Below are positions 1 to 64,000 of a stretch of DNA of 64,000 nucleotides, piece by piece (the stretch's first letter is position 1; each line of letters starts with the position of its first letter). The stretch lies in assembly GCA_033819885.1 (NCBI GenBank), contig JAQYUZ010000015.1, positions 124,001 through 188,000 of the forward strand, written 5' to 3'. Origin of the DNA: Microbotryomycetes sp. JL201. Taxonomy: Eukaryota > Basidiomycota > Microbotryomycetes. The notes below the pieces were generated by a model. The model searched no databases and had not been told where the DNA came from. It saw only the letters and a list, made by a program, of their open reading frames with translations. Made by a program: the position numbers and the translations under genes.

Positions 1-237
1 TTGGAGTGTTATGCTGGATCGGCAACATACCGGGCTGCCTCGTCAGGGCGCGCAGCCAACGTTAACGTCGACAAGGGTGAGCGAACCTTCATCCTTCATT
101 CTCATTCTGCTACGCAGACGTCTCCAAGAGCGGGACAGAGTGAAGCGCAAGCTTTCAAAATCAGCCCTCTGCAAATCGACAACGCGGAACGGTAAGGATG
201 CCGAGACGACTATAGAAAATTATACCTGAAGGTGCGT

Positions 238-1073
238 TCAACGACCGGTTTGTGTCAAGCAAGCCCTCAAGATGGCTGGCTTGTCGTACTGAATTCCCGG
301 AGGCTCGATTGAACGGACAGTCTGCTTGATTACGAGAATGCGGTTGGCTGAGTAGGCCACAGCGACGTGTCCGAGCGGTAAACCTCTCGGGTAAGTCGCT
401 CGGCGTTCGGCCAGGAGTGCAGGCGTCAGATACAGCGAATCTTGTCGACTTGACAGTTGATTGGCCAGCCAGTACGTCGCCCTAGACACGGTTGTCAGTC
501 AGTCACACTCTGTGCATCGTCCCCACCAGAACGTACTCATCTTGTTTGGTAATGACTTGGGTACGATGATTGTCTGGGCAACGATAGCGCTCGACCGTGC
601 GAGTGAGAGCCATCCTTGCGATGTGATCCGGGGCTGCCAAGTGGTGGCACAGCAAGGAGATTGCGTGATCCATCGACCTCCCGGGCCAGCGAGCTTGAGT
701 CTCAACATCCAGGTCATCCATCACGAACCAACTTTTCTATCAATTCGTCAAAGTTGTGAGCCCGTGCTTCCGATAGAAAAGAGCTTGGCTCACTTCTACA
801 CCGCTGCAAAACTCTGGATACAAGACGGTGTCGTACCTGCGGGTGGTTCCGTATTTGTAGAGAATGTGATTTGCCAACATGGATCGATTGGGCGCTCGGT
901 AATACCGGACGACGAGGTCGAAGTCTTCTTGGAAAAACCTGAACACGCGGTCCAGGTTTTCTTCCGTCAACTCAGCCTTCCAGTCGGACTCTAATCGGTC
1001 AAAGCAGTCAGGAAGAAAAGGTTGCAGGATTTCAACGCACATCAACGGACTCACCGCGCCTCGACGATCTCAT
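238..1073 (-). CDS. Uncharacterised 218-residue protein, four exons
   Basis: I do not recognise this protein. The model has exons 1055-1073, 794-990, 507-736 and 238-448, joined by introns of 64, 57 and 58 nt with GT-AG ends. Exon lengths sum to 657 nt, a multiple of three, and no stop appears before the end. The start is the ATG at 1073 (MRSSRRESDWKAEL). The second exon is rich in aromatic and charged residues (FFQEDFDLVVRYYRAP), which looks like real folded protein rather than noise. The third carries a run of His and Cys residues (LLCHHLAAPDH) and the last a hydrophobic stretch (LGHVAVAYSANRILVI). No signal peptide or known catalytic motif is visible. The small gene upstream on the same strand lies only 66 bases away, so the two could be one transcript, but I found no phase-compatible splice between them. 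Confidence 0.5.
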
Positions 1074-1139
1074 GTCCACCTTCGGCGGCGGTAAGCGCTT
1101 GCTCGGAAGGCACGTCAGGTGTACCCATGGTTAGATCGT

Positions 1140-1542
1140 TTACACAGGGCATACAAGTGGCGTGCGTTCAGTGGACAGAACGTCCAGGCGGTCCTTCAGA
1201 CCCATTGACGTTGCTCTCAAGCGACAAAGAGACTTTGGGTCGCACAGGGAGAATATCTGGATATGCCGTAATTAGCACCCAAGGCTCCACCAGCTTGGAC
1301 CTTGGACCACTCGTAAGCATGTCAGGCGGCTGACCATTAGCAAGATCTCTGAAGGGACGTCTGAAACTATTCGCGCCACCGACGTCAGCGACCGAGCGCG
1401 GCGACGACATACCAAACGTACTGCCCACAGGGCCCTTCTCTCGCCCTTTGCCGCGTTTTTTGTCTGGGTGAACACCAACCGCTCTTGCGTTGGCGGTCTT
1501 TGTAGCGCGTGCTGACTTGGCGGGCCGCTTGGCCGGAGCCAT
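1140..1542 (-). CDS. Small basic protein with F-box-like segment (84 aa)
   Basis: Three exons (1413-1542, 1335-1366, 1140-1232) with introns of 46 and 102 nt give 255 coding nt. The ATG is at 1542. The first 40 residues are Lys/Arg/Ala-rich (MAPAKRPAKSARATK), like a nuclear or nucleolar tail. The segment across the first two splices reads VSDVPSEILLM followed by SLCRLRATSMGLKDRLDVL, which resembles the start of an F-box (P-x-E-I-L-x-x-I). An F-box would connect a substrate receptor to SCF ubiquitin ligases, but the domain here would be short and the C-terminal substrate module is missing, unless the gene continues into the neighbour below 1073. The family call is a guess; the splice consistency is the main reason to list the gene. 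Confidence 0.35.
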
Positions 1543-1823
1543 GATTGTACGTCACCAGGCCGTGCGCACCGCGTTTCAAGTCCTCTAGATCGTCAGTATC
1601 ACCAAGACAACGCGGAGTTCGTCCGAACGAATCGTTGTCACGGTGGCGTCCGAGCAGGGAGAGAGCAAATCAGGGCGTGGGCGGCATTGAAGACTTGGTG
1701 GACACACGTCACCCCTGATAATCAACAAATCGCCTGCAGAGTTTTGTGCCACATGGAACAGTCGCCTGCTCTAATTCACGAATCCGAGCGACTTCGGGAG
1801 TTCCGCGGAAAAAGCAACACAAC

Positions 1824-1835
1824 AGTCACGTGACT
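1824..1835. promoter_or_regulatory. 12-bp palindrome AGTCACGTGACT (E-box core)
   Basis: A perfect palindrome around CACGTG, the core bound by bHLH/bHLH-ZIP factors such as Cbf1 or USF. It lies 282 bases upstream of the ATG at 1542. Extended relatives occur upstream of the GNAT gene (22249), between agmatinase and HRI1 (50506) and between the thioesterase and MBA1 genes (55063). A bare CACGTG is expected about once per 4 kb by chance, so only the full palindrome is notable. Confidence 0.35.
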
Positions 1836-2850
1836 AGCTCCCGCCGCTGGAGTTGCGGTGTTCTTCGCGCCGCACAACTCGCGTTGTCCAACGAGGAACG
1901 AAGGAGCGCGTAAAGCCGCTGGAATTAGCTATCGACGCACAGGTGAGCCCAAAATCTTGCCACGGGTGATATACTGGACATTCCGCCGTAGAGCCCTTCG
2001 ACCGCGATCCAATGGACGCCGGCGTCGCTATATTGTCGCTCAAGGCTCCGGACTAGCACGCAAATTTGCTCACGACGAGGAGTGACATGTGAGTGTAGCA
2101 CATCCTGTGGCTGCGCCTGCCGCGGCCTCGAGGGGCAGCGGACGAGTTTTGAGGCTTGCTCGTCTGGTCAATAGGCCCTCATGGCGACCAACGGGCCTGA
2201 CCGGCAACGAGGTGATGTGCTGCAGCAGCACATCACCAACCTGACCGATGGCAGTTGGTCTTTGGCTGGCGCGAATCAGCGTCAGGCTGTCGCATGTCCT
2301 TCACCCCCTCGTCGTCTACCCTTCTGCGTCTGACGGCAGAGTGAAACTTGCAAGGTGTGGCGGATGCTAGTGGCACGACGTTTGATGGGACAAGCTTGGC
2401 TGACAATTACGGCGCCAAGAACGTCAGCGATGATCCCACGCTGACTCTTTCATGGAGGGTTTGCAAGACTAGCTACGAGCTGTAAAAGTTCTCTCATGGT
2501 GCCACAGGCATATGGGAGTAGGCATCCGATCGAGATAAGTGCCGATCGGTGTTAGGGAGAGCTGAAACACTGCTTCAACATTCAATTCGTGGGCATGATG
2601 AGGGCTGCGATCAGCGCGACGAGCTAATTGGGTACATTAATAGATCATCTAGCTCCCGCCCGAATTTCGCCGCCAAATCTAGTGAGCAACGAGCGAGAGG
2701 TATGATCCAAAAAAAATGTGACTTGGTGGGCGTTCCTGCGCTCGTTGTGTTCCGACTGGCACTTGAAAAGTCGTCATTTGGGCGAGACAGACACATTGTA
2801 CGGCGCAAGTACTCCTCCTCCAAGGCGATCCGTACTGTCAAAAAGATCTA

Positions 2851-2898
2851 GGTGGCAATGACACTGGCGATGACACTGGCAATGAGGGTGGCAAATGG
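2851..2898 (+). repeat. 12-bp tandem repeat, four imperfect copies
   Basis: Four consecutive 12-base units of the form (g/a)(g/c)tGGCaATGac lie at 2851, 2863, 2875 and 2887. The unit length keeps a reading frame (G-N-D-T-G-D-D-T), but no gene covers it. Confidence 0.6.
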
Positions 2899-3257
2899 TG
2901 GGCTCGAGCTTGGTCACGAGCATCAGAGCCGCGGTCAAATTCGGAATTCTTCATAGACGTGCACTAGGGAAGTCTGTGTTCGACAAGGAGATTTCTCTAG
3001 ATCAGCAAAACCCTAGACTAAGGGTTGCAACAGTTCGCTTGGGTTTTGCACTGTTCGATAGATTTCGGGGCAGCAGCCAATCTGTTTTCTTCAGATCGTG
3101 TGGTGTTCTCTTCGGAGATTGAGAAAAAGTGGTCGCTGTAGACGTCTACCCAGGGCCCTCTTCACAAGAATCCATCGACAAGACTCCTCGCGGAGTTTGA
3201 CGTTTTACCGCACGGCGCCGTCGCTGGCTTCTCTTTTCCCCTGTTACACTTGCAGTG

Positions 3258-3500
3258 ATGTCAGGTTTGCATCGTCCTTCCGAGACTGCCGTTCGCTCGA
3301 GGCTTCAGGCTTTGCAAAGGGACATGCCTCAACTAGGCTGGGCCGCCCCAGAGAACGCGTCTGCCCGGGCCAAGTTCGACCAGTTCGTGGACTGGCTGCT
3401 TCATTTTAATAAGCGAATGCATACCTTTGAGGATGTCAGCTCAAACGAACCCTACGAAAGGCCGCAAGTCTCTTCGCTGACGTCCGTTGTTTCGCGGTAG
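3258..3500 (+). CDS. Unknown 80-residue ORF, partly repeated at 9.75 kb
   Basis: The ORF runs from the ATG at 3258 and begins MSGLHRPSETAVRSRLQ. A polypyrimidine-plus-AG (ttacacttgcag) ends just upstream, so the ATG could also lie in a second exon. Its middle, ALQRDMPQLGWAAPE then ARAKFDQFVDWLL, is matched by a diverged copy near 9738-9860 whose translation reads ALQRDMPELG and, after a shift of frame, AAAQAKFGWLANWL. Conservation is visible at protein level in an alternating hydrophobic/charged pattern, which suggests the sequence once coded for protein. No known family is recognised. It could equally be a piece of an unknown dispersed repeat. Confidence 0.3.
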   Translation: MSGLHRPSETAVRSRLQALQRDMPQLGWAAPENASARAKFDQFVDWLLHFNKRMHTFEDVSSNEPYERPQVSSLTSVVSR

Positions 3501-4161
3501 GTTGACGGACTGATTGTTGAACTCGATGCATCGGAAGACGTAGCGCCGGCAGAAATCGAATTGTTGCGCTTCATACGACACGAGCACGCGCATTTCGATG
3601 GCTCGCCAGTTGCCGCCGCACACGCGATCATGGGTGTGACGAGCCGACACCATGTACAAAATAGGCGCAAAATTTATTGTAATACCTCTGTACATTTAGA
3701 CAACGTTTCTACCGCCGCAATTGGAGTGAGCTTTGCCCCAGTAACGCAGAAAACTTACGGCGCTGACGAATGACTCGATGGCTCAGTACGGATCATATCT
3801 GTCAAATACGTTCCTCGTACTTTCCTTTCTGTTGTACAAGAGCGGCGGGGATCCGACAGAGGTTCGGATCCTCGACTCGTTCGCGCTTGTGTACGTCTCT
3901 CCTGAGCTGCAGATCATGCATGCACTAATGCCGCACGCCTGTTGATGCAGAAATTATAACGACCCGACTGACAAATACGATAACTCGACGATACCTTTAA
4001 TTTCGCGTGTAGTGTCGTCGACTACAACGTATATAGCCGCCCTCGGTGGCGAGGCTGCCGTGCCGCTGGTCGGGTGGGACGCCAGATATCGTCGTGGCTG
4101 GACCACGACCCCAGCCTACCCCAATGCGCTCGTTCTCGTCGGATTCCATCCCCAAGCCGTC

Positions 4162-5680
4162 ATGTCTCGTTTTCTTGGGCCCGGTATGGAGCGCGACCAG
4201 CGTATTCGAGCTCTTGTCGAACAGATCCAAATCTTGTGAGCGAGAGCGTCTGCTACCCGTTCCTATCTTCGCACTTGCTCATCCTTTTCGGCTGTTTCAG
4301 CGTGACCGAATACACGAGCGCTACTCCGATCTCGCCGTCCCCACCCACCACAAGTTCCGCTTCCAATGGTCAAGGTGCCTCGCCGAGAGCCAACAAGCCT
4401 AAACATGTCAAATTAGTCGATAAGTTGAAAGCTCAAGTCGCCGAGGTCAAGGAGAAGCTCGTTAGACTCAAGAGAAAGATGCTCGACAACGATGACCAGA
4501 CCAAGGCAGTTTCGAAGAAGTCAAAGGGCAAAGCGAAAGAAGAGCCGGTTCGAACCTCGGGTGACGAGGAGTGGGAGCCACAAAGTGTAGGCGACATGGG
4601 TCTCGAAGAGCTGTACCGTCTTGTCGAGCAGGTAAGTGTGCTCACTGTTGGTACTCGATTACAGAGGCGGATACTGACACGCTGTCTTGGTCTGCCGGTC
4701 CAGAATCGCGCGCAAGCGCAGCGACAACCAGGCCCTTCTCGAAGCCGTGAAGGTCTGAGCACATCTGTCGGCGCTCCAGCTGCTTCCAGCCCCGCTCCTG
4801 AACTCGTCGCGCGCCAACAAGAGCTGCAGACCAGATTCTCAGACTACCTACAACATCGAGCCGCCAGTCTGGCTAAGGCAGACGCTGTGCGCCTCGAGTT
4901 CAATGCTCAAACCACAAGTAAGCACGCGCGGAGGAGGCCAGGGGGCGGTCCGAGAGCTGACGCAGATGCCACTCGCCCACCTTCGATCGTCGGTACCTTC
5001 TCTCAGGCTACAATACACATCTGCGTCGCAATCTTGCGACAGGCAAGGCTCCGCCGTTCGCCAAAGGTCTAATTGAGAACGTTTACCTTCGCTGCGCCTG
5101 CGTTGGACCTCGGAAGAAGACTCTGTTGAAAGAGCAAAAAGACAGTGATGAAAAAAAGTCGGATACTGAGGCCAGCAAGCGTCCTGAGGTCACTCCATGT
5201 AGCCTACTTCCAACGGGAGAGAGAGCGATCGTCATTCGTCGGTCAGCTTAGTGAGTCCCCTTTCTGCCGGACTTTTACGATTGAAACTGAGTCTCAATCG
5301 TTCTAAGCCTGTGTCAAATTGACGGGATCGACGTGTTGTACATTCTCTGCGGCGTGCTGAGATGCCCACGTACAACGCGCAAGACATTCGCATTCGACGT
5401 TGTCGACATCGAAGACTGGCATGGCGATTTACCCGTGTCCAAGAACTATCAGGATCTGAGACAAATGATGCAGAGACAGCAGATCCGAGCTGGCACCATT
5501 GTCAAGACAGAAGAACAGCGCCAGGAGGAGCTGAAAAAGTCGAAGTCGACGGCGGCATCCGCTTCGGCTTACCAGCAGCAGGCTCGAGCCGCATCTCGTC
5601 TAGCCCATGGCGAAGAGATCGCGATTCCTCGACCCCCTAAACGCACCAAGCACACCTTCTCGCATACTCCCAGGAAATGA
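4162..5680 (+). CDS. Lysine-rich coiled-coil protein, possible SGF29/tudor relative
   Basis: Five exons (4162-4235, 4301-4631, 4704-4917, 5007-5250, 5308-5680) give 1236 nt, or 411 residues, with GT-AG introns of 57-89 nt. The start could instead be the in-frame ATG at 4186, or lie further upstream. Order: a short helix (ERDQRIRALVEQIQ), a Ser/Thr/Pro stretch, a strongly charged coiled coil (LVDKLKAQVAEVKEKLVRLK), an acidic patch, then a C-terminal half with LLPTGERAIVIRRSAY and KTFAFDVVDIEDW, and a basic tail ending in PPKRTKHTFSHTPRK. The coiled coil followed by a barrel-like beta segment recalls SGF29 of the SAGA complex, which reads H3K4 methylation through tandem tudor folds. The second tudor and its aromatic cage are not evident, so this is only a suggestion. 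The frame is solid; the function is open. Confidence 0.5.
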
Positions 5681-6734
5681 CGCGCGACTGAGCCGCGCAG
5701 AGCTTTGATTGGGCTCTGGTTGTAATCTCAGCTGTTGTATTCCCATTAGTCTGACGTGCTCAACACTTGCTCCGCTCCAAATCCGGGTCTGCTTTGCACT
5801 CATCGGAATGCAATATCGCAGGTCGAGCTTGTTGCTGCGATGTCATCGCCCAATGGACCCATTCATCCAGATTGGGATGTGTCCACCGGCTGTTCTTTGG
5901 ATGGAAATCGTATTGGGCGGCGCAGTAGGCTTTCGGCTCAAGCGGTCATATGGCTGTCTGCTAAAGAGGGTAGATTGATCTCGGCTCGTGGATCTTGTCG
6001 GTGGCGGGTGTTGACGAAGTATGCGAAGGCCGACTCACGGTCTGCAAATCGGCAAGAATCAGGCACTACAGGGACGCGTGATCCACTACCAATCGCCCTG
6101 CTTCTTATGTTCGTATCAACAGTCTCGTTACTCGGCTCGATTGTTCTGGGCGTGGTCTGCAGCGCGCTCTGCAAATCAATGCGAGTGTCAAGGGCCGATG
6201 GACGGCGACGAGTCAGCGATTTCAGTACATGAAAAGATATATTAACGACACACGCTGCAAAGCTCACCCCGCTGACTTGGTACACAAGGGAGAACGACGA
6301 TCTACGCAGAACGAGCCTCCGTCGGAACTCGGTCACTCCACGGCTCCTATATGGCGAATTTCTTTGGTATTTCACTAACTGAAGGGACTAATCACCTGAG
6401 GTCAAGCCACGTGGGAGCACGGAGCGAGGTCCAGCGTATTCGCGATGCGGCCACAGACCAGCTCTGCCGTGAGACCGCCCGCACGCTACAGAAACGGCGG
6501 AACGACAGGCCCACATAGGAACGTTCCAACTCTCCCCATGCCTTCGAGGCAAGTGTCTCCGTTGACGTGTGGGTATGAATGGCTTGCTCGTCGAAACAGG
6601 CGCGTCGGGCGGAAGCGAGGTACCTTAACGTGTCCTGCACTGGAATGGCAGAGAGAGTTATATTCAACATCCAGAGAGCAGAGAATCTACAACAACTTGG
6701 CTGAAGAAACACTATACAAACAAGGAGCAACTCC
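5681..6734. other. About 1 kb without a supported gene
   Basis: Open frames of 110-158 codons exist on both strands, but none has a family match, a spliced extension or an unambiguous start. It separates the convergent ends of the coiled-coil gene and the small minus-strand gene at 6735. Confidence 0.4.
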
Positions 6735-6954
6735 TCACTCGGACACTTCCACCGCCTCCGAGTCCGACGCTGCGGCCTCGACGTCGAGCTCTTGAGCCGC
6801 CTGACAAGGGATCAGAAAGACCGAGAATTAGTCATATAGCCCACGCCAAACCCACATTCGACGGCAGACTAACCTCGTAATCTCTCATTGCTCTCGCGGA
6901 AAGAGCAGCGTCGACCCCGGCCATGGGTAATTCGTTGGCGTCCTGCGTCGACAT
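6735..6954 (-). CDS. Small acidic 48-residue ORF, two exons
   Basis: The ATG at 6954 opens MSTQDANELPMAGVDAALS. A 73-nt GT-AG intron (6801-6873) joins it to a second exon ending AVEVSE and a stop. The exons sum to 147 nt. The peptide is acidic and probably helical (ALSARAMRDYE then AAQELDVEAA). An in-frame upstream ATG at 7017 would add 21 residues. I do not recognise the family. Small acidic helical proteins of this size occur as subunits of larger assemblies, but nothing in the sequence selects one. It lies 130 bases downstream of the zinc-finger gene on the same strand. Confidence 0.4.
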
Positions 6955-7084
6955 GGTTTCACGGTGTACGTGACTGTGCAGTGCGAGTTGCTCGCGAGTC
7001 TGTGCTGGTGACCGCAACAGACGACAACCAGGTGTGCAGCTGCAGAAAACTCAGTTTCAGCAAGGATTTCGGCTCGCTCTGCAG

Positions 7085-7544
7085 TTAGCATGCTGACATA
7101 AAGGGGCCATGCTGCACATGGCTCCTCAAATGTGTCTTCAGGGAATTTGGTGTCTTGAACACGCGTCCACAGATTGGCCTCTCAATGTCGCCGTCGGCAG
7201 GCTGAACAAAGTGACAGACGCGCGTGACCTGTCGCGGATCGGCCGGGTGGCTGCGTAGACAGGTTGCGCGTCGGTCAACAAACTCGAGCGAAAAGGAAAC
7301 CAAAAAAAAAAAATGTTGCTCACTATTGTGAGAGGTGAGACGATATGTTCAGGTGGAGCGGCTCGCCGGGACAGAGGAGGCAGCAGCCAATGTCCCTCTC
7401 TCGGTGGCGGCCGCTGCCACCGTATCGCTCGCCGAGTACGATCGGCGGCCTGCTACGTCGACGGGTGGCATTGTAGTGGTCCAGCTCCGCCTGTGTTGGC
7501 GGGCGCGAGAATTCTGACCTTGCGGAGGTCGAGGACTCGGTCAT
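7085..7544 (-). CDS. Small C2H2 zinc-finger protein (128 aa), fingers split by intron
   Basis: Two exons (7324-7544 and 7085-7250) with a 73-nt intron (7251-7323, gtgagc...cgcag) give 387 nt. The ATG at 7544 starts MTESSTSARSEFSRPP. Finger one is C-L-L-C then H-L-S-Q-Y-H; its two histidines fall on either side of the intron, which supports the splice. Finger two (ICGRVFKTPNSLKTHLRSH) is a good match to the classical consensus, but the first cysteine of the C-x2-C pair is Arg, so it may be degenerate or bind zinc differently. It is probably a nucleic-acid-binding protein. The intron contains a 12-A run on the plus strand. The first 60 coding bases and about 200 bases of promoter belong to a sequence repeated at 10064-10343. 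Confidence 0.55.
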
Positions 7545-7740
7545 TGTCGAGGAGCGTGAGGAAGGAGAGAGAGAAAGAGAGACGCGATCACTGCCTCGTC
7601 ACGGGCAACCTCGTGCTCGCGCCGAGACTCGCGCTAATCGCGGATAACGTCACAGGAGTCGCCCGATCGTCCAGCCTCGAACGAGTACGAAGGACTTCTC
7701 GGATCGGTTTCGCTTAGAGCTCGAGATCAAGGTTGGACAG
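7483..7740. repeat. Dispersed repeat copy A (promoter plus first codons of zinc-finger gene)
   Basis: About 260 bases recur, diverged, at 10064-10343 in the same orientation. Shared landmarks are AGCTCCGCCTGT, GAGGACTCGG, a GGAGAGAGAGAAAGAGAG purine tract, CTCGTGCTCGCGCCGAGACT and GGATCGGTTTCGCTTA. The left part codes for the N-terminus of the zinc-finger gene on the minus strand; the rest is its 5' region. The homology stops at about 7740, three bases before the ATG of the transporter remnant. Confidence 0.75.
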
Positions 7741-7742
7741 AC

Positions 7743-8095
7743 ATGGTTGGTGAAGACAAGGGAAACCTGCGATCGCACGTTTTCTGGATCTGGGGCGCGC
7801 TCTGCACTGCCGCCTTCGTTTGTGAGTGTTTCTCGCCTCCCTTGACTAAAAGCGATGACCGGATCACTCGAATACTAACCAACTCGCATCTGTGTCAGAC
7901 GCGTACTTCCTTGTTCCTGAGACGAAGGGTTTGACGCTCGAACAGGTCGACAAGATGCTCGAGGAGTCGACCCCCCGCACGTCTGCGAAGTGGCGACCGA
8001 CGACGACGTTCGCTGCCGAGACCGGTCTTGGAAAGAGCGGTCAGCTCGCTCCCGAGACTATCGAGCACGCCGAGAAGCAAGGCTCTGCCGTTTAA
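7743..8095 (+). pseudogene. 3' end of an MFS sugar transporter gene
   Basis: Two exons (7743-7821 and 7899-8095), joined by a normal 77-nt intron with a TACTAAC branch site, code for 91 residues. They read VFWIWGALCTAAFVYAYF and then LVPETKGLTLEQVDKMLEE. This is the last transmembrane helix plus the PETKGLTLE signature and cytosolic tail of fungal hexose/maltose-type transporters. The other roughly 450 residues with 11 helices are absent; upstream the sequence changes abruptly into the dispersed repeat. The splice is intact and an ATG happens to open the fragment, so a small peptide could be made, but transport is impossible. It is probably a rearrangement remnant. Confidence 0.7.
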
Positions 8096-10063
8096 GCGCT
8101 CGCGCGCTCACGTTGGACCCCTAGCGTCTTTGAACGTTTTCATAGTCGTTCTTCTTTTCTCGCTGCTTGTTTACATCATAGTCTACATGGTACTAGGTTC
8201 TGGGCAATGGAATCATTAATTTTAAGGGTAAAAATGGAAGCATATTCGTCTCGAAACTGCGAAGTCCACCGTAAGGTGTTATGATGCATGGGCGGGCGTG
8301 CGATCGACACAGCGAGCAGGTTCATAAAGATTGCTCGTTCTCAGACTTGATTGCGAGCTCATGACTGACTGGACTGGCGTTCGCAATTTCATAATTGTGA
8401 GATGTGGAGACCGGTTGCCATGAGCGTGTCTCTCTGTCACACGCGTTTTGCGGCGCGGTAACATGTCAACGACTTTTCAACTTCGCCAAGATACAACAAC
8501 AGGAGGAAGAATAATACAAGCCTCTCATTGGCGCGGCTTCCGGTTGACGAAAAAGGACGCAGGCTCGGACGCCACTGATTTTGAGAACCTTCGGATAGAC
8601 CCTAGAATCCCTCCGAGTCCTGAGGCGATCTTGATAGCGATTCGGTGACTTTGCGGGAGCTTCATAGCCGCCAGCCTCTGTCATCATGAGCCACAGCCAT
8701 TCGAAACCCGAAAAGAGCAATCGGCGTTCGGCGTCGGAATCGTCCGCTGTCGGCCGCTGTTTTCTTGTCACCTTATCCTGCACCCTTTTCACAGTCTGAT
8801 CTGGGTGAACATTTGCCAATATAGCAATCGAACACTACATTGTGCGTCAGCTCCAGAAACGACCTGCCGTGTTCTCGAAGCACGCCTTCTTTACGACTTG
8901 TCGTCGACTCTGTAATACAAAATTATGCGCTCCGGGAGCTCTGGCACCAGGAAGCTACATGATCGCCGCATCTAATCGGCCGTGTCTCGCTTTATTTTGT
9001 CTCCGAGGTGATGGTGGCCAGCCCGCTAGTTCAAGACTGAGTGATTCCCTGTCGGCACTGTGGATAGAGCTTTAGGTGGAGCATTGACTCTTGGTCGACA
9101 TTCCGCCCAAAGCCAGGCCTGAATGCGATGGACGAGTCACTGCCTGCGCTTCGGCCAAAGCATTGGCAGATCGCTGTTTGGATGTGATGAAGTCCTTGAG
9201 CTAGCTTTTGCGGGTGGGCATATTGGCACATAGCTGATGTAACGCTCAGGCAGCGGCGGGAGGCAGAGACACGTGGCACCGCGTGGTCCAGCCCTCCCGG
9301 CTCGTCCAAATGGCCAACCGACGTTGAGATGATCAGCTACCCTGTAGCGCCAAGTCTGCTGAGTCAGGACAGAGTCAACCACTGTATATAAGCATTTCAG
9401 TATGCGGCGCCCGTCGGCGTCGAGTGGCGTAAATCGGCGCACCCTTTTAATGAAACGGCTCACGACCTTTTCGCGACGCCGTTGTGTTCTGCGCGATTTC
9501 AATCCAAATAATGCGCTGCAGAATAACAAATACATTGAAACTGGCCGCAATAACTATAAAGACCATGAAAACTTGTAACTACAGCTCTGTTCCACCAAGA
9601 TGGCTTCGTGGACCTGCACACCGACAGCATCGCGACCGGCGTTCGTCTTTCGTATGTCGCGGGTTTCCAGACTTCTTAAGAATTCGTACGACCCTTCGCC
9701 CTCAACCGTCTATAGATGCTTCCGTCCGTGCAAGCCTTCTGCCCTGCAAAGGGACATGCCTGAGCTAGGCGGGCCGTTCCGGAGCTCGCGGCTGCCCAGG
9801 CCAAATTTGGCTGGTTGGCCAATTGGCTGCATGCGTTTGAGGGTGCGAGGCAATTCCAACTCGCCTTCCTAAGGATTTGCATTCGCCGTTGGAAAGTGAT
9901 CAGCATACTTTGGCCCTTAGGTCACGTTTATGCATGGTAGGCGTCTTGGCTTGGCTCAGGCACGTCCATTTGCAGTACTGGGAGTCCGGACTAGGTTGCA
10001 CCAGCCGAACAAGTTTGCAAGTTTGACCAATTCAGCAGAGTCTTGAATATCTGTTTACTCGTC
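8096..10063. other. About 2 kb of gene-free sequence
   Basis: No ORF here has an ATG, splice pattern and recognisable product together; the longest minus-strand frame (8466-8819) opens with TTG. The stretch contains the second copy of the short repeat (9738-9860). It looks like decayed intergenic sequence next to the transporter remnant. Confidence 0.5.
9738..9860 (+). repeat. Diverged copy of the 3.3-kb ORF segment
   Basis: It matches 3310-3430 through TGCAAAGGGACATGCCT and the following gcc(c)aggccaa(g/a)tt segment. The coding frame is not maintained across the whole copy, so it is best read as a decayed duplicate. Confidence 0.6.
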
Positions 10064-10343
10064 AAGCTCCGCCTGTATCGGTGAACGCGAGAACTCTGAC
10101 CACACAGCCGGACGCGAGAACTCTGACCTCGCCGAGGTAGAGGACTCGGCCATTGTCGTGGAGCGTGAGGAAGGAGAGAGAGAAAGAGAGGCGAGCACTG
10201 CCTCGTCACAAGCGACCTCGTGCTCGCGCCGAGACTCGCGCTATTAAATGCGAATAACGTCACACGAGCCGTCCGATCGTCCAGCCTCGAACGAGCACGA
10301 AGAACGACTGGGATCGGTTTCGCTTATGAGATCAAGATTGGAC
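10064..10343. repeat. Dispersed repeat copy B (truncated zinc-finger gene start)
   Basis: Second copy of the 7483-7740 repeat. On the minus strand the ATG is kept and reads MAESSTSARSEFSRP, then a partial duplicate of the SEFSR segment, then IQAELDE and a stop: 32 codons. The zinc-finger part is missing. This is a truncated paralogue of the gene start with its promoter. Confidence 0.65.
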
Positions 10344-10525
10344 ACCCGTGACCATCGTCGTCTTTGTCGCATCGAAATTCATGTATTCGCTCTTTGAATA
10401 TCCTGCTGAGGGTCAGGGTCCGCGCTCTGGCATCCGGTCCCTGGTCGCGCAACGCTTCACTCCGCAACTCTCGTGTGACTAGATTTCTTGACAATCGTGT
10501 GCAATTCAAAACGACTTTGATGCGT

Positions 10526-13155
10526 CTATACACTGCGTCGCTTCTTTGCGACTTTTGCCCGCTTCTTGCGCTTGCCCTGGCCAAATGCGTTAGCTGCCTT
10601 CAGGTCGCGTCCGAGGTCGTCTTCCTTCTTGACGGCGTAGATCCGCACCTAAGACATCTCGGTCAGCGCGCGCAAGTCTCTGTGATACCGCGAGACTCAC
10701 GATCCAGTTCTCTGACGTGAATGCTTCCTCTGTCGTCCGATCAGCGTATTAGCTTTGTCGAATCGAGTCCCGACTGATCACTCACCAAGCGTGTCGAGCT
10801 GGATCGGAGTCGGAGGGATGACCTGGCCTCGGACGCGGTCTTGGGCGGGGCCACCTCCAAATAGCTCGGCGAACCTGTGTTCCGCCCTAATCAGCTGCCG
10901 AATCGCATCGCGTGTCAAATTGTGCGAGCTCACCTGTAGTAGCTCATCTTGTACATCAAGCTGTTCTTCATCGTCTCTGACGCGTCACCGTCGACCTTGT
11001 ACTCTCCCCTTGCCGAAAAATAATTTTGCTCGCGCACGTCCTCGGGCCAAATGCCTTCAGAAATGCGCACCATCCACAAAAACTTGTTGATGTCGTCTCC
11101 TGAAAAGCCTAGCAGTCCACCAAAGATGACGAGGACGTAGTCGACGTCGTGTTGACGGAGGATGGGATAAGCTTTCTCTTCCGAGACGGCCATTGTTTTG
11201 CCAACCATGGCAATGCTGCGAAGCTAGCGTGAGCGAAGCACGGAAAGCTTGCAAGACGGCGCTCACTGAGTATTGTTCCACGTGTTGTTGTCAACGAGGG
11301 TCGTGCGGTCGGCAAATCCTGCAATCTGATACCCATAATCCCACCAGCTCATGATCTTGGCGTCTTCTTTTGTGTTCTGCCTGAGCCAGTAGTACGCTTC
11401 GCGGAAATCGTCGATAATATTTTGCGAGCCGTCTGGATTGCGGCTGGCGAGTACGACTGAGGGCGACGAGTAGGCTGTCGAAGTGACCCAAGTGCAGTGG
11501 AGCACAAACATGGCGGCGATCGTAATAAAGGCAAGGATGGGAGCGACTCGAGTGTCAAAGTGGTAAATGCCTTTTTTGGCCGCCTTGCTCGCCTTTTTGC
11601 TGGCATCGTCTGCGCCTGCCTTGGCGTCGGCTGCTTCTTCCGGCACGACCGGGTCGAGGTACGTCTCGAAAATTGATGTGATGGCCATGGCCGCAGTGAC
11701 GCACACGACGGGCGTCAATGTCAACATGAGGCGGACCATGACGCCTGCAAAGTATGATGCTAGGACAGAGTAGATGATGACAAAGACGTGCTCGTCGCGC
11801 AACTGTCGGAAGCAGATGTAGACGCCGGCCGGGAACAGATAAATGAGCATCTGCAAATCGAAAAAGAATGACGGCCACGCGGTCGGTTGGTGCTCTGAGA
11901 CGGACGAGACGAGCGGCAAATGAATCCTAGCGTAGCCAGTGTCCCACAGCGAGTAAAAGCGACCGGTCCACGGCGCAATCTTGCCCGACTTTGTCATGAA
12001 CCACAGGCCGCCGACCGCCAGTACCGCGCTGACGGCGATAGCGGCTCTGAGAAGCACGTTGAACTGCTTCTCGGGCACGTGTGAGCGCACGAGCTGCACA
12101 AACGCAATGATTTGCAAGAGGCCGAAAACGCCGAGCGGCGCCATATGCTCCGACGTGAGCAACGGCAGAAAGCCAACGAATGGCACCTGCATTGATGCAA
12201 GCGTGCCAATCGCGTAGAACGCAGAATAGGCGACATAGAGTCGTGAGGTGTACCTGCCCATGCACAGCAGGACAAAGACGTGCAGCGGCAGCATGTTGGT
12301 GATGAACGCGTAGCCACCTGGAAGAGCCAGTCGTCAGCAAAACGCGCTTGTAAAGGCACTTCGCACGTAGACTGACCCCATGCGGCCACCATGTAGAAAT
12401 AGAATAGGGCCGTAATGCCGGCCCACAAGACCGAGCCCGTCTTGACAGTCCTGAGCCACAAGTAGAATGTTGTCATGAGGATGAAGATGGCGATTGCCTC
12501 GTTGTCGTAGCTGCCAGCGACGCTGCGCGAGATGTAGCCGGGTGCGACGCCAATGAACAGTGCAGCCCAAAGCCCGGTCGACTCTTTGCTGTGCTTCGAG
12601 CCGACTTCACGAGCAAACAGGTACGTCGAGAATGCTGTCAAGCCCGAGAACATGGGTGCGAGCTGCACGCAGACCTCGCGAATGTCGACCGGGATCGACA
12701 AGAAGTGCAAAGCTTTCCAGATCAGGCCTGACGTGATCATAAGGCCGGGGTAGAGCGTGCCTCCAACGACTCGTCCGAGCGGGTACCACGCCGTCGGGTC
12801 AAACCAATTCCAGAATTCCTGACAAAGAGGTGTAAGATTGTTTACAAGTTATGATTCGGGATTTGTGGCTCACGTAGAAGCCGTCTTTTGCGAGGACTCG
12901 AGTTGCTCGAAAGTTGAACCACGGGTCAAACCTGACGGCAGAGTGTAGAATGTCAGCGACAACACTGAGCCGTCTTGTCGCTAAGCACGCAAGCACTCAC
13001 TCGTGAATGATCGACTCGAACCTGACGACGGCAAACTCTCGCGATGCCATGGCCGTTGCGGCTATCAAGATGAGGATGACTGTCCGTAGAAAACTCTTTG
13101 TTGTTTCTGACGTCTGTGCAGAGTACTGCGGTGGTGGATAGGCGTAGGCGACCAT
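10526..13155 (-). CDS. STT3: STT3, catalytic subunit of oligosaccharyltransferase
   Basis: STT3 transfers the lipid-linked oligosaccharide to Asn-X-Ser/Thr of nascent proteins in the ER lumen. Eight exons (13001-13155, 12874-12931, 12377-12818, 11267-12317, 10934-11215, 10786-10874, 10701-10729, 10526-10648) give 2229 nt, 742 residues, the usual size. Visible motifs are [11 protein letters not shown] (first luminal DXD-type motif), [21 protein letters not shown] (the SVSE motif) and [12 protein letters not shown] (the WWDYG acceptor-binding motif), followed by [10 protein letters not shown] dozen or so hydrophobic segments fill the N-terminal two thirds; the C-terminus is basic ([15 protein letters not shown]). 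The start [14 protein letters not shown] precedes the first membrane helix. The gene is head to head with a PDI gene 386 bases away. Confidence 0.97.
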
Positions 13156-13541
13156 GCTGGCGCTGGTGGTGGGCTGTCACGCACGACGAGAGCTCTTTGC
13201 TGGGACGCGAGAGGCGAACTCTGATGCTGGGCAGTCTGTCGCCTGTCAGGGCTGTGCTGGCGTACGATGTGGTGCTGTGCAAGCCTGTTGCACGCCTTTC
13301 GAATGTCTGGAGTCTTGCGCACGTACACGGCGCGATGAGAGACGCTGTTGTCCACCAGCCGGAGACAAGCCTTTTTTGAGAGGCCTGACGCGAGGGGTGA
13401 GCTCGGGCGGAAGCAGTGCTCCTCGAATGAGCGGCAGGAGCACAAGTGGAGCGGACCGCAGTTGCGATTGAGCGCTTTGGGCTTCCGCCACGACAGAACA
13501 AGACCCACAATGTCGGTCATCTCTATGCCAGGCGTATATTT
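13156..13541. promoter_or_regulatory. Divergent promoter STT3 / PDI
   Basis: 386 bases separate the two ATGs. Both products work on glycoprotein folding in the ER, so a shared stress-responsive promoter is plausible. I saw no exact match to a known unfolded-protein-response element, so co-regulation is inference from position. Confidence 0.4.
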
Positions 13542-14605
13542 ATGGTGTCTGACCCCGCTCTGTCCTTCAGGAAATTGTCTGGTGCCGTTGCTGTGCTCGC
13601 GCTGGCCACATTCGCCGAGGCGGCCATGTTCAACTCGCGCAACGTCAAACATCTGACTGGCAACACGTTCAAAAAGGCAGTCCAAGGCTCAGACAAGCTC
13701 ACGCTCGCCGCATTTGTCGCACCTTGGTCAGCCTTACACGTGACACGTTAGCTCCCGGAAGCTGACTGGCTCGGCTCACAGGTGCGGGTACTGCCAGAAA
13801 TTAGCACCAGAGTATGACAGGGCGGCAGACAATCTGAAAGGCCTAGTCAATCTCGGTCAGTCTCAGTAACCCGTTGCACGCTGCCAATCCAGTACGACTG
13901 ATGCCACTTGCCCCGAACCCTAGTGTCAGTTGACTGCGACGCAGACGAGAACAAGAGCTTGTGCGCCGAGCAAGGCATTCAAGGTTCGGCTCCTAGCGCG
14001 CCTTTGATGTTCTGCAGACTGAGCGCTCTCGTCCGGCAGGCTTTCCCACGATCAAGACATTCCCCGGAGGCAGTGCGCCATCGAGACCTTATGACGGGCC
14101 GCGGGAAGGCAAGGCCATTGTAGACTACGCGACAAAAAATATGCCAACGTTCGTCAAGCGGGCGACGAGCGCAAAAGAAGCTTTGGCGCTCAAGGCGAAA
14201 GTACGGACAGAAACAAGCCCGAACTGACGTGAAGCGCTAACCGTGCGCTTGCACCAGTCTTCGAGCAAACCTATCGCTCTCTTGTTCACGTCTGCCGCAT
14301 CAGTTACGCCACTGTACAAAGCGTTGTCGACAGAGTTTCATCGGAGTATCGACTTTTACGCCGCGCGCGACTCGAAAGTCGGTCAAGACACTTTGAAGGA
14401 GTTTGGTGTCGACAAGGTGCCTGCCTTGCTCATTCTCAAGGGGGAAGAGGTGACACAGTACAAAGGCGAGCCGTCAGTTTGCCTAAATTGCACATGCTCT
14501 GACCTTTTCTGTACCTGTGCAGGCGCTCTCAAGTACGACGCACTCGCCGCATTCTTCAAGCCTATCGCAACATCCAAGGGCAAAAGCAGTAAAGACGAAC
14601 TATGA
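13542..14605 (+). CDS. ER protein disulfide isomerase, KDEL-tailed
   Basis: A single-thioredoxin-domain oxidoreductase of the Mpd1/PDIA6 type that forms and reshuffles disulfides in the ER. The ATG at 13542 begins a signal peptide with a hydrophobic core (SGAVAVLALATFAEA). The active site CGYC lies in APWCGYCQKLAPEYD, and its tryptophan is completed across the first intron. Further exons supply SVDCDADENKSLC, GFPTIKTFPGG and a second, thioredoxin-like redox-inactive region ending KYDALAAFFKPI. The protein stops with SKDEL, the retrieval signal. Introns are GT-AG and short. The stop is 32 bases from the stop of the convergent membrane-protein gene. Confidence 0.93.
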
Positions 14606-14637
14606 TCACGTTTCAGAATGCAATGCGAGAGCATACT

Positions 14638-15292
14638 CTACACAAACCTCTGATCCTCTGGCGGTCCGGATTCTGGCTTCTGGCTCGCGCGCCTGCCATG
14701 AGACCAAGGCGTCCATCCGGACCTCCTCCTTGGTTCTTCCCGTTGAAGATGAGCAGCTGGTGTCAACATTGTCGAGACCTCACCAGTGTTGGACCTCGTC
14801 ACGATCGCTTGTCTCAAAGCTCGGTTCTCGTTCCTCAGATCTTCGGCGTCTCTCTTGACGCACGAATAAGCCCACACTCCAACGCCTCCAACGATAAGGA
14901 CAGGAAGCAATCGAGGTCCACGTGAACGACGACAGTGTCTCATAAACGTGTGATCGAATTGACCGACGCCTTCGTGAGTGATTCTCGAAAAGTGGGCTGG
15001 AATCGAGCCTGCATTTGGATGAGAATGATGCGATGGGAAAATGTGATTCGGTATGCTGGCCGACAGGCGGAATTCTGCCACGTTGTCGGCTGAGCGAAAC
15101 TGACGAAACGAGTTGACATGCGAGTGAGGTTTGCTAGTGGGCGCAGACGGATGATGAGCAGACTCGGGGCTAGAATGTGAAGAGAACGTATCAGATATAT
15201 GAAGGTGATTATGCTGTCCTCGGTAGATCTCACCCTGGATGGCCCGAAGGTACAGACTCGAACGACGAAACTCCTTGCCATGAGAAGGACAT
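14638..15292 (-). CDS. Uncharacterised single-pass membrane protein
   Basis: The ATG at 15292 starts MSFSWQGVSSFESVPSGH; one GT-AG intron (gtgaga...tctag, about 15174-15236) joins it to the main exon with matching phase. The long first half is rich in His, Ser and Pro (HHPSAPTSKPHSHV; FPSHHSHPNAGS). Then come a basic patch (RHCRRSRGPR), one transmembrane helix (LLPVLIVGGVGVWAYSC), a short charged helix (RDAEDLRNENRALRQ) and a basic tail. The basic patch before the helix suggests a type I-like or mitochondrial outer/inner membrane anchor. I do not recognise the family. The gene is convergent with the PDI gene. Confidence 0.6.
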
Positions 15293-15624
15293 GATTTAAA
15301 GACTTGTGAAAGCGACGCAGATGAGGTAGTGATGAATCAGAAAGAGAGCAGACGAGTACGCAGACGCCCCTTTTGAGCTCGACGATGCCGACCTGTGCCG
15401 CCACACTTCGCAAGCCGTCAGCGTAAGCGGCCGTCAGCGTGCGCGGCAGATGTCTCCTGACCGCCGAGTTTCTAGAAAGACCTCGGCAGAACAAGACCCA
15501 ATCCAATAAGCTCATTGATTATCCGCCTCACGACGTACTGTGAAAATGGTACATTTGACCGCTGCAGCAACTCGGGCGAATCGCATCAGGATTGCAAAGC
15601 ACTCTCAATTGCAGGCATTCCTGA
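15293..15624. other. Intergenic, no gene seen
   Basis: 332 bases upstream of the membrane-protein gene and downstream of CBP3, both on the minus strand. No ORF with supporting evidence. It must carry the promoter of the former and the 3' end of the latter. Confidence 0.5.
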
Positions 15625-16727
15625 TCATAGTATCTTTGAAAAGTCGACCAAGCTTCCTGGACCTCTATTTGGCTTGCCAGTCTCGACTACAGAATCAGGT
15701 AACCGCTCGAGGCGCTGCACCTCGCGCCTGATGTACCGGACGACCTTTTCCAAACTCGGAACAAACTCGAGATCCGGATCTTCTGGATAGAGAGGTGTGA
15801 CATTGGTGAACTTTGGGTCCACGACAGGCTGATCCGTCTTGAACACTTCTTCTGCCTTTTGTCCGCGCTTGAGCACCTTTTTCTGGACCGGATCAACGGC
15901 CAGCGGGTTCGGGTTGGGTCCAACTTCGGGCACTTGGCCAACCTTGGGCGCACGTTTGCCCTTGACGCCACCAATGCCGCCCCAACCTGCTCCAAACAAG
16001 TTTCGCCACACGGCTGCTGCCAGTGCTGCGTCGCCTCCGACCAGTCCTTCGTCATACGCTGCACAAGAGCCGTGATACTGCTCAAGCATGTCATTCATAT
16101 AACCTTTGATGAGTCGGCTCTGCGTGACATTGTATGGACCTTTGATGCGCAGCTCAATGTCGATAAAGTAATGGTTGACGAGCTCTTGGATGTATGCCCG
16201 GCCGAGTGGTGCCGGCAGCGATCTGAGGCGGACCTGTAATAGCCAGACGTGCAGTGTCGTGATTGAGAACCATGTTTGAAATGATGGAGGGAGCGAGCAT
16301 TCTGTGTGGCGCAAAAGGGAGTGAATGTGCACACGGTCAGCCACACTATCAGACCAGTTCTGCACAGGCGAGGCAGCTGACCTTCATAGAAGAATGGTGA
16401 TTCGAGCTCGCCGCGTTCAGCGCACCTGTCGTAGTAGTCGCTCGTCGTCCTGATCGCCGACGAGGTCTGCGAGTTGTATCCAAACAGCTTGGCCAGCTTG
16501 GTCACGACAGACACGGTCGTCGGAGAATACTTGGCTGGCTCTGGCAAGTTTGAGCCTGGCAAGTTTGTCGGCTTGGGCTGCGGTGCAGGGCGTCGCTCGG
16601 TGGAAGACGACGACGATGGCCGAACAGACTGGTACAGCGACGGAGACAGGCTGTTTTTGACCGTAGAAGTATGACGAGCTGCATGGCTTGCCACTCGCAC
16701 AGCTGCACGCGATCGAGGCATGCTCAT
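15625..16727 (-). CDS. CBP3: CBP3, ubiquinol-cytochrome c chaperone
   Basis: Cbp3 (UQCC1 in animals) works with Cbp6 at the mitoribosome exit to receive newly made cytochrome b for complex III. Two exons (16382-16727, 15625-16301) flank an 80-nt intron that falls in the conserved FFYEEC motif and restores it exactly. The N-terminus (MSMPRSRAAVRVASHAARH) is a basic presequence. The chaperone domain shows YYDRCAERGELESPFFYE, LPPSFQTWFSITTLHVW, RLRSLPAPLGRAYIQELVNH, YMNDMLEQYHGSCAAYDEGL and AALAAAVWRNLFGAG. The C-terminal tail of about 120 residues (KVGQVPEVGPNPNP through SLVDFSKIL) looks longer than usual. The upstream neighbour is divergent ECM4; an MBA1-like receptor, also acting at the mitoribosome exit, lies elsewhere in the window. 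Confidence 0.92.
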
Positions 16728-17066
16728 GGTCGTTGTCGTCAGAAGTTGGACTTCGGAACGCCAAGTTTTGAAGATCGACCTGTCGAAAGAGCGAACAGAA
16801 AATTACGAAAGTCCTGTATGATGTGACAGAAAATCTTAAAGTGTTGTCTCGAGTTTCCGCATCTCTCAGACAAGTCAATCTCCTGTCGGGCCTCGTTAGG
16901 CAACCTCGCATGCTCTTTATCAAACTGTTTCCTGTCAGCGCTGATCGACCTCTAGAATCTCGGACGACGCGAAATGCTCTCAGCAGAAAGATGATCAAGA
17001 CGATCACGATCGGGTTTGGCAACCCAGCGTCTGACCGAGCGAGCAACGTAAGCGACGACTCAGCTC
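16728..17066. promoter_or_regulatory. Divergent promoter CBP3 / ECM4-like
   Basis: 339 bases between the ATGs of two genes transcribed away from each other. No distinct element recognised; open frames here lack support. Confidence 0.35.
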
Positions 17067-18356
17067 ATGCTTCTTCGCCAACCTCGCGTTTGCACTCGCA
17101 TCGTTCACTCTCGACAACTTTCTACTCTTGCTTTCTCCCTACACCAGACTTTTGCACGTCAGACCTCATCGGCCCCACTTCGGACCTCGAGTCGAACGTT
17201 CTTCTTTGGCGCCATGACAGGAGACAACAAGAGCACGGCACAGAGTGACATCTTGCAATGGGCCAACAAGTCTGACGGACAATTCCGAAGGCTGCCGAGT
17301 CAGTTTAGGAACAGCATCGAGGCAGGAGGCGAGCATCCGCCCGAGAAGGGCCGTTACACGCTCTATGTCTCGCTCGCGTGCCCATGTGAGAGATTCGATG
17401 TTTGTAGAAGTGCTTTGATGAGGCTCTTTTGGCTGACAAAAGTCGCAAATTGCATAGGGGCTCATCGTACACTCATCGTCCGCCAATTGAAAGGTCTCGA
17501 ACCCTTCATTGACGTCTCTGTCGTGCATCCCTTTATGGGAAAGATGGGTTGGTCGTGGCTGCCACCTAAGCGTACCGAAGACGGCGGTTTCACGGGCGAG
17601 AACGGCGGTGAAGAAGATGGCACAGGTGGCGTCATCCCAGACCCGCTGTACAAGGCACAGTTCATTCGCGAACTGTACTTCAAGGCCAACCCGGAATATG
17701 ACGGGCGATTCACGGTGCCCGTTCTGTGGGACAACAAGAAAGAGACAATCGTCAACAACGAGAGCGCCGAAATTGTTCGCATGCTCAACACGCAGGTGCG
17801 TCCGCGCATAATGCGAATGCCCATGGTCGAGTGCTGACGTGATATCTCCCCTCTCTAGTTCAACCAAGAACTCGGCTCCAAGCACGCCGGGCTCGACCTG
17901 TATCCCGAAGCGTTGCGTAGCGAAATTGACGAGTTGAACGGATGGGTGTACGACACTGTCAATAATGGCGTCTACAAGTCGGGCTTTGCCACGACAGCTA
18001 GCGCCTACGAATCGAATGTCAAGCCGCTGTTTGAATCGCTTGACCGCCTGGAGAAGATACTTGACGGAAAAGACTACCTTGTCGACAACAAGCTGACCGA
18101 GGCCGACGTCCGTCTCTTCACGACCATCATCCGCTTCGACCCCGTTTATGTTGGCCACTTCAAGTGCAATCTCGGCACGATCCGCCACGACTACCCGAAT
18201 CTCAACAGGTGGATGAAGAATTTGTTCTGGAACGAGCAGGCCTTCAAAGACACGACCAACTTTGAGCACATCAAGAAGCACTACTACATGAGTCATGCTC
18301 AGATCAATCCTACGCGTATCGTCCCCCTCGGTCCGCTGCCTGCCATCGAGAAGTGA
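17067..18356 (+). CDS. ECM4: ECM4-like glutathionyl-hydroquinone reductase (Xi/omega-type GST)
   Basis: This enzyme reduces glutathionylated quinones and related adducts with a catalytic cysteine. Three exons. The ATG at 17067 starts an Arg/Ser-rich, acid-free leader (MLLRQPRVCTRIVHSRQLS) that looks mitochondrial; a second in-frame ATG (MTGDNKSTAQ) could give a cytosolic form. The thioredoxin-like domain contains YVSLACPWAHRTLIVR; the codon for the Trp after the catalytic Cys is split by the first intron. The rest carries SVVHPFMGKMGW, VPVLWDNKKETIVNNES (the cis-Pro loop), a second intron after LNTQ, and the helical domain with DYLVDNKLTEADVRLFTTI. The length and motifs fit the family well. 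Confidence 0.95.
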
Positions 18357-18556
18357 AGAAATTTGTTGCGGTCGCTGGGATAGCTTGTCATAGCTTGCAA
18401 TGTACGGATCTACAGCAGCTCATGCCTACTGACGCGGGATGGTCAGTGCCAAGTTTTGAATTTGTTCCGTCGACGATCGTACGACGAAGAGCTCGGGCCC
18501 CTGCTTCACTCAGACAACTCACCTGCTCTGCCGCGTCCTGTTTTCGCACTTGTAGC

Positions 18557-19513
18557 ATGACGTTTGACGCGACAAAGCCACCCACAGAGCAAGAAGTCGC
18601 CACGGCGTTCGCGCTCGACGTCATTGACGAGGCTGGCAACCCCGTCCAGCTCGGCTCGCTCGTTTCGACAAACGACGACAAGACGCAGCGCGTCATCGTC
18701 TTGTTCATCAGACACTTTTACTGTGGCTTGTGTATGAATTTCCTGTCGTTCCTCAAATCACGCGTTTCGCCTCAAGACCTCGCAGACGCCAATGTCAAAT
18801 TGATCGTCATTGGCAACGGAGACTGGTCAATGATTAAAGGCTACAGAGAAATGTTGGAACTGCCGTACCCCGTGTACGCCGATGCGGAAAAAAAGACTTG
18901 TGCGTCAGCGAAAACGGTCCTGCCACCTCTCACTCTGGGAGAGACTTTTCCAGACTGACTTTACGTCTTCATGTGTTCTCAGACAATGCTCTCGGCAGTA
19001 AGACCCTCCGAAATCGTCGGCGCTCCCGGCATTTTCGCTGACTGTGTCTGCACAGTGACGAAGCGGACGCTCGATGCGGGTAAGTTTGACAAGCCGCCAG
19101 AGTATATCGTTCGCGGCATGTTCTCAAACGTGGTTGGATCAATCAAAGTGAGCAAAGGCAAAGGCTGTCTAGGATTCGCTCAAGGGCAAAATTGAGACTG
19201 AAGCTTTTCGCAGAGCGCTTTCCGCATTGGCAAGCTGTCTGCCAGCTCGGGAGACATGCGAGTTCTTTTCTTGGTCATCTCTGAAGCGGTTCCGCGAGCT
19301 GAAACGTCCTGCTTTATTCAGCAAGCAAATCGGGGGCGAGTTCGTGTTTGGACCTAGGAACCAGGTCTTATATGCGCACAGGATGGAGGTGAGCCAGGAG
19401 AGGTCACGGGGAAACAATCGCTTATCTGTCTCTGCTAGAACACGCGCGGTCACGCTCCGCTGGCCGAGATTATGGCGGCGGCTGGAGTTAAGTATAACGC
19501 TGCGAAACAATGA
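18557..19513 (+). CDS. PRXL2/AAED1-type AhpC/TSA family protein
   Basis: A thioredoxin-fold protein of the peroxiredoxin-like 2 group. The ATG at 18557 opens MTFDATKPPTEQEVATAF. The CxxC lies in FIRHFYCGLCMNFLSFL, followed by VKLIVIGNGDWSMIKGY and LPYPVYADAEKKTYNALG. Later exons give MTKRTLDAGKFDKPPEY, IGKLSASSGDIKQIGGEF and YAHRMENTRGHAPLAEIM. At least five introns interrupt it. The one inside SGDI-KQIGG (19258-19321) needs a GC donor (gcgagt) to restore this conserved motif. The function is probably thiol redox or peroxide handling; the exact substrate is unknown. Confidence 0.85.
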
Positions 19514-19824
19514 ATGACCGGAAAGAGATTCGCCAACCGATGGCACGCTATCAAGATACCCTTTCGTACCTAGTCATACCTTCTTGTAATGGCGTTCCGT
19601 TCCGTGCTCGATTGACCGCGATGGACTGTCTCGTGCAAATTGCTGCAAAGTAACTTTAAATGCGCGTGATGCATGCACCTTTGATCGTCGAAACACCGTC
19701 TCGAGAGCTCGACATCAGTTCTCTTGCGCTTAGATTCGGCGCGGCTTAGCCAGGAGCTTGCTCCTCGGACATTGCAATCTTTCAAGCGGTGTCTCGAGAG
19801 TGCCTTTCCATCTGAGCACAGGTC
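19514..19824. other. Intergenic, no gene seen
   Basis: 311 bases between two plus-strand genes, probably carrying the promoter of the M50B-like gene. The antisense frame of 71 codons has no support. Confidence 0.4.
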
Positions 19825-21073
19825 ATGGATGGGTATGACTCAAACCCATTCAAGCCGAGGTGAGTGATCATGGCTTTGTCACTCATCGCCAGCGCACCTA
19901 CCGACGATCCGTCGTCTTACCCTGGACCGCTTCGCAGCCACACTCAGTGGGTAACGATCTACGCACTCGCCATCTAGTCGGTACTTCCTGCAAGCGAAAA
20001 GTCACTCCAAGACTCATACTCCTCCGAATTCGCTGCAGCATCGTCGTTCTCAGCATCGCTTGGAATCTCAAGTACGCCCGTACGATTATCTATACGGGAA
20101 AACTTTTGACTGTGGCGTTTCACGAAGGCTGTCACGCCCTTGCAAGTGAGCCCCGCAAGTGGCTTGCACCTCGGCGAAAAGTCGAGATCTGATTTTGCAG
20201 CAATCGACTAGCCGTCATCACCGGAGGCAGGGTCAACTCGATTCAGCTGGACCCAAACATGGGAGGTGTGACCTCGATGGACGGAGGTTGGCTTTTCCTA
20301 AGTGTAAGTCCTTGCCACAACGTGGCTGTTGACCACGAGCTGACTCGTCCTCAAAGCTCCCCGCAGGATGCAAGTGCCATGTTTCGCGAGGCTGAAGAAC
20401 ACAACTGACACTTTACACACAGATATTGGCTCTACTTTCATAGGATCCGCCTTGATCTTTGCATCCTTCGACCAGAAAGCAAGCAAAATTGCCTGTTTCC
20501 CCGTCTGGGCTATGATGCTCTTCGTCATGTGGTGTGCACGCAAAGATCCGTTCGTGCTATGCCATGTCTTGTTCTCTTTAGGCATGAGCTTGTCTCTGTG
20601 CAAGTTCCTGTTCAGTCGACCGGAGCGGTCTCTCGATAGTTCCATTTGCTGACCCTTTGGCAGCAGATATTATTGCCCACGGAGTGTTTCTAAGGTTCTT
20701 CATCATGTATGTCGGCGTCATGAACGTCATGTACACCGGATGGGACATCCTCGACGACCTCGTCTTCCAAAAGTTTGAGGAATCAGATTGCAGCGCATTT
20801 ACTCGCAAATACCCCTGTAGGCAACCAAGCCGAAACTTCTAAAGACACTCATCTGACCTGGGCTTTCGAAAAGGGATGCCCAGCCAAGCCTGGGGCACGA
20901 TCTGGTTCTTCTTCTCTTTCACCGGTCGTGCGTGACACTCGGTTACATGTGCCTTGCCCAATCTTGACTGACTGGGCGTCGCAGTCCTCGCTGGTGTTCT
21001 CGAGGGTCTCGCCTTGTTCAAGGACGAGTTCTCGGAACAGCTCGCCAACGCTCAAACCTTTCTGCCCGTCTAG
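19825..21073 (+). CDS. M50B-like membrane metallopeptidase
   Basis: A multi-pass membrane protein of the fungal M50B group. The ATG at 19825 starts MDGYDSNPFKPR, ended by an intron; then come APTDDPSSYPGPLRSHTQW, a membrane segment with YARTIIY, and LLTVAFHEGCHALA, which carries the zinc-binding HExxH motif. Next are VITGGRVNSIQLDPNMGG, DGGWLFLS, a 13-nt microexon coding for LPAG, YIGSTFIGSALIFASF, a membrane segment with FPVWAMMLFVMW, IMYVGVMNVMYTGWDILDD and a C-terminus ending LANAQTFLPV. About eight introns interrupt it. One (20370-20422) needs a gcaagt donor. The exon boundaries around 20530-20680 are uncertain. The stop overlaps that of the convergent GNAT gene in a shared CTAG. Confidence 0.8.
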
Positions 21074-21996
21074 TGCGGCAGCTCGCGAACCTCCTTCTCT
21101 ATCTCTGCTATCCTGCCTCCACGATACCTTGTAACCCAATGTTGCACCTTGCCTCCACCTCTTGCTTGGTCAATGTCTGTCCACATGTCATCTGGCACGA
21201 GCTCAAAGCCCGCTTTCTCTTGCACTCGCCGCGAAGCCTTGTTGCCAACGTAAGCAGAACACCAAATGTCTCTGGCGCCCAGCGCCGGAATCATAAAGTC
21301 GTGCAACAACGCCTTGAGCGCGTACGTTGTGATTTGTTGCCCTTGGTACGACGGTTTGATATAGTCTGCCGGTTCGAGACAGCATGAGAAGCGTTCTGAG
21401 CATTCTATTTCGATCAACTCACATCCTATGCACCAAGCCAAATTGGGATCCCCAACTCTTCTTTGATCGTTGACCGCTTTTTGCTTTGCTCTCTCTTCGA
21501 GGTCTGGCACGGTCTCGTACAACCAACGCCTGATTCCTATGTCTCCCAACCACTCTCCTTGACCTTTTTCCTGTTCTTCTTCGCTCTTGGCCAACCTGAT
21601 GTAGCTGATCGCACCGTTCGGAAACGCTTCACGCCACTCTTGCTCGTCATCATCCTTTTCGCCGTGTTTACCTAAAGCGCTCTCGTAAACTTCAAGCGCC
21701 TTTGTCCAAATGTCGTCATTGAACTGTTTCCAACCTTGAGCATCTTGGATGGTGTAGGGATATGGTGGGCCAGACAATGTCATTGCAATGGTAGGATCGC
21801 TCAACGTCTTTGCTTGCTCTGTGAATTCTTGAACGTCGTCCGAGTATGGAGGCAGAGTCAACGACAGGAATGGTAATGTTGGATGAGGAATGGGTAGGTA
21901 AGGTCGCGCGATGGGACATTGATCACTTGGAACGGTGAACTGCAAGTTGGTCAGACGAGAGATGCGCTGCTGCAAGCCGATCGAAGGTCCTTCCAT
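21070..21996 (-). CDS. GNAT-family N-acetyltransferase
   Basis: The ATG at 21996 begins MEGPSIGLQQRISRLTNLQF. The fold is the RimJ/RimL type: PFLSLTLPPYSDDVQEF, then TIAMTLSGPPYPYTIQDA, an acetyl-CoA-binding and strand region around LAWCIGYYIKPSYQGQQIT, then NKASRRVQEKAGFELVPDD, the typical last motif of this family. A 57-nt intron (gtgagttg...ccggcag) falls in the middle; because its length is a multiple of three and it has no stop, retaining it would insert 19 residues without breaking the frame. The substrate is unknown. The 3' end overlaps the M50B-like gene by four bases. Confidence 0.85.
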   Translation of the reverse strand: MEGPSIGLQQRISRLTNLQFTVPSDQCPIARPYLPIPHPTLPFLSLTLPPYSDDVQEFTEQAKTLSDPTIAMTLSGPPYPYTIQDAQGWKQFNDDIWTKALEVYESALGKHGEKDDDEQEWREAFPNGAISYIRLAKSEEEQEKGQGEWLGDIGIRRWLYETVPDLEERAKQKAVNDQRRVGDPNLAWCIGCELIEIECSERFSCCLEPADYIKPSYQGQQITTYALKALLHDFMIPALGARDIWCSAYVGNKASRRVQEKAGFELVPDDMWTDIDQARGGGKVQHWVTRYRGGRIAEIEKEVRELPH

Positions 21997-22317
21997 TGTG
22001 GTGCCTCGTGTATGTCTTTCTGAAAGAGGCTTGAAACGAGAAAGTACCGGTTTGTGGCCAAGTCAACTGTGCGCTTGACTCGAAACGGAGACCGCGCGGT
22101 GCGGTCAACCGGCGGATCTGCCGCGCTCAATTAAAGACCGCGTTCAGGGGACAACTCGCTCAAAATGCTCTACAGCAATGCACAAAGCAATCTCATGCGC
22201 AACGTAAGCGAAAGCCGCCATCGCGATTATGAAAGGAAGGCTAAGGATCACGTGACTTTTGAAAAGCTCTCCGAAAGACAGTCTTGTCTTGATACAACAT
22301 GTTTGAAAACAAGGTCT
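21997..22317. promoter_or_regulatory. Upstream region of the GNAT gene
   Basis: 321 bases upstream of the GNAT ATG and downstream of the hydrolase-like gene, both on the minus strand. It contains GATCACGTGAC (CACGTG at 22249-22254). No ORF with support. Confidence 0.35.
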
Positions 22318-23052
22318 TCACAATCCACTCCTATCGAGCCACGCCAGAAAACGCTGCCATGCCGCCTCATCTCGTCCGCCTTGCATCAGCGATACAAACC
22401 CGTCGTCTTCGCCTTCGTACCATTCTGATCCGAGTCGCGTCTCTTTGAGCGTATCAAGCTGATCGCCGAGCATTCCGACGGGAAAGTGAGGTTCGTAATT
22501 GAACGAAACGCCGGGTGGCAAATGCTTCAATGTGACCGGATTGTGCAGAAAGAGCCCGGACAATGGGTGAGAAGACACGTATGTTTCTGCCACAAGTGTA
22601 GACATTCCTGACGCCATCATTACGGGAGGAAACGGAGAGCTGGCACTGTTTCGAAGTACCTTGACGAGCTCTGAGGACCTCGACAGTTGGCAAGCTGCTG
22701 GGATCCGGAAAAAGTCAAAGACACGCACCAGACTCTAGCGTCCCCAAAGACGTCTTGTCCAGCTTTGCGTTGTCTGCTTCATGATCCAGTTCGATGACGA
22801 CAGATTCGAAGCCATGGTCTGCGGCGCGTTGCGTCCATGTATGCCAGCCTCTGCTCGCAATATGTTCAGTTTGGCACTGAGCGTACGCGATGTACCTGCT
22901 CACGAGACCGTGTCGATGCCCCGAATACCTACGAAAGCCAGTGGCAGGGCCAGTTGGCGCTCCGCCGTCGGTGAAGGCTTGACTACTGTGCACGTAGTTT
23001 TATATCTTTGCCCAATGGAGCGTAGCAGTCTTTGTCTTGAAGGTTGCAGCAT
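22318..23052 (-). CDS. Alpha/beta-hydrolase-like protein, mitochondrial-type leader
   Basis: Three exons. The ATG at 23052 opens a basic leader (MLQPSRQRLLRSIGQRYKTT) of the mitochondrial type. Then comes LPLAFVGIRGIDTV and, after a splice, RGWHTWTQRAADHGFESVV, where one expects a hydrophobic strand plus loop. After a second splice come ELVKVLRNSASSPFPPVMMA, SGMSTLVAETYVSSHPLSG and LFLHNPVTLKHLPPG. The MASGMSTLVA stretch sits where an alpha/beta hydrolase carries its nucleophile elbow. The pattern resembles the poorly studied fungal YDL057W-like group. No complete catalytic triad can be named. Confidence 0.6.
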
Positions 23053-23248
23053 AGCAGCGCAGTTGGCCAAGCGCGACGGTTGCAATGTCTCCTGTTCGCA
23101 AGCTGGCTCGGCGCCTTTCGCGCGGGTTCGACAACTTCCTTCGTCATAGCCAACGTGTCTCACCTACTCGACTCGACTGCACGCGCTCGCGCTTTATCAA
23201 CCCAGCGACAAGCTCCAACCCACGTGTCGCAATCTATCTTATGCAGTG

Positions 23249-24520
23249 ATGGCCCCGCCACCGTCATCACACCGAACTCACCGCGCCTCGACGCCGACCA
23301 TGGCAGCAGCAGCGGCACCGTCGCATGCACCAGCACATCATCAAATGCAGACGCAGCACGCCAGTACCAAGCGTCAGCAGCAGCAGGCTCACTCGCCGTC
23401 GCGGGCCATCAGCGGTTTGATTCACTTGCCCCAGTCACGCCAACAGGCGTCGCCGAGCCCTCGCAAGCGCACCAGCAAGCACAACAACAGTCAAACTGAA
23501 AAGGCTGCAGCCCGTGAGGCTTCTGCTTCCGCCAAAATGGGCAGTCTCGGCGACGACGACGTGCGACCGACGCCGGTGGAGAACGCGCACCAGTCTGCAC
23601 TACTGCCGCCGCAGCTGACGCCGCCAACGCATCTTCCTGGCGCTGCACCAGCGAGCACGCCGTCAGTGAACCCTGCCCCAGCTTCGGCAAAGGCAAAACG
23701 AACAAAAGGACGCAGCAGCAGTCGCCAATCGAGCCCGCCGCTCGCTTCTGCCTCTGCAGCGGCTCCGACGGCACCCGACACACGCACACACTCGGATTCG
23801 CAAGAGTACACGGGCTCGACTCAGCTTCATGCGTTCGACGCTCTCGCACCATCCTCGTCGAGCGACGAATGGGACATGCCCGCGATCGATTCGCTCGCCA
23901 TTGCTCAGCGTACCAGGGACGCCCTGACCTGGCAGCAGCAAGGATTGAGCAGGTCAAACAGCGGCAACAAGCGAGCTGCAGCCAAGTCTGCGCACAATAA
24001 ACAACGTCCGTCGGCACCAAGAGCCAGTGGCGATGTCGGCGCTGCGAAACCGTCCCGCAACATTGCAAACAGCAAGCCGCAGGCGGCACACCAGTCTTCC
24101 CACGCGTCATTCACCCAGGTTACCCATTCTCACGTCTCGTCTGCACTCACATGGCAGCAAGAGTTGTTGCAACAGTCCGACTCTGCCACGGCCCGCACGC
24201 CTGACTCGCACAAGGGCGTCTCTCCAGCCAAACAACGTCGTCAGCAACAGAAAGACCAAGAGACGTTTGGTCTAGGAGCGCTTGATCTCGCCACGAGCGA
24301 CGTGTCTGCTCATGTCACGCCGAAACAAATAAATACACAGCACGTCCAGAACACTTCCAAGCCCCGTCATGCCGCTGCAACACCCAAAGTAACGCCGTCC
24401 AAGCCGATTGAGGAACGATATGCCGGTCCGACATTCCACAACTCGCCGCTCGCGAGCAGTCTGCCTACACCAAGTTTTTTATTGCGCAAGAAGCAGGCTC
24501 TCGAAATGGCGCAGTCTTGA
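23249..24520 (+). CDS. PNRC-like disordered protein, probable decapping cofactor
   Basis: A single open frame of 423 residues, low in hydrophobics and rich in Gln, Ser, Pro, Ala and Lys, so largely disordered. Near the C-terminus is YAGPTFHNSPLASSLPTPSF, the motif that defines fungal PNRC-like proteins; in animals and yeast the related SLPxP motif binds the DCP1 EVH1 domain and stimulates mRNA decapping. Two copies of ALTWQQ (RTRDALTWQQQGLSRS and SSALTWQQELLQQS) form a second repeated short linear motif. The chosen start is the ATG at 23249; an AG just before it (atgcag) means an upstream exon is possible. The decapping role is inference from the motif. Confidence 0.7.
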   Translation: MAPPPSSHRTHRASTPTMAAAAAPSHAPAHHQMQTQHASTKRQQQQAHSPSRAISGLIHLPQSRQQASPSPRKRTSKHNNSQTEKAAAREASASAKMGSLGDDDVRPTPVENAHQSALLPPQLTPPTHLPGAAPASTPSVNPAPASAKAKRTKGRSSSRQSSPPLASASAAAPTAPDTRTHSDSQEYTGSTQLHAFDALAPSSSSDEWDMPAIDSLAIAQRTRDALTWQQQGLSRSNSGNKRAAAKSAHNKQRPSAPRASGDVGAAKPSRNIANSKPQAAHQSSHASFTQVTHSHVSSALTWQQELLQQSDSATARTPDSHKGVSPAKQRRQQQKDQETFGLGALDLATSDVSAHVTPKQINTQHVQNTSKPRHAAATPKVTPSKPIEERYAGPTFHNSPLASSLPTPSFLLRKKQALEMAQS

Positions 24521-25107
24521 TGATGTCAGTTTGCAGGCTCTAGTTTTGACGCACCGAATAGAATGTGGCTCACGCGATCAAAGAGCAGGTTCGCTTCTCT
24601 GCACGACCACGCCTTCCCAGGTTTTTGATCCGATTTTGCTTTGCCTCTTGGATTTGCGCCTCAAACAATTCCCTTTTCGGCTGTACCTTGTTGTCTCGCG
24701 CTATCGTCTCGGACTACCTTGTCGCGTCTTGCCGTTTCTCGGCCAACTGTTGTTCTCGTTTTTTCACCATTGTTGTGTTGGTACTGCCTGTCTCTCAGTA
24801 AATCATGGACGACATCTCAGTGTCGACATTGCCGTCATTCGACTATCTTTCCTTGATCGTTGTCACGCTCTCCAACTAGCCCGACAACTCCTCCTTGGCG
24901 TTTCTCAGGGGCATTCATCTGTGCCCTTCTCCACTTGACTCTCCCGCTAGCCACTGGTCTTCAACAGCAACTGTGTCTGATTGCAGCCAGTCTTCAACAG
25001 ACTGGATCATTCTCCGTAGCAGGGCACGAGCCGTAGCAATCTCTATTGTTGCAACACGCTCTTCTGCCCCCCCCCCCCCCAAAAAAAAAAATCCTCTGGA
25101 TTGCACC
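24521..25107. other. Convergent 3' region PNRC-like / BUD13
   Basis: 587 bases between the stops of two convergent genes, so mainly 3' untranslated sequence. An open frame runs through (24408-24938), but its translation has no protein-like features. It contains a C14A11 run at 25067-25091. Confidence 0.5.
25067..25091 (+). repeat. Homopolymer pair C14A11
   Basis: Fourteen C followed directly by eleven A on the plus strand, 17 bases beyond the BUD13 stop; BUD13 mRNA would carry it as U11G14 in its 3' region. It is likely to vary in length between strains or sequencing reads. Confidence 0.8.
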
Positions 25108-26543
25108 TCACATGTCTTCGGTCGAGTCAGCGTGCGCCGCAGCATTGTACACCGACCTCGAGTTGATCTTTTGCATGAGCTGCGACTCGAAGCCATTACT
25201 CTGTCATTTCAGAGCATCAGCAGTCCACGCTTTCGCAAGCCACGAGGTCAAACCAACTGACTCTGTCAACGCCATCCCACCTGTATCCAGGCATGATGCC
25301 GAAACGGTTCGGTGGCGGTGGCGGACCAGCGTACTTTGGAAACACAGGACCGCGTGTTTTCTTCTCCTTTTTTTTCTGTACGTAGTTATGGGTCAGCGAA
25401 AAGAACAGTGTCGCGTTATTGAAACAACAAGAATGCGCTGACCGTGAGAAAGTTTGCGGCTGGATCGTTCCAGCGTTCAATGTTGCGTTGCTCTTCGTTG
25501 AGATCTTGATCGTCGGCGTACCTAAATGACACACGCAACCATCAGCCCGCAACCTTGGATGTTGTAACACGATCGAATATGGACTGGCCTGGCGATGCCC
25601 TTTTGTTTAAGCCGCTCTGCTTCTCTCGCCTTTTCTTCCCTGTCACTTCTCTGAACCAAACCTTTGCCCCACTCCATCTTTTTCATCTGTTTCTCGAGGT
25701 CTTCCCTCTTGCGTTGAGCTTCCTCTGCCTTTCTGACTTTGAGGTCAATCTTTTTGCCTGATGCATCACGGTACACTGTCGCGTGAGGATCGGCTCCGTC
25801 ATCATCGTCGTCGGACCCTTGACCTCGATCTCGTCGAGCTTGTTTGATCGCTTCCAATTCTGCGTCCGCTTGAGCTTTCTTGCGTGCCAACTCGGCCTTT
25901 CGTCGCTCGTTCTCGGCTTTCAGCTGAGCGGCACTTTGCAATCCACCTCGAGGTGCTTCTGGTGCAGTTGACGGTGGTTGTTCGTCTTGTGTGATGCCGA
26001 CGATCGCAGGCGCTTCGTCGGCCGGTGGTGGCGGTGACGGCGACCGCTCGTACGTTGGCTCTGCCGGTCTGACCGTGGACCAACTCGTCGAAGCTTTCGC
26101 TCTGAATTGACCTCGTTTTTCCTCGACGACTGTCACCGTGCACGTCTGGGTCAGTTTTGAATCATGTCATCGAGAGAAGGGCTAGAGACACAACGCTATG
26201 CGCAAACGTCGCAGACCCAATATGACTTACCAGGTCTGTTTTCCTCGTCATCCTCGTCATCACGTTGTCTCGCCCATGCCATGCCATCGTCATCGTCAAT
26301 CACCAATCCGCTCGAGCCGCCAGTCGTCCCCGCCTCTCGGCCCGTGCCGTACTTGTCCAACGATCCACCGACAACACCACCATCACTCGAACCGACAAGC
26401 TTGCGCTTCTTCTTCTTGCGTCGTCCTTCTCCGTCGACGGCGGACGCGCCGCTCAAAGTGTCGGACGACGCAGACAGGATCGCATCACGTTTGACACCGC
26501 TCGACATGTACTTTTGAGCGAGGTACGCTTGCAAGTCAGACAT
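25108..26543 (-). CDS. BUD13: BUD13/CWC26, spliceosomal RES-complex subunit
   Basis: Bud13 joins Snu17 and Pml1 in the RES complex, which promotes splicing and nuclear retention of unspliced RNA. The ATG at 26543 gives [20 protein letters not shown], a basic KKKKRK patch, an acidic segment ([20 protein letters not shown]), a long charged helix with [20 protein letters not shown], then [19 protein letters not shown]. The conserved C-terminus is assembled from four exons: [47 protein letters not shown] and [17 protein letters not shown], ending STEDM. The intron before YADDQD (25522-25588) requires a GC donor (gccagt). Confidence 0.95.
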
Positions 26544-26708
26544 TGTCGCAGTCTCGGCCGGTCAGCGAGAACGCGTGGTGTGGATAAGCGTCAGAGAATC
26601 ACTCGACGGCGAGAGAGCTCGGCCTAGAATTAACATGCATCTTGCAAATACTGTTGAAAACGGTTTTGGTGTATTGAGATTCAAATGATCATGCCGTGGC
26701 TCAAATAC

Positions 26709-29077
26709 TCAGACTGCAAGCGGATCAGGTGAAGACGACCTGTCGCCACCGTCATCACTGCGCAGACAGCCTTTCCCATTTCTGCTCGATCGTCTCTGAC
26801 AAGACTTGCATGCGTCCGGACCACGATGACTTTTCCTTGACACGATCGTCTCGCCGACAGATGGCGTCACCGTCGGCTGCTTCCAAGCTTGTTTCTGCAA
26901 TTCTATAGATTTGAGAGCTCGATTGACGTCCCACCAATTCTCTGTTGTTCGACGAGTACGACGGGGTCGATTCCGTAGTTTTGGTTCGGCGATAGATTCT
27001 CTCGAGAAGATTGGATCCCCTCGCAACAATACGTCAGGACTTGATGGCGGTACGCTCTTGACACGAGCATCGAGTCTGTCCGGATCAGCGACTGTGCCCG
27101 CGTCTGGCTCGTACAATGTCTTTGGGATCGTGTCCGCCAGACGGTCGGTTGCGCTCGTGTGCTCGGCAAAGTCTTCATCCGAGTCTGGCACACGAAGCTT
27201 GTTCCTGAACGACGAGCTGCCTGAACGTTCTCTTTTGCGCTTAAGTGGCCTCACAGGCGATGCATCGACGTCTTGGTCGTCGTCGAATGCAGCTTTGCCC
27301 GAATCAAGGATTGGCCACACCGCGCCTTCTGGCTTGGTGTCTTGACGGCTCACCGAAGATCGGAATTCTGGAGGTGTGTCGACCGAGCCAGACAGTGGTG
27401 CGATCGCACGGTGGTCAGAGTCGGATCCGTCCGAGACAAGCGCTTCCGAGGCTTGTTCATCGGACCCAGTCGCCACGATCATGGCTGGAGCAGCGGTCAC
27501 AGAATAGTCTTGTATTGAGTTGACCTGTGGCGAGCCGCTTGAAGGCGATGACGTCCATGTTCGATGCCGTCTTTGACTCGGAGAAACAGGCAAATCAATT
27601 TTGAAAGACACGCGAGGCGCTAGGCAGTCGGCAGACGAGGTCCTCGTGGGCAGTACAGCAGCTCGAGACGCCATTGACGGTCCCGTCAATCCGAGGAGGA
27701 CTTGCTCCTGATCCGCAAGCCCATCCGTCTCGGTTTTCACTGGCGATGCTGGAGGGGAGGGTGCGTCCTGCCTGCCACAGGGCGTCCGATCTGGCACTGA
27801 CATTTTCAGTGTCAGATCCACCTGAACAGTCGTCTGCTCTTGAGCGACATGTGAGCTCGCCAGGTCAAGCGGTAATTCGACCGACGTCTGCGAGCAACCA
27901 GCAACGTCTTCGTCTACAAACGTGATCAAGTCTCGAGTGAAAGCTGCCATTAAATCTACAGGCGACTCGTTCTCGTCGTTCATGATGCATGAGAACATGG
28001 ATGACATGGTCTGTTGAGCGGGCGTCAAAGGCGTGTCGAGAGCGACGTCGATGGCAACCTGTTGTTCCGGAGTTTGAGCCCTCTGCGGTCGATCAAGGGC
28101 AGCGGCCTCAATAGGATCATCTGCAAGGTTGAACGGTAGCATGTCAGTGTACAAACATAATAAACGCAGGCACGTTCAAAGCCTACCATGTTTGATGCTC
28201 TGCTGCCGCTCAACTTCGACATCCTCCCTAACGATTGGCAGCTCTGCCGAGCCCTTGCCCAGCTCGAGGTCTATCAATGTTGGCTCGCTGTCAAGGTCAG
28301 GATCGGCCAAGGTCTTGTCCGGTAAGAGAGGCGAGGCACATATCGGTGAACTTGACAAGCGCTCAAGAGCGCTATTCATTTCCTGCCAAACACTTTCCAG
28401 TGAGGAGGGAGCCGATGGACGCTCGTGCAGAATTCTCGTCGGAGTACGATCATTGGCTTCGCGAACCGGCGAGGCGGTGTAAACCGTCGACGTCTCGAGC
28501 GAATGCGTCAAAGTCCCTTGTACTGAACCGACGACGTCATCATCTGGGCTTGCAAGATTCGAGCCTTGAACCCAGTGTTGCTTGTTGTAGACGAACGTTG
28601 CTTTCGGCGGTGTGATCCATGCGCTCCGGTCGACAGCTGTGGCGAACCTAACTCGCTTCTGGCCTGCTGCGTTGTGTGGCGTGGTTGCTACGATCGGCGA
28701 TAGCATATGCACATCATTGTGTCTTGGTGGTGACCGGGCTGTCGTGCGTGCGAGGTCGTTTGGCGGCGATGTCGATGGCGCGTGGGTTTGTTCACTCCTC
28801 AAGTCCCACGATCTAGGAATACCATACTTGGCGACGTGGTCCACGAGCGCAGGAGACACACCTGCAGATGACGCGTCAGTGCATGTGCCCAGAGGTGGAT
28901 CATGTCTCTCGGGTACTTGCCTGCGCTGATGGCGCCTGCCAAGTCCAACTGGCCAGCCTGCAACTGAACGAGCACACCTTGACGCGTCGTGAACGAGTGA
29001 GAGTCGAGTTTACATGCAATCTCGTACTTGCGCTTGTCTAGGGCAGTCGACCTTGCCGCCGTCGTCGTCGTCGCCAT
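26709..29077 (-). CDS. Large disordered protein with conserved N-terminus
   Basis: Three exons. The ATG at 29077 begins MATTTTAARSTALDKRKYEI and continues to RQGVLVQLQAGQLDLAGAIS, a compact helical region. A 59-nt intron (28862-28920) with a gcaagt donor leads to VSPALVDHVAKYGIPRSWDL. A second intron, near 28130-28187, joins SIKH to DDPIEAAALDRP. The remaining 600 or so residues are acidic and Ser/Thr/Pro-rich, with many S/T-P sites, a basic RPLKRKRERSGSSS patch (likely a nuclear signal), PRRTRRTTENWWDVNRALKS and a Cys pair in DACKSCQRRSS. It is probably a nuclear, phosphorylated protein. I do not recognise the family. Confidence 0.6.
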
Positions 29078-29394
29078 CGTCGTTGAGGATATTGCTGCGG
29101 ACGCACTGATCGCGACGGCTGCACGACGCGCTGAAGTGTGCGGCGCAGCACTGACGGGTACGCCCCATGCTACCAGGACTGGAGCAGTTGGGTGAGGCTC
29201 GACGGCCACGTACCAAGGCCTGAGCGTGACAGTCGCCAGCGTGACCAGTTGCGTCGCGTCGCGCGAAGCGGCAGGCAGAGGAGAGAAACCCGCGTGTCAA
29301 GAGCACACATGGCAAACAGTATCGTTCTCGCACCATCTCAAGAATCACTCTTCTCCCGCGCGTTGCATCACACATATACACACATGCATCTCGT
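29078..29394. other. Intergenic, no gene seen
   Basis: 317 bases upstream of the disordered-protein gene and downstream of the ELYS-like gene, both on the minus strand. Open frames here lack independent support. Confidence 0.4.
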
Positions 29395-32023
29395 TCAATC
29401 TTCTTCGTCTTCATCAACCACTCGCTTCGTCGACCTCGTCTTCCGTGCACTCTTGGTAGCCTTTGGGGCCACCGACACCATCGCGTCATGACCACCGTCA
29501 TCCTGGGCATCATCCTGCGTCGCCCTCAATCTTGAACTTCGTCTGACACTGCCGCGTGGTGTATCGTCCGCCGAAGCAATGGCACCGGCACCACCACGTT
29601 TCACCGTTGACCGCGCAGGTCGCGGCGTGACAGGCGGCTGAGTAGACGACATCCTCAAAGTCCGACGAGGTTTCGCCTTTGCAGCACTCGTCCCTTCGCT
29701 AGCGTCCGCCGACGTCCGTGTCCGTCTCGTTGTGGTCGCTGACTTGTGAGTCTCGGCCTGGTCGGCATCATCATCTTCATTGGCACTCGCGCCTTCTGCT
29801 TCGGATCCCGTCTCGATATCGTTCCCGTCCGGGAACGCTCCAGGTGGCAGCTTGCGCCCAGACGCCTCTTGCTTGGTCGTCCCCGATGCCATCGTATCCG
29901 AAACCCGTACGCCTGGCGCTCGAGGCTTGTCTTCGGGTTCAGTGCTGACGGCCCTCCGTTTGTCCTTGGCCGACAACTCCGCACTGCGGGACACGGTCCG
30001 CTTCTTGACGCTCATCGTGTCACGAGCTCTCACACTTTCTAGCGCGCCCGAGCCTTGTCGGTCTTTGTGAGAAGCTGGGGACACGTCCGCTTGTTTAAGC
30101 ACTTTCGATACTGCGGGATCTTGAGTCACTCTCCAACCGAACGCATCCGTCTCGCCGTTGTCGGCCACGCTATCCTGATCCATTTCGACGTCCTCCTCCT
30201 CTCCTCCTTGCAAAGGCCGTTGCAACGCTCGACCGTAATCCATACTGGCAGGCATTCTGACTGATCCAAAGCCGCTCAAAGTCGGTTTGGACTTGGGCGT
30301 GCTCGTCGCCGTCTCCGCCGCCACCGTCAGCTCTCTTGCTTCGCCAAACAAGCTTGACGTTGATGAGTTCTGTAGTAAGACAGGACCGTTTGATCGAGCA
30401 GGACTGCCCGCCAGTTGTGGTGCGCTCGCTTGAGACACCGCTGCTCTGGCCGGAGATTGTTTGATGGGGGACGCGCCATCTTTAAGAGCCTTGAAGATTG
30501 ACTTTTGTACGCCACCCAGGGCACTTCCATCGGTACTCGACACGAGTGGTTTTTCGCGACGCAGAAATGGGGAAGCTGACAGAGGTAGGTCCGCTGGTTT
30601 CGCAAGGACGGGAGCTGCTGCAGGTCTGGATCGGACGGACGCGAGTGATCTCGGCAAGACTGGACTGGCAGTTACGGGCGCTTGTTGCCAAGCCGGTTGC
30701 GTCAAATTGGAAAGAGATGGCATGGCTTTCGGTTGGGCTACGCTTGTCGCCACAGAGACGGTAAAGTCCTCAATCTCGAGTGCAAGGGCGTTGCGCTCAA
30801 CTTCGGTCAACGTCAAGTGCACAGCTTTGAGCAATCTTGTGCGTTCATCCGTTGCAGGAACGGTGTGCTTGGCTTGGTCCCAGAATTTGAGAGCGTCGAC
30901 TGGTTTCGATTCTGCTATCAATTTTGATAGACGCCAATCGACTGCAAGTGTCGCAGACACGTTGCTGGACGATGATGACAGACAGAAATCGTTGACCCAA
31001 TCGTTTTCTTGAGCGTTGAAAGGTTGAGCGAGCAAAGCCTTCAGGTGGTGAGGGACAGGCTTGAGCGAGTGATTTTCTGACGGGATGACGTTTGTGAGTT
31101 ACAGAGCGAACGGGCATGGCAAGATACTAGACTGACCGCCGAAGCAAGTCGAGAGCAGTGTGCGAACGAGCTTGCTGCGCTCGTCGTCGCTTTGCCACTT
31201 GCGTTGGAGTTGCCAGGCCTCTGACGCGCCGAGCTTGCGCAACGGGTCGCACAGAGCCTTGACGACGATATCGGCCTCGTCTACTGTATCTATCGCTACA
31301 CCGCTCAGTCTCCAAAATGACAAGACGAGCGATGCGCGCTCGTGAGCGTCGACAAGGGCAGAGCCGAGCACTTTGAACGTTTTTGCGACAAAGTCTGGAG
31401 TCAGGTGCGGATCTGTCAAAGCCTGGACGCCTCGTTTGTAGCTGCCCGAATCGAGCGCGAAGAATCCTTCGATGCCTCTGACGAATCCGGTCGGCAGCAA
31501 GAAATCTCGAGCGAACGCGGATCCGAGGTCGACTGCGCCGAGTGGTTGGCTCGGAATGCCGTCCCGGGTCGCGCTCGCGAGCCGTGTGTCTGCTAGGACG
31601 AGGTAAAAAATGATGCAGTGTGCCTGTAAACTTGAAGGAGATGATAGCAGCTGGAACAAGAGGTTGTTGAGCGCCGATGCCGACGGCGGCGGGTACACGC
31701 TCGGGCCTGAACAAGGATTGTCAGAGAGACGAGACTGCGTGAAATGACGCAGGTGTGTGGGCGCGACGCTTACCGTCGATGCCGATGAGCTGCAAGAGTT
31801 CGTCAATGAACAAGCGGCCGTCTGCTCCGTGCTGCCGATGATGCTTGACGCGCTGCACTTTGTCGAAAGACCAGGCGAACATGGATGGATCTGTGATTGT
31901 TGCAAAGTATGGCGCGAGCTGTGTGAGCAAGGCGTGGTCGGTCTCGCCCGCGCCGAGCACATTGTCGTCGTCGTCGACCATGGCCGGATGTGTGTGATTG
32001 ACGAGCACGAACGAGTCCTGCAT
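29395..32023 (-). CDS. ELYS-like nuclear pore assembly protein
   Basis: The ATG at 32023 starts MQDSFVLVNHTHPAMVDDDD. Three exons give a helical ELYS-type domain over roughly the first 400 residues: LAPYFATITDPSMFAWSFDK, LFQLLSSPSSLQAHCIIFYL, LPTGFVRGIEGFFALDSGSY, ALTDPHLTPDFVAKTFKVLG and WQSDDERSKLVRTLLSTCFG. In animals ELYS brings the Y-complex to chromatin; fungi have shorter versions. The C-terminal half is disordered, Ser/Pro-rich with many basic clusters (KKRTVSRSAELSAKDKRR; KATKSARKTRSTKR) and ends in an acidic VVDEDEED. The basic tail could contact DNA, as the ELYS AT-hook region does, but no canonical AT-hook is visible. Confidence 0.75.
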
Positions 32024-32190
32024 GTCGCGGACGGGTGCTCGTGTCTGCGAGACTGTCCGCGTATTCCTTTTTTTTTTTCTTTGTTTGATCGGTGGTGCGG
32101 GTCACGAGAGCAGATGAGCGTGTCCGCAGCGCAGCAAGGCCAACGACGGATTGCGGGTTTTCATCGTCATCCGCAAACCGCTACGACGAG

Positions 32191-34244
32191 ATGATGCCCG
32201 CCCGACGCATGCTCATGCGTGCTACTGTGCGCCAAGCGACGCGGACGATGGTGCCGCGCGCCAGTGTGCGCCCGCTCGCGTCGTCGCCGGTCGTCGTTGC
32301 GCCGCGGGTCATGGCCCCGACAGCGTCAGTCCGAGACCTCCGCGCGCGCCCTCATCGCGCTGGGTGCTGACATCCTTCCCTTGATCACTGTTTGTGGACA
32401 CTGCCAGTCCGATCAGGCTGTTTTCGTCATCCGTGACGAGCCTAGGTCAGTCCATCGCGGTCCCGGCTCAGACCGACGACGGGCGCGCACGGACGGCACT
32501 GACGTACAACGCCTCGTCGCACGCGTACACACGCACGCACACAGACGTCGAGACGGTCAAAGTGCCCTCACTGGCAGAGTCCATCTCGGAAGGCACGCTC
32601 AAGCAATGGACAAAGAAGGAGGGCGACTACGTCGAGGCGGACGAGGAAGTCGCCTCGATCGAGACGGACAAGGTAAGCATCAATCGTCAACCTGATCATG
32701 TTTCTCATGACGCCAGGCGCCGAGCTCACCCGGCGCATCGTCGCCCACACGCAGGTCGACATCTCTGTCAACGCGCCAAAAGCTGGCGTCATCAAAGAGC
32801 TGCTTGCCGCAGAGGAAGACACAGTCACTGTCGGACAAGACTTGTTCAAGATTGACGCAGGCGCAGCACCGGAAGGAGGTACGGCCAGCGCGACCTGAGA
32901 ACTCGCAAGCGCGCTTGCTCCACAGAGAGCTAACCGAACACGCTGCTTTCAATCAGGCGCAAAAAAGGAAGAGTCTGCACCCAAGGAAGAAAACAAACAG
33001 GAGCAAGAAGCACCAAAGGAGCAGGAAAAGCCAAAGAAGCAAGACTCAGAGTCGGCACCCAAGAAGGAAGAGTCCAAGCCGGCAGAGCCGAAAAAGACTG
33101 ACGAGCCGAGGCAACCAAAGCCCGCACCTCAGAAGCAACAACAACAACAGAAAGAGTCAAAGTCGTCCGAGGAGCCCAAGCCGGCACCCGCGTCTGGCTC
33201 ACGAACCGAGACGAGGGCAAGTTCTTGCCGAGATATCCTGTGCTCGTAAACGGACCCTATCTGACGAGATCGTCTCTTTGGATATTGACAGGTGAAAATG
33301 TCGCGCATGCGCTTGCGCATTGCCGAGCGTCTCAAGCAATCGCAAAACACGGCCGCATTCTTGACAACGTTCAACGAGATTGACATGTCGGCGCTCATGT
33401 CGTTCCGCAGCAAGTTCAAGGACGATATTCTCAAGCGCCACGGCGTCAAGCTTGGCTTCATGTCTGCTTTCGTCAAGGCATCTTGCCTCGCCTTGCAAGA
33501 GATTCCCGTCGCCAATGCTTCAATCGAAGGCGACCAGATTGTGTACCGCGACTACGTCGATGTCTCTGTCGCCGTTTCGACCGAGAAGGGTCTCGTCACG
33601 CCCGTGCTCAGGAACGCCGAGAGCATGTCTTTCTTGGACATTGAACAGGGCATCGTTGGTCTTGGCAAAAAGGTATGTTGTTCTGTTGTTCTCTCTTGCT
33701 AAAAAGTCGAATTGACGCGATCGGTTTTCAGGCTCGTGACAACAAGCTTACGCTCGAGGACTTGGCTGGTGGCACGTTCACTGTGTAAGTACTATCCGTT
33801 GTTGTCTGATTGCCTTGCATCCTGCTGATCAGGGTTGAATTGCCGCTAGCTCAAACGGTGGCGTGTTCGGCTCGCTTTACGGCACACCCATTATCAACAC
33901 GCCTCAATCCGCTGTCCTTGGTGCGGCCAATTGATAGAGCGCACAATCCCTTTTTTTTTCGCTAATTGCTATCATTTTGCTTCTCTAGGCATGCACGCCA
34001 TCAAGGACAAGCCCGTTGTCGTTGACGGCCAAATCGTCATTCGACCAATCATGGTGGTCGCACTGACGTGGGTCTTGGCCTGCATTGTAGATTACGTCTG
34101 TCAGTACTTTGTTGCTGACAATTTCCGCTGTCATGCTACAGTTATGATCACCGATTGCTTGACGGCCGAGAAGCAGTCACGTTCTTGGTGCGCGTCAAGG
34201 AGCTGATCGAAAACCCGGCGCTGTTTGCTCTGTCTACTCGATAG
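32191..34244 (+). CDS. KGD2: Dihydrolipoamide succinyltransferase, E2 of 2-oxoglutarate dehydrogenase
   Basis: E2 core of the TCA-cycle 2-oxoglutarate dehydrogenase complex in the mitochondrial matrix. The ATG at 32191 opens an Arg-rich presequence ([18 protein letters not shown]). The lipoyl domain reads [20 protein letters not shown] and then VASIETDK, whose Lys is the lipoylation site; an intron follows directly, before [18 protein letters not shown] Lys/Glu/Pro linker takes the place of a peripheral-subunit-binding domain, as is normal for eukaryotic E2o. The catalytic domain runs from [19 protein letters not shown] to [15 protein letters not shown], with His and Asp of the HxxxDG motif present. 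About eight introns; the one before KMSRMRL (33217-33291) needs a gcaagt donor. Confidence 0.96.
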
Positions 34245-34349
34245 ATGACAACAATCATAAGACAGACAGTACTTTGTTTTCCTTTTTGTAGTCTAGAAAA
34301 CATAAAGCCGAACTCTGGTCCGACCTGGTTTCTTTCGACTGACGATTTA

Positions 34350-36099
34350 ATGCCGCGCGCCGCGTCGAGCTGCCTGAAGGCAGCTCCGCGGACGAGACGA
34401 CATTCGTCACTGGCGCCGACTGTGTCTGCTCTGCTGTCGCAAGCGCGTGCGACGTCGACCTCGGACCCGAGCAGCGCGGCTCATCCAACCTCGACCGCAT
34501 CTTCGCCGCCAGAGTCGAGCACGGCAACAACGTTGCACGGCTGGATCAAGTCATGTCGCAGGCAGAAACGAGTGGCCTTCGCCGTGCTGAATGACGGGTC
34601 TACGACAGCGGGCGTGCAATGCGTGCTCGATCCTGTCCTTGCAGAACCGTGCGTTGACATCGAGCGATCCACGAACAAAACAGTCGCATTGACTCTCAAC
34701 ATACCTTCTTTCGCCGAGACAGGCTGACTGTGGGGTGCGCCGCTCGATTGAGAGGCAGGTTCGTCGACAGTCCGGGCAAGCAACAAGACAAGGAATTCAG
34801 AGTCGATGGCGTCGAGGTGCTCGGTAACAGCGATGCACAGGTAGGCCGTTAAGTACCAGACAGATGTGTCGAGAGCACTGACCGAACCCGCCCTACTCCA
34901 CCAATACAGGCTTATCCAATCCAAAATATGAAGCAAGGCATGCCACAGACGGTCTTAAGAAAGCTGGCGCACTTGAGGGCGAGGACGAGTTCATCGGCGG
35001 CAATGTTGAGGTTGAGGAGTGAGATGGCTTACGCAATGGCCGCAAGCTTTCGAGTAAGCTCGACGCTCGCGCCCTTGCAGACCCGTCAATTCTGATTAAA
35101 TTGAATCGATCTCTCACATAGAGACAGGGCTTTATCAAGGTCGAGACCCCAATCGTGACATCAAGTGATTGTGAAGGCGCAGGAGAAGTCTTTCGCGTGT
35201 CGTCAGGCGAGACAAAGCCGGCGCCCGCTGATTCGCCACAGGCCGCCAACCCCAAAGTCGACCCAAAGTACTTGACCGTATCTGGTCAACTTCACCTCGA
35301 AGCCATCTCGGCGGCACTCAACAAAGTTTACTGCTTCTCGCCCGCTTTTCGGGCCGAAAAAAGTGATACGGCTCGACACTTGCAAGAGTTTTGGATGCTC
35401 GAGGCAGAATGTGGGTTCTTGGATGACGACGTGCCGACTGCGCTCGATCAAGTCATGACTGTCGCCGAATTAAATATACGAGACATTGTCGCGCACGTCA
35501 AAGAGTCGTCGGACGTTGCATTATTCAAGCGACAATCGCCAGAGCTCGAATCAAACCTGAACGCATTGTCGAAACCTTTCCAACGCATGACGTATACGAA
35601 GGCCGTTCAACTACTACAGGACCACGTCACACGTCATCCAGAGACGTTTCAGCATGACGTAAAGTGGTCTCTCGGCTTGCAAACCGAACACGAAAAGTTT
35701 CTGGCCGATCAAGTCGTCAACGGTCCAGTGTTTGTGACGGATTACCCGACCCGGTTGAAACCTTTTTACATGCTCCCTTCTCGACTTGATTCTCTGGACC
35801 ACAAAGGGGATGACGAAAAGTCTACGACGGCTTGCTTTGACTTGTTGGTACCTAGGTTAGGTGAACTCGTTGGTGGATCTTTGAGGGAACATCGATTACC
35901 AAATCTGGTTCAAGCTTTGGCTCGTCATGGTTTAGATCAACGACAATACGACTGGTACCTCGATCTGAGAAGGTTTGGAACGACTATGCATGGAGGGTAC
36001 GGCTTGGGTTGGGAGAGGCTCGTCGCTTGCTTGACTGGTTTTGATAACGTGAGGGATTGCATTGCTTTCCCGAGGGCGGCAGAAGGTAGCAGATTTTGA
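34350..36099 (+). CDS. Asparaginyl-tRNA synthetase, mitochondrial type
   Basis: A class II synthetase charging mitochondrial tRNA-Asn. The ATG at 34350 starts a basic, Ser-rich leader (MPRAASSCLKAAPRTRRHSS). An N-terminal OB-fold (LHGWIKSCRRQKRVAFAVLN) binds the anticodon. The catalytic core has motif 1 near FIKVETPIVTSSDCEGAGEVF, motif 2 in AFRAEKSDTARHLQEFWMLE and motif 3 in HGGYGLGWERLVACLTG. The last large exon (35155-36099) is uninterrupted; the earlier part is broken by introns. The gene follows KGD2 on the same strand with 105 bases between stop and ATG, and both products go to mitochondria. The single-copy organellar assignment rests on the leader. Confidence 0.93.
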
Positions 36100-36248
36100 T
36101 TCGCGTGTCGCTGGCACGAATAACAGGACCTGGAACACAAAGACGTAGGTACAACAAGCGAAACAAGCTGCAATGCAGAAACTACCCCAAGTTGTCCTTT
36201 GCACAGGAAGAAGAATCACTAAGAGGATCGCGAGGGAGACTGAAGCGT

Positions 36249-37005
36249 TCAAGAACCATTCTTTTGCTTGTATGCGTCCGTCAAAGGCACGTAGTTGACC
36301 CCAAACAACTTTTTCATTTCGACTTTACCTTGTTTGTCCTTGTCGATTTGATAGATTGTTTGTGAGCTCGTTCCGACAGGTACAAACATCCGACCAGGTT
36401 TCGCGAGTTGGTCGATCAATTTGTGAGGTACGTCTGGGCTGGCTGCTCCTACGTGAATAGCGTCAAACCCATGGCTCGGCAACAGGTCTGAAGGGCACCC
36501 AAGGCGACCGTCTGCTGTGACGACTTGAATTTGCTTGGCGGACAGAGCTTGAGACGTTGTGTGGTTCTTGAGGAGGTTGTTCGAAGAGAAAGACGTAAGA
36601 GAGTCGAGGTGGTCGATGCCAATGACGAGTCCGTCTGGAGAGACGAGATTGTGCATGATGGCGAGCAAATATCCACTGCCACATCCTGGAATGTTGCAGC
36701 TATCAGATGAGCAAAGAATGGTGGCACTCGCAACGCCACTCACCGACGTCGAGCACGTTCGAGCCCGGCTTGATGAACCCCTCGAGGTTCTCGAGCGCAT
36801 GAGCGTGCATGTGTGGAGCAGAGATCGTCGCTCCGTCCATCAAGTACATTGGCGAGTCATCGTACGCTCCTCGTTGAGAGATGCAAAAGTGCGCTCGGTC
36901 CACTTTCATGAACGCTTCAATCAGACGAGGCGATGACAGCAAGCCGGCGGACGTGAGATTTTGGACCAGACCGGCATTCGTGTTGGAAGAGCAGCGCCAA
37001 GCCAT
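36249..37005 (-). CDS. Protein-L-isoaspartate O-methyltransferase
   Basis: Repairs isoaspartyl residues formed by aging of Asn and Asp, using S-adenosylmethionine. The ATG at 37005 opens MAWRCSSNTNAGLVQNLTSA. Motifs: MKVDRAHFCISQRGAYDDSP, GATISAPHMHAHALENL (substrate loop), VLDVGCGSGYLLAIM (SAM motif I, split by the single intron after the second Gly codon starts), VIGIDHLDSL and LAKPGRMFVPVG. About 230 residues, the usual length. It is convergent with the asparaginyl-tRNA synthetase gene. Confidence 0.96.
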
Positions 37006-37227
37006 GTCTCGGGTTCGGTTTTGAAAGGTCGAGCTCCGGACGATGTGGGGCTCAACTGAGCTCGGCGATGTAGACGGAGCTCGGCCACAGGTCGGATGGC
37101 TACTTGTAAGCGATTGTTGAAGAGTGAAGGGCTCCCGAGGCGTTCGTGCTGGCTTTGATCGTCGTCACGCGTCGCCAAAAGTTGAAAGCGTCTGCGCTTC
37201 GGATCCGCCCTCGTCTTGGCTCCAACG

Positions 37228-38880
37228 ATGACGCTAGGGACTCGCTCTCCTCCTGCTCTCGCTCTCATAAGGCAACGGGCTTGTCAATTGCCACCTGGAC
37301 GCCCGCTGAACGTGTCCAGTCGACCTCTGCTTGCTCGCCCGAGCCGGACTATCGGCACACGGCACTATGCCAACTACTACCCTCACCTCGAGCAAACACC
37401 CAAGAAGGGTGTCAAGATCGGACATTTGTTTGCTGCCTTGGCCCTCGTCGGTGAGTCCTTGTCGTGACTTGATCGTGCTCGGCGGTTGATGTCATTGCTC
37501 TCGTCCATCGCTTACACGACGCTGACTTTTATGCATCGATCTGGACTATGAACGCAGGCGCTGCTGCAACTGCATTTGGACTGTATGACTTTTATCAATC
37601 GTTCAAGCAGTACCCGAGCGACGTGAGGCAGCATCTGCGGCAGGCACTTCGAGCCGTCAACGACGGAGCGTTTGAGCGCGCCCACACCTCATTCAAGCAG
37701 GCATACGACGCTACCGTCTCTCTGGCGAATGTGAATCAGCTCGGAACAAGTCGAGAGCAAGCCTTGATGAGAATGAGCGGAATCGGAATCAAGTGGGCGG
37801 CCATGTGGGAGCAAGCCGGTCAACTCGGTCGAGCGATTCAAGTGTATGAGCTAGCACTGCAGGACGTTCTAAAGCTCTCCAGTGGCGCGCAGGAGCCGTC
37901 CAAGGCAGAGACGATGAGGGCAGTCGCGATCGCCATGAAACTTGGAGACTGCTTGGTGGCTGTCGGTGGCAAAGACGCTATCAAAGCAGCAGAGGAGCGA
38001 TACACATTCTGCGTTGAGGAAATGATGAGGATGAACCTGTCTCCAGTGCAGCGCGAGCGAGTCAAGGCAGAGATGGAGACGGGACAAGCTAGGCCTGCTG
38101 AAGGCGTCGCCAGTGACAGGCCAGACGATGACCTGGCATTGCCCGAATGGTCAAACAAGGTGGAGCTCGTTGCCGGTATGGAGCGACTGGCAGAGCTTTA
38201 CGCGAGACAGGGCAACATCGAGTGAGTCAAACCGCTGGGCATTTGGAGCAGCTCGGCTGATCGGATTGTCGGTCGGTCGCACGTTCCAGATACGCTCGTC
38301 CACTATTTCAGAATGCTATTGCTCAGCTTTTGCCACCGCCAGCGAAAGGTGTCAAGCCGACGCCGCCGCCGGTGGCCCAGAGATGTCACGCCGCCACACT
38401 GGTCAGTACGGGCACGAAGAGCACATTCGACAAGAATGCTCAGACATGAACTACATGACAGATGAACAATCTCGCTTCTGCGCTTGTTATCGATCCGAGC
38501 CCGTCCGCCTCGGCCATTGACGAGTCTGCGCGCTGGGCGCGGCAGTCCCTTTCAACCGCCAATCAATGTCGTAAAGAAGCGGAACAATCGCGCAAAGGCC
38601 AAGTGGTTCCGTTCCACCAATGGGAGGATTCGGAGTGCTCGCTCTCTGCGATCGTGAGCTCGTTTAACTTGGGCAAGCTTGCCGAGATGAGTGGTGACAA
38701 GGGTGGGTAGGGTGTCGAGCGGATTCAAACTTGAGCATGACTGATGTGAATTCGTTATTGGAACTGCTACTTGTGGCAGCATCCGCAAAGTCGTGGTTCA
38801 ACAAGTCGCTCGCGCTCGCCAACAAGATCGGCTCGCGTGACGGCGCAGAGCAGTCGCGGGAGGCACTCAGACGGCTGTAG
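37228..38880 (+). CDS. Mitochondrial TPR protein, MGR3-like
   Basis: The ATG at 37228 begins a mitochondrial-type leader (MTLGTRSPPALALIRQRACQ) that continues to RTIGTRHYANYYPHLEQTPK. A membrane helix follows across the first intron (GHLFAALALV, then AGAAATAFGLYDFYQSF). Helical repeats follow: ALRAVNDGAFERAHTSFKQA, WAAMWEQAGQLGRAIQVYEL, KLGDCLVAVGGKDAIKAAEE, ELVAGMERLAELYARQGNIE, ALVIDPSPSASAIDESARWA and ASAKSWFNKSLALANKIG. The layout (leader, one helix, TPR array) is that of yeast Mgr3, a substrate adapter of the i-AAA protease. Stop at 38878-38880. At least four introns. Confidence 0.75.
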
Positions 38881-39477
38881 ACATTTTCGGCCAGGATCTA
38901 GACTATTTCAGGTTAGAGTTGAGTGTGCTATTCCCTGCAAGGAAGAGCTGCCATGACTTGTTCCAGTCGGTGGCGACGTCCGAGTGGCAAAATTGCCTAA
39001 GTAGTGTGCGTCAATGTCGGGTCAGGATGTTGGGCGTTTGAGGGCACTGAAGCATCAATTGTATGCTCTGCATGGTCCGGGACACATGGAAATTAGCCTC
39101 GTGCTGAATCAGCGCTCAAAGTCGTCGTTTGCCGAGCGCGAGTGCGTCCGTAGGTTTGACTGCAACCTTCGGCGCATAGTGAGTCTGATTGCTCGGCGGG
39201 CGCCGCTCAGCCGCTGCGATTATTGCAAAGACGGCTGCCAGTGCTGTCAGACTGCATGTTGTGCTCGGCAGGTGCATGCGCGACACTGTCGGTGACGCGC
39301 GCACGCACCCGCGGCCGCACCCGCTCGTGTCACGGTTCAATGCAGACGAGCGGCGCTTTTCAAGGCGATTAGCGACGCTGACACCCTTGTGTGCTCTGTG
39401 CAGCTCTCGTTTGCACTGCTTGACACGCACTTTCTCTTCCATTCGCGCACACCGACTCATCCGCCTCGCACAATCCA
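38881..39477. other. Upstream region of UBC4/5, no gene seen
   Basis: About 600 bases between two plus-strand genes. Frames on both strands up to 120 codons have no recognisable content. It is probably the promoter and 5' leader of the ubiquitin-conjugating enzyme gene. Confidence 0.5.
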
Positions 39478-40347
<870 letters not shown>

Positions 40348-40717
40348 TTGCCCTAAGCGCTTACTTTCCTCAACCGAGTGACAGCAACAGCAGGAGCAAC
40401 TTTGCATCTCGTTCTCCGTACGGAAGCTCCGCGTTCCTGGCTTGCGCTGCGTTATTTTTCCTTGTACTCTTTCCTTTGGTAGCAGTGCTTTGACTTTTGG
40501 TCGTCGATCCATTTGCGAATCTACTTTACCATTCGATTGATTCGAGCGCTCACTTGCCTGGCTTCCGTACTCACTCCGAAACATTTCACTTCGCATCCGA
40601 GACCACAATTACAAAAATGTCTTGATCGGACAGCCTGGAGACAGCAGGCAGTTGTTAGAGGCCCGAGCGCATGCGCCTTGATTGCTTTGACCGATCTGCT
40701 CACGCGCAGAGCAGTCC
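40348..40717. other. Intergenic between UBC4 and the GH45-like gene
   Basis: 370 bases, no supported gene. Probably the 3' region of UBC4 and the promoter of the secreted protein gene. Confidence 0.45.
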
Positions 40718-41897
40718 ATGAAGCGGGCCTGGCCTGCGTCGGTGACACTCTATGTCCTCGTAGGCACTGCTCTCGCCAGGAATTTGTCGACGGTCCCTGT
40801 GCCAGCAGTGACTGTGCCTGCGAGCCCGGATGTCAGGCTCGCTGCTAGCTTCACGCGCTACAACTTGCCATTGAATACTACGGTAGCATGTGGTTGTGAT
40901 CCAACATCTACTTTGTTTCCCGTCGCCGCCATCAACCAGGCCGTGTACGGCTCTACGGTTTCGTAAGTGCCCCGCCCGATGTGGGGCTGCGCTCGAGCAG
41001 AGCTTGCTCATTGACAAGTACGTGACGATCGGGACCAAACGTAGTTCGGGACCAGCTTGTGGGACTTGTTACAATGTCAGCCTTGAGCGGGCATGGCAAG
41101 CCACCCCGCCGTTCGAGCTCGCAGCGGCAAACCGGCCATGGATCGTTGTCAAGGTGGTTGTAAGACCGCATTACTTGTTGCAAAGTGTCTCTACCCATAG
41201 CTGATATGGCTCAAATCACGACACGTGGGTGGTATCAGGACAAGTGCCCTTCAGATCAATGGTGCAACGCCACCGCGACCGAACCTAACAAGTCAGTCTG
41301 CTGTCGACTCGGACGCCATCGAATCTGGCTTTGGTCAAGAGCTTAAATTCTCTGTTGCTTTTTCACTAGAGCCGGCGTTCAATTTCACTTTGACCTGGCT
41401 TCGCCGTCGCCAGGCATTCCTCTGGCGTTTTGGCCTCGTCCGCCAGCGAGTTATGGTTATGATGACTTTGGTGCTTGGATCGGTACATTCGCCAGAGTCG
41501 ATTGTCAGTCATGGGCTGGATATCGAAATGCATCGGTGAGCCTCGACAAGAAAACAGAAAGTTCGAGATTGTTTTAATCAGGAATTACATGTTAGGCGAA
41601 TCGGGTAGATCCTGCTCTCGGAGGTGGAGCAGGTTGTTGTCCTATAGATCCGGGGGTGAGCTTGACGCTGGAGTACACGTCGCGCGCGTTTGCAAAACGT
41701 ACGGCTGAAAGTCCACGCGCAGTTCAATGGGAATGCCACTTGCAGTGCGAGTTCACTCGTGCTGTCCGGCCAGTCCAGCGTGTATCGTCCTGTGCTCAAT
41801 GTTTTTACTTGGGTATGTCAGGCATTGTTTGCAGCGGCCATTCTACTATTTTTGTTGTAACTCAGGAGACTGTTATCGAAGTGCAACAGTCGAATAG
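40718..41897 (+). CDS. Secreted GH45-like / double-psi beta-barrel protein
   Basis: The ATG at 40718 opens a signal peptide (MKRAWPASVTLYVLVGTALA). The mature part shows VACGCDPTSTLFPVAAINQA, SGPACGTCYNVSLER, WIVVKVVDKCPSDQWCNAT, a segment near FDLASPSPGIPLAFWPRPP and DFGAWIGTFARVDCQSWAGY. This cysteine pattern is that of fungal GH45 endoglucanases and expansin-like double-psi barrels. Further exons add LGGGAGCCPIDPG and a small module ending VFTWGDCYRSATVE. The activity on cellulose or other glucans is inferred; I did not map both catalytic Asp residues with certainty. About seven exons. Confidence 0.75.
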
Positions 41898-42414
41898 CGA
41901 ATCTCCGTCATATCGGATTGAACGATCTGTGTGCATGCACATGCAGGACACTCCCCGATGAAACTCCTGTTTGATCGGATCGCTGCGGCTGAAGCTTGCT
42001 TGCGTTCCGGGCAGCAACCCGACCTTGCGTGCTTTCAGACCAGGCTCTGAGCGGACAGCTCGTTTCGTCTAGCCGACTGTGCGGTGCCTGCCGACTTTGG
42101 CTCGTGAAGCAGTACAGCTGCCGGTTCGCGTTCCGGCCAGCGCGGGAAGCTCAGCCGCGTCCGGTTTGTGCAGCGCATCGCGCGCCCTATCGTTCACTGT
42201 TTACCTGGCGCATACGCGCTGAGATCTAGTTGTGAGTCCCGCCATGTCAAGACCAAGCCACAGTGGCGTGCTTGCGTGCTACGAAAGCTTTCGGGTCCGA
42301 GCGCGGCAACCCTTCAACGGGGCAGACCTTGCCGTCTGTGCCAGACACCCACTTGCTCGGCAATGATCGCTTCTAGCAAAACGATTCCGCGTATAAGAGC
42401 CATGCACCACTACA
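41898..42414. other. Intergenic upstream of the Zn2Cys6 gene
   Basis: 517 bases without a supported gene; likely 3' region of the GH45-like gene and promoter of the transcription factor. Confidence 0.45.
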
Positions 42415-43202
42415 ATGAAACCCTTGCTGACCATGCCTCAACATACTTCATCTGCCCAGCTTCAACTTGGGCTGTACTTGAATTCACGCCCTTCCCTCAT
42501 GTACCCTTCTCATCAGCGTGAGTCCTCAAATGCGCCTGTTGAGCAAATTTGGGACCATGCCCGGGTTTGCGAGCACGTCGAGTAGTTCTAGGGCTCGCTG
42601 ACCATGAGCTTTTGCGTAACTCCGTCTGTCCGTGCTTCCGGATCTGCGGGAACCGAATCGAGCAGCGACCGGCCAGCACAATGGCTATCACGAGGCCTAC
42701 AGCCAGCAGCATCCTTACGTCCATCGACCATCCCAGCAACACTACCAGCATCCGGCACAGCATCATCATCAGCTTTCGGGTCCGCCGCAAGCCCACCACG
42801 CCGTCCCGTCGAGTGGAGCAAGCTCTGCCTCGAGCCGATCTTCGTCATCAGCGCAGCCAAAGTCCGCGCTGAGCGGAACAGCCTCAAACATCAAACGCGA
42901 ACCGTCCATGCCAGCGCTCAAACAGCACGCTTCATCTAAGCAAAAGGCAGATGACGCGGTTGGCGCCAAAGTTAAACGGACCCGCAATCGCAAACCCAGC
43001 TCTTGTCAGTGGTCCGGTTTTATCTTCTTTGTGATCGTTGTCATGCTGAACCTGATTGTCTCGCAGGTGTGCAATGCAGAAAAAAGAAGCTGAGGTGCAA
43101 CAGGGCGAGTCCGTGCGACCAATGTACACTCAAAGGAGAGCAGTGCAACTGGGACGAGTAAGTCGGGCGAGAGTAGTGAGAGAGTCTGCTGCTAACTACA
43201 AC

Positions 43203-43240
<38 letters not shown>

Positions 43241-46174
43241 AGTGCTGTGCCTCTGTTCGACGCTCGGTGAGCTTCCCCGGTGTTGTCCGTTGTTTCGGAC
43301 GTCACTGACACGATGACGCAGCGCCGAACACGACGCAGACGAGTTGCGCGCTCAAGTTCGCCGATTGGAAGCGCTCGTGGCCCATCTAACGTCGCAGCAA
43401 GAATCCAACTCGAATGCGCGCTCCTCGTCGCCAGGCTCTTCTGCGTCTGGCGACCGAAGTCCTGGCGCCGACCATGTACACTCGCCGACTGTCGTTCAAT
43501 TCCCATCAGCAGGACGTCCTGCACTCCGACCTTCCTTGTCTTCCGAATCGCAGCAAAACAAAACCAAGCTCGACCTGCGTGCCAACGACTTGTGCGAAGG
43601 CATTGCTAAGCTCGTGATCAAGGAGTACTGCGTCGTTGACGGTTCTGGTGAAGAGTCATGGGCGCCCAACGGCCAACGCGGCACGCCTTTCATCGAGGAA
43701 GCTGCGTCGTTTTTGGCCAACATGCCTCAGAACTTCGGCTTGACTTCCGAAATGCCCAAGTTTGCGCCGCGAGGATTCGGCGGAAGTACATCTACGGCTA
43801 TTGGCGACCAGATGCAGTCGCCCGGACCGAGTGAGGCGAGCACCATGTCATCGGAGCCGAGTCCTGGACCGCTGGGCAGCTCGTCTTTCCATCGTGCGGC
43901 GCCACCGCTGTCAGAGGCACTCAAGTACTTACCGACGCCTAAGGAAGCGATGTCTACATACACGTACTATTCGGGCTACGTCAGCTGGCAAGTCTCCTCT
44001 CGCGGATGTGTGCCCGGATGGGTAGCTGACCCGATACTTGCAGGTACGCGCACATAGTCCACTTGCCATCCTTCGAGCAACAGTGGGCGAAGCTGTACGA
44101 GGATTTGAAGCTAGACGACGAACAGAGAGTGAAGCAAATTGACCCGTTCTTTGTCGCCACGTTCCTCGGCGTTTGCGCGACAAGTCTCGCCATGATGCCG
44201 GCCAAGCGTGCCTTGCGCGACGGCTTTGGCGCGCAAAAGTCGAAAACGGTCGACAGGTGGCTTGAAGGCGCCATGGTAGCCCTAACTTGCGGACGGTTCC
44301 TCGACAATCCGTCCGTTGACAGCGTACGGTCCGTTACCGTCCTTTGCACGTACTTTGTGTTTATGGCGCACGGAGAATCGTCCGGTGCTGGCATGGGCCT
44401 CTTGTCGCTTGCTGTGCAAGTTGCTATGTCCCTCAATCTCCATCGCGACCCCGACCGCACGCCGGGCAAATTCACCTTTTTCGAGGCCGAAAACCGACGA
44501 CGACTGTTTTGGAGCTTGTTCACGCTTTGTATCTTGTCATCGGCATCACTAGGTCGAACGTGGGCCGTATTTGACCTCAACCACGTCGATTGCAAGCTGC
44601 CTCTTGATTGTCACGACCACGAGATTTTCGATCAAGAAACGGCAGAGGCCGCAGTTGCTAGCCGCAAACGCAAATTTGAGGAAACTCCGATGACGAGCTT
44701 GCTTTTGAGGGCCAAACTCGCTGTCATGGCCAAAAAGATCAACGACAAGGCGTTTGGTATCCACCCTTGCTCTTATTCGACCGTGCTCGAGCTCGACAGG
44801 GATCTTAAGGAGTTTGAAGATTCCATTCCATCGAGGTACCAGTTGCGCTTGGACAGCGTCGGAGCGCTGGTCAGACGCTCACCCCACGTGACCGTGACTG
44901 AGATGCGAGCCTGGTGAGTGGCTGGTGGCATTGTTTCAACCCCCTACAATCTGAAGGCCTGACCGCAAATCTGTCCTGTCTAGCATGCTCCACATCTCGA
45001 TCTGCACCGAGTTCATCCGGATACACAGGCCTTGGCTCGTGCTCGCCGGCAGCAATGAGCTCTACCAGTTCTCGCGCGACCGCTTGATCCAGTATGCCAA
45101 GCTCATGATCGCCATCTACCGGTCGCCATCGTGCTCGAACCATCCATGGGGAGGCATGACCTACAAGGCTGCATCCGCGGCCGTCGTACTGGCTATCGAC
45201 ATTCTAACGTTCCCGACTGGCGGCGAGGTGGAGAGCATCCGAGCGTTGCTCAAGGCGACTGCGAGTCAGATGGAGAGGTGGGAGAAAGAGTCGGTGAGGA
45301 TATCGAGCTCGAAGCTAGTCTGTCTACCTCTGCTGACAGTCTGTACTGCTCGCAGTGCATTTCGCGCAAAGGCGCCCGAGTGATTCGATTCCTACTGGCG
45401 AAAGAGGCGGCGATCGTGGCGCAGCGCGAACATAGACGTGATCAAAGGACAGGAAAGCGAGCACGAACTGCTGACTATTCATCGTTCCCAAACCACACCG
45501 TCCGGCAGACTCTTGACCCGTTGTTCGAGGATTACCCGCTTGTACAAGCCGGTCTGCCAGAGCATCCATACGTGGCGGACGAGTATGATCTCCGACGACG
45601 AGTGCCCGAGACGTACGTCGACACGCCATCGTACGCCGCGTCGGCCGTATCGTACGAGTCGGCTACGCCGGCTCAAAGCGATTTCGCCGAGCCTCGTGTT
45701 GCCGCTCCTCTCCCAAAAACGAGCACAGCATACGCTGCGACTGTGCCGACTCCTGTTTCCGGTGTCGACGTCCATTTAACGCCAGACGTGTACGATCTCA
45801 ACTTTGGCATGCCAGGCTCGATCCTCAACGAGTTTGCGTTCGACTTTGCTGTACCGTCATCGACTTTTGACATTGATGGCGACTTGCAGTATCAGCTAAA
45901 CTCGGGCAACGCTACAGTTTCGTTACCATTGGACCTCAATTCGCTGGACACGACTGCTGGAGACCCGAACCGACTCGACTCGAGCTCGCAAAAGTCGTCT
46001 CTACACTCAGACTTCTCCTCCAACGGCCTTTTAACACCCGTGTCACAGGCACCATTACCGCTCGTGAACAGTATCGCTGCAAAGCACGACATTTTGCATC
46101 AAAAACCGCACCACATGCCGCCGACTTACACAAGCTCGGCCGCGGCGACGCCAGCATCACATGTATATTGTTAG
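42415..46174 (+). CDS. Zn(II)2Cys6 transcription factor with fungal_trans domain
   Basis: A nuclear regulator. The ATG at 42415 starts MKPLLTMPQHTSSAQLQLGL; the next exon is His/Gln-rich. The binuclear zinc cluster is CVQCRKKKLRC, then CDQC and C in KGEQC, exactly C-x2-C-x6-C-x5-C-x2-C-x6-C. The codon of its first Cys is split by the intron at 43005-43066. A linker and a dimerisation coiled coil (ELRAQVRRLEALVAHLTS) follow. The middle domain runs from YYSGYVSWYAHIVHLPSFEQ through LSLAVQVAMSLNLHRDPDRT to FEAENRRRLFWSLFTLCIL, the fungal_trans signature. The C-terminal 250 residues are acidic and Ser/Thr/Pro-rich, like an activation domain. Intron 43158-43242 carries 35 consecutive T. Targets are unknown; secreted-enzyme genes flank it on both sides. 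Confidence 0.9.
43204..43238 (+). repeat. T35 run as polypyrimidine tract
   Basis: Thirty-five T directly before the gcag acceptor of intron 43158-43242 in the Zn2Cys6 gene, about 41 percent of that intron. It is an extreme polypyrimidine tract and a likely length-variable locus. Confidence 0.9.
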
Positions 46175-46796
46175 ATAGGGTGTGTATATGAGGTTGTACA
46201 TGGATCGATTGGGCCGAAAAGCAGTTCAGGTGTAGAATCGAATTGATGAATTTCAATAAAATTGTCGAACGGCGCAGCATCAACTGCTCACGGGTACCAG
46301 TGGCTCATTGATCGTCGCAAATCATGTGCAATCGACTAGACGAACACGACCTTTGACGACCGCGGTTGTACAATTCTCAATCGCTCGCCGCGTTCGGCGC
46401 ACACCGAGCTCATGGAGCCTTTAGACGCTCCCGACGTCGGAAAGAAGAGTCCCAGTCGACCGGGGGACAACACTCGTCGAATAAGGATTGTGGTTCTAGT
46501 TGATGTCTTGTTGCTACCGCGAAAAGATAATCGGCGACCTATTCGCAGAGCCAAACGCTTCAGCTCGACCAACCATTGGGCCGTCAACCATGCTGCCGGT
46601 CGCCTCTTTGCTTCGTTGTGCCCATTGCATCAGTACCCTGGACGTTTTCGATACTTTCCTTCGACTCTGTAGCGCTTGATCGAAATCGAAAACCGACTGA
46701 CGCCCCATCGCCACTCGAAACCAATCCGGTGTGTCATCTCCGTCCCAGGTAAACCCGACTTCGGTCTTATCAGCGACAGCCTCGTTCAAGCCGATC
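46175..46796. other. Intergenic before the beta-helix gene
   Basis: 622 bases without a supported gene. A minus-strand frame (46514-47098) overlaps the next gene's coding region and reads as its shadow. Confidence 0.45.
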
Positions 46797-48616
46797 ATGT
46801 CCAATATGCCTCCGTCCATCTTGTTGTTGATACTTTTGGCAACGTCATTGCTCGTCGCGGCCGAGAGTCCCTCGAAACCGGTTGCCTTGCCTTTCGGACC
46901 TCGCTCGACGCCTTCTGTCAACGTTCCCCGCCCTACCCTGATGCCATACGAAGCGGTGCAGAATATTCTGTCGAAAGACAAGGGGCACGCGCACACGCAA
47001 GAAGTTGACGGAACAACGCCAGGTTTGCCAGACGATATAAACAGTCTGAAGGTTGACCACAACGAAAGAGGTTTGATGGAAGAACGTGCGGCAAGCATGA
47101 AAGACGAAGGGACTTTAGGTATGAGCCTGAACAGGCGTCAGACGGGGACAACATGTGTTGGAAGCTGGGTGAGCCTTCATTGTGTGTCGACCGGTCAAAC
47201 AACAGTCTGACGCTTGGTGCTCGAGGCAAACGACACGTACATTTCAACACTATTCTATTATGGAGGTACCGGCTACACTGTCTGTGAGCTGAGCAGCAGC
47301 ACAGTGTATTTCTTGTGTGGATGGCTGACGAATAACACCGAGGAACAGCTCTTTGCCCAGGAGCACAGATCCCGATGGACAATGCCGCATTCTTCTACTG
47401 GCCAAACCAGACTTTGACAACCCAGGGCAATCCGACGGACGCCACCCGCGCCCAGCTCTACATTCGCAATACCAACATCAGTTGCCTCGTATATGGAGGT
47501 CTCGACAACACTCACTACACCAAAGTAAGCTGCCTCCTCTGGCAGGCGCAAACCGGTGTGACCGATTGTGGCTTGCGCAGATTCAGAACATCATACTCGA
47601 TGGCGGACGTCCTGCACTTGGTCAGCTGTTCAACGTACCAGCAACTATTTCTATCGGCGGCAACAACATTGGTCAGACAGTTCAAAATGTCAAGGTGTTT
47701 GAGCCGCGAGGTTGGAGTGCGTTACATATCCAGGAGGGCAGCAACTTGGGGTGTTCAGGAGTGCAGATCCTGAACAATCAGATCGGCCCCTGTGGGTGGG
47801 GCCCTGGAGGCGCCCAGTTCAGAAAGCGTCAAGCAGGCCATGTTCCAGGCGAATGGGCCGATGGAATCAGTCTTGCAAGTTGCTCGACGGTTTGCAGTGT
47901 TGCGTGCACCTGGCTGACTCGGGCTTGAAACGCAGGCGTGTAAGAATGCAGTCGTGACTGGTAACACGATTCTGGATGCTACAGACGGAAGTATCGGTGA
48001 GCCTGGTATGGACGCTACCCAAAAGACGATATTAACTTGTTATACAAGTCATCTTTGGAGCGCCTGGCTCTCGAGTTGCCAGCAACCAAATCATTGCCCG
48101 CACCCGACAAGCGCTCGGCGGAATCAATATGGTGGACTACAACCCATTCGGGGGTTCATATGCCGGAGTGACAGTCACTGCAAACACCATCACGTCTGAC
48201 ACGCAGTTCATCAAAGTTGGGATCGCGATCGGCACGCTGTCCTGGGTCAGTCTAATCGCGTCTGCGCACCATCGTTACTGGTTCTGATACTTTATGCTCA
48301 GGGCACGGACAATCGAACCATAGCCAGACCTTCGGGCGGCACAGTCTCGAATAACATCTTGCAAAGCGGGCTCACAGGCTACTTTGGCTATGGCATTTCA
48401 ATCTCTGGCATGAACTTGACTACTGTCACTGGCAACAAAGCCACAAAAGCCAAATTTGGAGGCACCTACACTTCAAGCTGCTTCCAGTCGATAGCGCCAC
48501 TGCCGCCGTTCCAAGCGTTCGTTCAGGACAAGTACACGACTCCAACATGCAAAATTGACAATAACTTTGTCAAGACGAACAACGTCGTGTTCCCCATTTG
48601 CATCGGTCCGAAGTAG
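46797..48616 (+). CDS. Secreted parallel beta-helix protein
   Basis: The ATG at 46797 starts MSNMPPSILLLILLATSLLV, a signal peptide. A propeptide-like acidic region is followed by TCVGSWANDTYISTLFYYGG, where a splice joins W and A, then VCELSSSTVYF. The rest has right-handed beta-helix periodicity: IQNIILDGGRPALGQLFNVP, QTVQNVKVFEPRGWSALHIQ, SGVQILNNQIGPCGWGPGG, DGISLACKNAVVTGNTILDA, VASNQIIARTRQALGGINMV and GVTVTANTITSD. Such proteins in fungi are pectin-lyase-fold enzymes or cell-wall proteins, but no pectate-lyase calcium site is evident, so activity is open. About seven exons. It sits between the Zn2Cys6 gene and agmatinase. Confidence 0.8.
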
Positions 48617-48731
48617 AGCAGACGTATTACCCACATCACACAGCATTCAATAGCTTCATCCTCATTTGTCGAATTTAGGTGCATGGTCTTGCATTGCCAA
48701 TTTGTCTACATACCCTCTGCAGGTTATTTTG

Positions 48732-50290
48732 CTACAGCTCGTCATGACCAGCCGATGTTTTGAAAGGCGTCGACATGTCACCATTGAGTTTCATGCCAGA
48801 CACAGCTGGCTTCCTTTCGCCCTTCTTGACTAATAAACTCAAAAATTCTTGAACGAGGTCAGCCGCGACCATGGCAGTCAGCTCGGCGTTGGTATCGAAC
48901 GGCGGAGAAACTTCGACGACATCCAGTCCGACCAAGTTCAGGCCGTTCAAGCCGCGGAGAATCTTTTTAACCTCGCGAGTGGTCCATCCCCCGGGCTCGG
49001 GCGTGCCAGTGGCCGGGGCCATAGAGGGGTCGATCGTATCAATGTCGAACGAGAGATATGTTGGCCTGTTTCCAACGCGTTCTTTGATGGCATTGATGAT
49101 TCCTTGAGTGCCCATGTCCTCGAGGTCGTCAGTCGTCAAAAGCTTGAAGCCGACCTTTTCGTCAAACTCGAGATCTTCGTACTCTGAAAGGCGAGTACGA
49201 ATTCCGGCGTGGATGGATGAAGTCTTTGAGATCAGACCTTCTTCTGACGCTTTCCAGAAGAAGCTGCCGTGCGTGATTCTTGAAGCTTCCGTGATGGCGC
49301 CAACATAACGGACACCATCCCAGGTGTCGATATGTGCGTCAAAGTGAATAATTGAGACCTCTCCATAGACGGGATACAATGCTCGCAGGATGCCGAGCAG
49401 AACCGAGTGGTCACCTCCAAGAGTGATGAAGCGAGGGTGCTCTCTGCCGTCCTTGGCTAACGCCTTGGTACCACCTTGAATTTCTGCGTATTCGGTAGCC
49501 ACGGGACGAGCTAGCAATGTCTTGTATGCCGTTTCGATTTGCGCGAACGCCAAGGTGTTGTCGTACGGACTGAGTGGACTAGGGACACGGTCACGGATAA
49601 GGATGTGAGTCTTGACGCGAGTGGATGCAGAATTGAAACTACTTACATGTCACCGCAATCGACCTGTTGAGGGCGTGCGCAGGATTTTGGATCAGCTAGG
49701 GGTTGAATGGTGTGAGAATTTCAGCTCACGCACAATTTCTGCGCCCTCTTTGAAAGGGTTAAACGCCCAGGGGATAGAGTATCCTCGCGAAGGTGCGTGG
49801 CGTCGGCTGCCTTGACGGATACCGTTCGGACCAAACTTTTCGATTTGAACGAGAAGTGGTTAGCCTATTGCGCGCCGATAAAGCAGGGACTTCTTGCTTA
49901 CGCGAGCTCCATTTCTGTACGAGACAGCCGTGTCGAATGGCGCGCCGATCACTAATCGTTACTTTTTCAGCAAACGGCCCAAGTCGGCCGCTGAGAAGGG
50001 CAGAAATACTTGCCGGCAATATCGAAAGTGACAGACGAATTGTCGAGACACTTGTGGTGAGGTAAATGCGCAAAAGTTGTGATTCCGCTGAACGAAAGAT
50101 CTGGAAGGTTTCCGTAGGTCTCGGCTGCGCGATTTCCATGATGTCAGACCGCGTGAATACTTGTGCTTTTGTGAGGCGACTCGCCCCAAAGATTTGCTTG
50201 ACTGTGAGCGTGATCAGAGCTGGAAGACGCGGACGCGACGCATTCGAGCGCACCGAGAGCGATGACTGCTCCGATGAGAATTGACAACAT
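48732..50290 (-). CDS. Agmatinase/ureohydrolase with signal peptide
   Basis: Hydrolyses agmatine to putrescine and urea, or a related guanidino substrate, with a dimanganese centre. The ATG at 50290 opens MLSILIGAVIALGALECVAS, a signal peptide, as in fungal proagmatinases. Then come YGNLPDLSFSGITTFAHLPH, VIGAPFDTAVSYRNGA, GPNGIRQGSRRHAPS and EIVDCGDIPLSPYDNTLAFA. The metal ligands are in LGGDHSV, HFDAHIDTWDG and SFDIDTIDPSMAPATGTPEP. The last exon (below 49553) is long. The intron after the signal region fits best as 50125-50184 (60 nt, gcgagt donor); a GT alternative would be only 36 nt. It diverges from HRI1. Confidence 0.93.
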
Positions 50291-50616
50291 GTTGAGCAAT
50301 TGCAAAGATGGAACTGCACCCAAATCGTTTGCGTCTTTGATTGCAACGGCAGAAGCGAGATCGTCCGACTGTGCCGCTTCGTCGCAAAGAGCCGAGCGGT
50401 TCGAAAGTGAGTGGAGCTCGACGGAGAGGCCGAAGCGCGCATGCGGTGAATTTCGACTTAAATCTCCAACCGCGTGTTATCCCCCCGCCATTCCCGCTCG
50501 TCATTCACGTGATCCTGAAACATTTACTCGACATCCCTGTTGCAACACCGTGCGCAATTCGCCCGATTCAACGAGCAGCTTAATCTCGCGCGTGCCCCTG
50601 AATACATCCTTCCAAG
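50291..50616. promoter_or_regulatory. Divergent promoter agmatinase / HRI1-like
   Basis: 326 bases between two ATGs. It contains CACGTG at 50506-50511. No ORF with support. Confidence 0.4.
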
Positions 50617-51411
50617 ATGCAACCCATGGTATCGTACCGCAAGTCCCTACGTTGGCCCCCCGACGAGGCCTACGAAGATACCAACACGCTTGTGCGCGCC
50701 GAGCTCTCGAGCAGCGAACGAGCGAACGACTGAGCCGAACATTCCCGAAACATGTACAGGTGATTCAAGGCAAAACTGGCTTGTACATCGACGTCATGGT
50801 AGACAGAAAGACACTCAGCCATCTCAGTTGGGGCTCGGCAGGCATCAAGTCTTGGCTGCCCGAATCCACGCCAGGTAAGTGTTCTCGCGAGCCGAGTCAC
50901 GTGCATTGGCGCTGATTTGCGATACACAGAAAACCCCAAGGCTCGCTTCGATGCGATAATTGACTCGCAGAAGAGCTCAGGTCTCGATGCAGTGCAGCTG
51001 GAAGAGGCAGATGACATTGGGTCATTCACGACTCAGCCAGATGCGTCGGTTCTTGAAAAGGGCGTGATGCGTAACGTCGAGAACGGTGGCCAGCTGCAAG
51101 AGTACGAGGAAGTCTGGGCGCGGGCGCAGATTGGAGACAACCCCGATATCCTGCTGCTCGAGGCGGAAGATGGCAAGGCCTTTGTCGGCAGGGTGGGCGT
51201 CTTCAGCGCTGGCTTGAGAGATAATGGCCCTGGTCAGCCGTACGACTGGACGCAGAGCGCACCGGAGGTCTTCGAGCAAGCAGCAGGCGGCAAGCGATTG
51301 CCAACCCTCCCGGTGGCGGGGTTGAAAGATCACGTGACCCTGCGCGTTGGAGATATAGTGAAGCTCGAGGGAAGCAATTGGATTGTCAGAGAGGTACAAT
51401 CTAGCTCATAG
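50617..51411 (+). CDS. HRI1: HRI1-family protein
   Basis: Three exons. The ATG at 50617 starts MQPMVSYRKSLRWPPDEAYE; a 66-nt intron joins EDTNTL to VIQGKTGLYIDVMVDRKTLS, then HLSWGSAGIKSWLPESTP and, after a second intron, ENPKARFDAIID. The rest holds DIGSFTTQPDASVLEKGVMR, LQEYEEVWARAQ and a C-terminal barrel strand (LEGSNWIVREVQSS). The layout (two lipocalin-like barrels, the W-G-S-A-G-I segment, D-x-G-S-F, E-E-V-W) is that of yeast Hri1, a non-essential protein that binds the kinase Hrr25. Its molecular role is not known. Confidence 0.75.
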
Positions 51412-51550
51412 CGCTGCATCCTGCCATGCATTTGTGTCATCGCTTCAACCATTCATACACCTCCTTTTCTTGATTTGCCCGCTGCCTTTGCCGTTTCAGT
51501 CAGTTGCCTCGTGCTGCTCGCCCCGCCCCGTTTCTCGTCAACCGACTACA

Positions 51551-52700
51551 ATGGTACGGCTTTGAGATTGTGTTTGAATGTCTGGCGTCTGTGCTGTCTT
51601 GGAACTGTCGGCGTACATTGAGCAACGGCGCCTGGCACCGATTTTTGCGCAAAGCGACCAGAGACGAACAAGCCTCTCATATTCGAACTCGGTAGACAAG
51701 TTCCGCTACGACAGGTGTTTTGGATCGATTGCGCCTTCCAAATCTGGTGCAACGATGCCTGTCGAGGGTGAACTGCGCACGGACGGAAAGAGGCCAGGAG
51801 AAGGGGGAATGCGCTGCCGCCCAGCCGTGCACGCCAGGGACGATTTCGCCGACAATGTACAACATGCTTTGCCTGCCTGCCCAACCGGCAGGTCATCTCG
51901 CGCTTCGTCACACGGCCTACTGCCGCCTGCGATGCTCCACGTTGTCGACCTCACCTCGCCAAAATCATGACAGCACAGACCCATTTCTTTTCCACCTGCA
52001 TGGCGCTGACTTTTTTGCGTGCATTTGCTCCGCTTGCAGGGACGCTACGCCTCGTCCGAGTTGATCAAGGACCGCAAGTCGGTCGGTATCTCCAAGGGTA
52101 CCTACCTCCGGGTGCACTTCAAGAACACTCGGTGCGTTCCACATGCAGAAATTCAGGGGGAAACTGCTGACGCGCTCGCCTTGGACATAGTGAGACCGCC
52201 GCTGCCCTGCAAGGTCTCGACCTTGCCAAGGCTCTCACCTACCTTGAGGACGTCCAGGCTCACCGCCAGTGCATTCCTTACCGCCGTTTCAACGGTGCTG
52301 TTGGCCGTACCGCACAGGCTAAGCGCCACGGTGTCGTTCAGGGTCGCTGGCCCGTCAAGTCTGCCAAGTTCCTGGCCGGCTTGTTGAAGAACGCTCAGGC
52401 CAACGCTGAGGTCAACGGCCTCGACATCAACGAGCTCCAGGTCCGCAACATTGTCGTTCAACAGGCACCCAAGACCCACAGGCGTACATACCGCGCCCAC
52501 GGTCGAATCAACCCCTACAAGGGCCACCCCTGCCACATCGAGGTGAGACTTGCACGCTTGCAAGAACCACTGGGGACCAGAGAATGAGGCAGGAATACTG
52601 AGATCGCTTTGCTTTGTGCGCGCAGATCGTCCTCCAACCCTACGCCGCCGAGGTCCCCAAGGCCGACGAGCCGGAGGCCGCCGCCCAGATCGAGGCTTAG
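51551..52700 (+). CDS. RPL17: 60S ribosomal protein L17 (uL22)
   Basis: Lines the nascent-peptide exit tunnel of the large subunit. Four exons. The first coding exon is the ATG alone (51551-51553), followed by a 486-nt intron (51554-52039), the longest in the window. Exon two gives [20 protein letters not shown] and [11 protein letters not shown]; the third [40 protein letters not shown] and [20 protein letters not shown]; the last [14 protein letters not shown] and ends AAQIEA. The single-Met first exon restores the universal M-x-R-Y-A start. Long 5' introns in ribosomal protein genes can host small RNAs or regulate expression. Confidence 0.94.
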
Positions 52701-52833
52701 ATCCGTTCACTCTGCATTTCGACGTCGGATGTAATTTGAGCTTTCGGTTTCATATGACAAGATTGTGAAGAGAGGCCAACTGCTTTTTCATTGCAAACCG
52801 AGCGCTCGTGTTATATACGAGACCGAAAACAAC

Positions 52834-54909
52834 CTAGGCGTACACCCTGATGAAGCCGCCGAGCGGCCAGGATCAGCATTTCACATTCAAGCACGAGATT
52901 TCTCTTGAGAAGCGCGACTGACCTTTGCAAGATCCTCTTGTCCTGCAATCGCTCCTCCCTGCGCTGTTCACTTCCGAGTGCTACTTCCTTGGCTGGTCCG
53001 TCTGGCACGTTGACGTGTCTCAATACGCCCTTGAGAGGTCGACCTGACTGACTATCAATCGCTACTAACGTAAAGAAACTCTCCGACACCAACCTCGTCG
53101 TTGGCGTTGGAGAGTTTCGATCTTCTGCGGTTGCGATCGCAAACACTTCAACGGAAGAGTCCCAAACTTTGACGACGCAAGCTCTTATGTGAACTACTTC
53201 GCCAGGTAAAACTGCCGATTTGAACGTGAACGAATCAATCGCGGCCGTCGACCAAGAAGCGCTCGGAAAGATTCGTCTCGCTCTGTAAGGACATGATGTT
53301 GGTTTGAAGGCCGAAGCAAAGCGAGCGAATCAAAGTTGAAAGACTCACGAGATGGCGCAAATGGACCCAATCCAAGCAATCAGACAACCGCCGAACAAGA
53401 TCGACTTTGAGTTTGCTGTAAGCATAAGCTCCCGTGTCAAGTGCCGAACGCATGCGCAGTAGAGTTCTTCATGTTATACTTACCATGCTGGAAAGCGACG
53501 CCGCGGACTTTTTTGGTCAGTGACTTTTGTGCTTTAGGCTGGATCTAGTCTGAGGGACACTCACCTGGGGTCGGACGACCCACATGCCGAGGACGAGCGT
53601 GTCTGACAGGTCGAGTGGTGTCTGCGAGTCAGAGTGCTTGCCCGCGACGTCACGTCCGCCGTCGTCCCAACGCTTTCCGGTCGCTTTTTCCATGGCCTCA
53701 TTTGAAGGCAAGCTCAGTCTCCTGTAAGCGCCCGAGCCACGACTCTTTGTCGCCTTTTCGACGGCCGCTAAAGGAGCTCTGACAGGTTCCATAAATCCTT
53801 CGATTGACACGACAACGTCGTCGCCATCGAGTCTGATGTCTGGATCTTGTCGCATGTACGCCTCGACAATCAACTCCAACTGCAACTGGGCAATGTTGTC
53901 CTGAGTGTCTTTGACGCCGGCGTTACGGTCTCGCTCGATAACATCTTTCTCTAGTTCAAAAACTTGCGTCCTCATCGAAGACAAGAGCTCATCTGCCTTT
54001 TGAGCTCTTTGGATTCGACGGGCCCTTCGACGCCCAGCAAGCAGAAATCGTTTGGTTTCGATGAGCGAGCGCGGCTCAACTTCTGGGAGTTGAAAACGTT
54101 TCGGTTTTGGTGGGCTCGAGAGACGCAAAGACTGGCAGAGCGACGAGAGCCAAGACGGCACCGGAGGCGGAATGTGGCGAGCAACGAACGTCAAATAAGC
54201 TGAAGTATGGGCAAATCAGTTCCGAAAGTGCATGCTATTGCGCTCTCGTTCTGCTGACCGTGGCAACAATATGTTTGGACGCCGAGCGGTGACGATGGCG
54301 TCTCGCGCATGACGCGAACGCCAATCTCCATGGAGGAACCCCACGCCCTGTTGACGGCTGACGACAGGTGGACGACGTCTCCGACCTTGATTTCTTGCAG
54401 AAAGATGACGCGACTGTCGAAAGGAGAGGCGTCAGGATGAGACAGACGGCACTTGTGGACTCCAGAACCGAGCAAGAGAAAGGGCTCACTCTACGCTGAC
54501 GGTGACGCAGGGGCCGCCTGCATGTTTAGCAGCAACAATACCGGCTGCGACATCAATGTCTTTCATGAGTGCGCCGCTGACAACCCTGCCGTACTCGTCG
54601 CAAAAGTCTGGAGACTGGCAGGTGGATTTATAGATCAGACTCGGCAGCTTGGAGACGGAACGAAAAAGAAAATGCCCTCACAATCTTGACTCTGTAGGAC
54701 ACGCTCGACTGTGAGACGAGCTTGGCTTGTTTGCGTGTGTGTGGCTCGTCGACGGTGACATTGCGACTACCGTCGGAGTCGGATCCTGACCTGCGCAGGG
54801 AGTGCCAGAGTATAGCATAGCGTCCGACAACAGATGCAATAGCTATTGTTGAGACTGCTGCTATGGCGAATGTGCCGAGCTGCTGACTAGGCTGCACGCG
54901 CAGACTCAT
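52834..54909 (-). CDS. Acyl-CoA thioesterase with two hotdog domains
   Basis: Hydrolyses acyl-CoA to fatty acid and CoA. The ATG at 54909 opens MSLRVQPSQQLGTFAIAAVS with a membrane helix (IAAVSTIAIASVVGRYAILW). Hotdog one: GRVVSGALMKDIDVAAGIVA, AKHAGGPCVTVSVDRVIFLQ, GDVVHLSSAVNRAWGSSMEI and YLTFVARHIPPP. A charged coiled-coil linker follows (RTQVFELEKDVIERDRNAGV). Hotdog two starts at QHANSKSILFGGCLIAWIGS and, after a splice, continues SARRIFPSASWSTAAIDSFT, GEVVHIRACVVKVWDSS and ESFFTLVAIDSQSGRPLKG. At least seven exons. The end is most likely VYA and a stop at 52834 after an intron; without that splice the frame ends at 52811. The layout matches the ACOT9/ACOT7 group; the anchor suggests an organelle membrane. 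Confidence 0.85.
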
Positions 54910-55151
54910 GTCTTGAGTTGCCCGAGTGGGCGAAACACAACTCGGACGGCAGCAAGCGACGCAGACGTGCGAAGCGTGCGCAAGCAGTCCGTACAAAAAG
55001 TGTTTGTACCCGGTGACACACTTGAGGTGTGCACGCGTATGCAATGGACGGTGATCGCCGGTCACGTGCGCCTGAAACGAAGGAAACGCGCGAGCGACAA
55101 TCATCGGCCCTGTCTCGCACGTCGCGCCGGCCTCCGTCACAACCCCCCGCC

Positions 55152-56376
55152 ATGCAGTCGACAACAACGAGCCTGGTCCGACGGGCCTTGCGGGCAGCAT
55201 ATACTGGCGCGCCGTCGTCGACTTCGAGCGGTTTTCATCATCGGCAGCAGCGGGCGCAGCGGCTGTACGCTACGCACACGCCGCCATCGGCGACAACATC
55301 AGATGGTCAAACCCAACAGCAGCTACCGACCGACTCGTACAAGCAAAAAATGGCGCAACTGCAAGCCAAGCAGGTCAAAATGGCGGACAAAGCCGGACGG
55401 ATGAAGCGAGGTTCAGGCATGGTCAGTGATCGCCGTACCTATCACTTGGTATCAAGAAAGTAGTAAAGCTAACCGCTTGAGCTGCAGATCGCGCCAATTC
55501 CCCTGTTTGGTCCGTCGAGAGCGCGCATTTGGGCTGCGGTTGCGGTTCTGTTCCTGACAATTTGGCGCTTGCAGCAAATCACATTCCGCCGAAAGGAGGA
55601 CGGACATTTGGTGAAAACACGCCGTTTTCTTTGCGGTGGCAGTACTTCAAAAGCGATGTCGGTAATGATTTGTACTCGCTCAAAGTGTGAGCATTCTTGT
55701 TCTGCTGGCGCGCTCTCTGGCCATGAGCAGCGAACTGAATACTGTCGCGGCACAGTCGACTCGGCTGGAGAAAGACGCTAGGAACAAAGTGGCTGCAGCA
55801 TTTCAATGAGCGGTCCCTTTTGACGTACAAGGCGGCGAACATGGCTTTGACGACGTGAGTGTATCGCGCTGTCAAACTTGCCATGCGCCCTCTACAACTT
55901 GTTCTGACACCTCACACGCACAGAGGCAACTATGAAAAACTGCTTCCGCTCGCGAGCACGAGCGTCATTGACGACCTCAAGTCACAGCGAGCTCGCAAAT
56001 TAGCCGGCCTGCGTCTCAGCTGGAAACTGCACAAGCTCGTGTCGCAAGAAATCGTATGCGCGCGCGAACAAGAAGTTGTCAAACAGGACGAGTTTGTTGC
56101 GCAGGCGGCAGTCAGGTTTGTGACCGAGCAGAGCCTCGAGATCAGAAACAGCGAGGGCAAGCTCGTCGGTTCCGGCAGCCATCTGAGACCACAGCAAGTG
56201 ACCGAAGTGAGTTACAGCCCGTTACATTATGCGTTCTCGTCTTCTCGGCTTACCCGACTCGCCCGCAGTATTACATCTTCCAACGAGACATGTGGCGTCC
56301 GGATGACGACTGGCGAGCAGTCAAGATTCGGGCTCGGGAGACGGACTTGATCAAAGATCCAACGCAGCAGCCGTAG
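55152..56376 (+). CDS. MBA1/mL45-like mitoribosome receptor (Tim44-like domain)
   Basis: Mba1 ties the mitoribosome exit to the inner membrane for insertion of mitochondrially encoded proteins. The ATG at 55152 begins a Ser/Arg-rich presequence (MQSTTTSLVRRALRAAYTGA). Spliced exons then read MADKAGRMKRGSGMIAPIPL, NHIPPKGGRTFGENTPFSLR, WQYFKSDVGNDLYSLKVRLG, NERSLLTYKAANMALTTGNY, EKLLPLASTSVIDDLKSQRA, KLVGSGSHLRPQQVTEYYIF and ends DLIKDPTQQP. The order of a short aromatic helix, Y-K-x-x-N-M-A-L, L-L-P-L-A-S and a W/F-rich final strand matches the Tim44-like fold. Six exons, all GT-AG. It diverges from the thioesterase gene; CACGTG lies at 55063 between them. Confidence 0.78.
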
Positions 56377-56514
56377 AATACACCAGTACGGGCAGCTTGA
56401 CTTGTAGACACGTGATTTGGGGACTGTTGTAGAATCGCCTCGGACGCGCTCGAGCCTCTATCGGTCCTCGCACCGCCTCTGTTCCCGCGCGACGCGCTCG
56501 AGACGCGTTGACGA

Positions 56515-58561
56515 ATGTCAGTCGCTGCTGGACAAGTGCTCGTGCACTGCCCATGCACGCACAGCGTCGACATTGACCGCAGTCCACCGACATCAAGCCC
56601 GCTGGCCGAACTCGAGCACCACAGTCTGTCGGAGCTCCTGTTCTGCGAAGAGTGCGACCGCGTGAGGTGTGACGCGTGTGTCGCGTGCGAAGTCGCGTGC
56701 TACTACTGTCCAAACTGCCTGTTCGAGGTGCCGAGCGCGAGTGTCCGGGCAGAGCGCAATAGGTGCGCTCAAAGGGCCCACGAAGCATGTCTGACTGCTG
56801 TTGACTGTGAGAGACATTTACAGGTGCGCCCGCAACTGCTTCCAGTGCCCATCGTGCGATCATACGCTCGCTGTCGTCGCCTCAGACTCGGCCGATCCGA
56901 ACCTCGCACCAACATCGGCAGCAGCGAGCGCAGGAGAACCACCATACTTTCTTCAATGCTTGTTCTGCCTGTGGGACTCGAAAGAGGTCGGCATTACGTT
57001 CGAAAAGCCGACCGGACTGTCCCGTCAGTTCGGACGCTCAGGCCACTAAGCACTACACCAGTAGAGACTGATACATTGTTCTGAGCCGCAGAACAACTGC
57101 AGAAAGGCGAAGATACGGCGCCTGAACTGGCGGAATTCAATCACTTGCAAGATCACTTTGAGCCTTATTTGCGAAGGGGTCTGAGCGAGGCCACCACCAC
57201 CGGCTTGCAAGCTGCAAGGTCCTCGGTATCTGTAGGCAGCAGCGCGGCCGTTGCTGCGGCATCAAGAGCGCTCTCATCGTCATCACTGCCGAGAGACACG
57301 ACATCCTCGAGGTATGGCAAGATTGCGAGGTACTCGCATCGGTCACGTGCAGCAGCGTTACTTCCCACGAGCACGGACTGGGACGAACTGGAGCAGTACG
57401 ACAGCCTTTTCCCTGCCAGAAACACGGTGTATGAAAGCTCCGACGACAACGTCAAGGGCAAAGGCGTAGACCGCGATAGACAACGATTGGAAGCGATCGA
57501 GACCCTCACGGACATTGAACAAGTGACGAGGTTAGAACAGAGGTGGTCAACGTCTTGGAATCAACCTTTCTTACAAAGGTGAGCTGATGGTTTCCGCTTT
57601 GCGGGTCAGCGCGCTTTATACTGATCCTCCCATTGCTTCCACAGCGATCTCAAACCTCTTCGAACACCCCTCGAAGCCAAGTATTCGAAACGGTGTCCGA
57701 CATGCAAGCACATCTTGACCAAACCCGAACAAAAGTCAACTTCGACGAGGTACAAGATCAAACTTGTTGCCCAAAACTATCTGCCTCACTTACAAATCAG
57801 TCGAAAGAGCCCGGCATTGATGAGCTCGAGACTGTCTGCAATCGCAGCTGGTGGCAGAGTAGCAGGAGGAAGCAGAAGAAGCTCGGTTCTGCCAAATTTG
57901 GGCGGTCTCGCAGCGCCTGACGACGAACCTTTGAGACCGGACAGATCATACACGTTTGAACTGACGTTTACGAACCCGTTATACGAGGCAATTCAAGTCA
58001 GCTTATCGGTCGCCAAACCAGAGCCGACATTTTTTGAGAGCGAAAACATCGATGTTGACCATGACGACTCGGACAAAGACCAGTGTCGACCACCCTTCGT
58101 CGTCAACTTGCCGACGTCATACTTTGAAGTTTCTGCTTTCGCTGAGGATTGGGAATACGATCAAGATTACGATATCACGAATATGGATGACGACGGACCA
58201 GACGAGGGCGATGAGGGTGGCGAAACCAAAAAAAGGTCTTCGAGGTTTGGACTTGGCGTCCTAGAAAGGAAAAAGCATAGTACAAAGATTGCGATGGATG
58301 TGACCATTTCTAAGCACGCCATCGGACATCTTAGAGTGAGCACGTTTGACTGCTCGTGCTTGACAGGGCGCCATCCTGACAACTGTCCGAAATGTACAGG
58401 CCAACATACTGGTAACGTATTACTACCAGTCTGAAGAAGACCAGGGTGGCGAATCAGCGAAAGCGGACGGAAATCGCAAATCGTTCAGCTTTTGGACTTT
58501 GTGTCCGCTGGGAACTGTCATGCCTAGACCCGCAGCTGCCGCTGCTGTCATCAAGGAGTGA
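56515..58561 (+). CDS. Dynactin subunit 4 (p62)
   Basis: Pointed-end subunit of the dynactin complex, the cofactor of cytoplasmic dynein. The ATG at 56515 starts MSVAAGQVLVHCPCTHSVDI. The N-terminus is a cysteine-rich region with paired CxxC: LLFCEECDRVRCDACVACEV, YYCPNCLFEVPSA, CARNCFQCPSCDH and FLQCLFCLWDSKEVG. The splice after GLS gives QQLQKGEDTAPELAEFNHL, matching the family better than an alternative GC-donor reading. Later come KYSKRCPTCKHILTKPEQKS, SYTFELTFTNPLYEAIQVSL, an acidic loop (DDDGPDEGDEGGE) and a C-terminal Ala/Pro run. It ends 165 bases from the convergent MCM3 gene. Confidence 0.92.
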
Positions 58562-58709
58562 TTGCGCGTTTTGTTGCAATAGAGAGCCTCCGTTGACGCC
58601 GACCTGCGCGGAGAAAGATACACGATTTTATGACAATCAAGCTTGACTGAACCTAAGCATACACGACAGAGAGTTAAAACTGCAACAGCTCGAAACCCAA
58701 GTACTTCTA

Positions 58710-62195
<3,486 letters not shown>

Positions 62196-62375
62196 CGCGA
62201 GCGGTCTCGACGAGGCGCCGTGAAGAGAGACGCAAAGACGACGCGCGAACGCGAGCGGACGCGTTCCGGACGCGCCGCGACGCGTAAAGTGAAGAACAGG
62301 GGGGTATCTGGCAACGCCAACTACCATCGGCTCATCAAATTTTGGAAAATACGACATAGGGACGCAAGACTCGAT

Positions 62376-64000
62376 CTACATCTCGGTCACACACCGGCGT
62401 AGTGGCGGACCCGCCGCCACAGAATCGATGCCACTTTCAGCCACATCGTTCCCGTAGTCATCAGAACATCCAGGGACGGACAATACCGCAGACGAATCCA
62501 ATCTTGGCCTGTTTTCACGAACATCACAATCAGCCCGGGCAATCCTTTACAGACCATGTGGGCCGCACTTACGCAAGAGGTTTGCCGCTCAAATTTGACG
62601 TCGGCAACTCTCTCCATGTCAAACTTTTTCTGATTCTTCGGGAACGTTTCTGGACGTTGTCTTCGCCAGTTCCCATCTCGTCGAGACCGCCGACCGACTG
62701 GTCTAAAGTTCTTTGACTGTATCCGCTTTCGGCAGACGACACAGATGCAATAGAAATGATGGATCTCGGTCGTGTGTTTGTTGCATTTGAAGATGGAGTG
62801 ACAGGCCAAGGCGCGATGCGAGGCTGATGTTGTTGCAGAGATAAAAGGGCCGCGAGTCGCGCCGACGAAGCAGAAGGAGGCTCACCGTGGCGCTCAAACG
62901 TCAACGAACGGCTGGAAAAATTGGCTCTCCCATCTGCGGCAGATGCAGAAAGCCGTCTCGGTCGATTCATTAACGGACGAGGCGTCACGGTTGACGGCAT
63001 TGGCCCGTCGCGAGTACAACCAAGCGATCTATCTCTCGAAGGTGTCGGCGTCGTGTAGCCATCGCCCGACCCTTCGTGTCCAGGAAAAATGGAGGTGCAA
63101 CTCGCGCCAGGCCACGACGAGTCTTCATCGATGCTCGCAGATCCGTTCGAGCTGAGACGACCAAAGCTCGGCGCAGGGGACTTGGCTCTTCCCAATTCCC
63201 TTCCCGACACCGCTGCACTCGGCGAGAGATTACCAGCGCCGGCTGACCAGTCTCTGTTGACCAATGAAGTACCAGTCGGCCAAAACGCCCATGACTGTCC
63301 GCTCGACACCTGCTTCTTAGTTACTGGCGAGCCTTCGCTCTCACTTCGTCGCATGTCGGTCGACACACCCGATCGGCTGTCGGCGCTTCTCAGACTGAGT
63401 AGGTTGGAGCTGCTAGAAGAATGGGCTCGGAACATGGCGGCACCTGGCAAAGACCAATCGACTGACACCGAGTGAGGTCTGTGTCTCGGACGAGGTCTCG
63501 TCGGAGCCATCGCTCGCAATTGCGCTTCTGCAGAGCCAGGTCCATGCAGGCTGGAAGTTGAATAGAATGGTCCGGCGGGTGACGACTGACGACGAGAATG
63601 CCAACTTGGAGGTACGACTGTCCAACTAGGCGGAGGCATTTCTGTCACGTCCGTTTCGGGAGTCGAGACCCGTCGAGACCATTCATCGCTTTGCCTGGTA
63701 TGCGAGCTGCCTGAAGACTCTGCCGACGATGTGACTGAACCGAGCACTCCCGTCCGAGAGTGGGCCAGGGCTGATGTAGGTGTGCGAGACGCATTATTGG
63801 GTAAAAAGGCAACAGTTGAAGAGTTGGGAGGCGGTGAAGAGCTCCGATCACTGCTCCTGGTCGTTCGAAGACTGGAAGGGCGAGGTAGTCCCGGCTTTCG
63901 TCGTGTCTTGCCCTGATCGTTAGGGATCGCTGAAATTGCAGCGGGAAGCGGGTGATCTGCAAGCATAGAAAGAGGATCACTGCAGATGAATGCAACTGCT
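62376..64000 (-). CDS. Serine-rich disordered protein, 5' end outside the window
   Basis: I do not recognise this protein. The main exon runs from about 63966 to 62581 and is rich in Ser, Pro, Arg and Gly: NDQGKTRRKPGLPRPSSLRT, RRVSTPETDVTEMPPPSW, RPRHRPHSVSVDWSLPGAAM, PLMNRPRRLSASAADGR and SRRIRKSLTWRELPTSNLSG. Many R-x-x-S and S/T-P sites suggest a phosphorylated signalling or cytoskeletal protein. A GT-AG intron with a gtaagt donor near 62580 and an acceptor near 62510 adds an exon ending RRCVTEM (stop 62376). A ttgcag acceptor just left of 63966 suggests the coding region continues beyond the window edge; alternatively the ATG at 63966 is the start. Confidence 0.6.

Follow-up and report, generated by a model that had tools for sequence, protein, structure and literature searches.

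In fungi, GC-AG introns account for 1.009% of introns on average, and the shares given for Fusarium graminearum and Ganoderma lingzhi are 0.77% and 1.85%, respectively (PMC7072748, Frey and Pucker 2020; PMC3577648; PMC11590231). Much higher shares are reported for algae, with 39.6% in Aureococcus anophagefferens, 22.2% in Micromonas pusilla and 7.7% in Chlorella (PMC3033335). The account that noted these genomes in 2011 suspects very high G+C but leaves their GC-AG abundance unexplained; G+C is insufficient even in algae, Micromonas RCC299 combining 64.1% G+C with 2.7% GC-AG introns, and the authors term the origin of the abundance an enigma (PMC3033335). In humans, about 15-18% of +2T>C variants are reported to still splice (PMC8375439). 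Here we describe GC-AG introns of the basidiomycete Microbotryomycetes sp. JL201, beginning with a window of 64,000 nucleotides (contig JAQYUZ010000015.1, positions 124,001 to 188,000), the whole stretch of DNA that was read. About one in every ten to twenty introns appears to begin with GC, several-fold the usual fungal share.

GC-AG introns of the window

The window contains 12 putative GC-AG introns in 10 genes. Six had been proposed by a sequence-only reading, with coordinates that proved exact; all six read GC[A/G/C]AGT...AG on the strand assigned to them, and GC-AG is in each case the best reading of the sequence. The other six are added by our models. An unsupervised gene finder (GHMM), trained on GT introns only and giving the 15 other dinucleotides one shared prior, called four of the proposed introns (19258, 25522, 28862 and 33217) and four of the additional ones (14466, 43988, 47875 and, in MCM3, 60473). 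Models for the proposed introns at 20370 and 50125 and for the additional ones at 20600 (M50B) and 49952 (agmatinase) were built by hand. A search up to 30 nt from either end found no frame-preserving GT-AG alternative for any of the 12, with frame judged by length and with donor and acceptor required to lie above the 5th percentile.

Several of the junctions lie within Pfam matches. In BUD13, the Bud13 match across the intron at 25522..25588 (minus strand, donor GCCAGT) scores 171.5 bits spliced versus 50.0 retained, and in the PRXL2-like gene the AhpC-TSA_2 match across 19258..19321 (plus strand, GCGAGT) scores 56.6 versus 22.5. The MCM3 intron (60473..60534, minus strand, GCAAGC) is located inside the P-loop domain, with an MCM match of 234.2 bits spliced versus 91.4 retained, and its junction is ungapped in alignments to solved MCM3 chains. 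A Thioredoxin match spans the junction at 14466..14522 (plus strand, GCGAGC) in a PDI-like gene (25.9 bits spliced versus 18.6 retained); the length of this intron is divisible by 3 and it contains no stop, so that retention would keep the frame. The intron at 20370..20422 of the M50B-like gene (plus strand, GCAAGT) follows an exon of 13 nt (20357-20369) whose acceptor is AAG, and the Peptidase_M50B match reaches 91.2 bits spliced versus 61.2 retained and 58.6 under the GT model of the gene finder. A second candidate GC-AG intron of this gene (20600..20663, plus strand, GCAAGT) comes from the genome-wide pattern list; the full model that includes it has an open frame and scores 126.6 bits. This model requires a weak GTGCAC donor close upstream (20534). 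Splicing of 49952..50013 (minus strand, GCAAGT), one of two GC-AG introns of the agmatinase gene, restores FDIA/VIGAPFD, with an Arginase match of 73.3 bits spliced and none retained.

The KGD2 junction (33217..33291, plus strand, GCAAGT) is ungapped in the alignment to solved E2 chains, and the Pfam match, which begins just 3 residues before it, scores 60.9 bits spliced versus 57.2 retained. In a gene encoding a disordered protein, signals and frame alone place the intron at 28862..28920 (minus strand, GCAAGT); its donor matches U1 at all six other positions, and no family match was found within the first 298 residues scanned. Two genes were named by eye: a Zn2Cys6 transcription-factor-like gene with an intron at 43988..44043 (plus strand, GCAAGT) and no Pfam match at the junction, and a secreted beta-helix-like gene with an intron at 47875..47935 (plus strand, GCAAGT) and no Pfam match. 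The other agmatinase intron (50125..50184, minus strand, GCGAGT) separates a signal-peptide-like exon from the protein body and runs into a stop if kept. A family motif had been seen as restored at five of the six junctions first proposed. This holds for four of them, PRXL2, BUD13 and M50B by Pfam and KGD2 by alignment to E2 chains, but not for agmatinase 50125, whose junction at residue 35 lies upstream of the aligned part. A further GC donor call (51888..52039, plus strand), 152 nt long and near the start of a ribosomal L22/L17-like gene, was judged false, as it has the lowest GC score (-5.2) and is not spanned by the Pfam match; it was dropped from the mean-match, AAGT-donor and branch-site statistics (41 GC introns) and is included elsewhere (42).

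Frequency across the genome

The frequency of GC-AG introns was determined in a 304-kb sample comprising the window and 24 other stretches, with L001 and L002 left out. Using GT-trained flanks and the strictest prior, 25 of 537 introns began with GC (4.7%, 95% interval 3.0-6.8%) and no dinucleotide besides GT and GC was called. The earlier impression of a frequency far above about 1% is thereby confirmed (p = 5.6e-10 against the fungal mean of 1.009%). Over four prior settings GC calls amounted to 25/537, 26/539, 31/542 and 35/549, and every other dinucleotide received 0 to 2. A second model applied GC-specific flanks to all non-GT dinucleotides alike and called 42 GC among 575 introns (7.3%), followed by CA with 5, the other 14 dinucleotides together giving 24 (decoys); it was fitted to the calls it made itself, and it pulls decoys, too, into strong flanks (14/24 with five or six matches to U1). 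Relative to GT and GC introns, the GC share in this model is 42/551 (95% interval 5.5-10.2%), and the lower bound on the share is taken from the run with GT-trained flanks. Hand curation of the window gives 12 GC among about 112 introns (97 GT and 9 GC called, with the doubtful 51888 taken out and four GC and three GT added by hand), a share biased upward because GC donors were specifically sought there.

The unusual unit is the whole genome. The excess had been described as a feature of one 32-kb stretch, but the GC count among called introns in the window (9/110) is like that in the other 24 stretches (33/465, p = 0.68), which rules out a local cluster. Donor types were also counted genome-wide through the pattern xxAAGT N20-45 GCTGAC N5-22 CAG, with the same pattern backwards as control. 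GC donors lie far over their control (302 versus 59; GT, 150 versus 41), whereas GA (43 versus 49) and GG (16 versus 32) are at or below theirs; the corresponding counts are 212 (control 83) for GCGAGT and 523 (44) for GTGAGT.

GC junctions are located inside Pfam matches more often than decoy junctions (19/42 versus 2/24, Fisher p = 0.002), and 23 of the 42 have no family match across them. A junction was taken as spanned if at least 5 residues of a match lay on both sides, using the best stretch of each match, and marginal GC junctions (KGD2, TIP49 and two RNase_T) were scored as not spanned. The 42 GC junctions were tested in 41 peptides, one of which carries both intron 6154 and intron 6279 of L011, and the 24 decoy junctions in 22 (two pairs share one each).

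Donor context and possible explanations

The GC share rises with the match of the remaining donor to U1, scored at six positions (-2A, -1G, +3A, +4A, +5G and +6T). With GC-specific flanks, GC/(GC+GT) at 1 to 6 matches is 0/5, 0/62, 1/205, 11/206, 22/61 and 8/12, the six-match class being small (n=12); in the strictest GT-trained-flank set it is 1/203, 6/199, 12/48 and 6/10 at 3 to 6 matches. GT donors scored as if they were GC are still recovered at 60-82% in each class, so detection bias does not cause this rise. The mean is 4.90 of 6 matches in GC (n=41) versus 3.42 in GT donors (n=509, p = 6e-19). Judged by donor and acceptor, U1 complementarity, branch site and length, GC introns appear to be U2-type like their GT-AG counterparts: CTRAY is present in 32/41 GC and 326/509 GT introns, and the median length is 64 nt in both. 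Stronger branch sites in GC introns were considered and rejected (CTGAC in 23/41 versus 221/509, p = 0.14), as were U12-type (minor) introns, since 37 of the 42 donors read GCRAGY and not the ATATCC-type motif quoted in PMC3033335.

The flanks compensate for +2C incompletely: GC donors still form the weaker predicted duplex with U1 (median energy -4.65 versus -5.8 kcal/mol for GT). Some selection against GC donors remains: among AAGT donors of the sample 24 of 56 are GC (43%; 24 GC versus 32 GT), less than the noncoding ratio, GCAA exceeding GTAA 3-4 to 1 in noncoding DNA (GC share 0.75-0.79). This context-matched ratio served as the mutation-balance reference, replacing a plain C/(C+T) of 0.53.

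These are very probably U2-type introns of the ordinary kind in which +2C is nearly neutral as long as the donor is otherwise strong. In such usual spliceosomal introns GC would simply stand in place of GT, and the canonical U1 snRNA would recognise the donor because its remainder (typically AG/GCAAGT) pairs almost perfectly, the pairing tolerating a C:A mismatch at +2. With U1 matches at five or six of the other six positions, the penalty for +2C in this genome would be small, T-to-C changes at +2 would drift towards mutation balance in strong donors, and GC-AG introns would accumulate to about 5-9% of introns rather than about 1%. We infer U1 recognition, near-neutrality and whatever cause makes the tolerance exceed that of other fungi. 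More tentatively, and in our judgement with somewhat more against it than for it, the +2 letter could be conditional, C and T being near mutation balance in perfect donors because the spliceosome of this lineage checks +2 less strictly; behind this stand the 8/12 GC at six matches and a genome-wide GC count twice that of GT where an AAGT donor is paired with a GCTGAC branch site, although GC does not outnumber GT among all AAGT donors of the sample (24 versus 32).

An altered spliceosome (U1-C, Luc7, Prp8, U6 or RNA modification) that reads +2 as a pyrimidine in good contexts would yield the GC excess as a direct consequence, but it is unlikely, as the components compared look conventional. 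The single U1 gene match (L023:1501) has the canonical 5' end ATACTTACCTTG, with a score below the Rfam cut-off (31.1 versus 69.5 bits), and additional divergent U1 genes may have escaped; the U6 ACAGAGA box looks conventional, and so, presumably, does the U1-C finger CDYC..HLTHDSAS/VRK. Such an alteration would fit the GC share among AAGT donors (24/56 in the sample, 302 versus 150 genome-wide), which seems far more than the totals of 0.77-1.85% in other fungi, figures not split by context, would permit, and the same suspicion has been raised for two algae with canonical U1 (PMC3033335). A further idea, that GC is selectively favoured where the rest of the donor is perfect since U1 would hold a perfect GT donor too firmly, is highly improbable. 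At five or six matches, GT donors are indeed rarer than column shuffles predict (43 versus 77.9; 4 versus 10.1 for six of six), but the match classes stay below the shuffles when GC is added (61 versus 85.5; 12 versus 14.3). The GC share also falls short of the noncoding ratio for the same context (0.75-0.8), which leaves no excess needing selection. Positive selection as main cause was dropped once that ratio came out at 0.75-0.79.

The sequence-only reading had also hinted at alternative or regulated splicing, with BUD13, a splicing factor, among the genes. GC donors kept for regulation, their weakness allowing intron retention or switching, as in BUD13, are highly improbable. A review describes GC donors as enriched among alternatively spliced genes of human, nematode and Arabidopsis (PMC3488318), total U1 pairing is weaker in GC donors here, and two of the 42 introns would keep the frame if retained (14466 in the window and 4714 in L016). 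However, retention breaks the frame in 40/42 GC and 465/509 GT introns, that is as often, which rejects regulated retention as their general purpose; GC introns do not cluster by gene (at least two in 4 genes versus 6.0 expected); and an in-frame GT competitor within 30 nt is absent for all 12 window introns. The involvement of BUD13 looks incidental, as family-matched GC junctions also occur in genes for metabolism, repair, transport and methylation. Two further genes with at least two GC introns were found by hand. An artefact, whether from errors in the sequence, wrongly placed boundaries or a biased gene finder, is extremely unlikely: the call at 51888 looks false and Pfam matches also enclose 2/24 decoys, but decoy dinucleotides number 0-2 each with GT-trained flanks, GA and GG patterns do not exceed their controls genome-wide, family scores fall at 19/19 spanned GC junctions when the intron is retained, and the 12 window introns lack a nearby in-frame GT alternative.

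Comparison with known systems

As in fungi in general, the GC donor sits between AG and AAGT, a context described for Fusarium, and is followed by a normal AG acceptor; the difference is the share, 4.7% to 7.3% of called introns here versus the 1.009% average and the 0.77% and 1.85% of single species. Gene predictors restricted to GT would misbuild many genes, the 12 window introns affecting 10 genes including MCM3, KGD2, BUD13 and agmatinase. Human +2T>C variants are similar in that donors differ in whether they tolerate GC (PMC8375439), but those are disease or engineered variants, whereas here GC is a standing feature of the genome. GC-AG-rich genomes are already known from algae (8-40%), and this fungus appears to join them. 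A high GC-AG share is common to both, and the two richest algae are reported to have a canonical U1 5' end (PMC3033335). Algal G+C is 69.5% in Aureococcus anophagefferens and 65.9% in Micromonas pusilla, compared with 53-55% in this fungus (54.8% in the window, 52.7% in the 304-kb sample), which is not very high. If our reading is true, high G+C would not be a requirement for a GC-AG-rich genome, since this fungus combines ordinary G+C with a canonical U1. The steep rise of the GC share with the match of the remaining donor is a measurable rule that is testable in a small genome and, should +2 be conditional, the small and gene-dense genome of this fungus would offer a tractable model for the GC-AG-rich algae.

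GC-AG introns across the sampled genome

The 17.15-Mb genome (92 contigs) contains an excess of ordinary GC-AG introns across its sequence, clearly dependent on the remaining donor letters. We sampled the window (C7:124001-188000) together with 24 further 10-kb stretches, 304 kb altogether, using a purpose-written generalised hidden Markov gene finder trained on the sampled sequence with GT donors only. The training set comprised 155 genes and 528 introns with a median length of 64 nt and showed a GTRAGY donor, an RCTGAC branch site and a CAG acceptor. In an equal-prior run, where the 15 non-GT dinucleotides shared one small prior and kept GT-trained flanks, GC accounted for 25/537, 26/539, 31/542 and 35/549 calls at four settings, each other dinucleotide for 0-2 and the 14 others combined for 0, 1, 6 and 12. 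A GC-flank run, in which the flanks of every non-GT dinucleotide were scored with one model fitted to GC donors, returned 42 GC introns among 575 calls, with 509 GT and 24 for the remaining 14 dinucleotides combined (CA highest with 5); these 24 served as decoys. Even 25/537 (interval 3.0-6.8%) exceeds the fungal average GC-AG share of 1.009% reported in PMC7072748 (p = 5.6e-10). The proportion 42/551 (GT + GC) corresponds to an interval of 5.5-10.2%, and correcting for detection by donor class yields, by our own arithmetic, about 53 GC and 509 GT introns (~9%). The interest of this excess lies in the ordinary G+C content and small size of the genome.

Protein and reading-frame evidence

The sequence-only reading had placed six GC-AG introns in the window, beginning at 19258, 20370, 25522, 28862, 33217 and 50125, and all were confirmed at the same coordinates, four by the gene finder and two from hand models. 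We scanned the spliced peptide around the 42 GC and 24 decoy junctions with Pfam, taking a junction as spanned when it lay at least 5 residues inside the best stretch of a match. This was the case for 19/42 GC junctions and 2/24 decoys (Fisher p = 0.002). The spanned GC junctions lie in genes of the types PDI-like, PRXL2, BUD13, MCM3, aminotransferase (one gene with two junctions) and PfkB kinase, and in matches to PLA2_B, Sel1, organic solute transporter, Put_Phosphatase, acyl-CoA dehydrogenase, PRMT_C, hydroxyethylthiazole kinase, amidase, PRMT5_C, Rad51, MutS_IV and MutS_V. Intron retention lowers the Pfam score in 19/19 of them, with large drops for MCM3 (234.2 to 91.4 bits) and BUD13 (171.5 to 50.0 bits) and small ones for acyl-CoA dehydrogenase (144.3 to 129.2 bits), PfkB (102.3 to 87.1 bits), MutS_V (72.4 to 60.1 bits) and PDI (25.9 to 18.6 bits). 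Of the two spanned decoys, the one inside an MFS match (AGGAGT) is taken as exon, since by eye its read-through resembles a plausible membrane helix. The other, a 106-nt intron with an AC donor (ACAAGT) inside the Pfam match of an AAR2-like gene (L008:9768-9873, minus strand, in another sampled stretch), probably has a misplaced boundary, or else a truly unusual donor.

The accompanying hint of regulated or alternative splicing found no support. Retention breaks the frame alike in 40/42 GC and 465/509 GT introns, and GC introns are unclustered by gene (4 genes with at least two versus 6.0 expected, a count that omits two further multi-GC genes found by hand). Competing in-frame donors are absent near the window introns: for 12/12 (the six and those at 14466, 20600, 43988, 47875, 49952 and 60473), no in-frame GT-AG alternative with signals above the 5th percentile was found within 30 nt of either end.

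The M50B-like gene reaches 91.2 bits when its first GC intron is removed, against 61.2 when that intron is retained and 58.6 under the GT model of the gene finder. It also has a 13-nt exon (20357-20369, AAG acceptor) flanked by a GT intron and a GC intron and, farther along, a weak donor, GTGCAC, at 20534. The agmatinase gene is open throughout with two GC introns removed, and its arginase match is lost when the second is retained. For a ribosomal L22/L17-like gene, the start region (51888-52039) could be modelled solely with an unusual donor, either GC or AC. Elsewhere in the window, an intergenic run of 14 C precedes 11 A (25067-25091), and a secreted beta-helix-like protein (46797-48616, named by eye) matched no Pfam family at E 0.001.

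Dependence on the other donor positions

We counted matches to U1 at donor positions -2A, -1G, +3A, +4A, +5G and +6T. The GC share of GT + GC is 0/5, 0/62, 1/205, 11/206, 22/61 and 8/12 at 1-6 matches in the GC-flank run, and 1/203, 6/199, 12/48 and 6/10 at 3-6 matches in the strictest equal-prior set. The 14 other dinucleotides combined number 7, 11 and 3 at 4, 5 and 6 matches in the former (<1 each) and none in the latter. By donor tail, the GC share in the 304-kb sample is 24/56 for AAGT, 8/85 for GAGT, 3/36 for AAGC, 2/79 for GAGC, 1/66 for CAGT, 0/24 for GCGT and 0/23 for GAGA. A at +3 is preferred in GC donors even under GT-trained flanks, which favour G there. Detection bias was rejected as the source of this trend: GT donors scored as GC are recovered at 60% with 1 and 2 matches, 69% with 3, 79% with 4, 82% with 5 and 75% (3/4) with 6, a profile far too flat.

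In noncoding DNA, GCAA has a share of 0.75-0.79 versus GTAA, the latter being 0.21-0.25 of GYAA. Where the donor context is strongest, the GC share nears but never tops the noncoding expectation for the same letters, which reads as weak residual selection and no preference for GC. GT donors with 5-6 U1 matches number 43, roughly half of the 77.9 predicted by column shuffles (window and L003-L027, the other sampled stretches; 304 kb).

We also searched the whole genome for xxAAGT, 20-45 nt, GCTGAC, 5-22 nt and CAG, with the reversed pattern as control. Counts, which include double-counted places where two CAG ends fit, were 302 for GC, 150 for GT, 43 for GA and 16 for GG, against 59, 41, 49 and 32 in the controls; GA and GG thus do not rise above background, and GC outnumbers GT two to one. 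In the 304-kb sample the downstream pattern follows a random hexamer with a frequency of 0.0059, and chance expectations for the four AAGT forms (our own arithmetic from sample hexamer counts) are about 88, 22, 42 and 21, respectively. The GAGT version gave GC 212 (control 83) versus GT 523 (control 44). Among AAGT donors in the 304-kb sample with any branch site, GT is ahead (32 vs 24 GC).

Splicing machinery and comparison with other genomes

The contig that carries the window also holds, ~11 kb upstream of it, the single U1 gene that was found, which has a canonical 5' end; no second U1 was found in the family search, which may overlook divergent copies. The single U6 gene has an intact ACAGAGA box, LUC7 matches fall in one place, and the U1-C finger looks conventional. 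Canonical U1, intact U6 and such a U1-C point to a known mechanism as the likely one here, in which strong pairing at the other positions would let U1 tolerate a C:A mismatch at +2. Compensation is incomplete, with a median predicted U1 pairing of -4.65 kcal/mol for GC donors versus -5.8 kcal/mol for GT donors. The sole U6 hit is split immediately after the ACAGAGA box by a 67-nt mRNA-type intron (GTAAGA...TAG; L028:1548-1614, contig C63). Fission yeast and a small number of basidiomycete yeasts have U6 introns of this type, and this one may be a clue to lineage.

The literature searched contained no report of at least 5% GC-AG in an intron-rich fungus, which is weak evidence of absence. Fusarium graminearum has 0.77% GC-AG, with AG before GC and AAGT (PMC3577648), and Ganoderma lingzhi, its annotation corrected by hand, 1.85% (PMC11590231). 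Ganoderma MYB genes are described as GC-AG-rich (PMC7407476), two P450 introns of Xanthophyllomyces are GC-AG (PMC5516332), and in single genes of two basidiomycete yeasts 1/21 and 1/18 introns depart from the GT-AG rule, given as GC-AG (PMC9142197). Three algae reach 39.6%, 22.2% and 7.7% GC-AG, with canonical U1 in the two richest; the authors linked this abundance to high G+C and described it as an enigma (PMC3033335). GC-AG-rich genomes are already known, and the present fungus adds a case with ordinary G+C.
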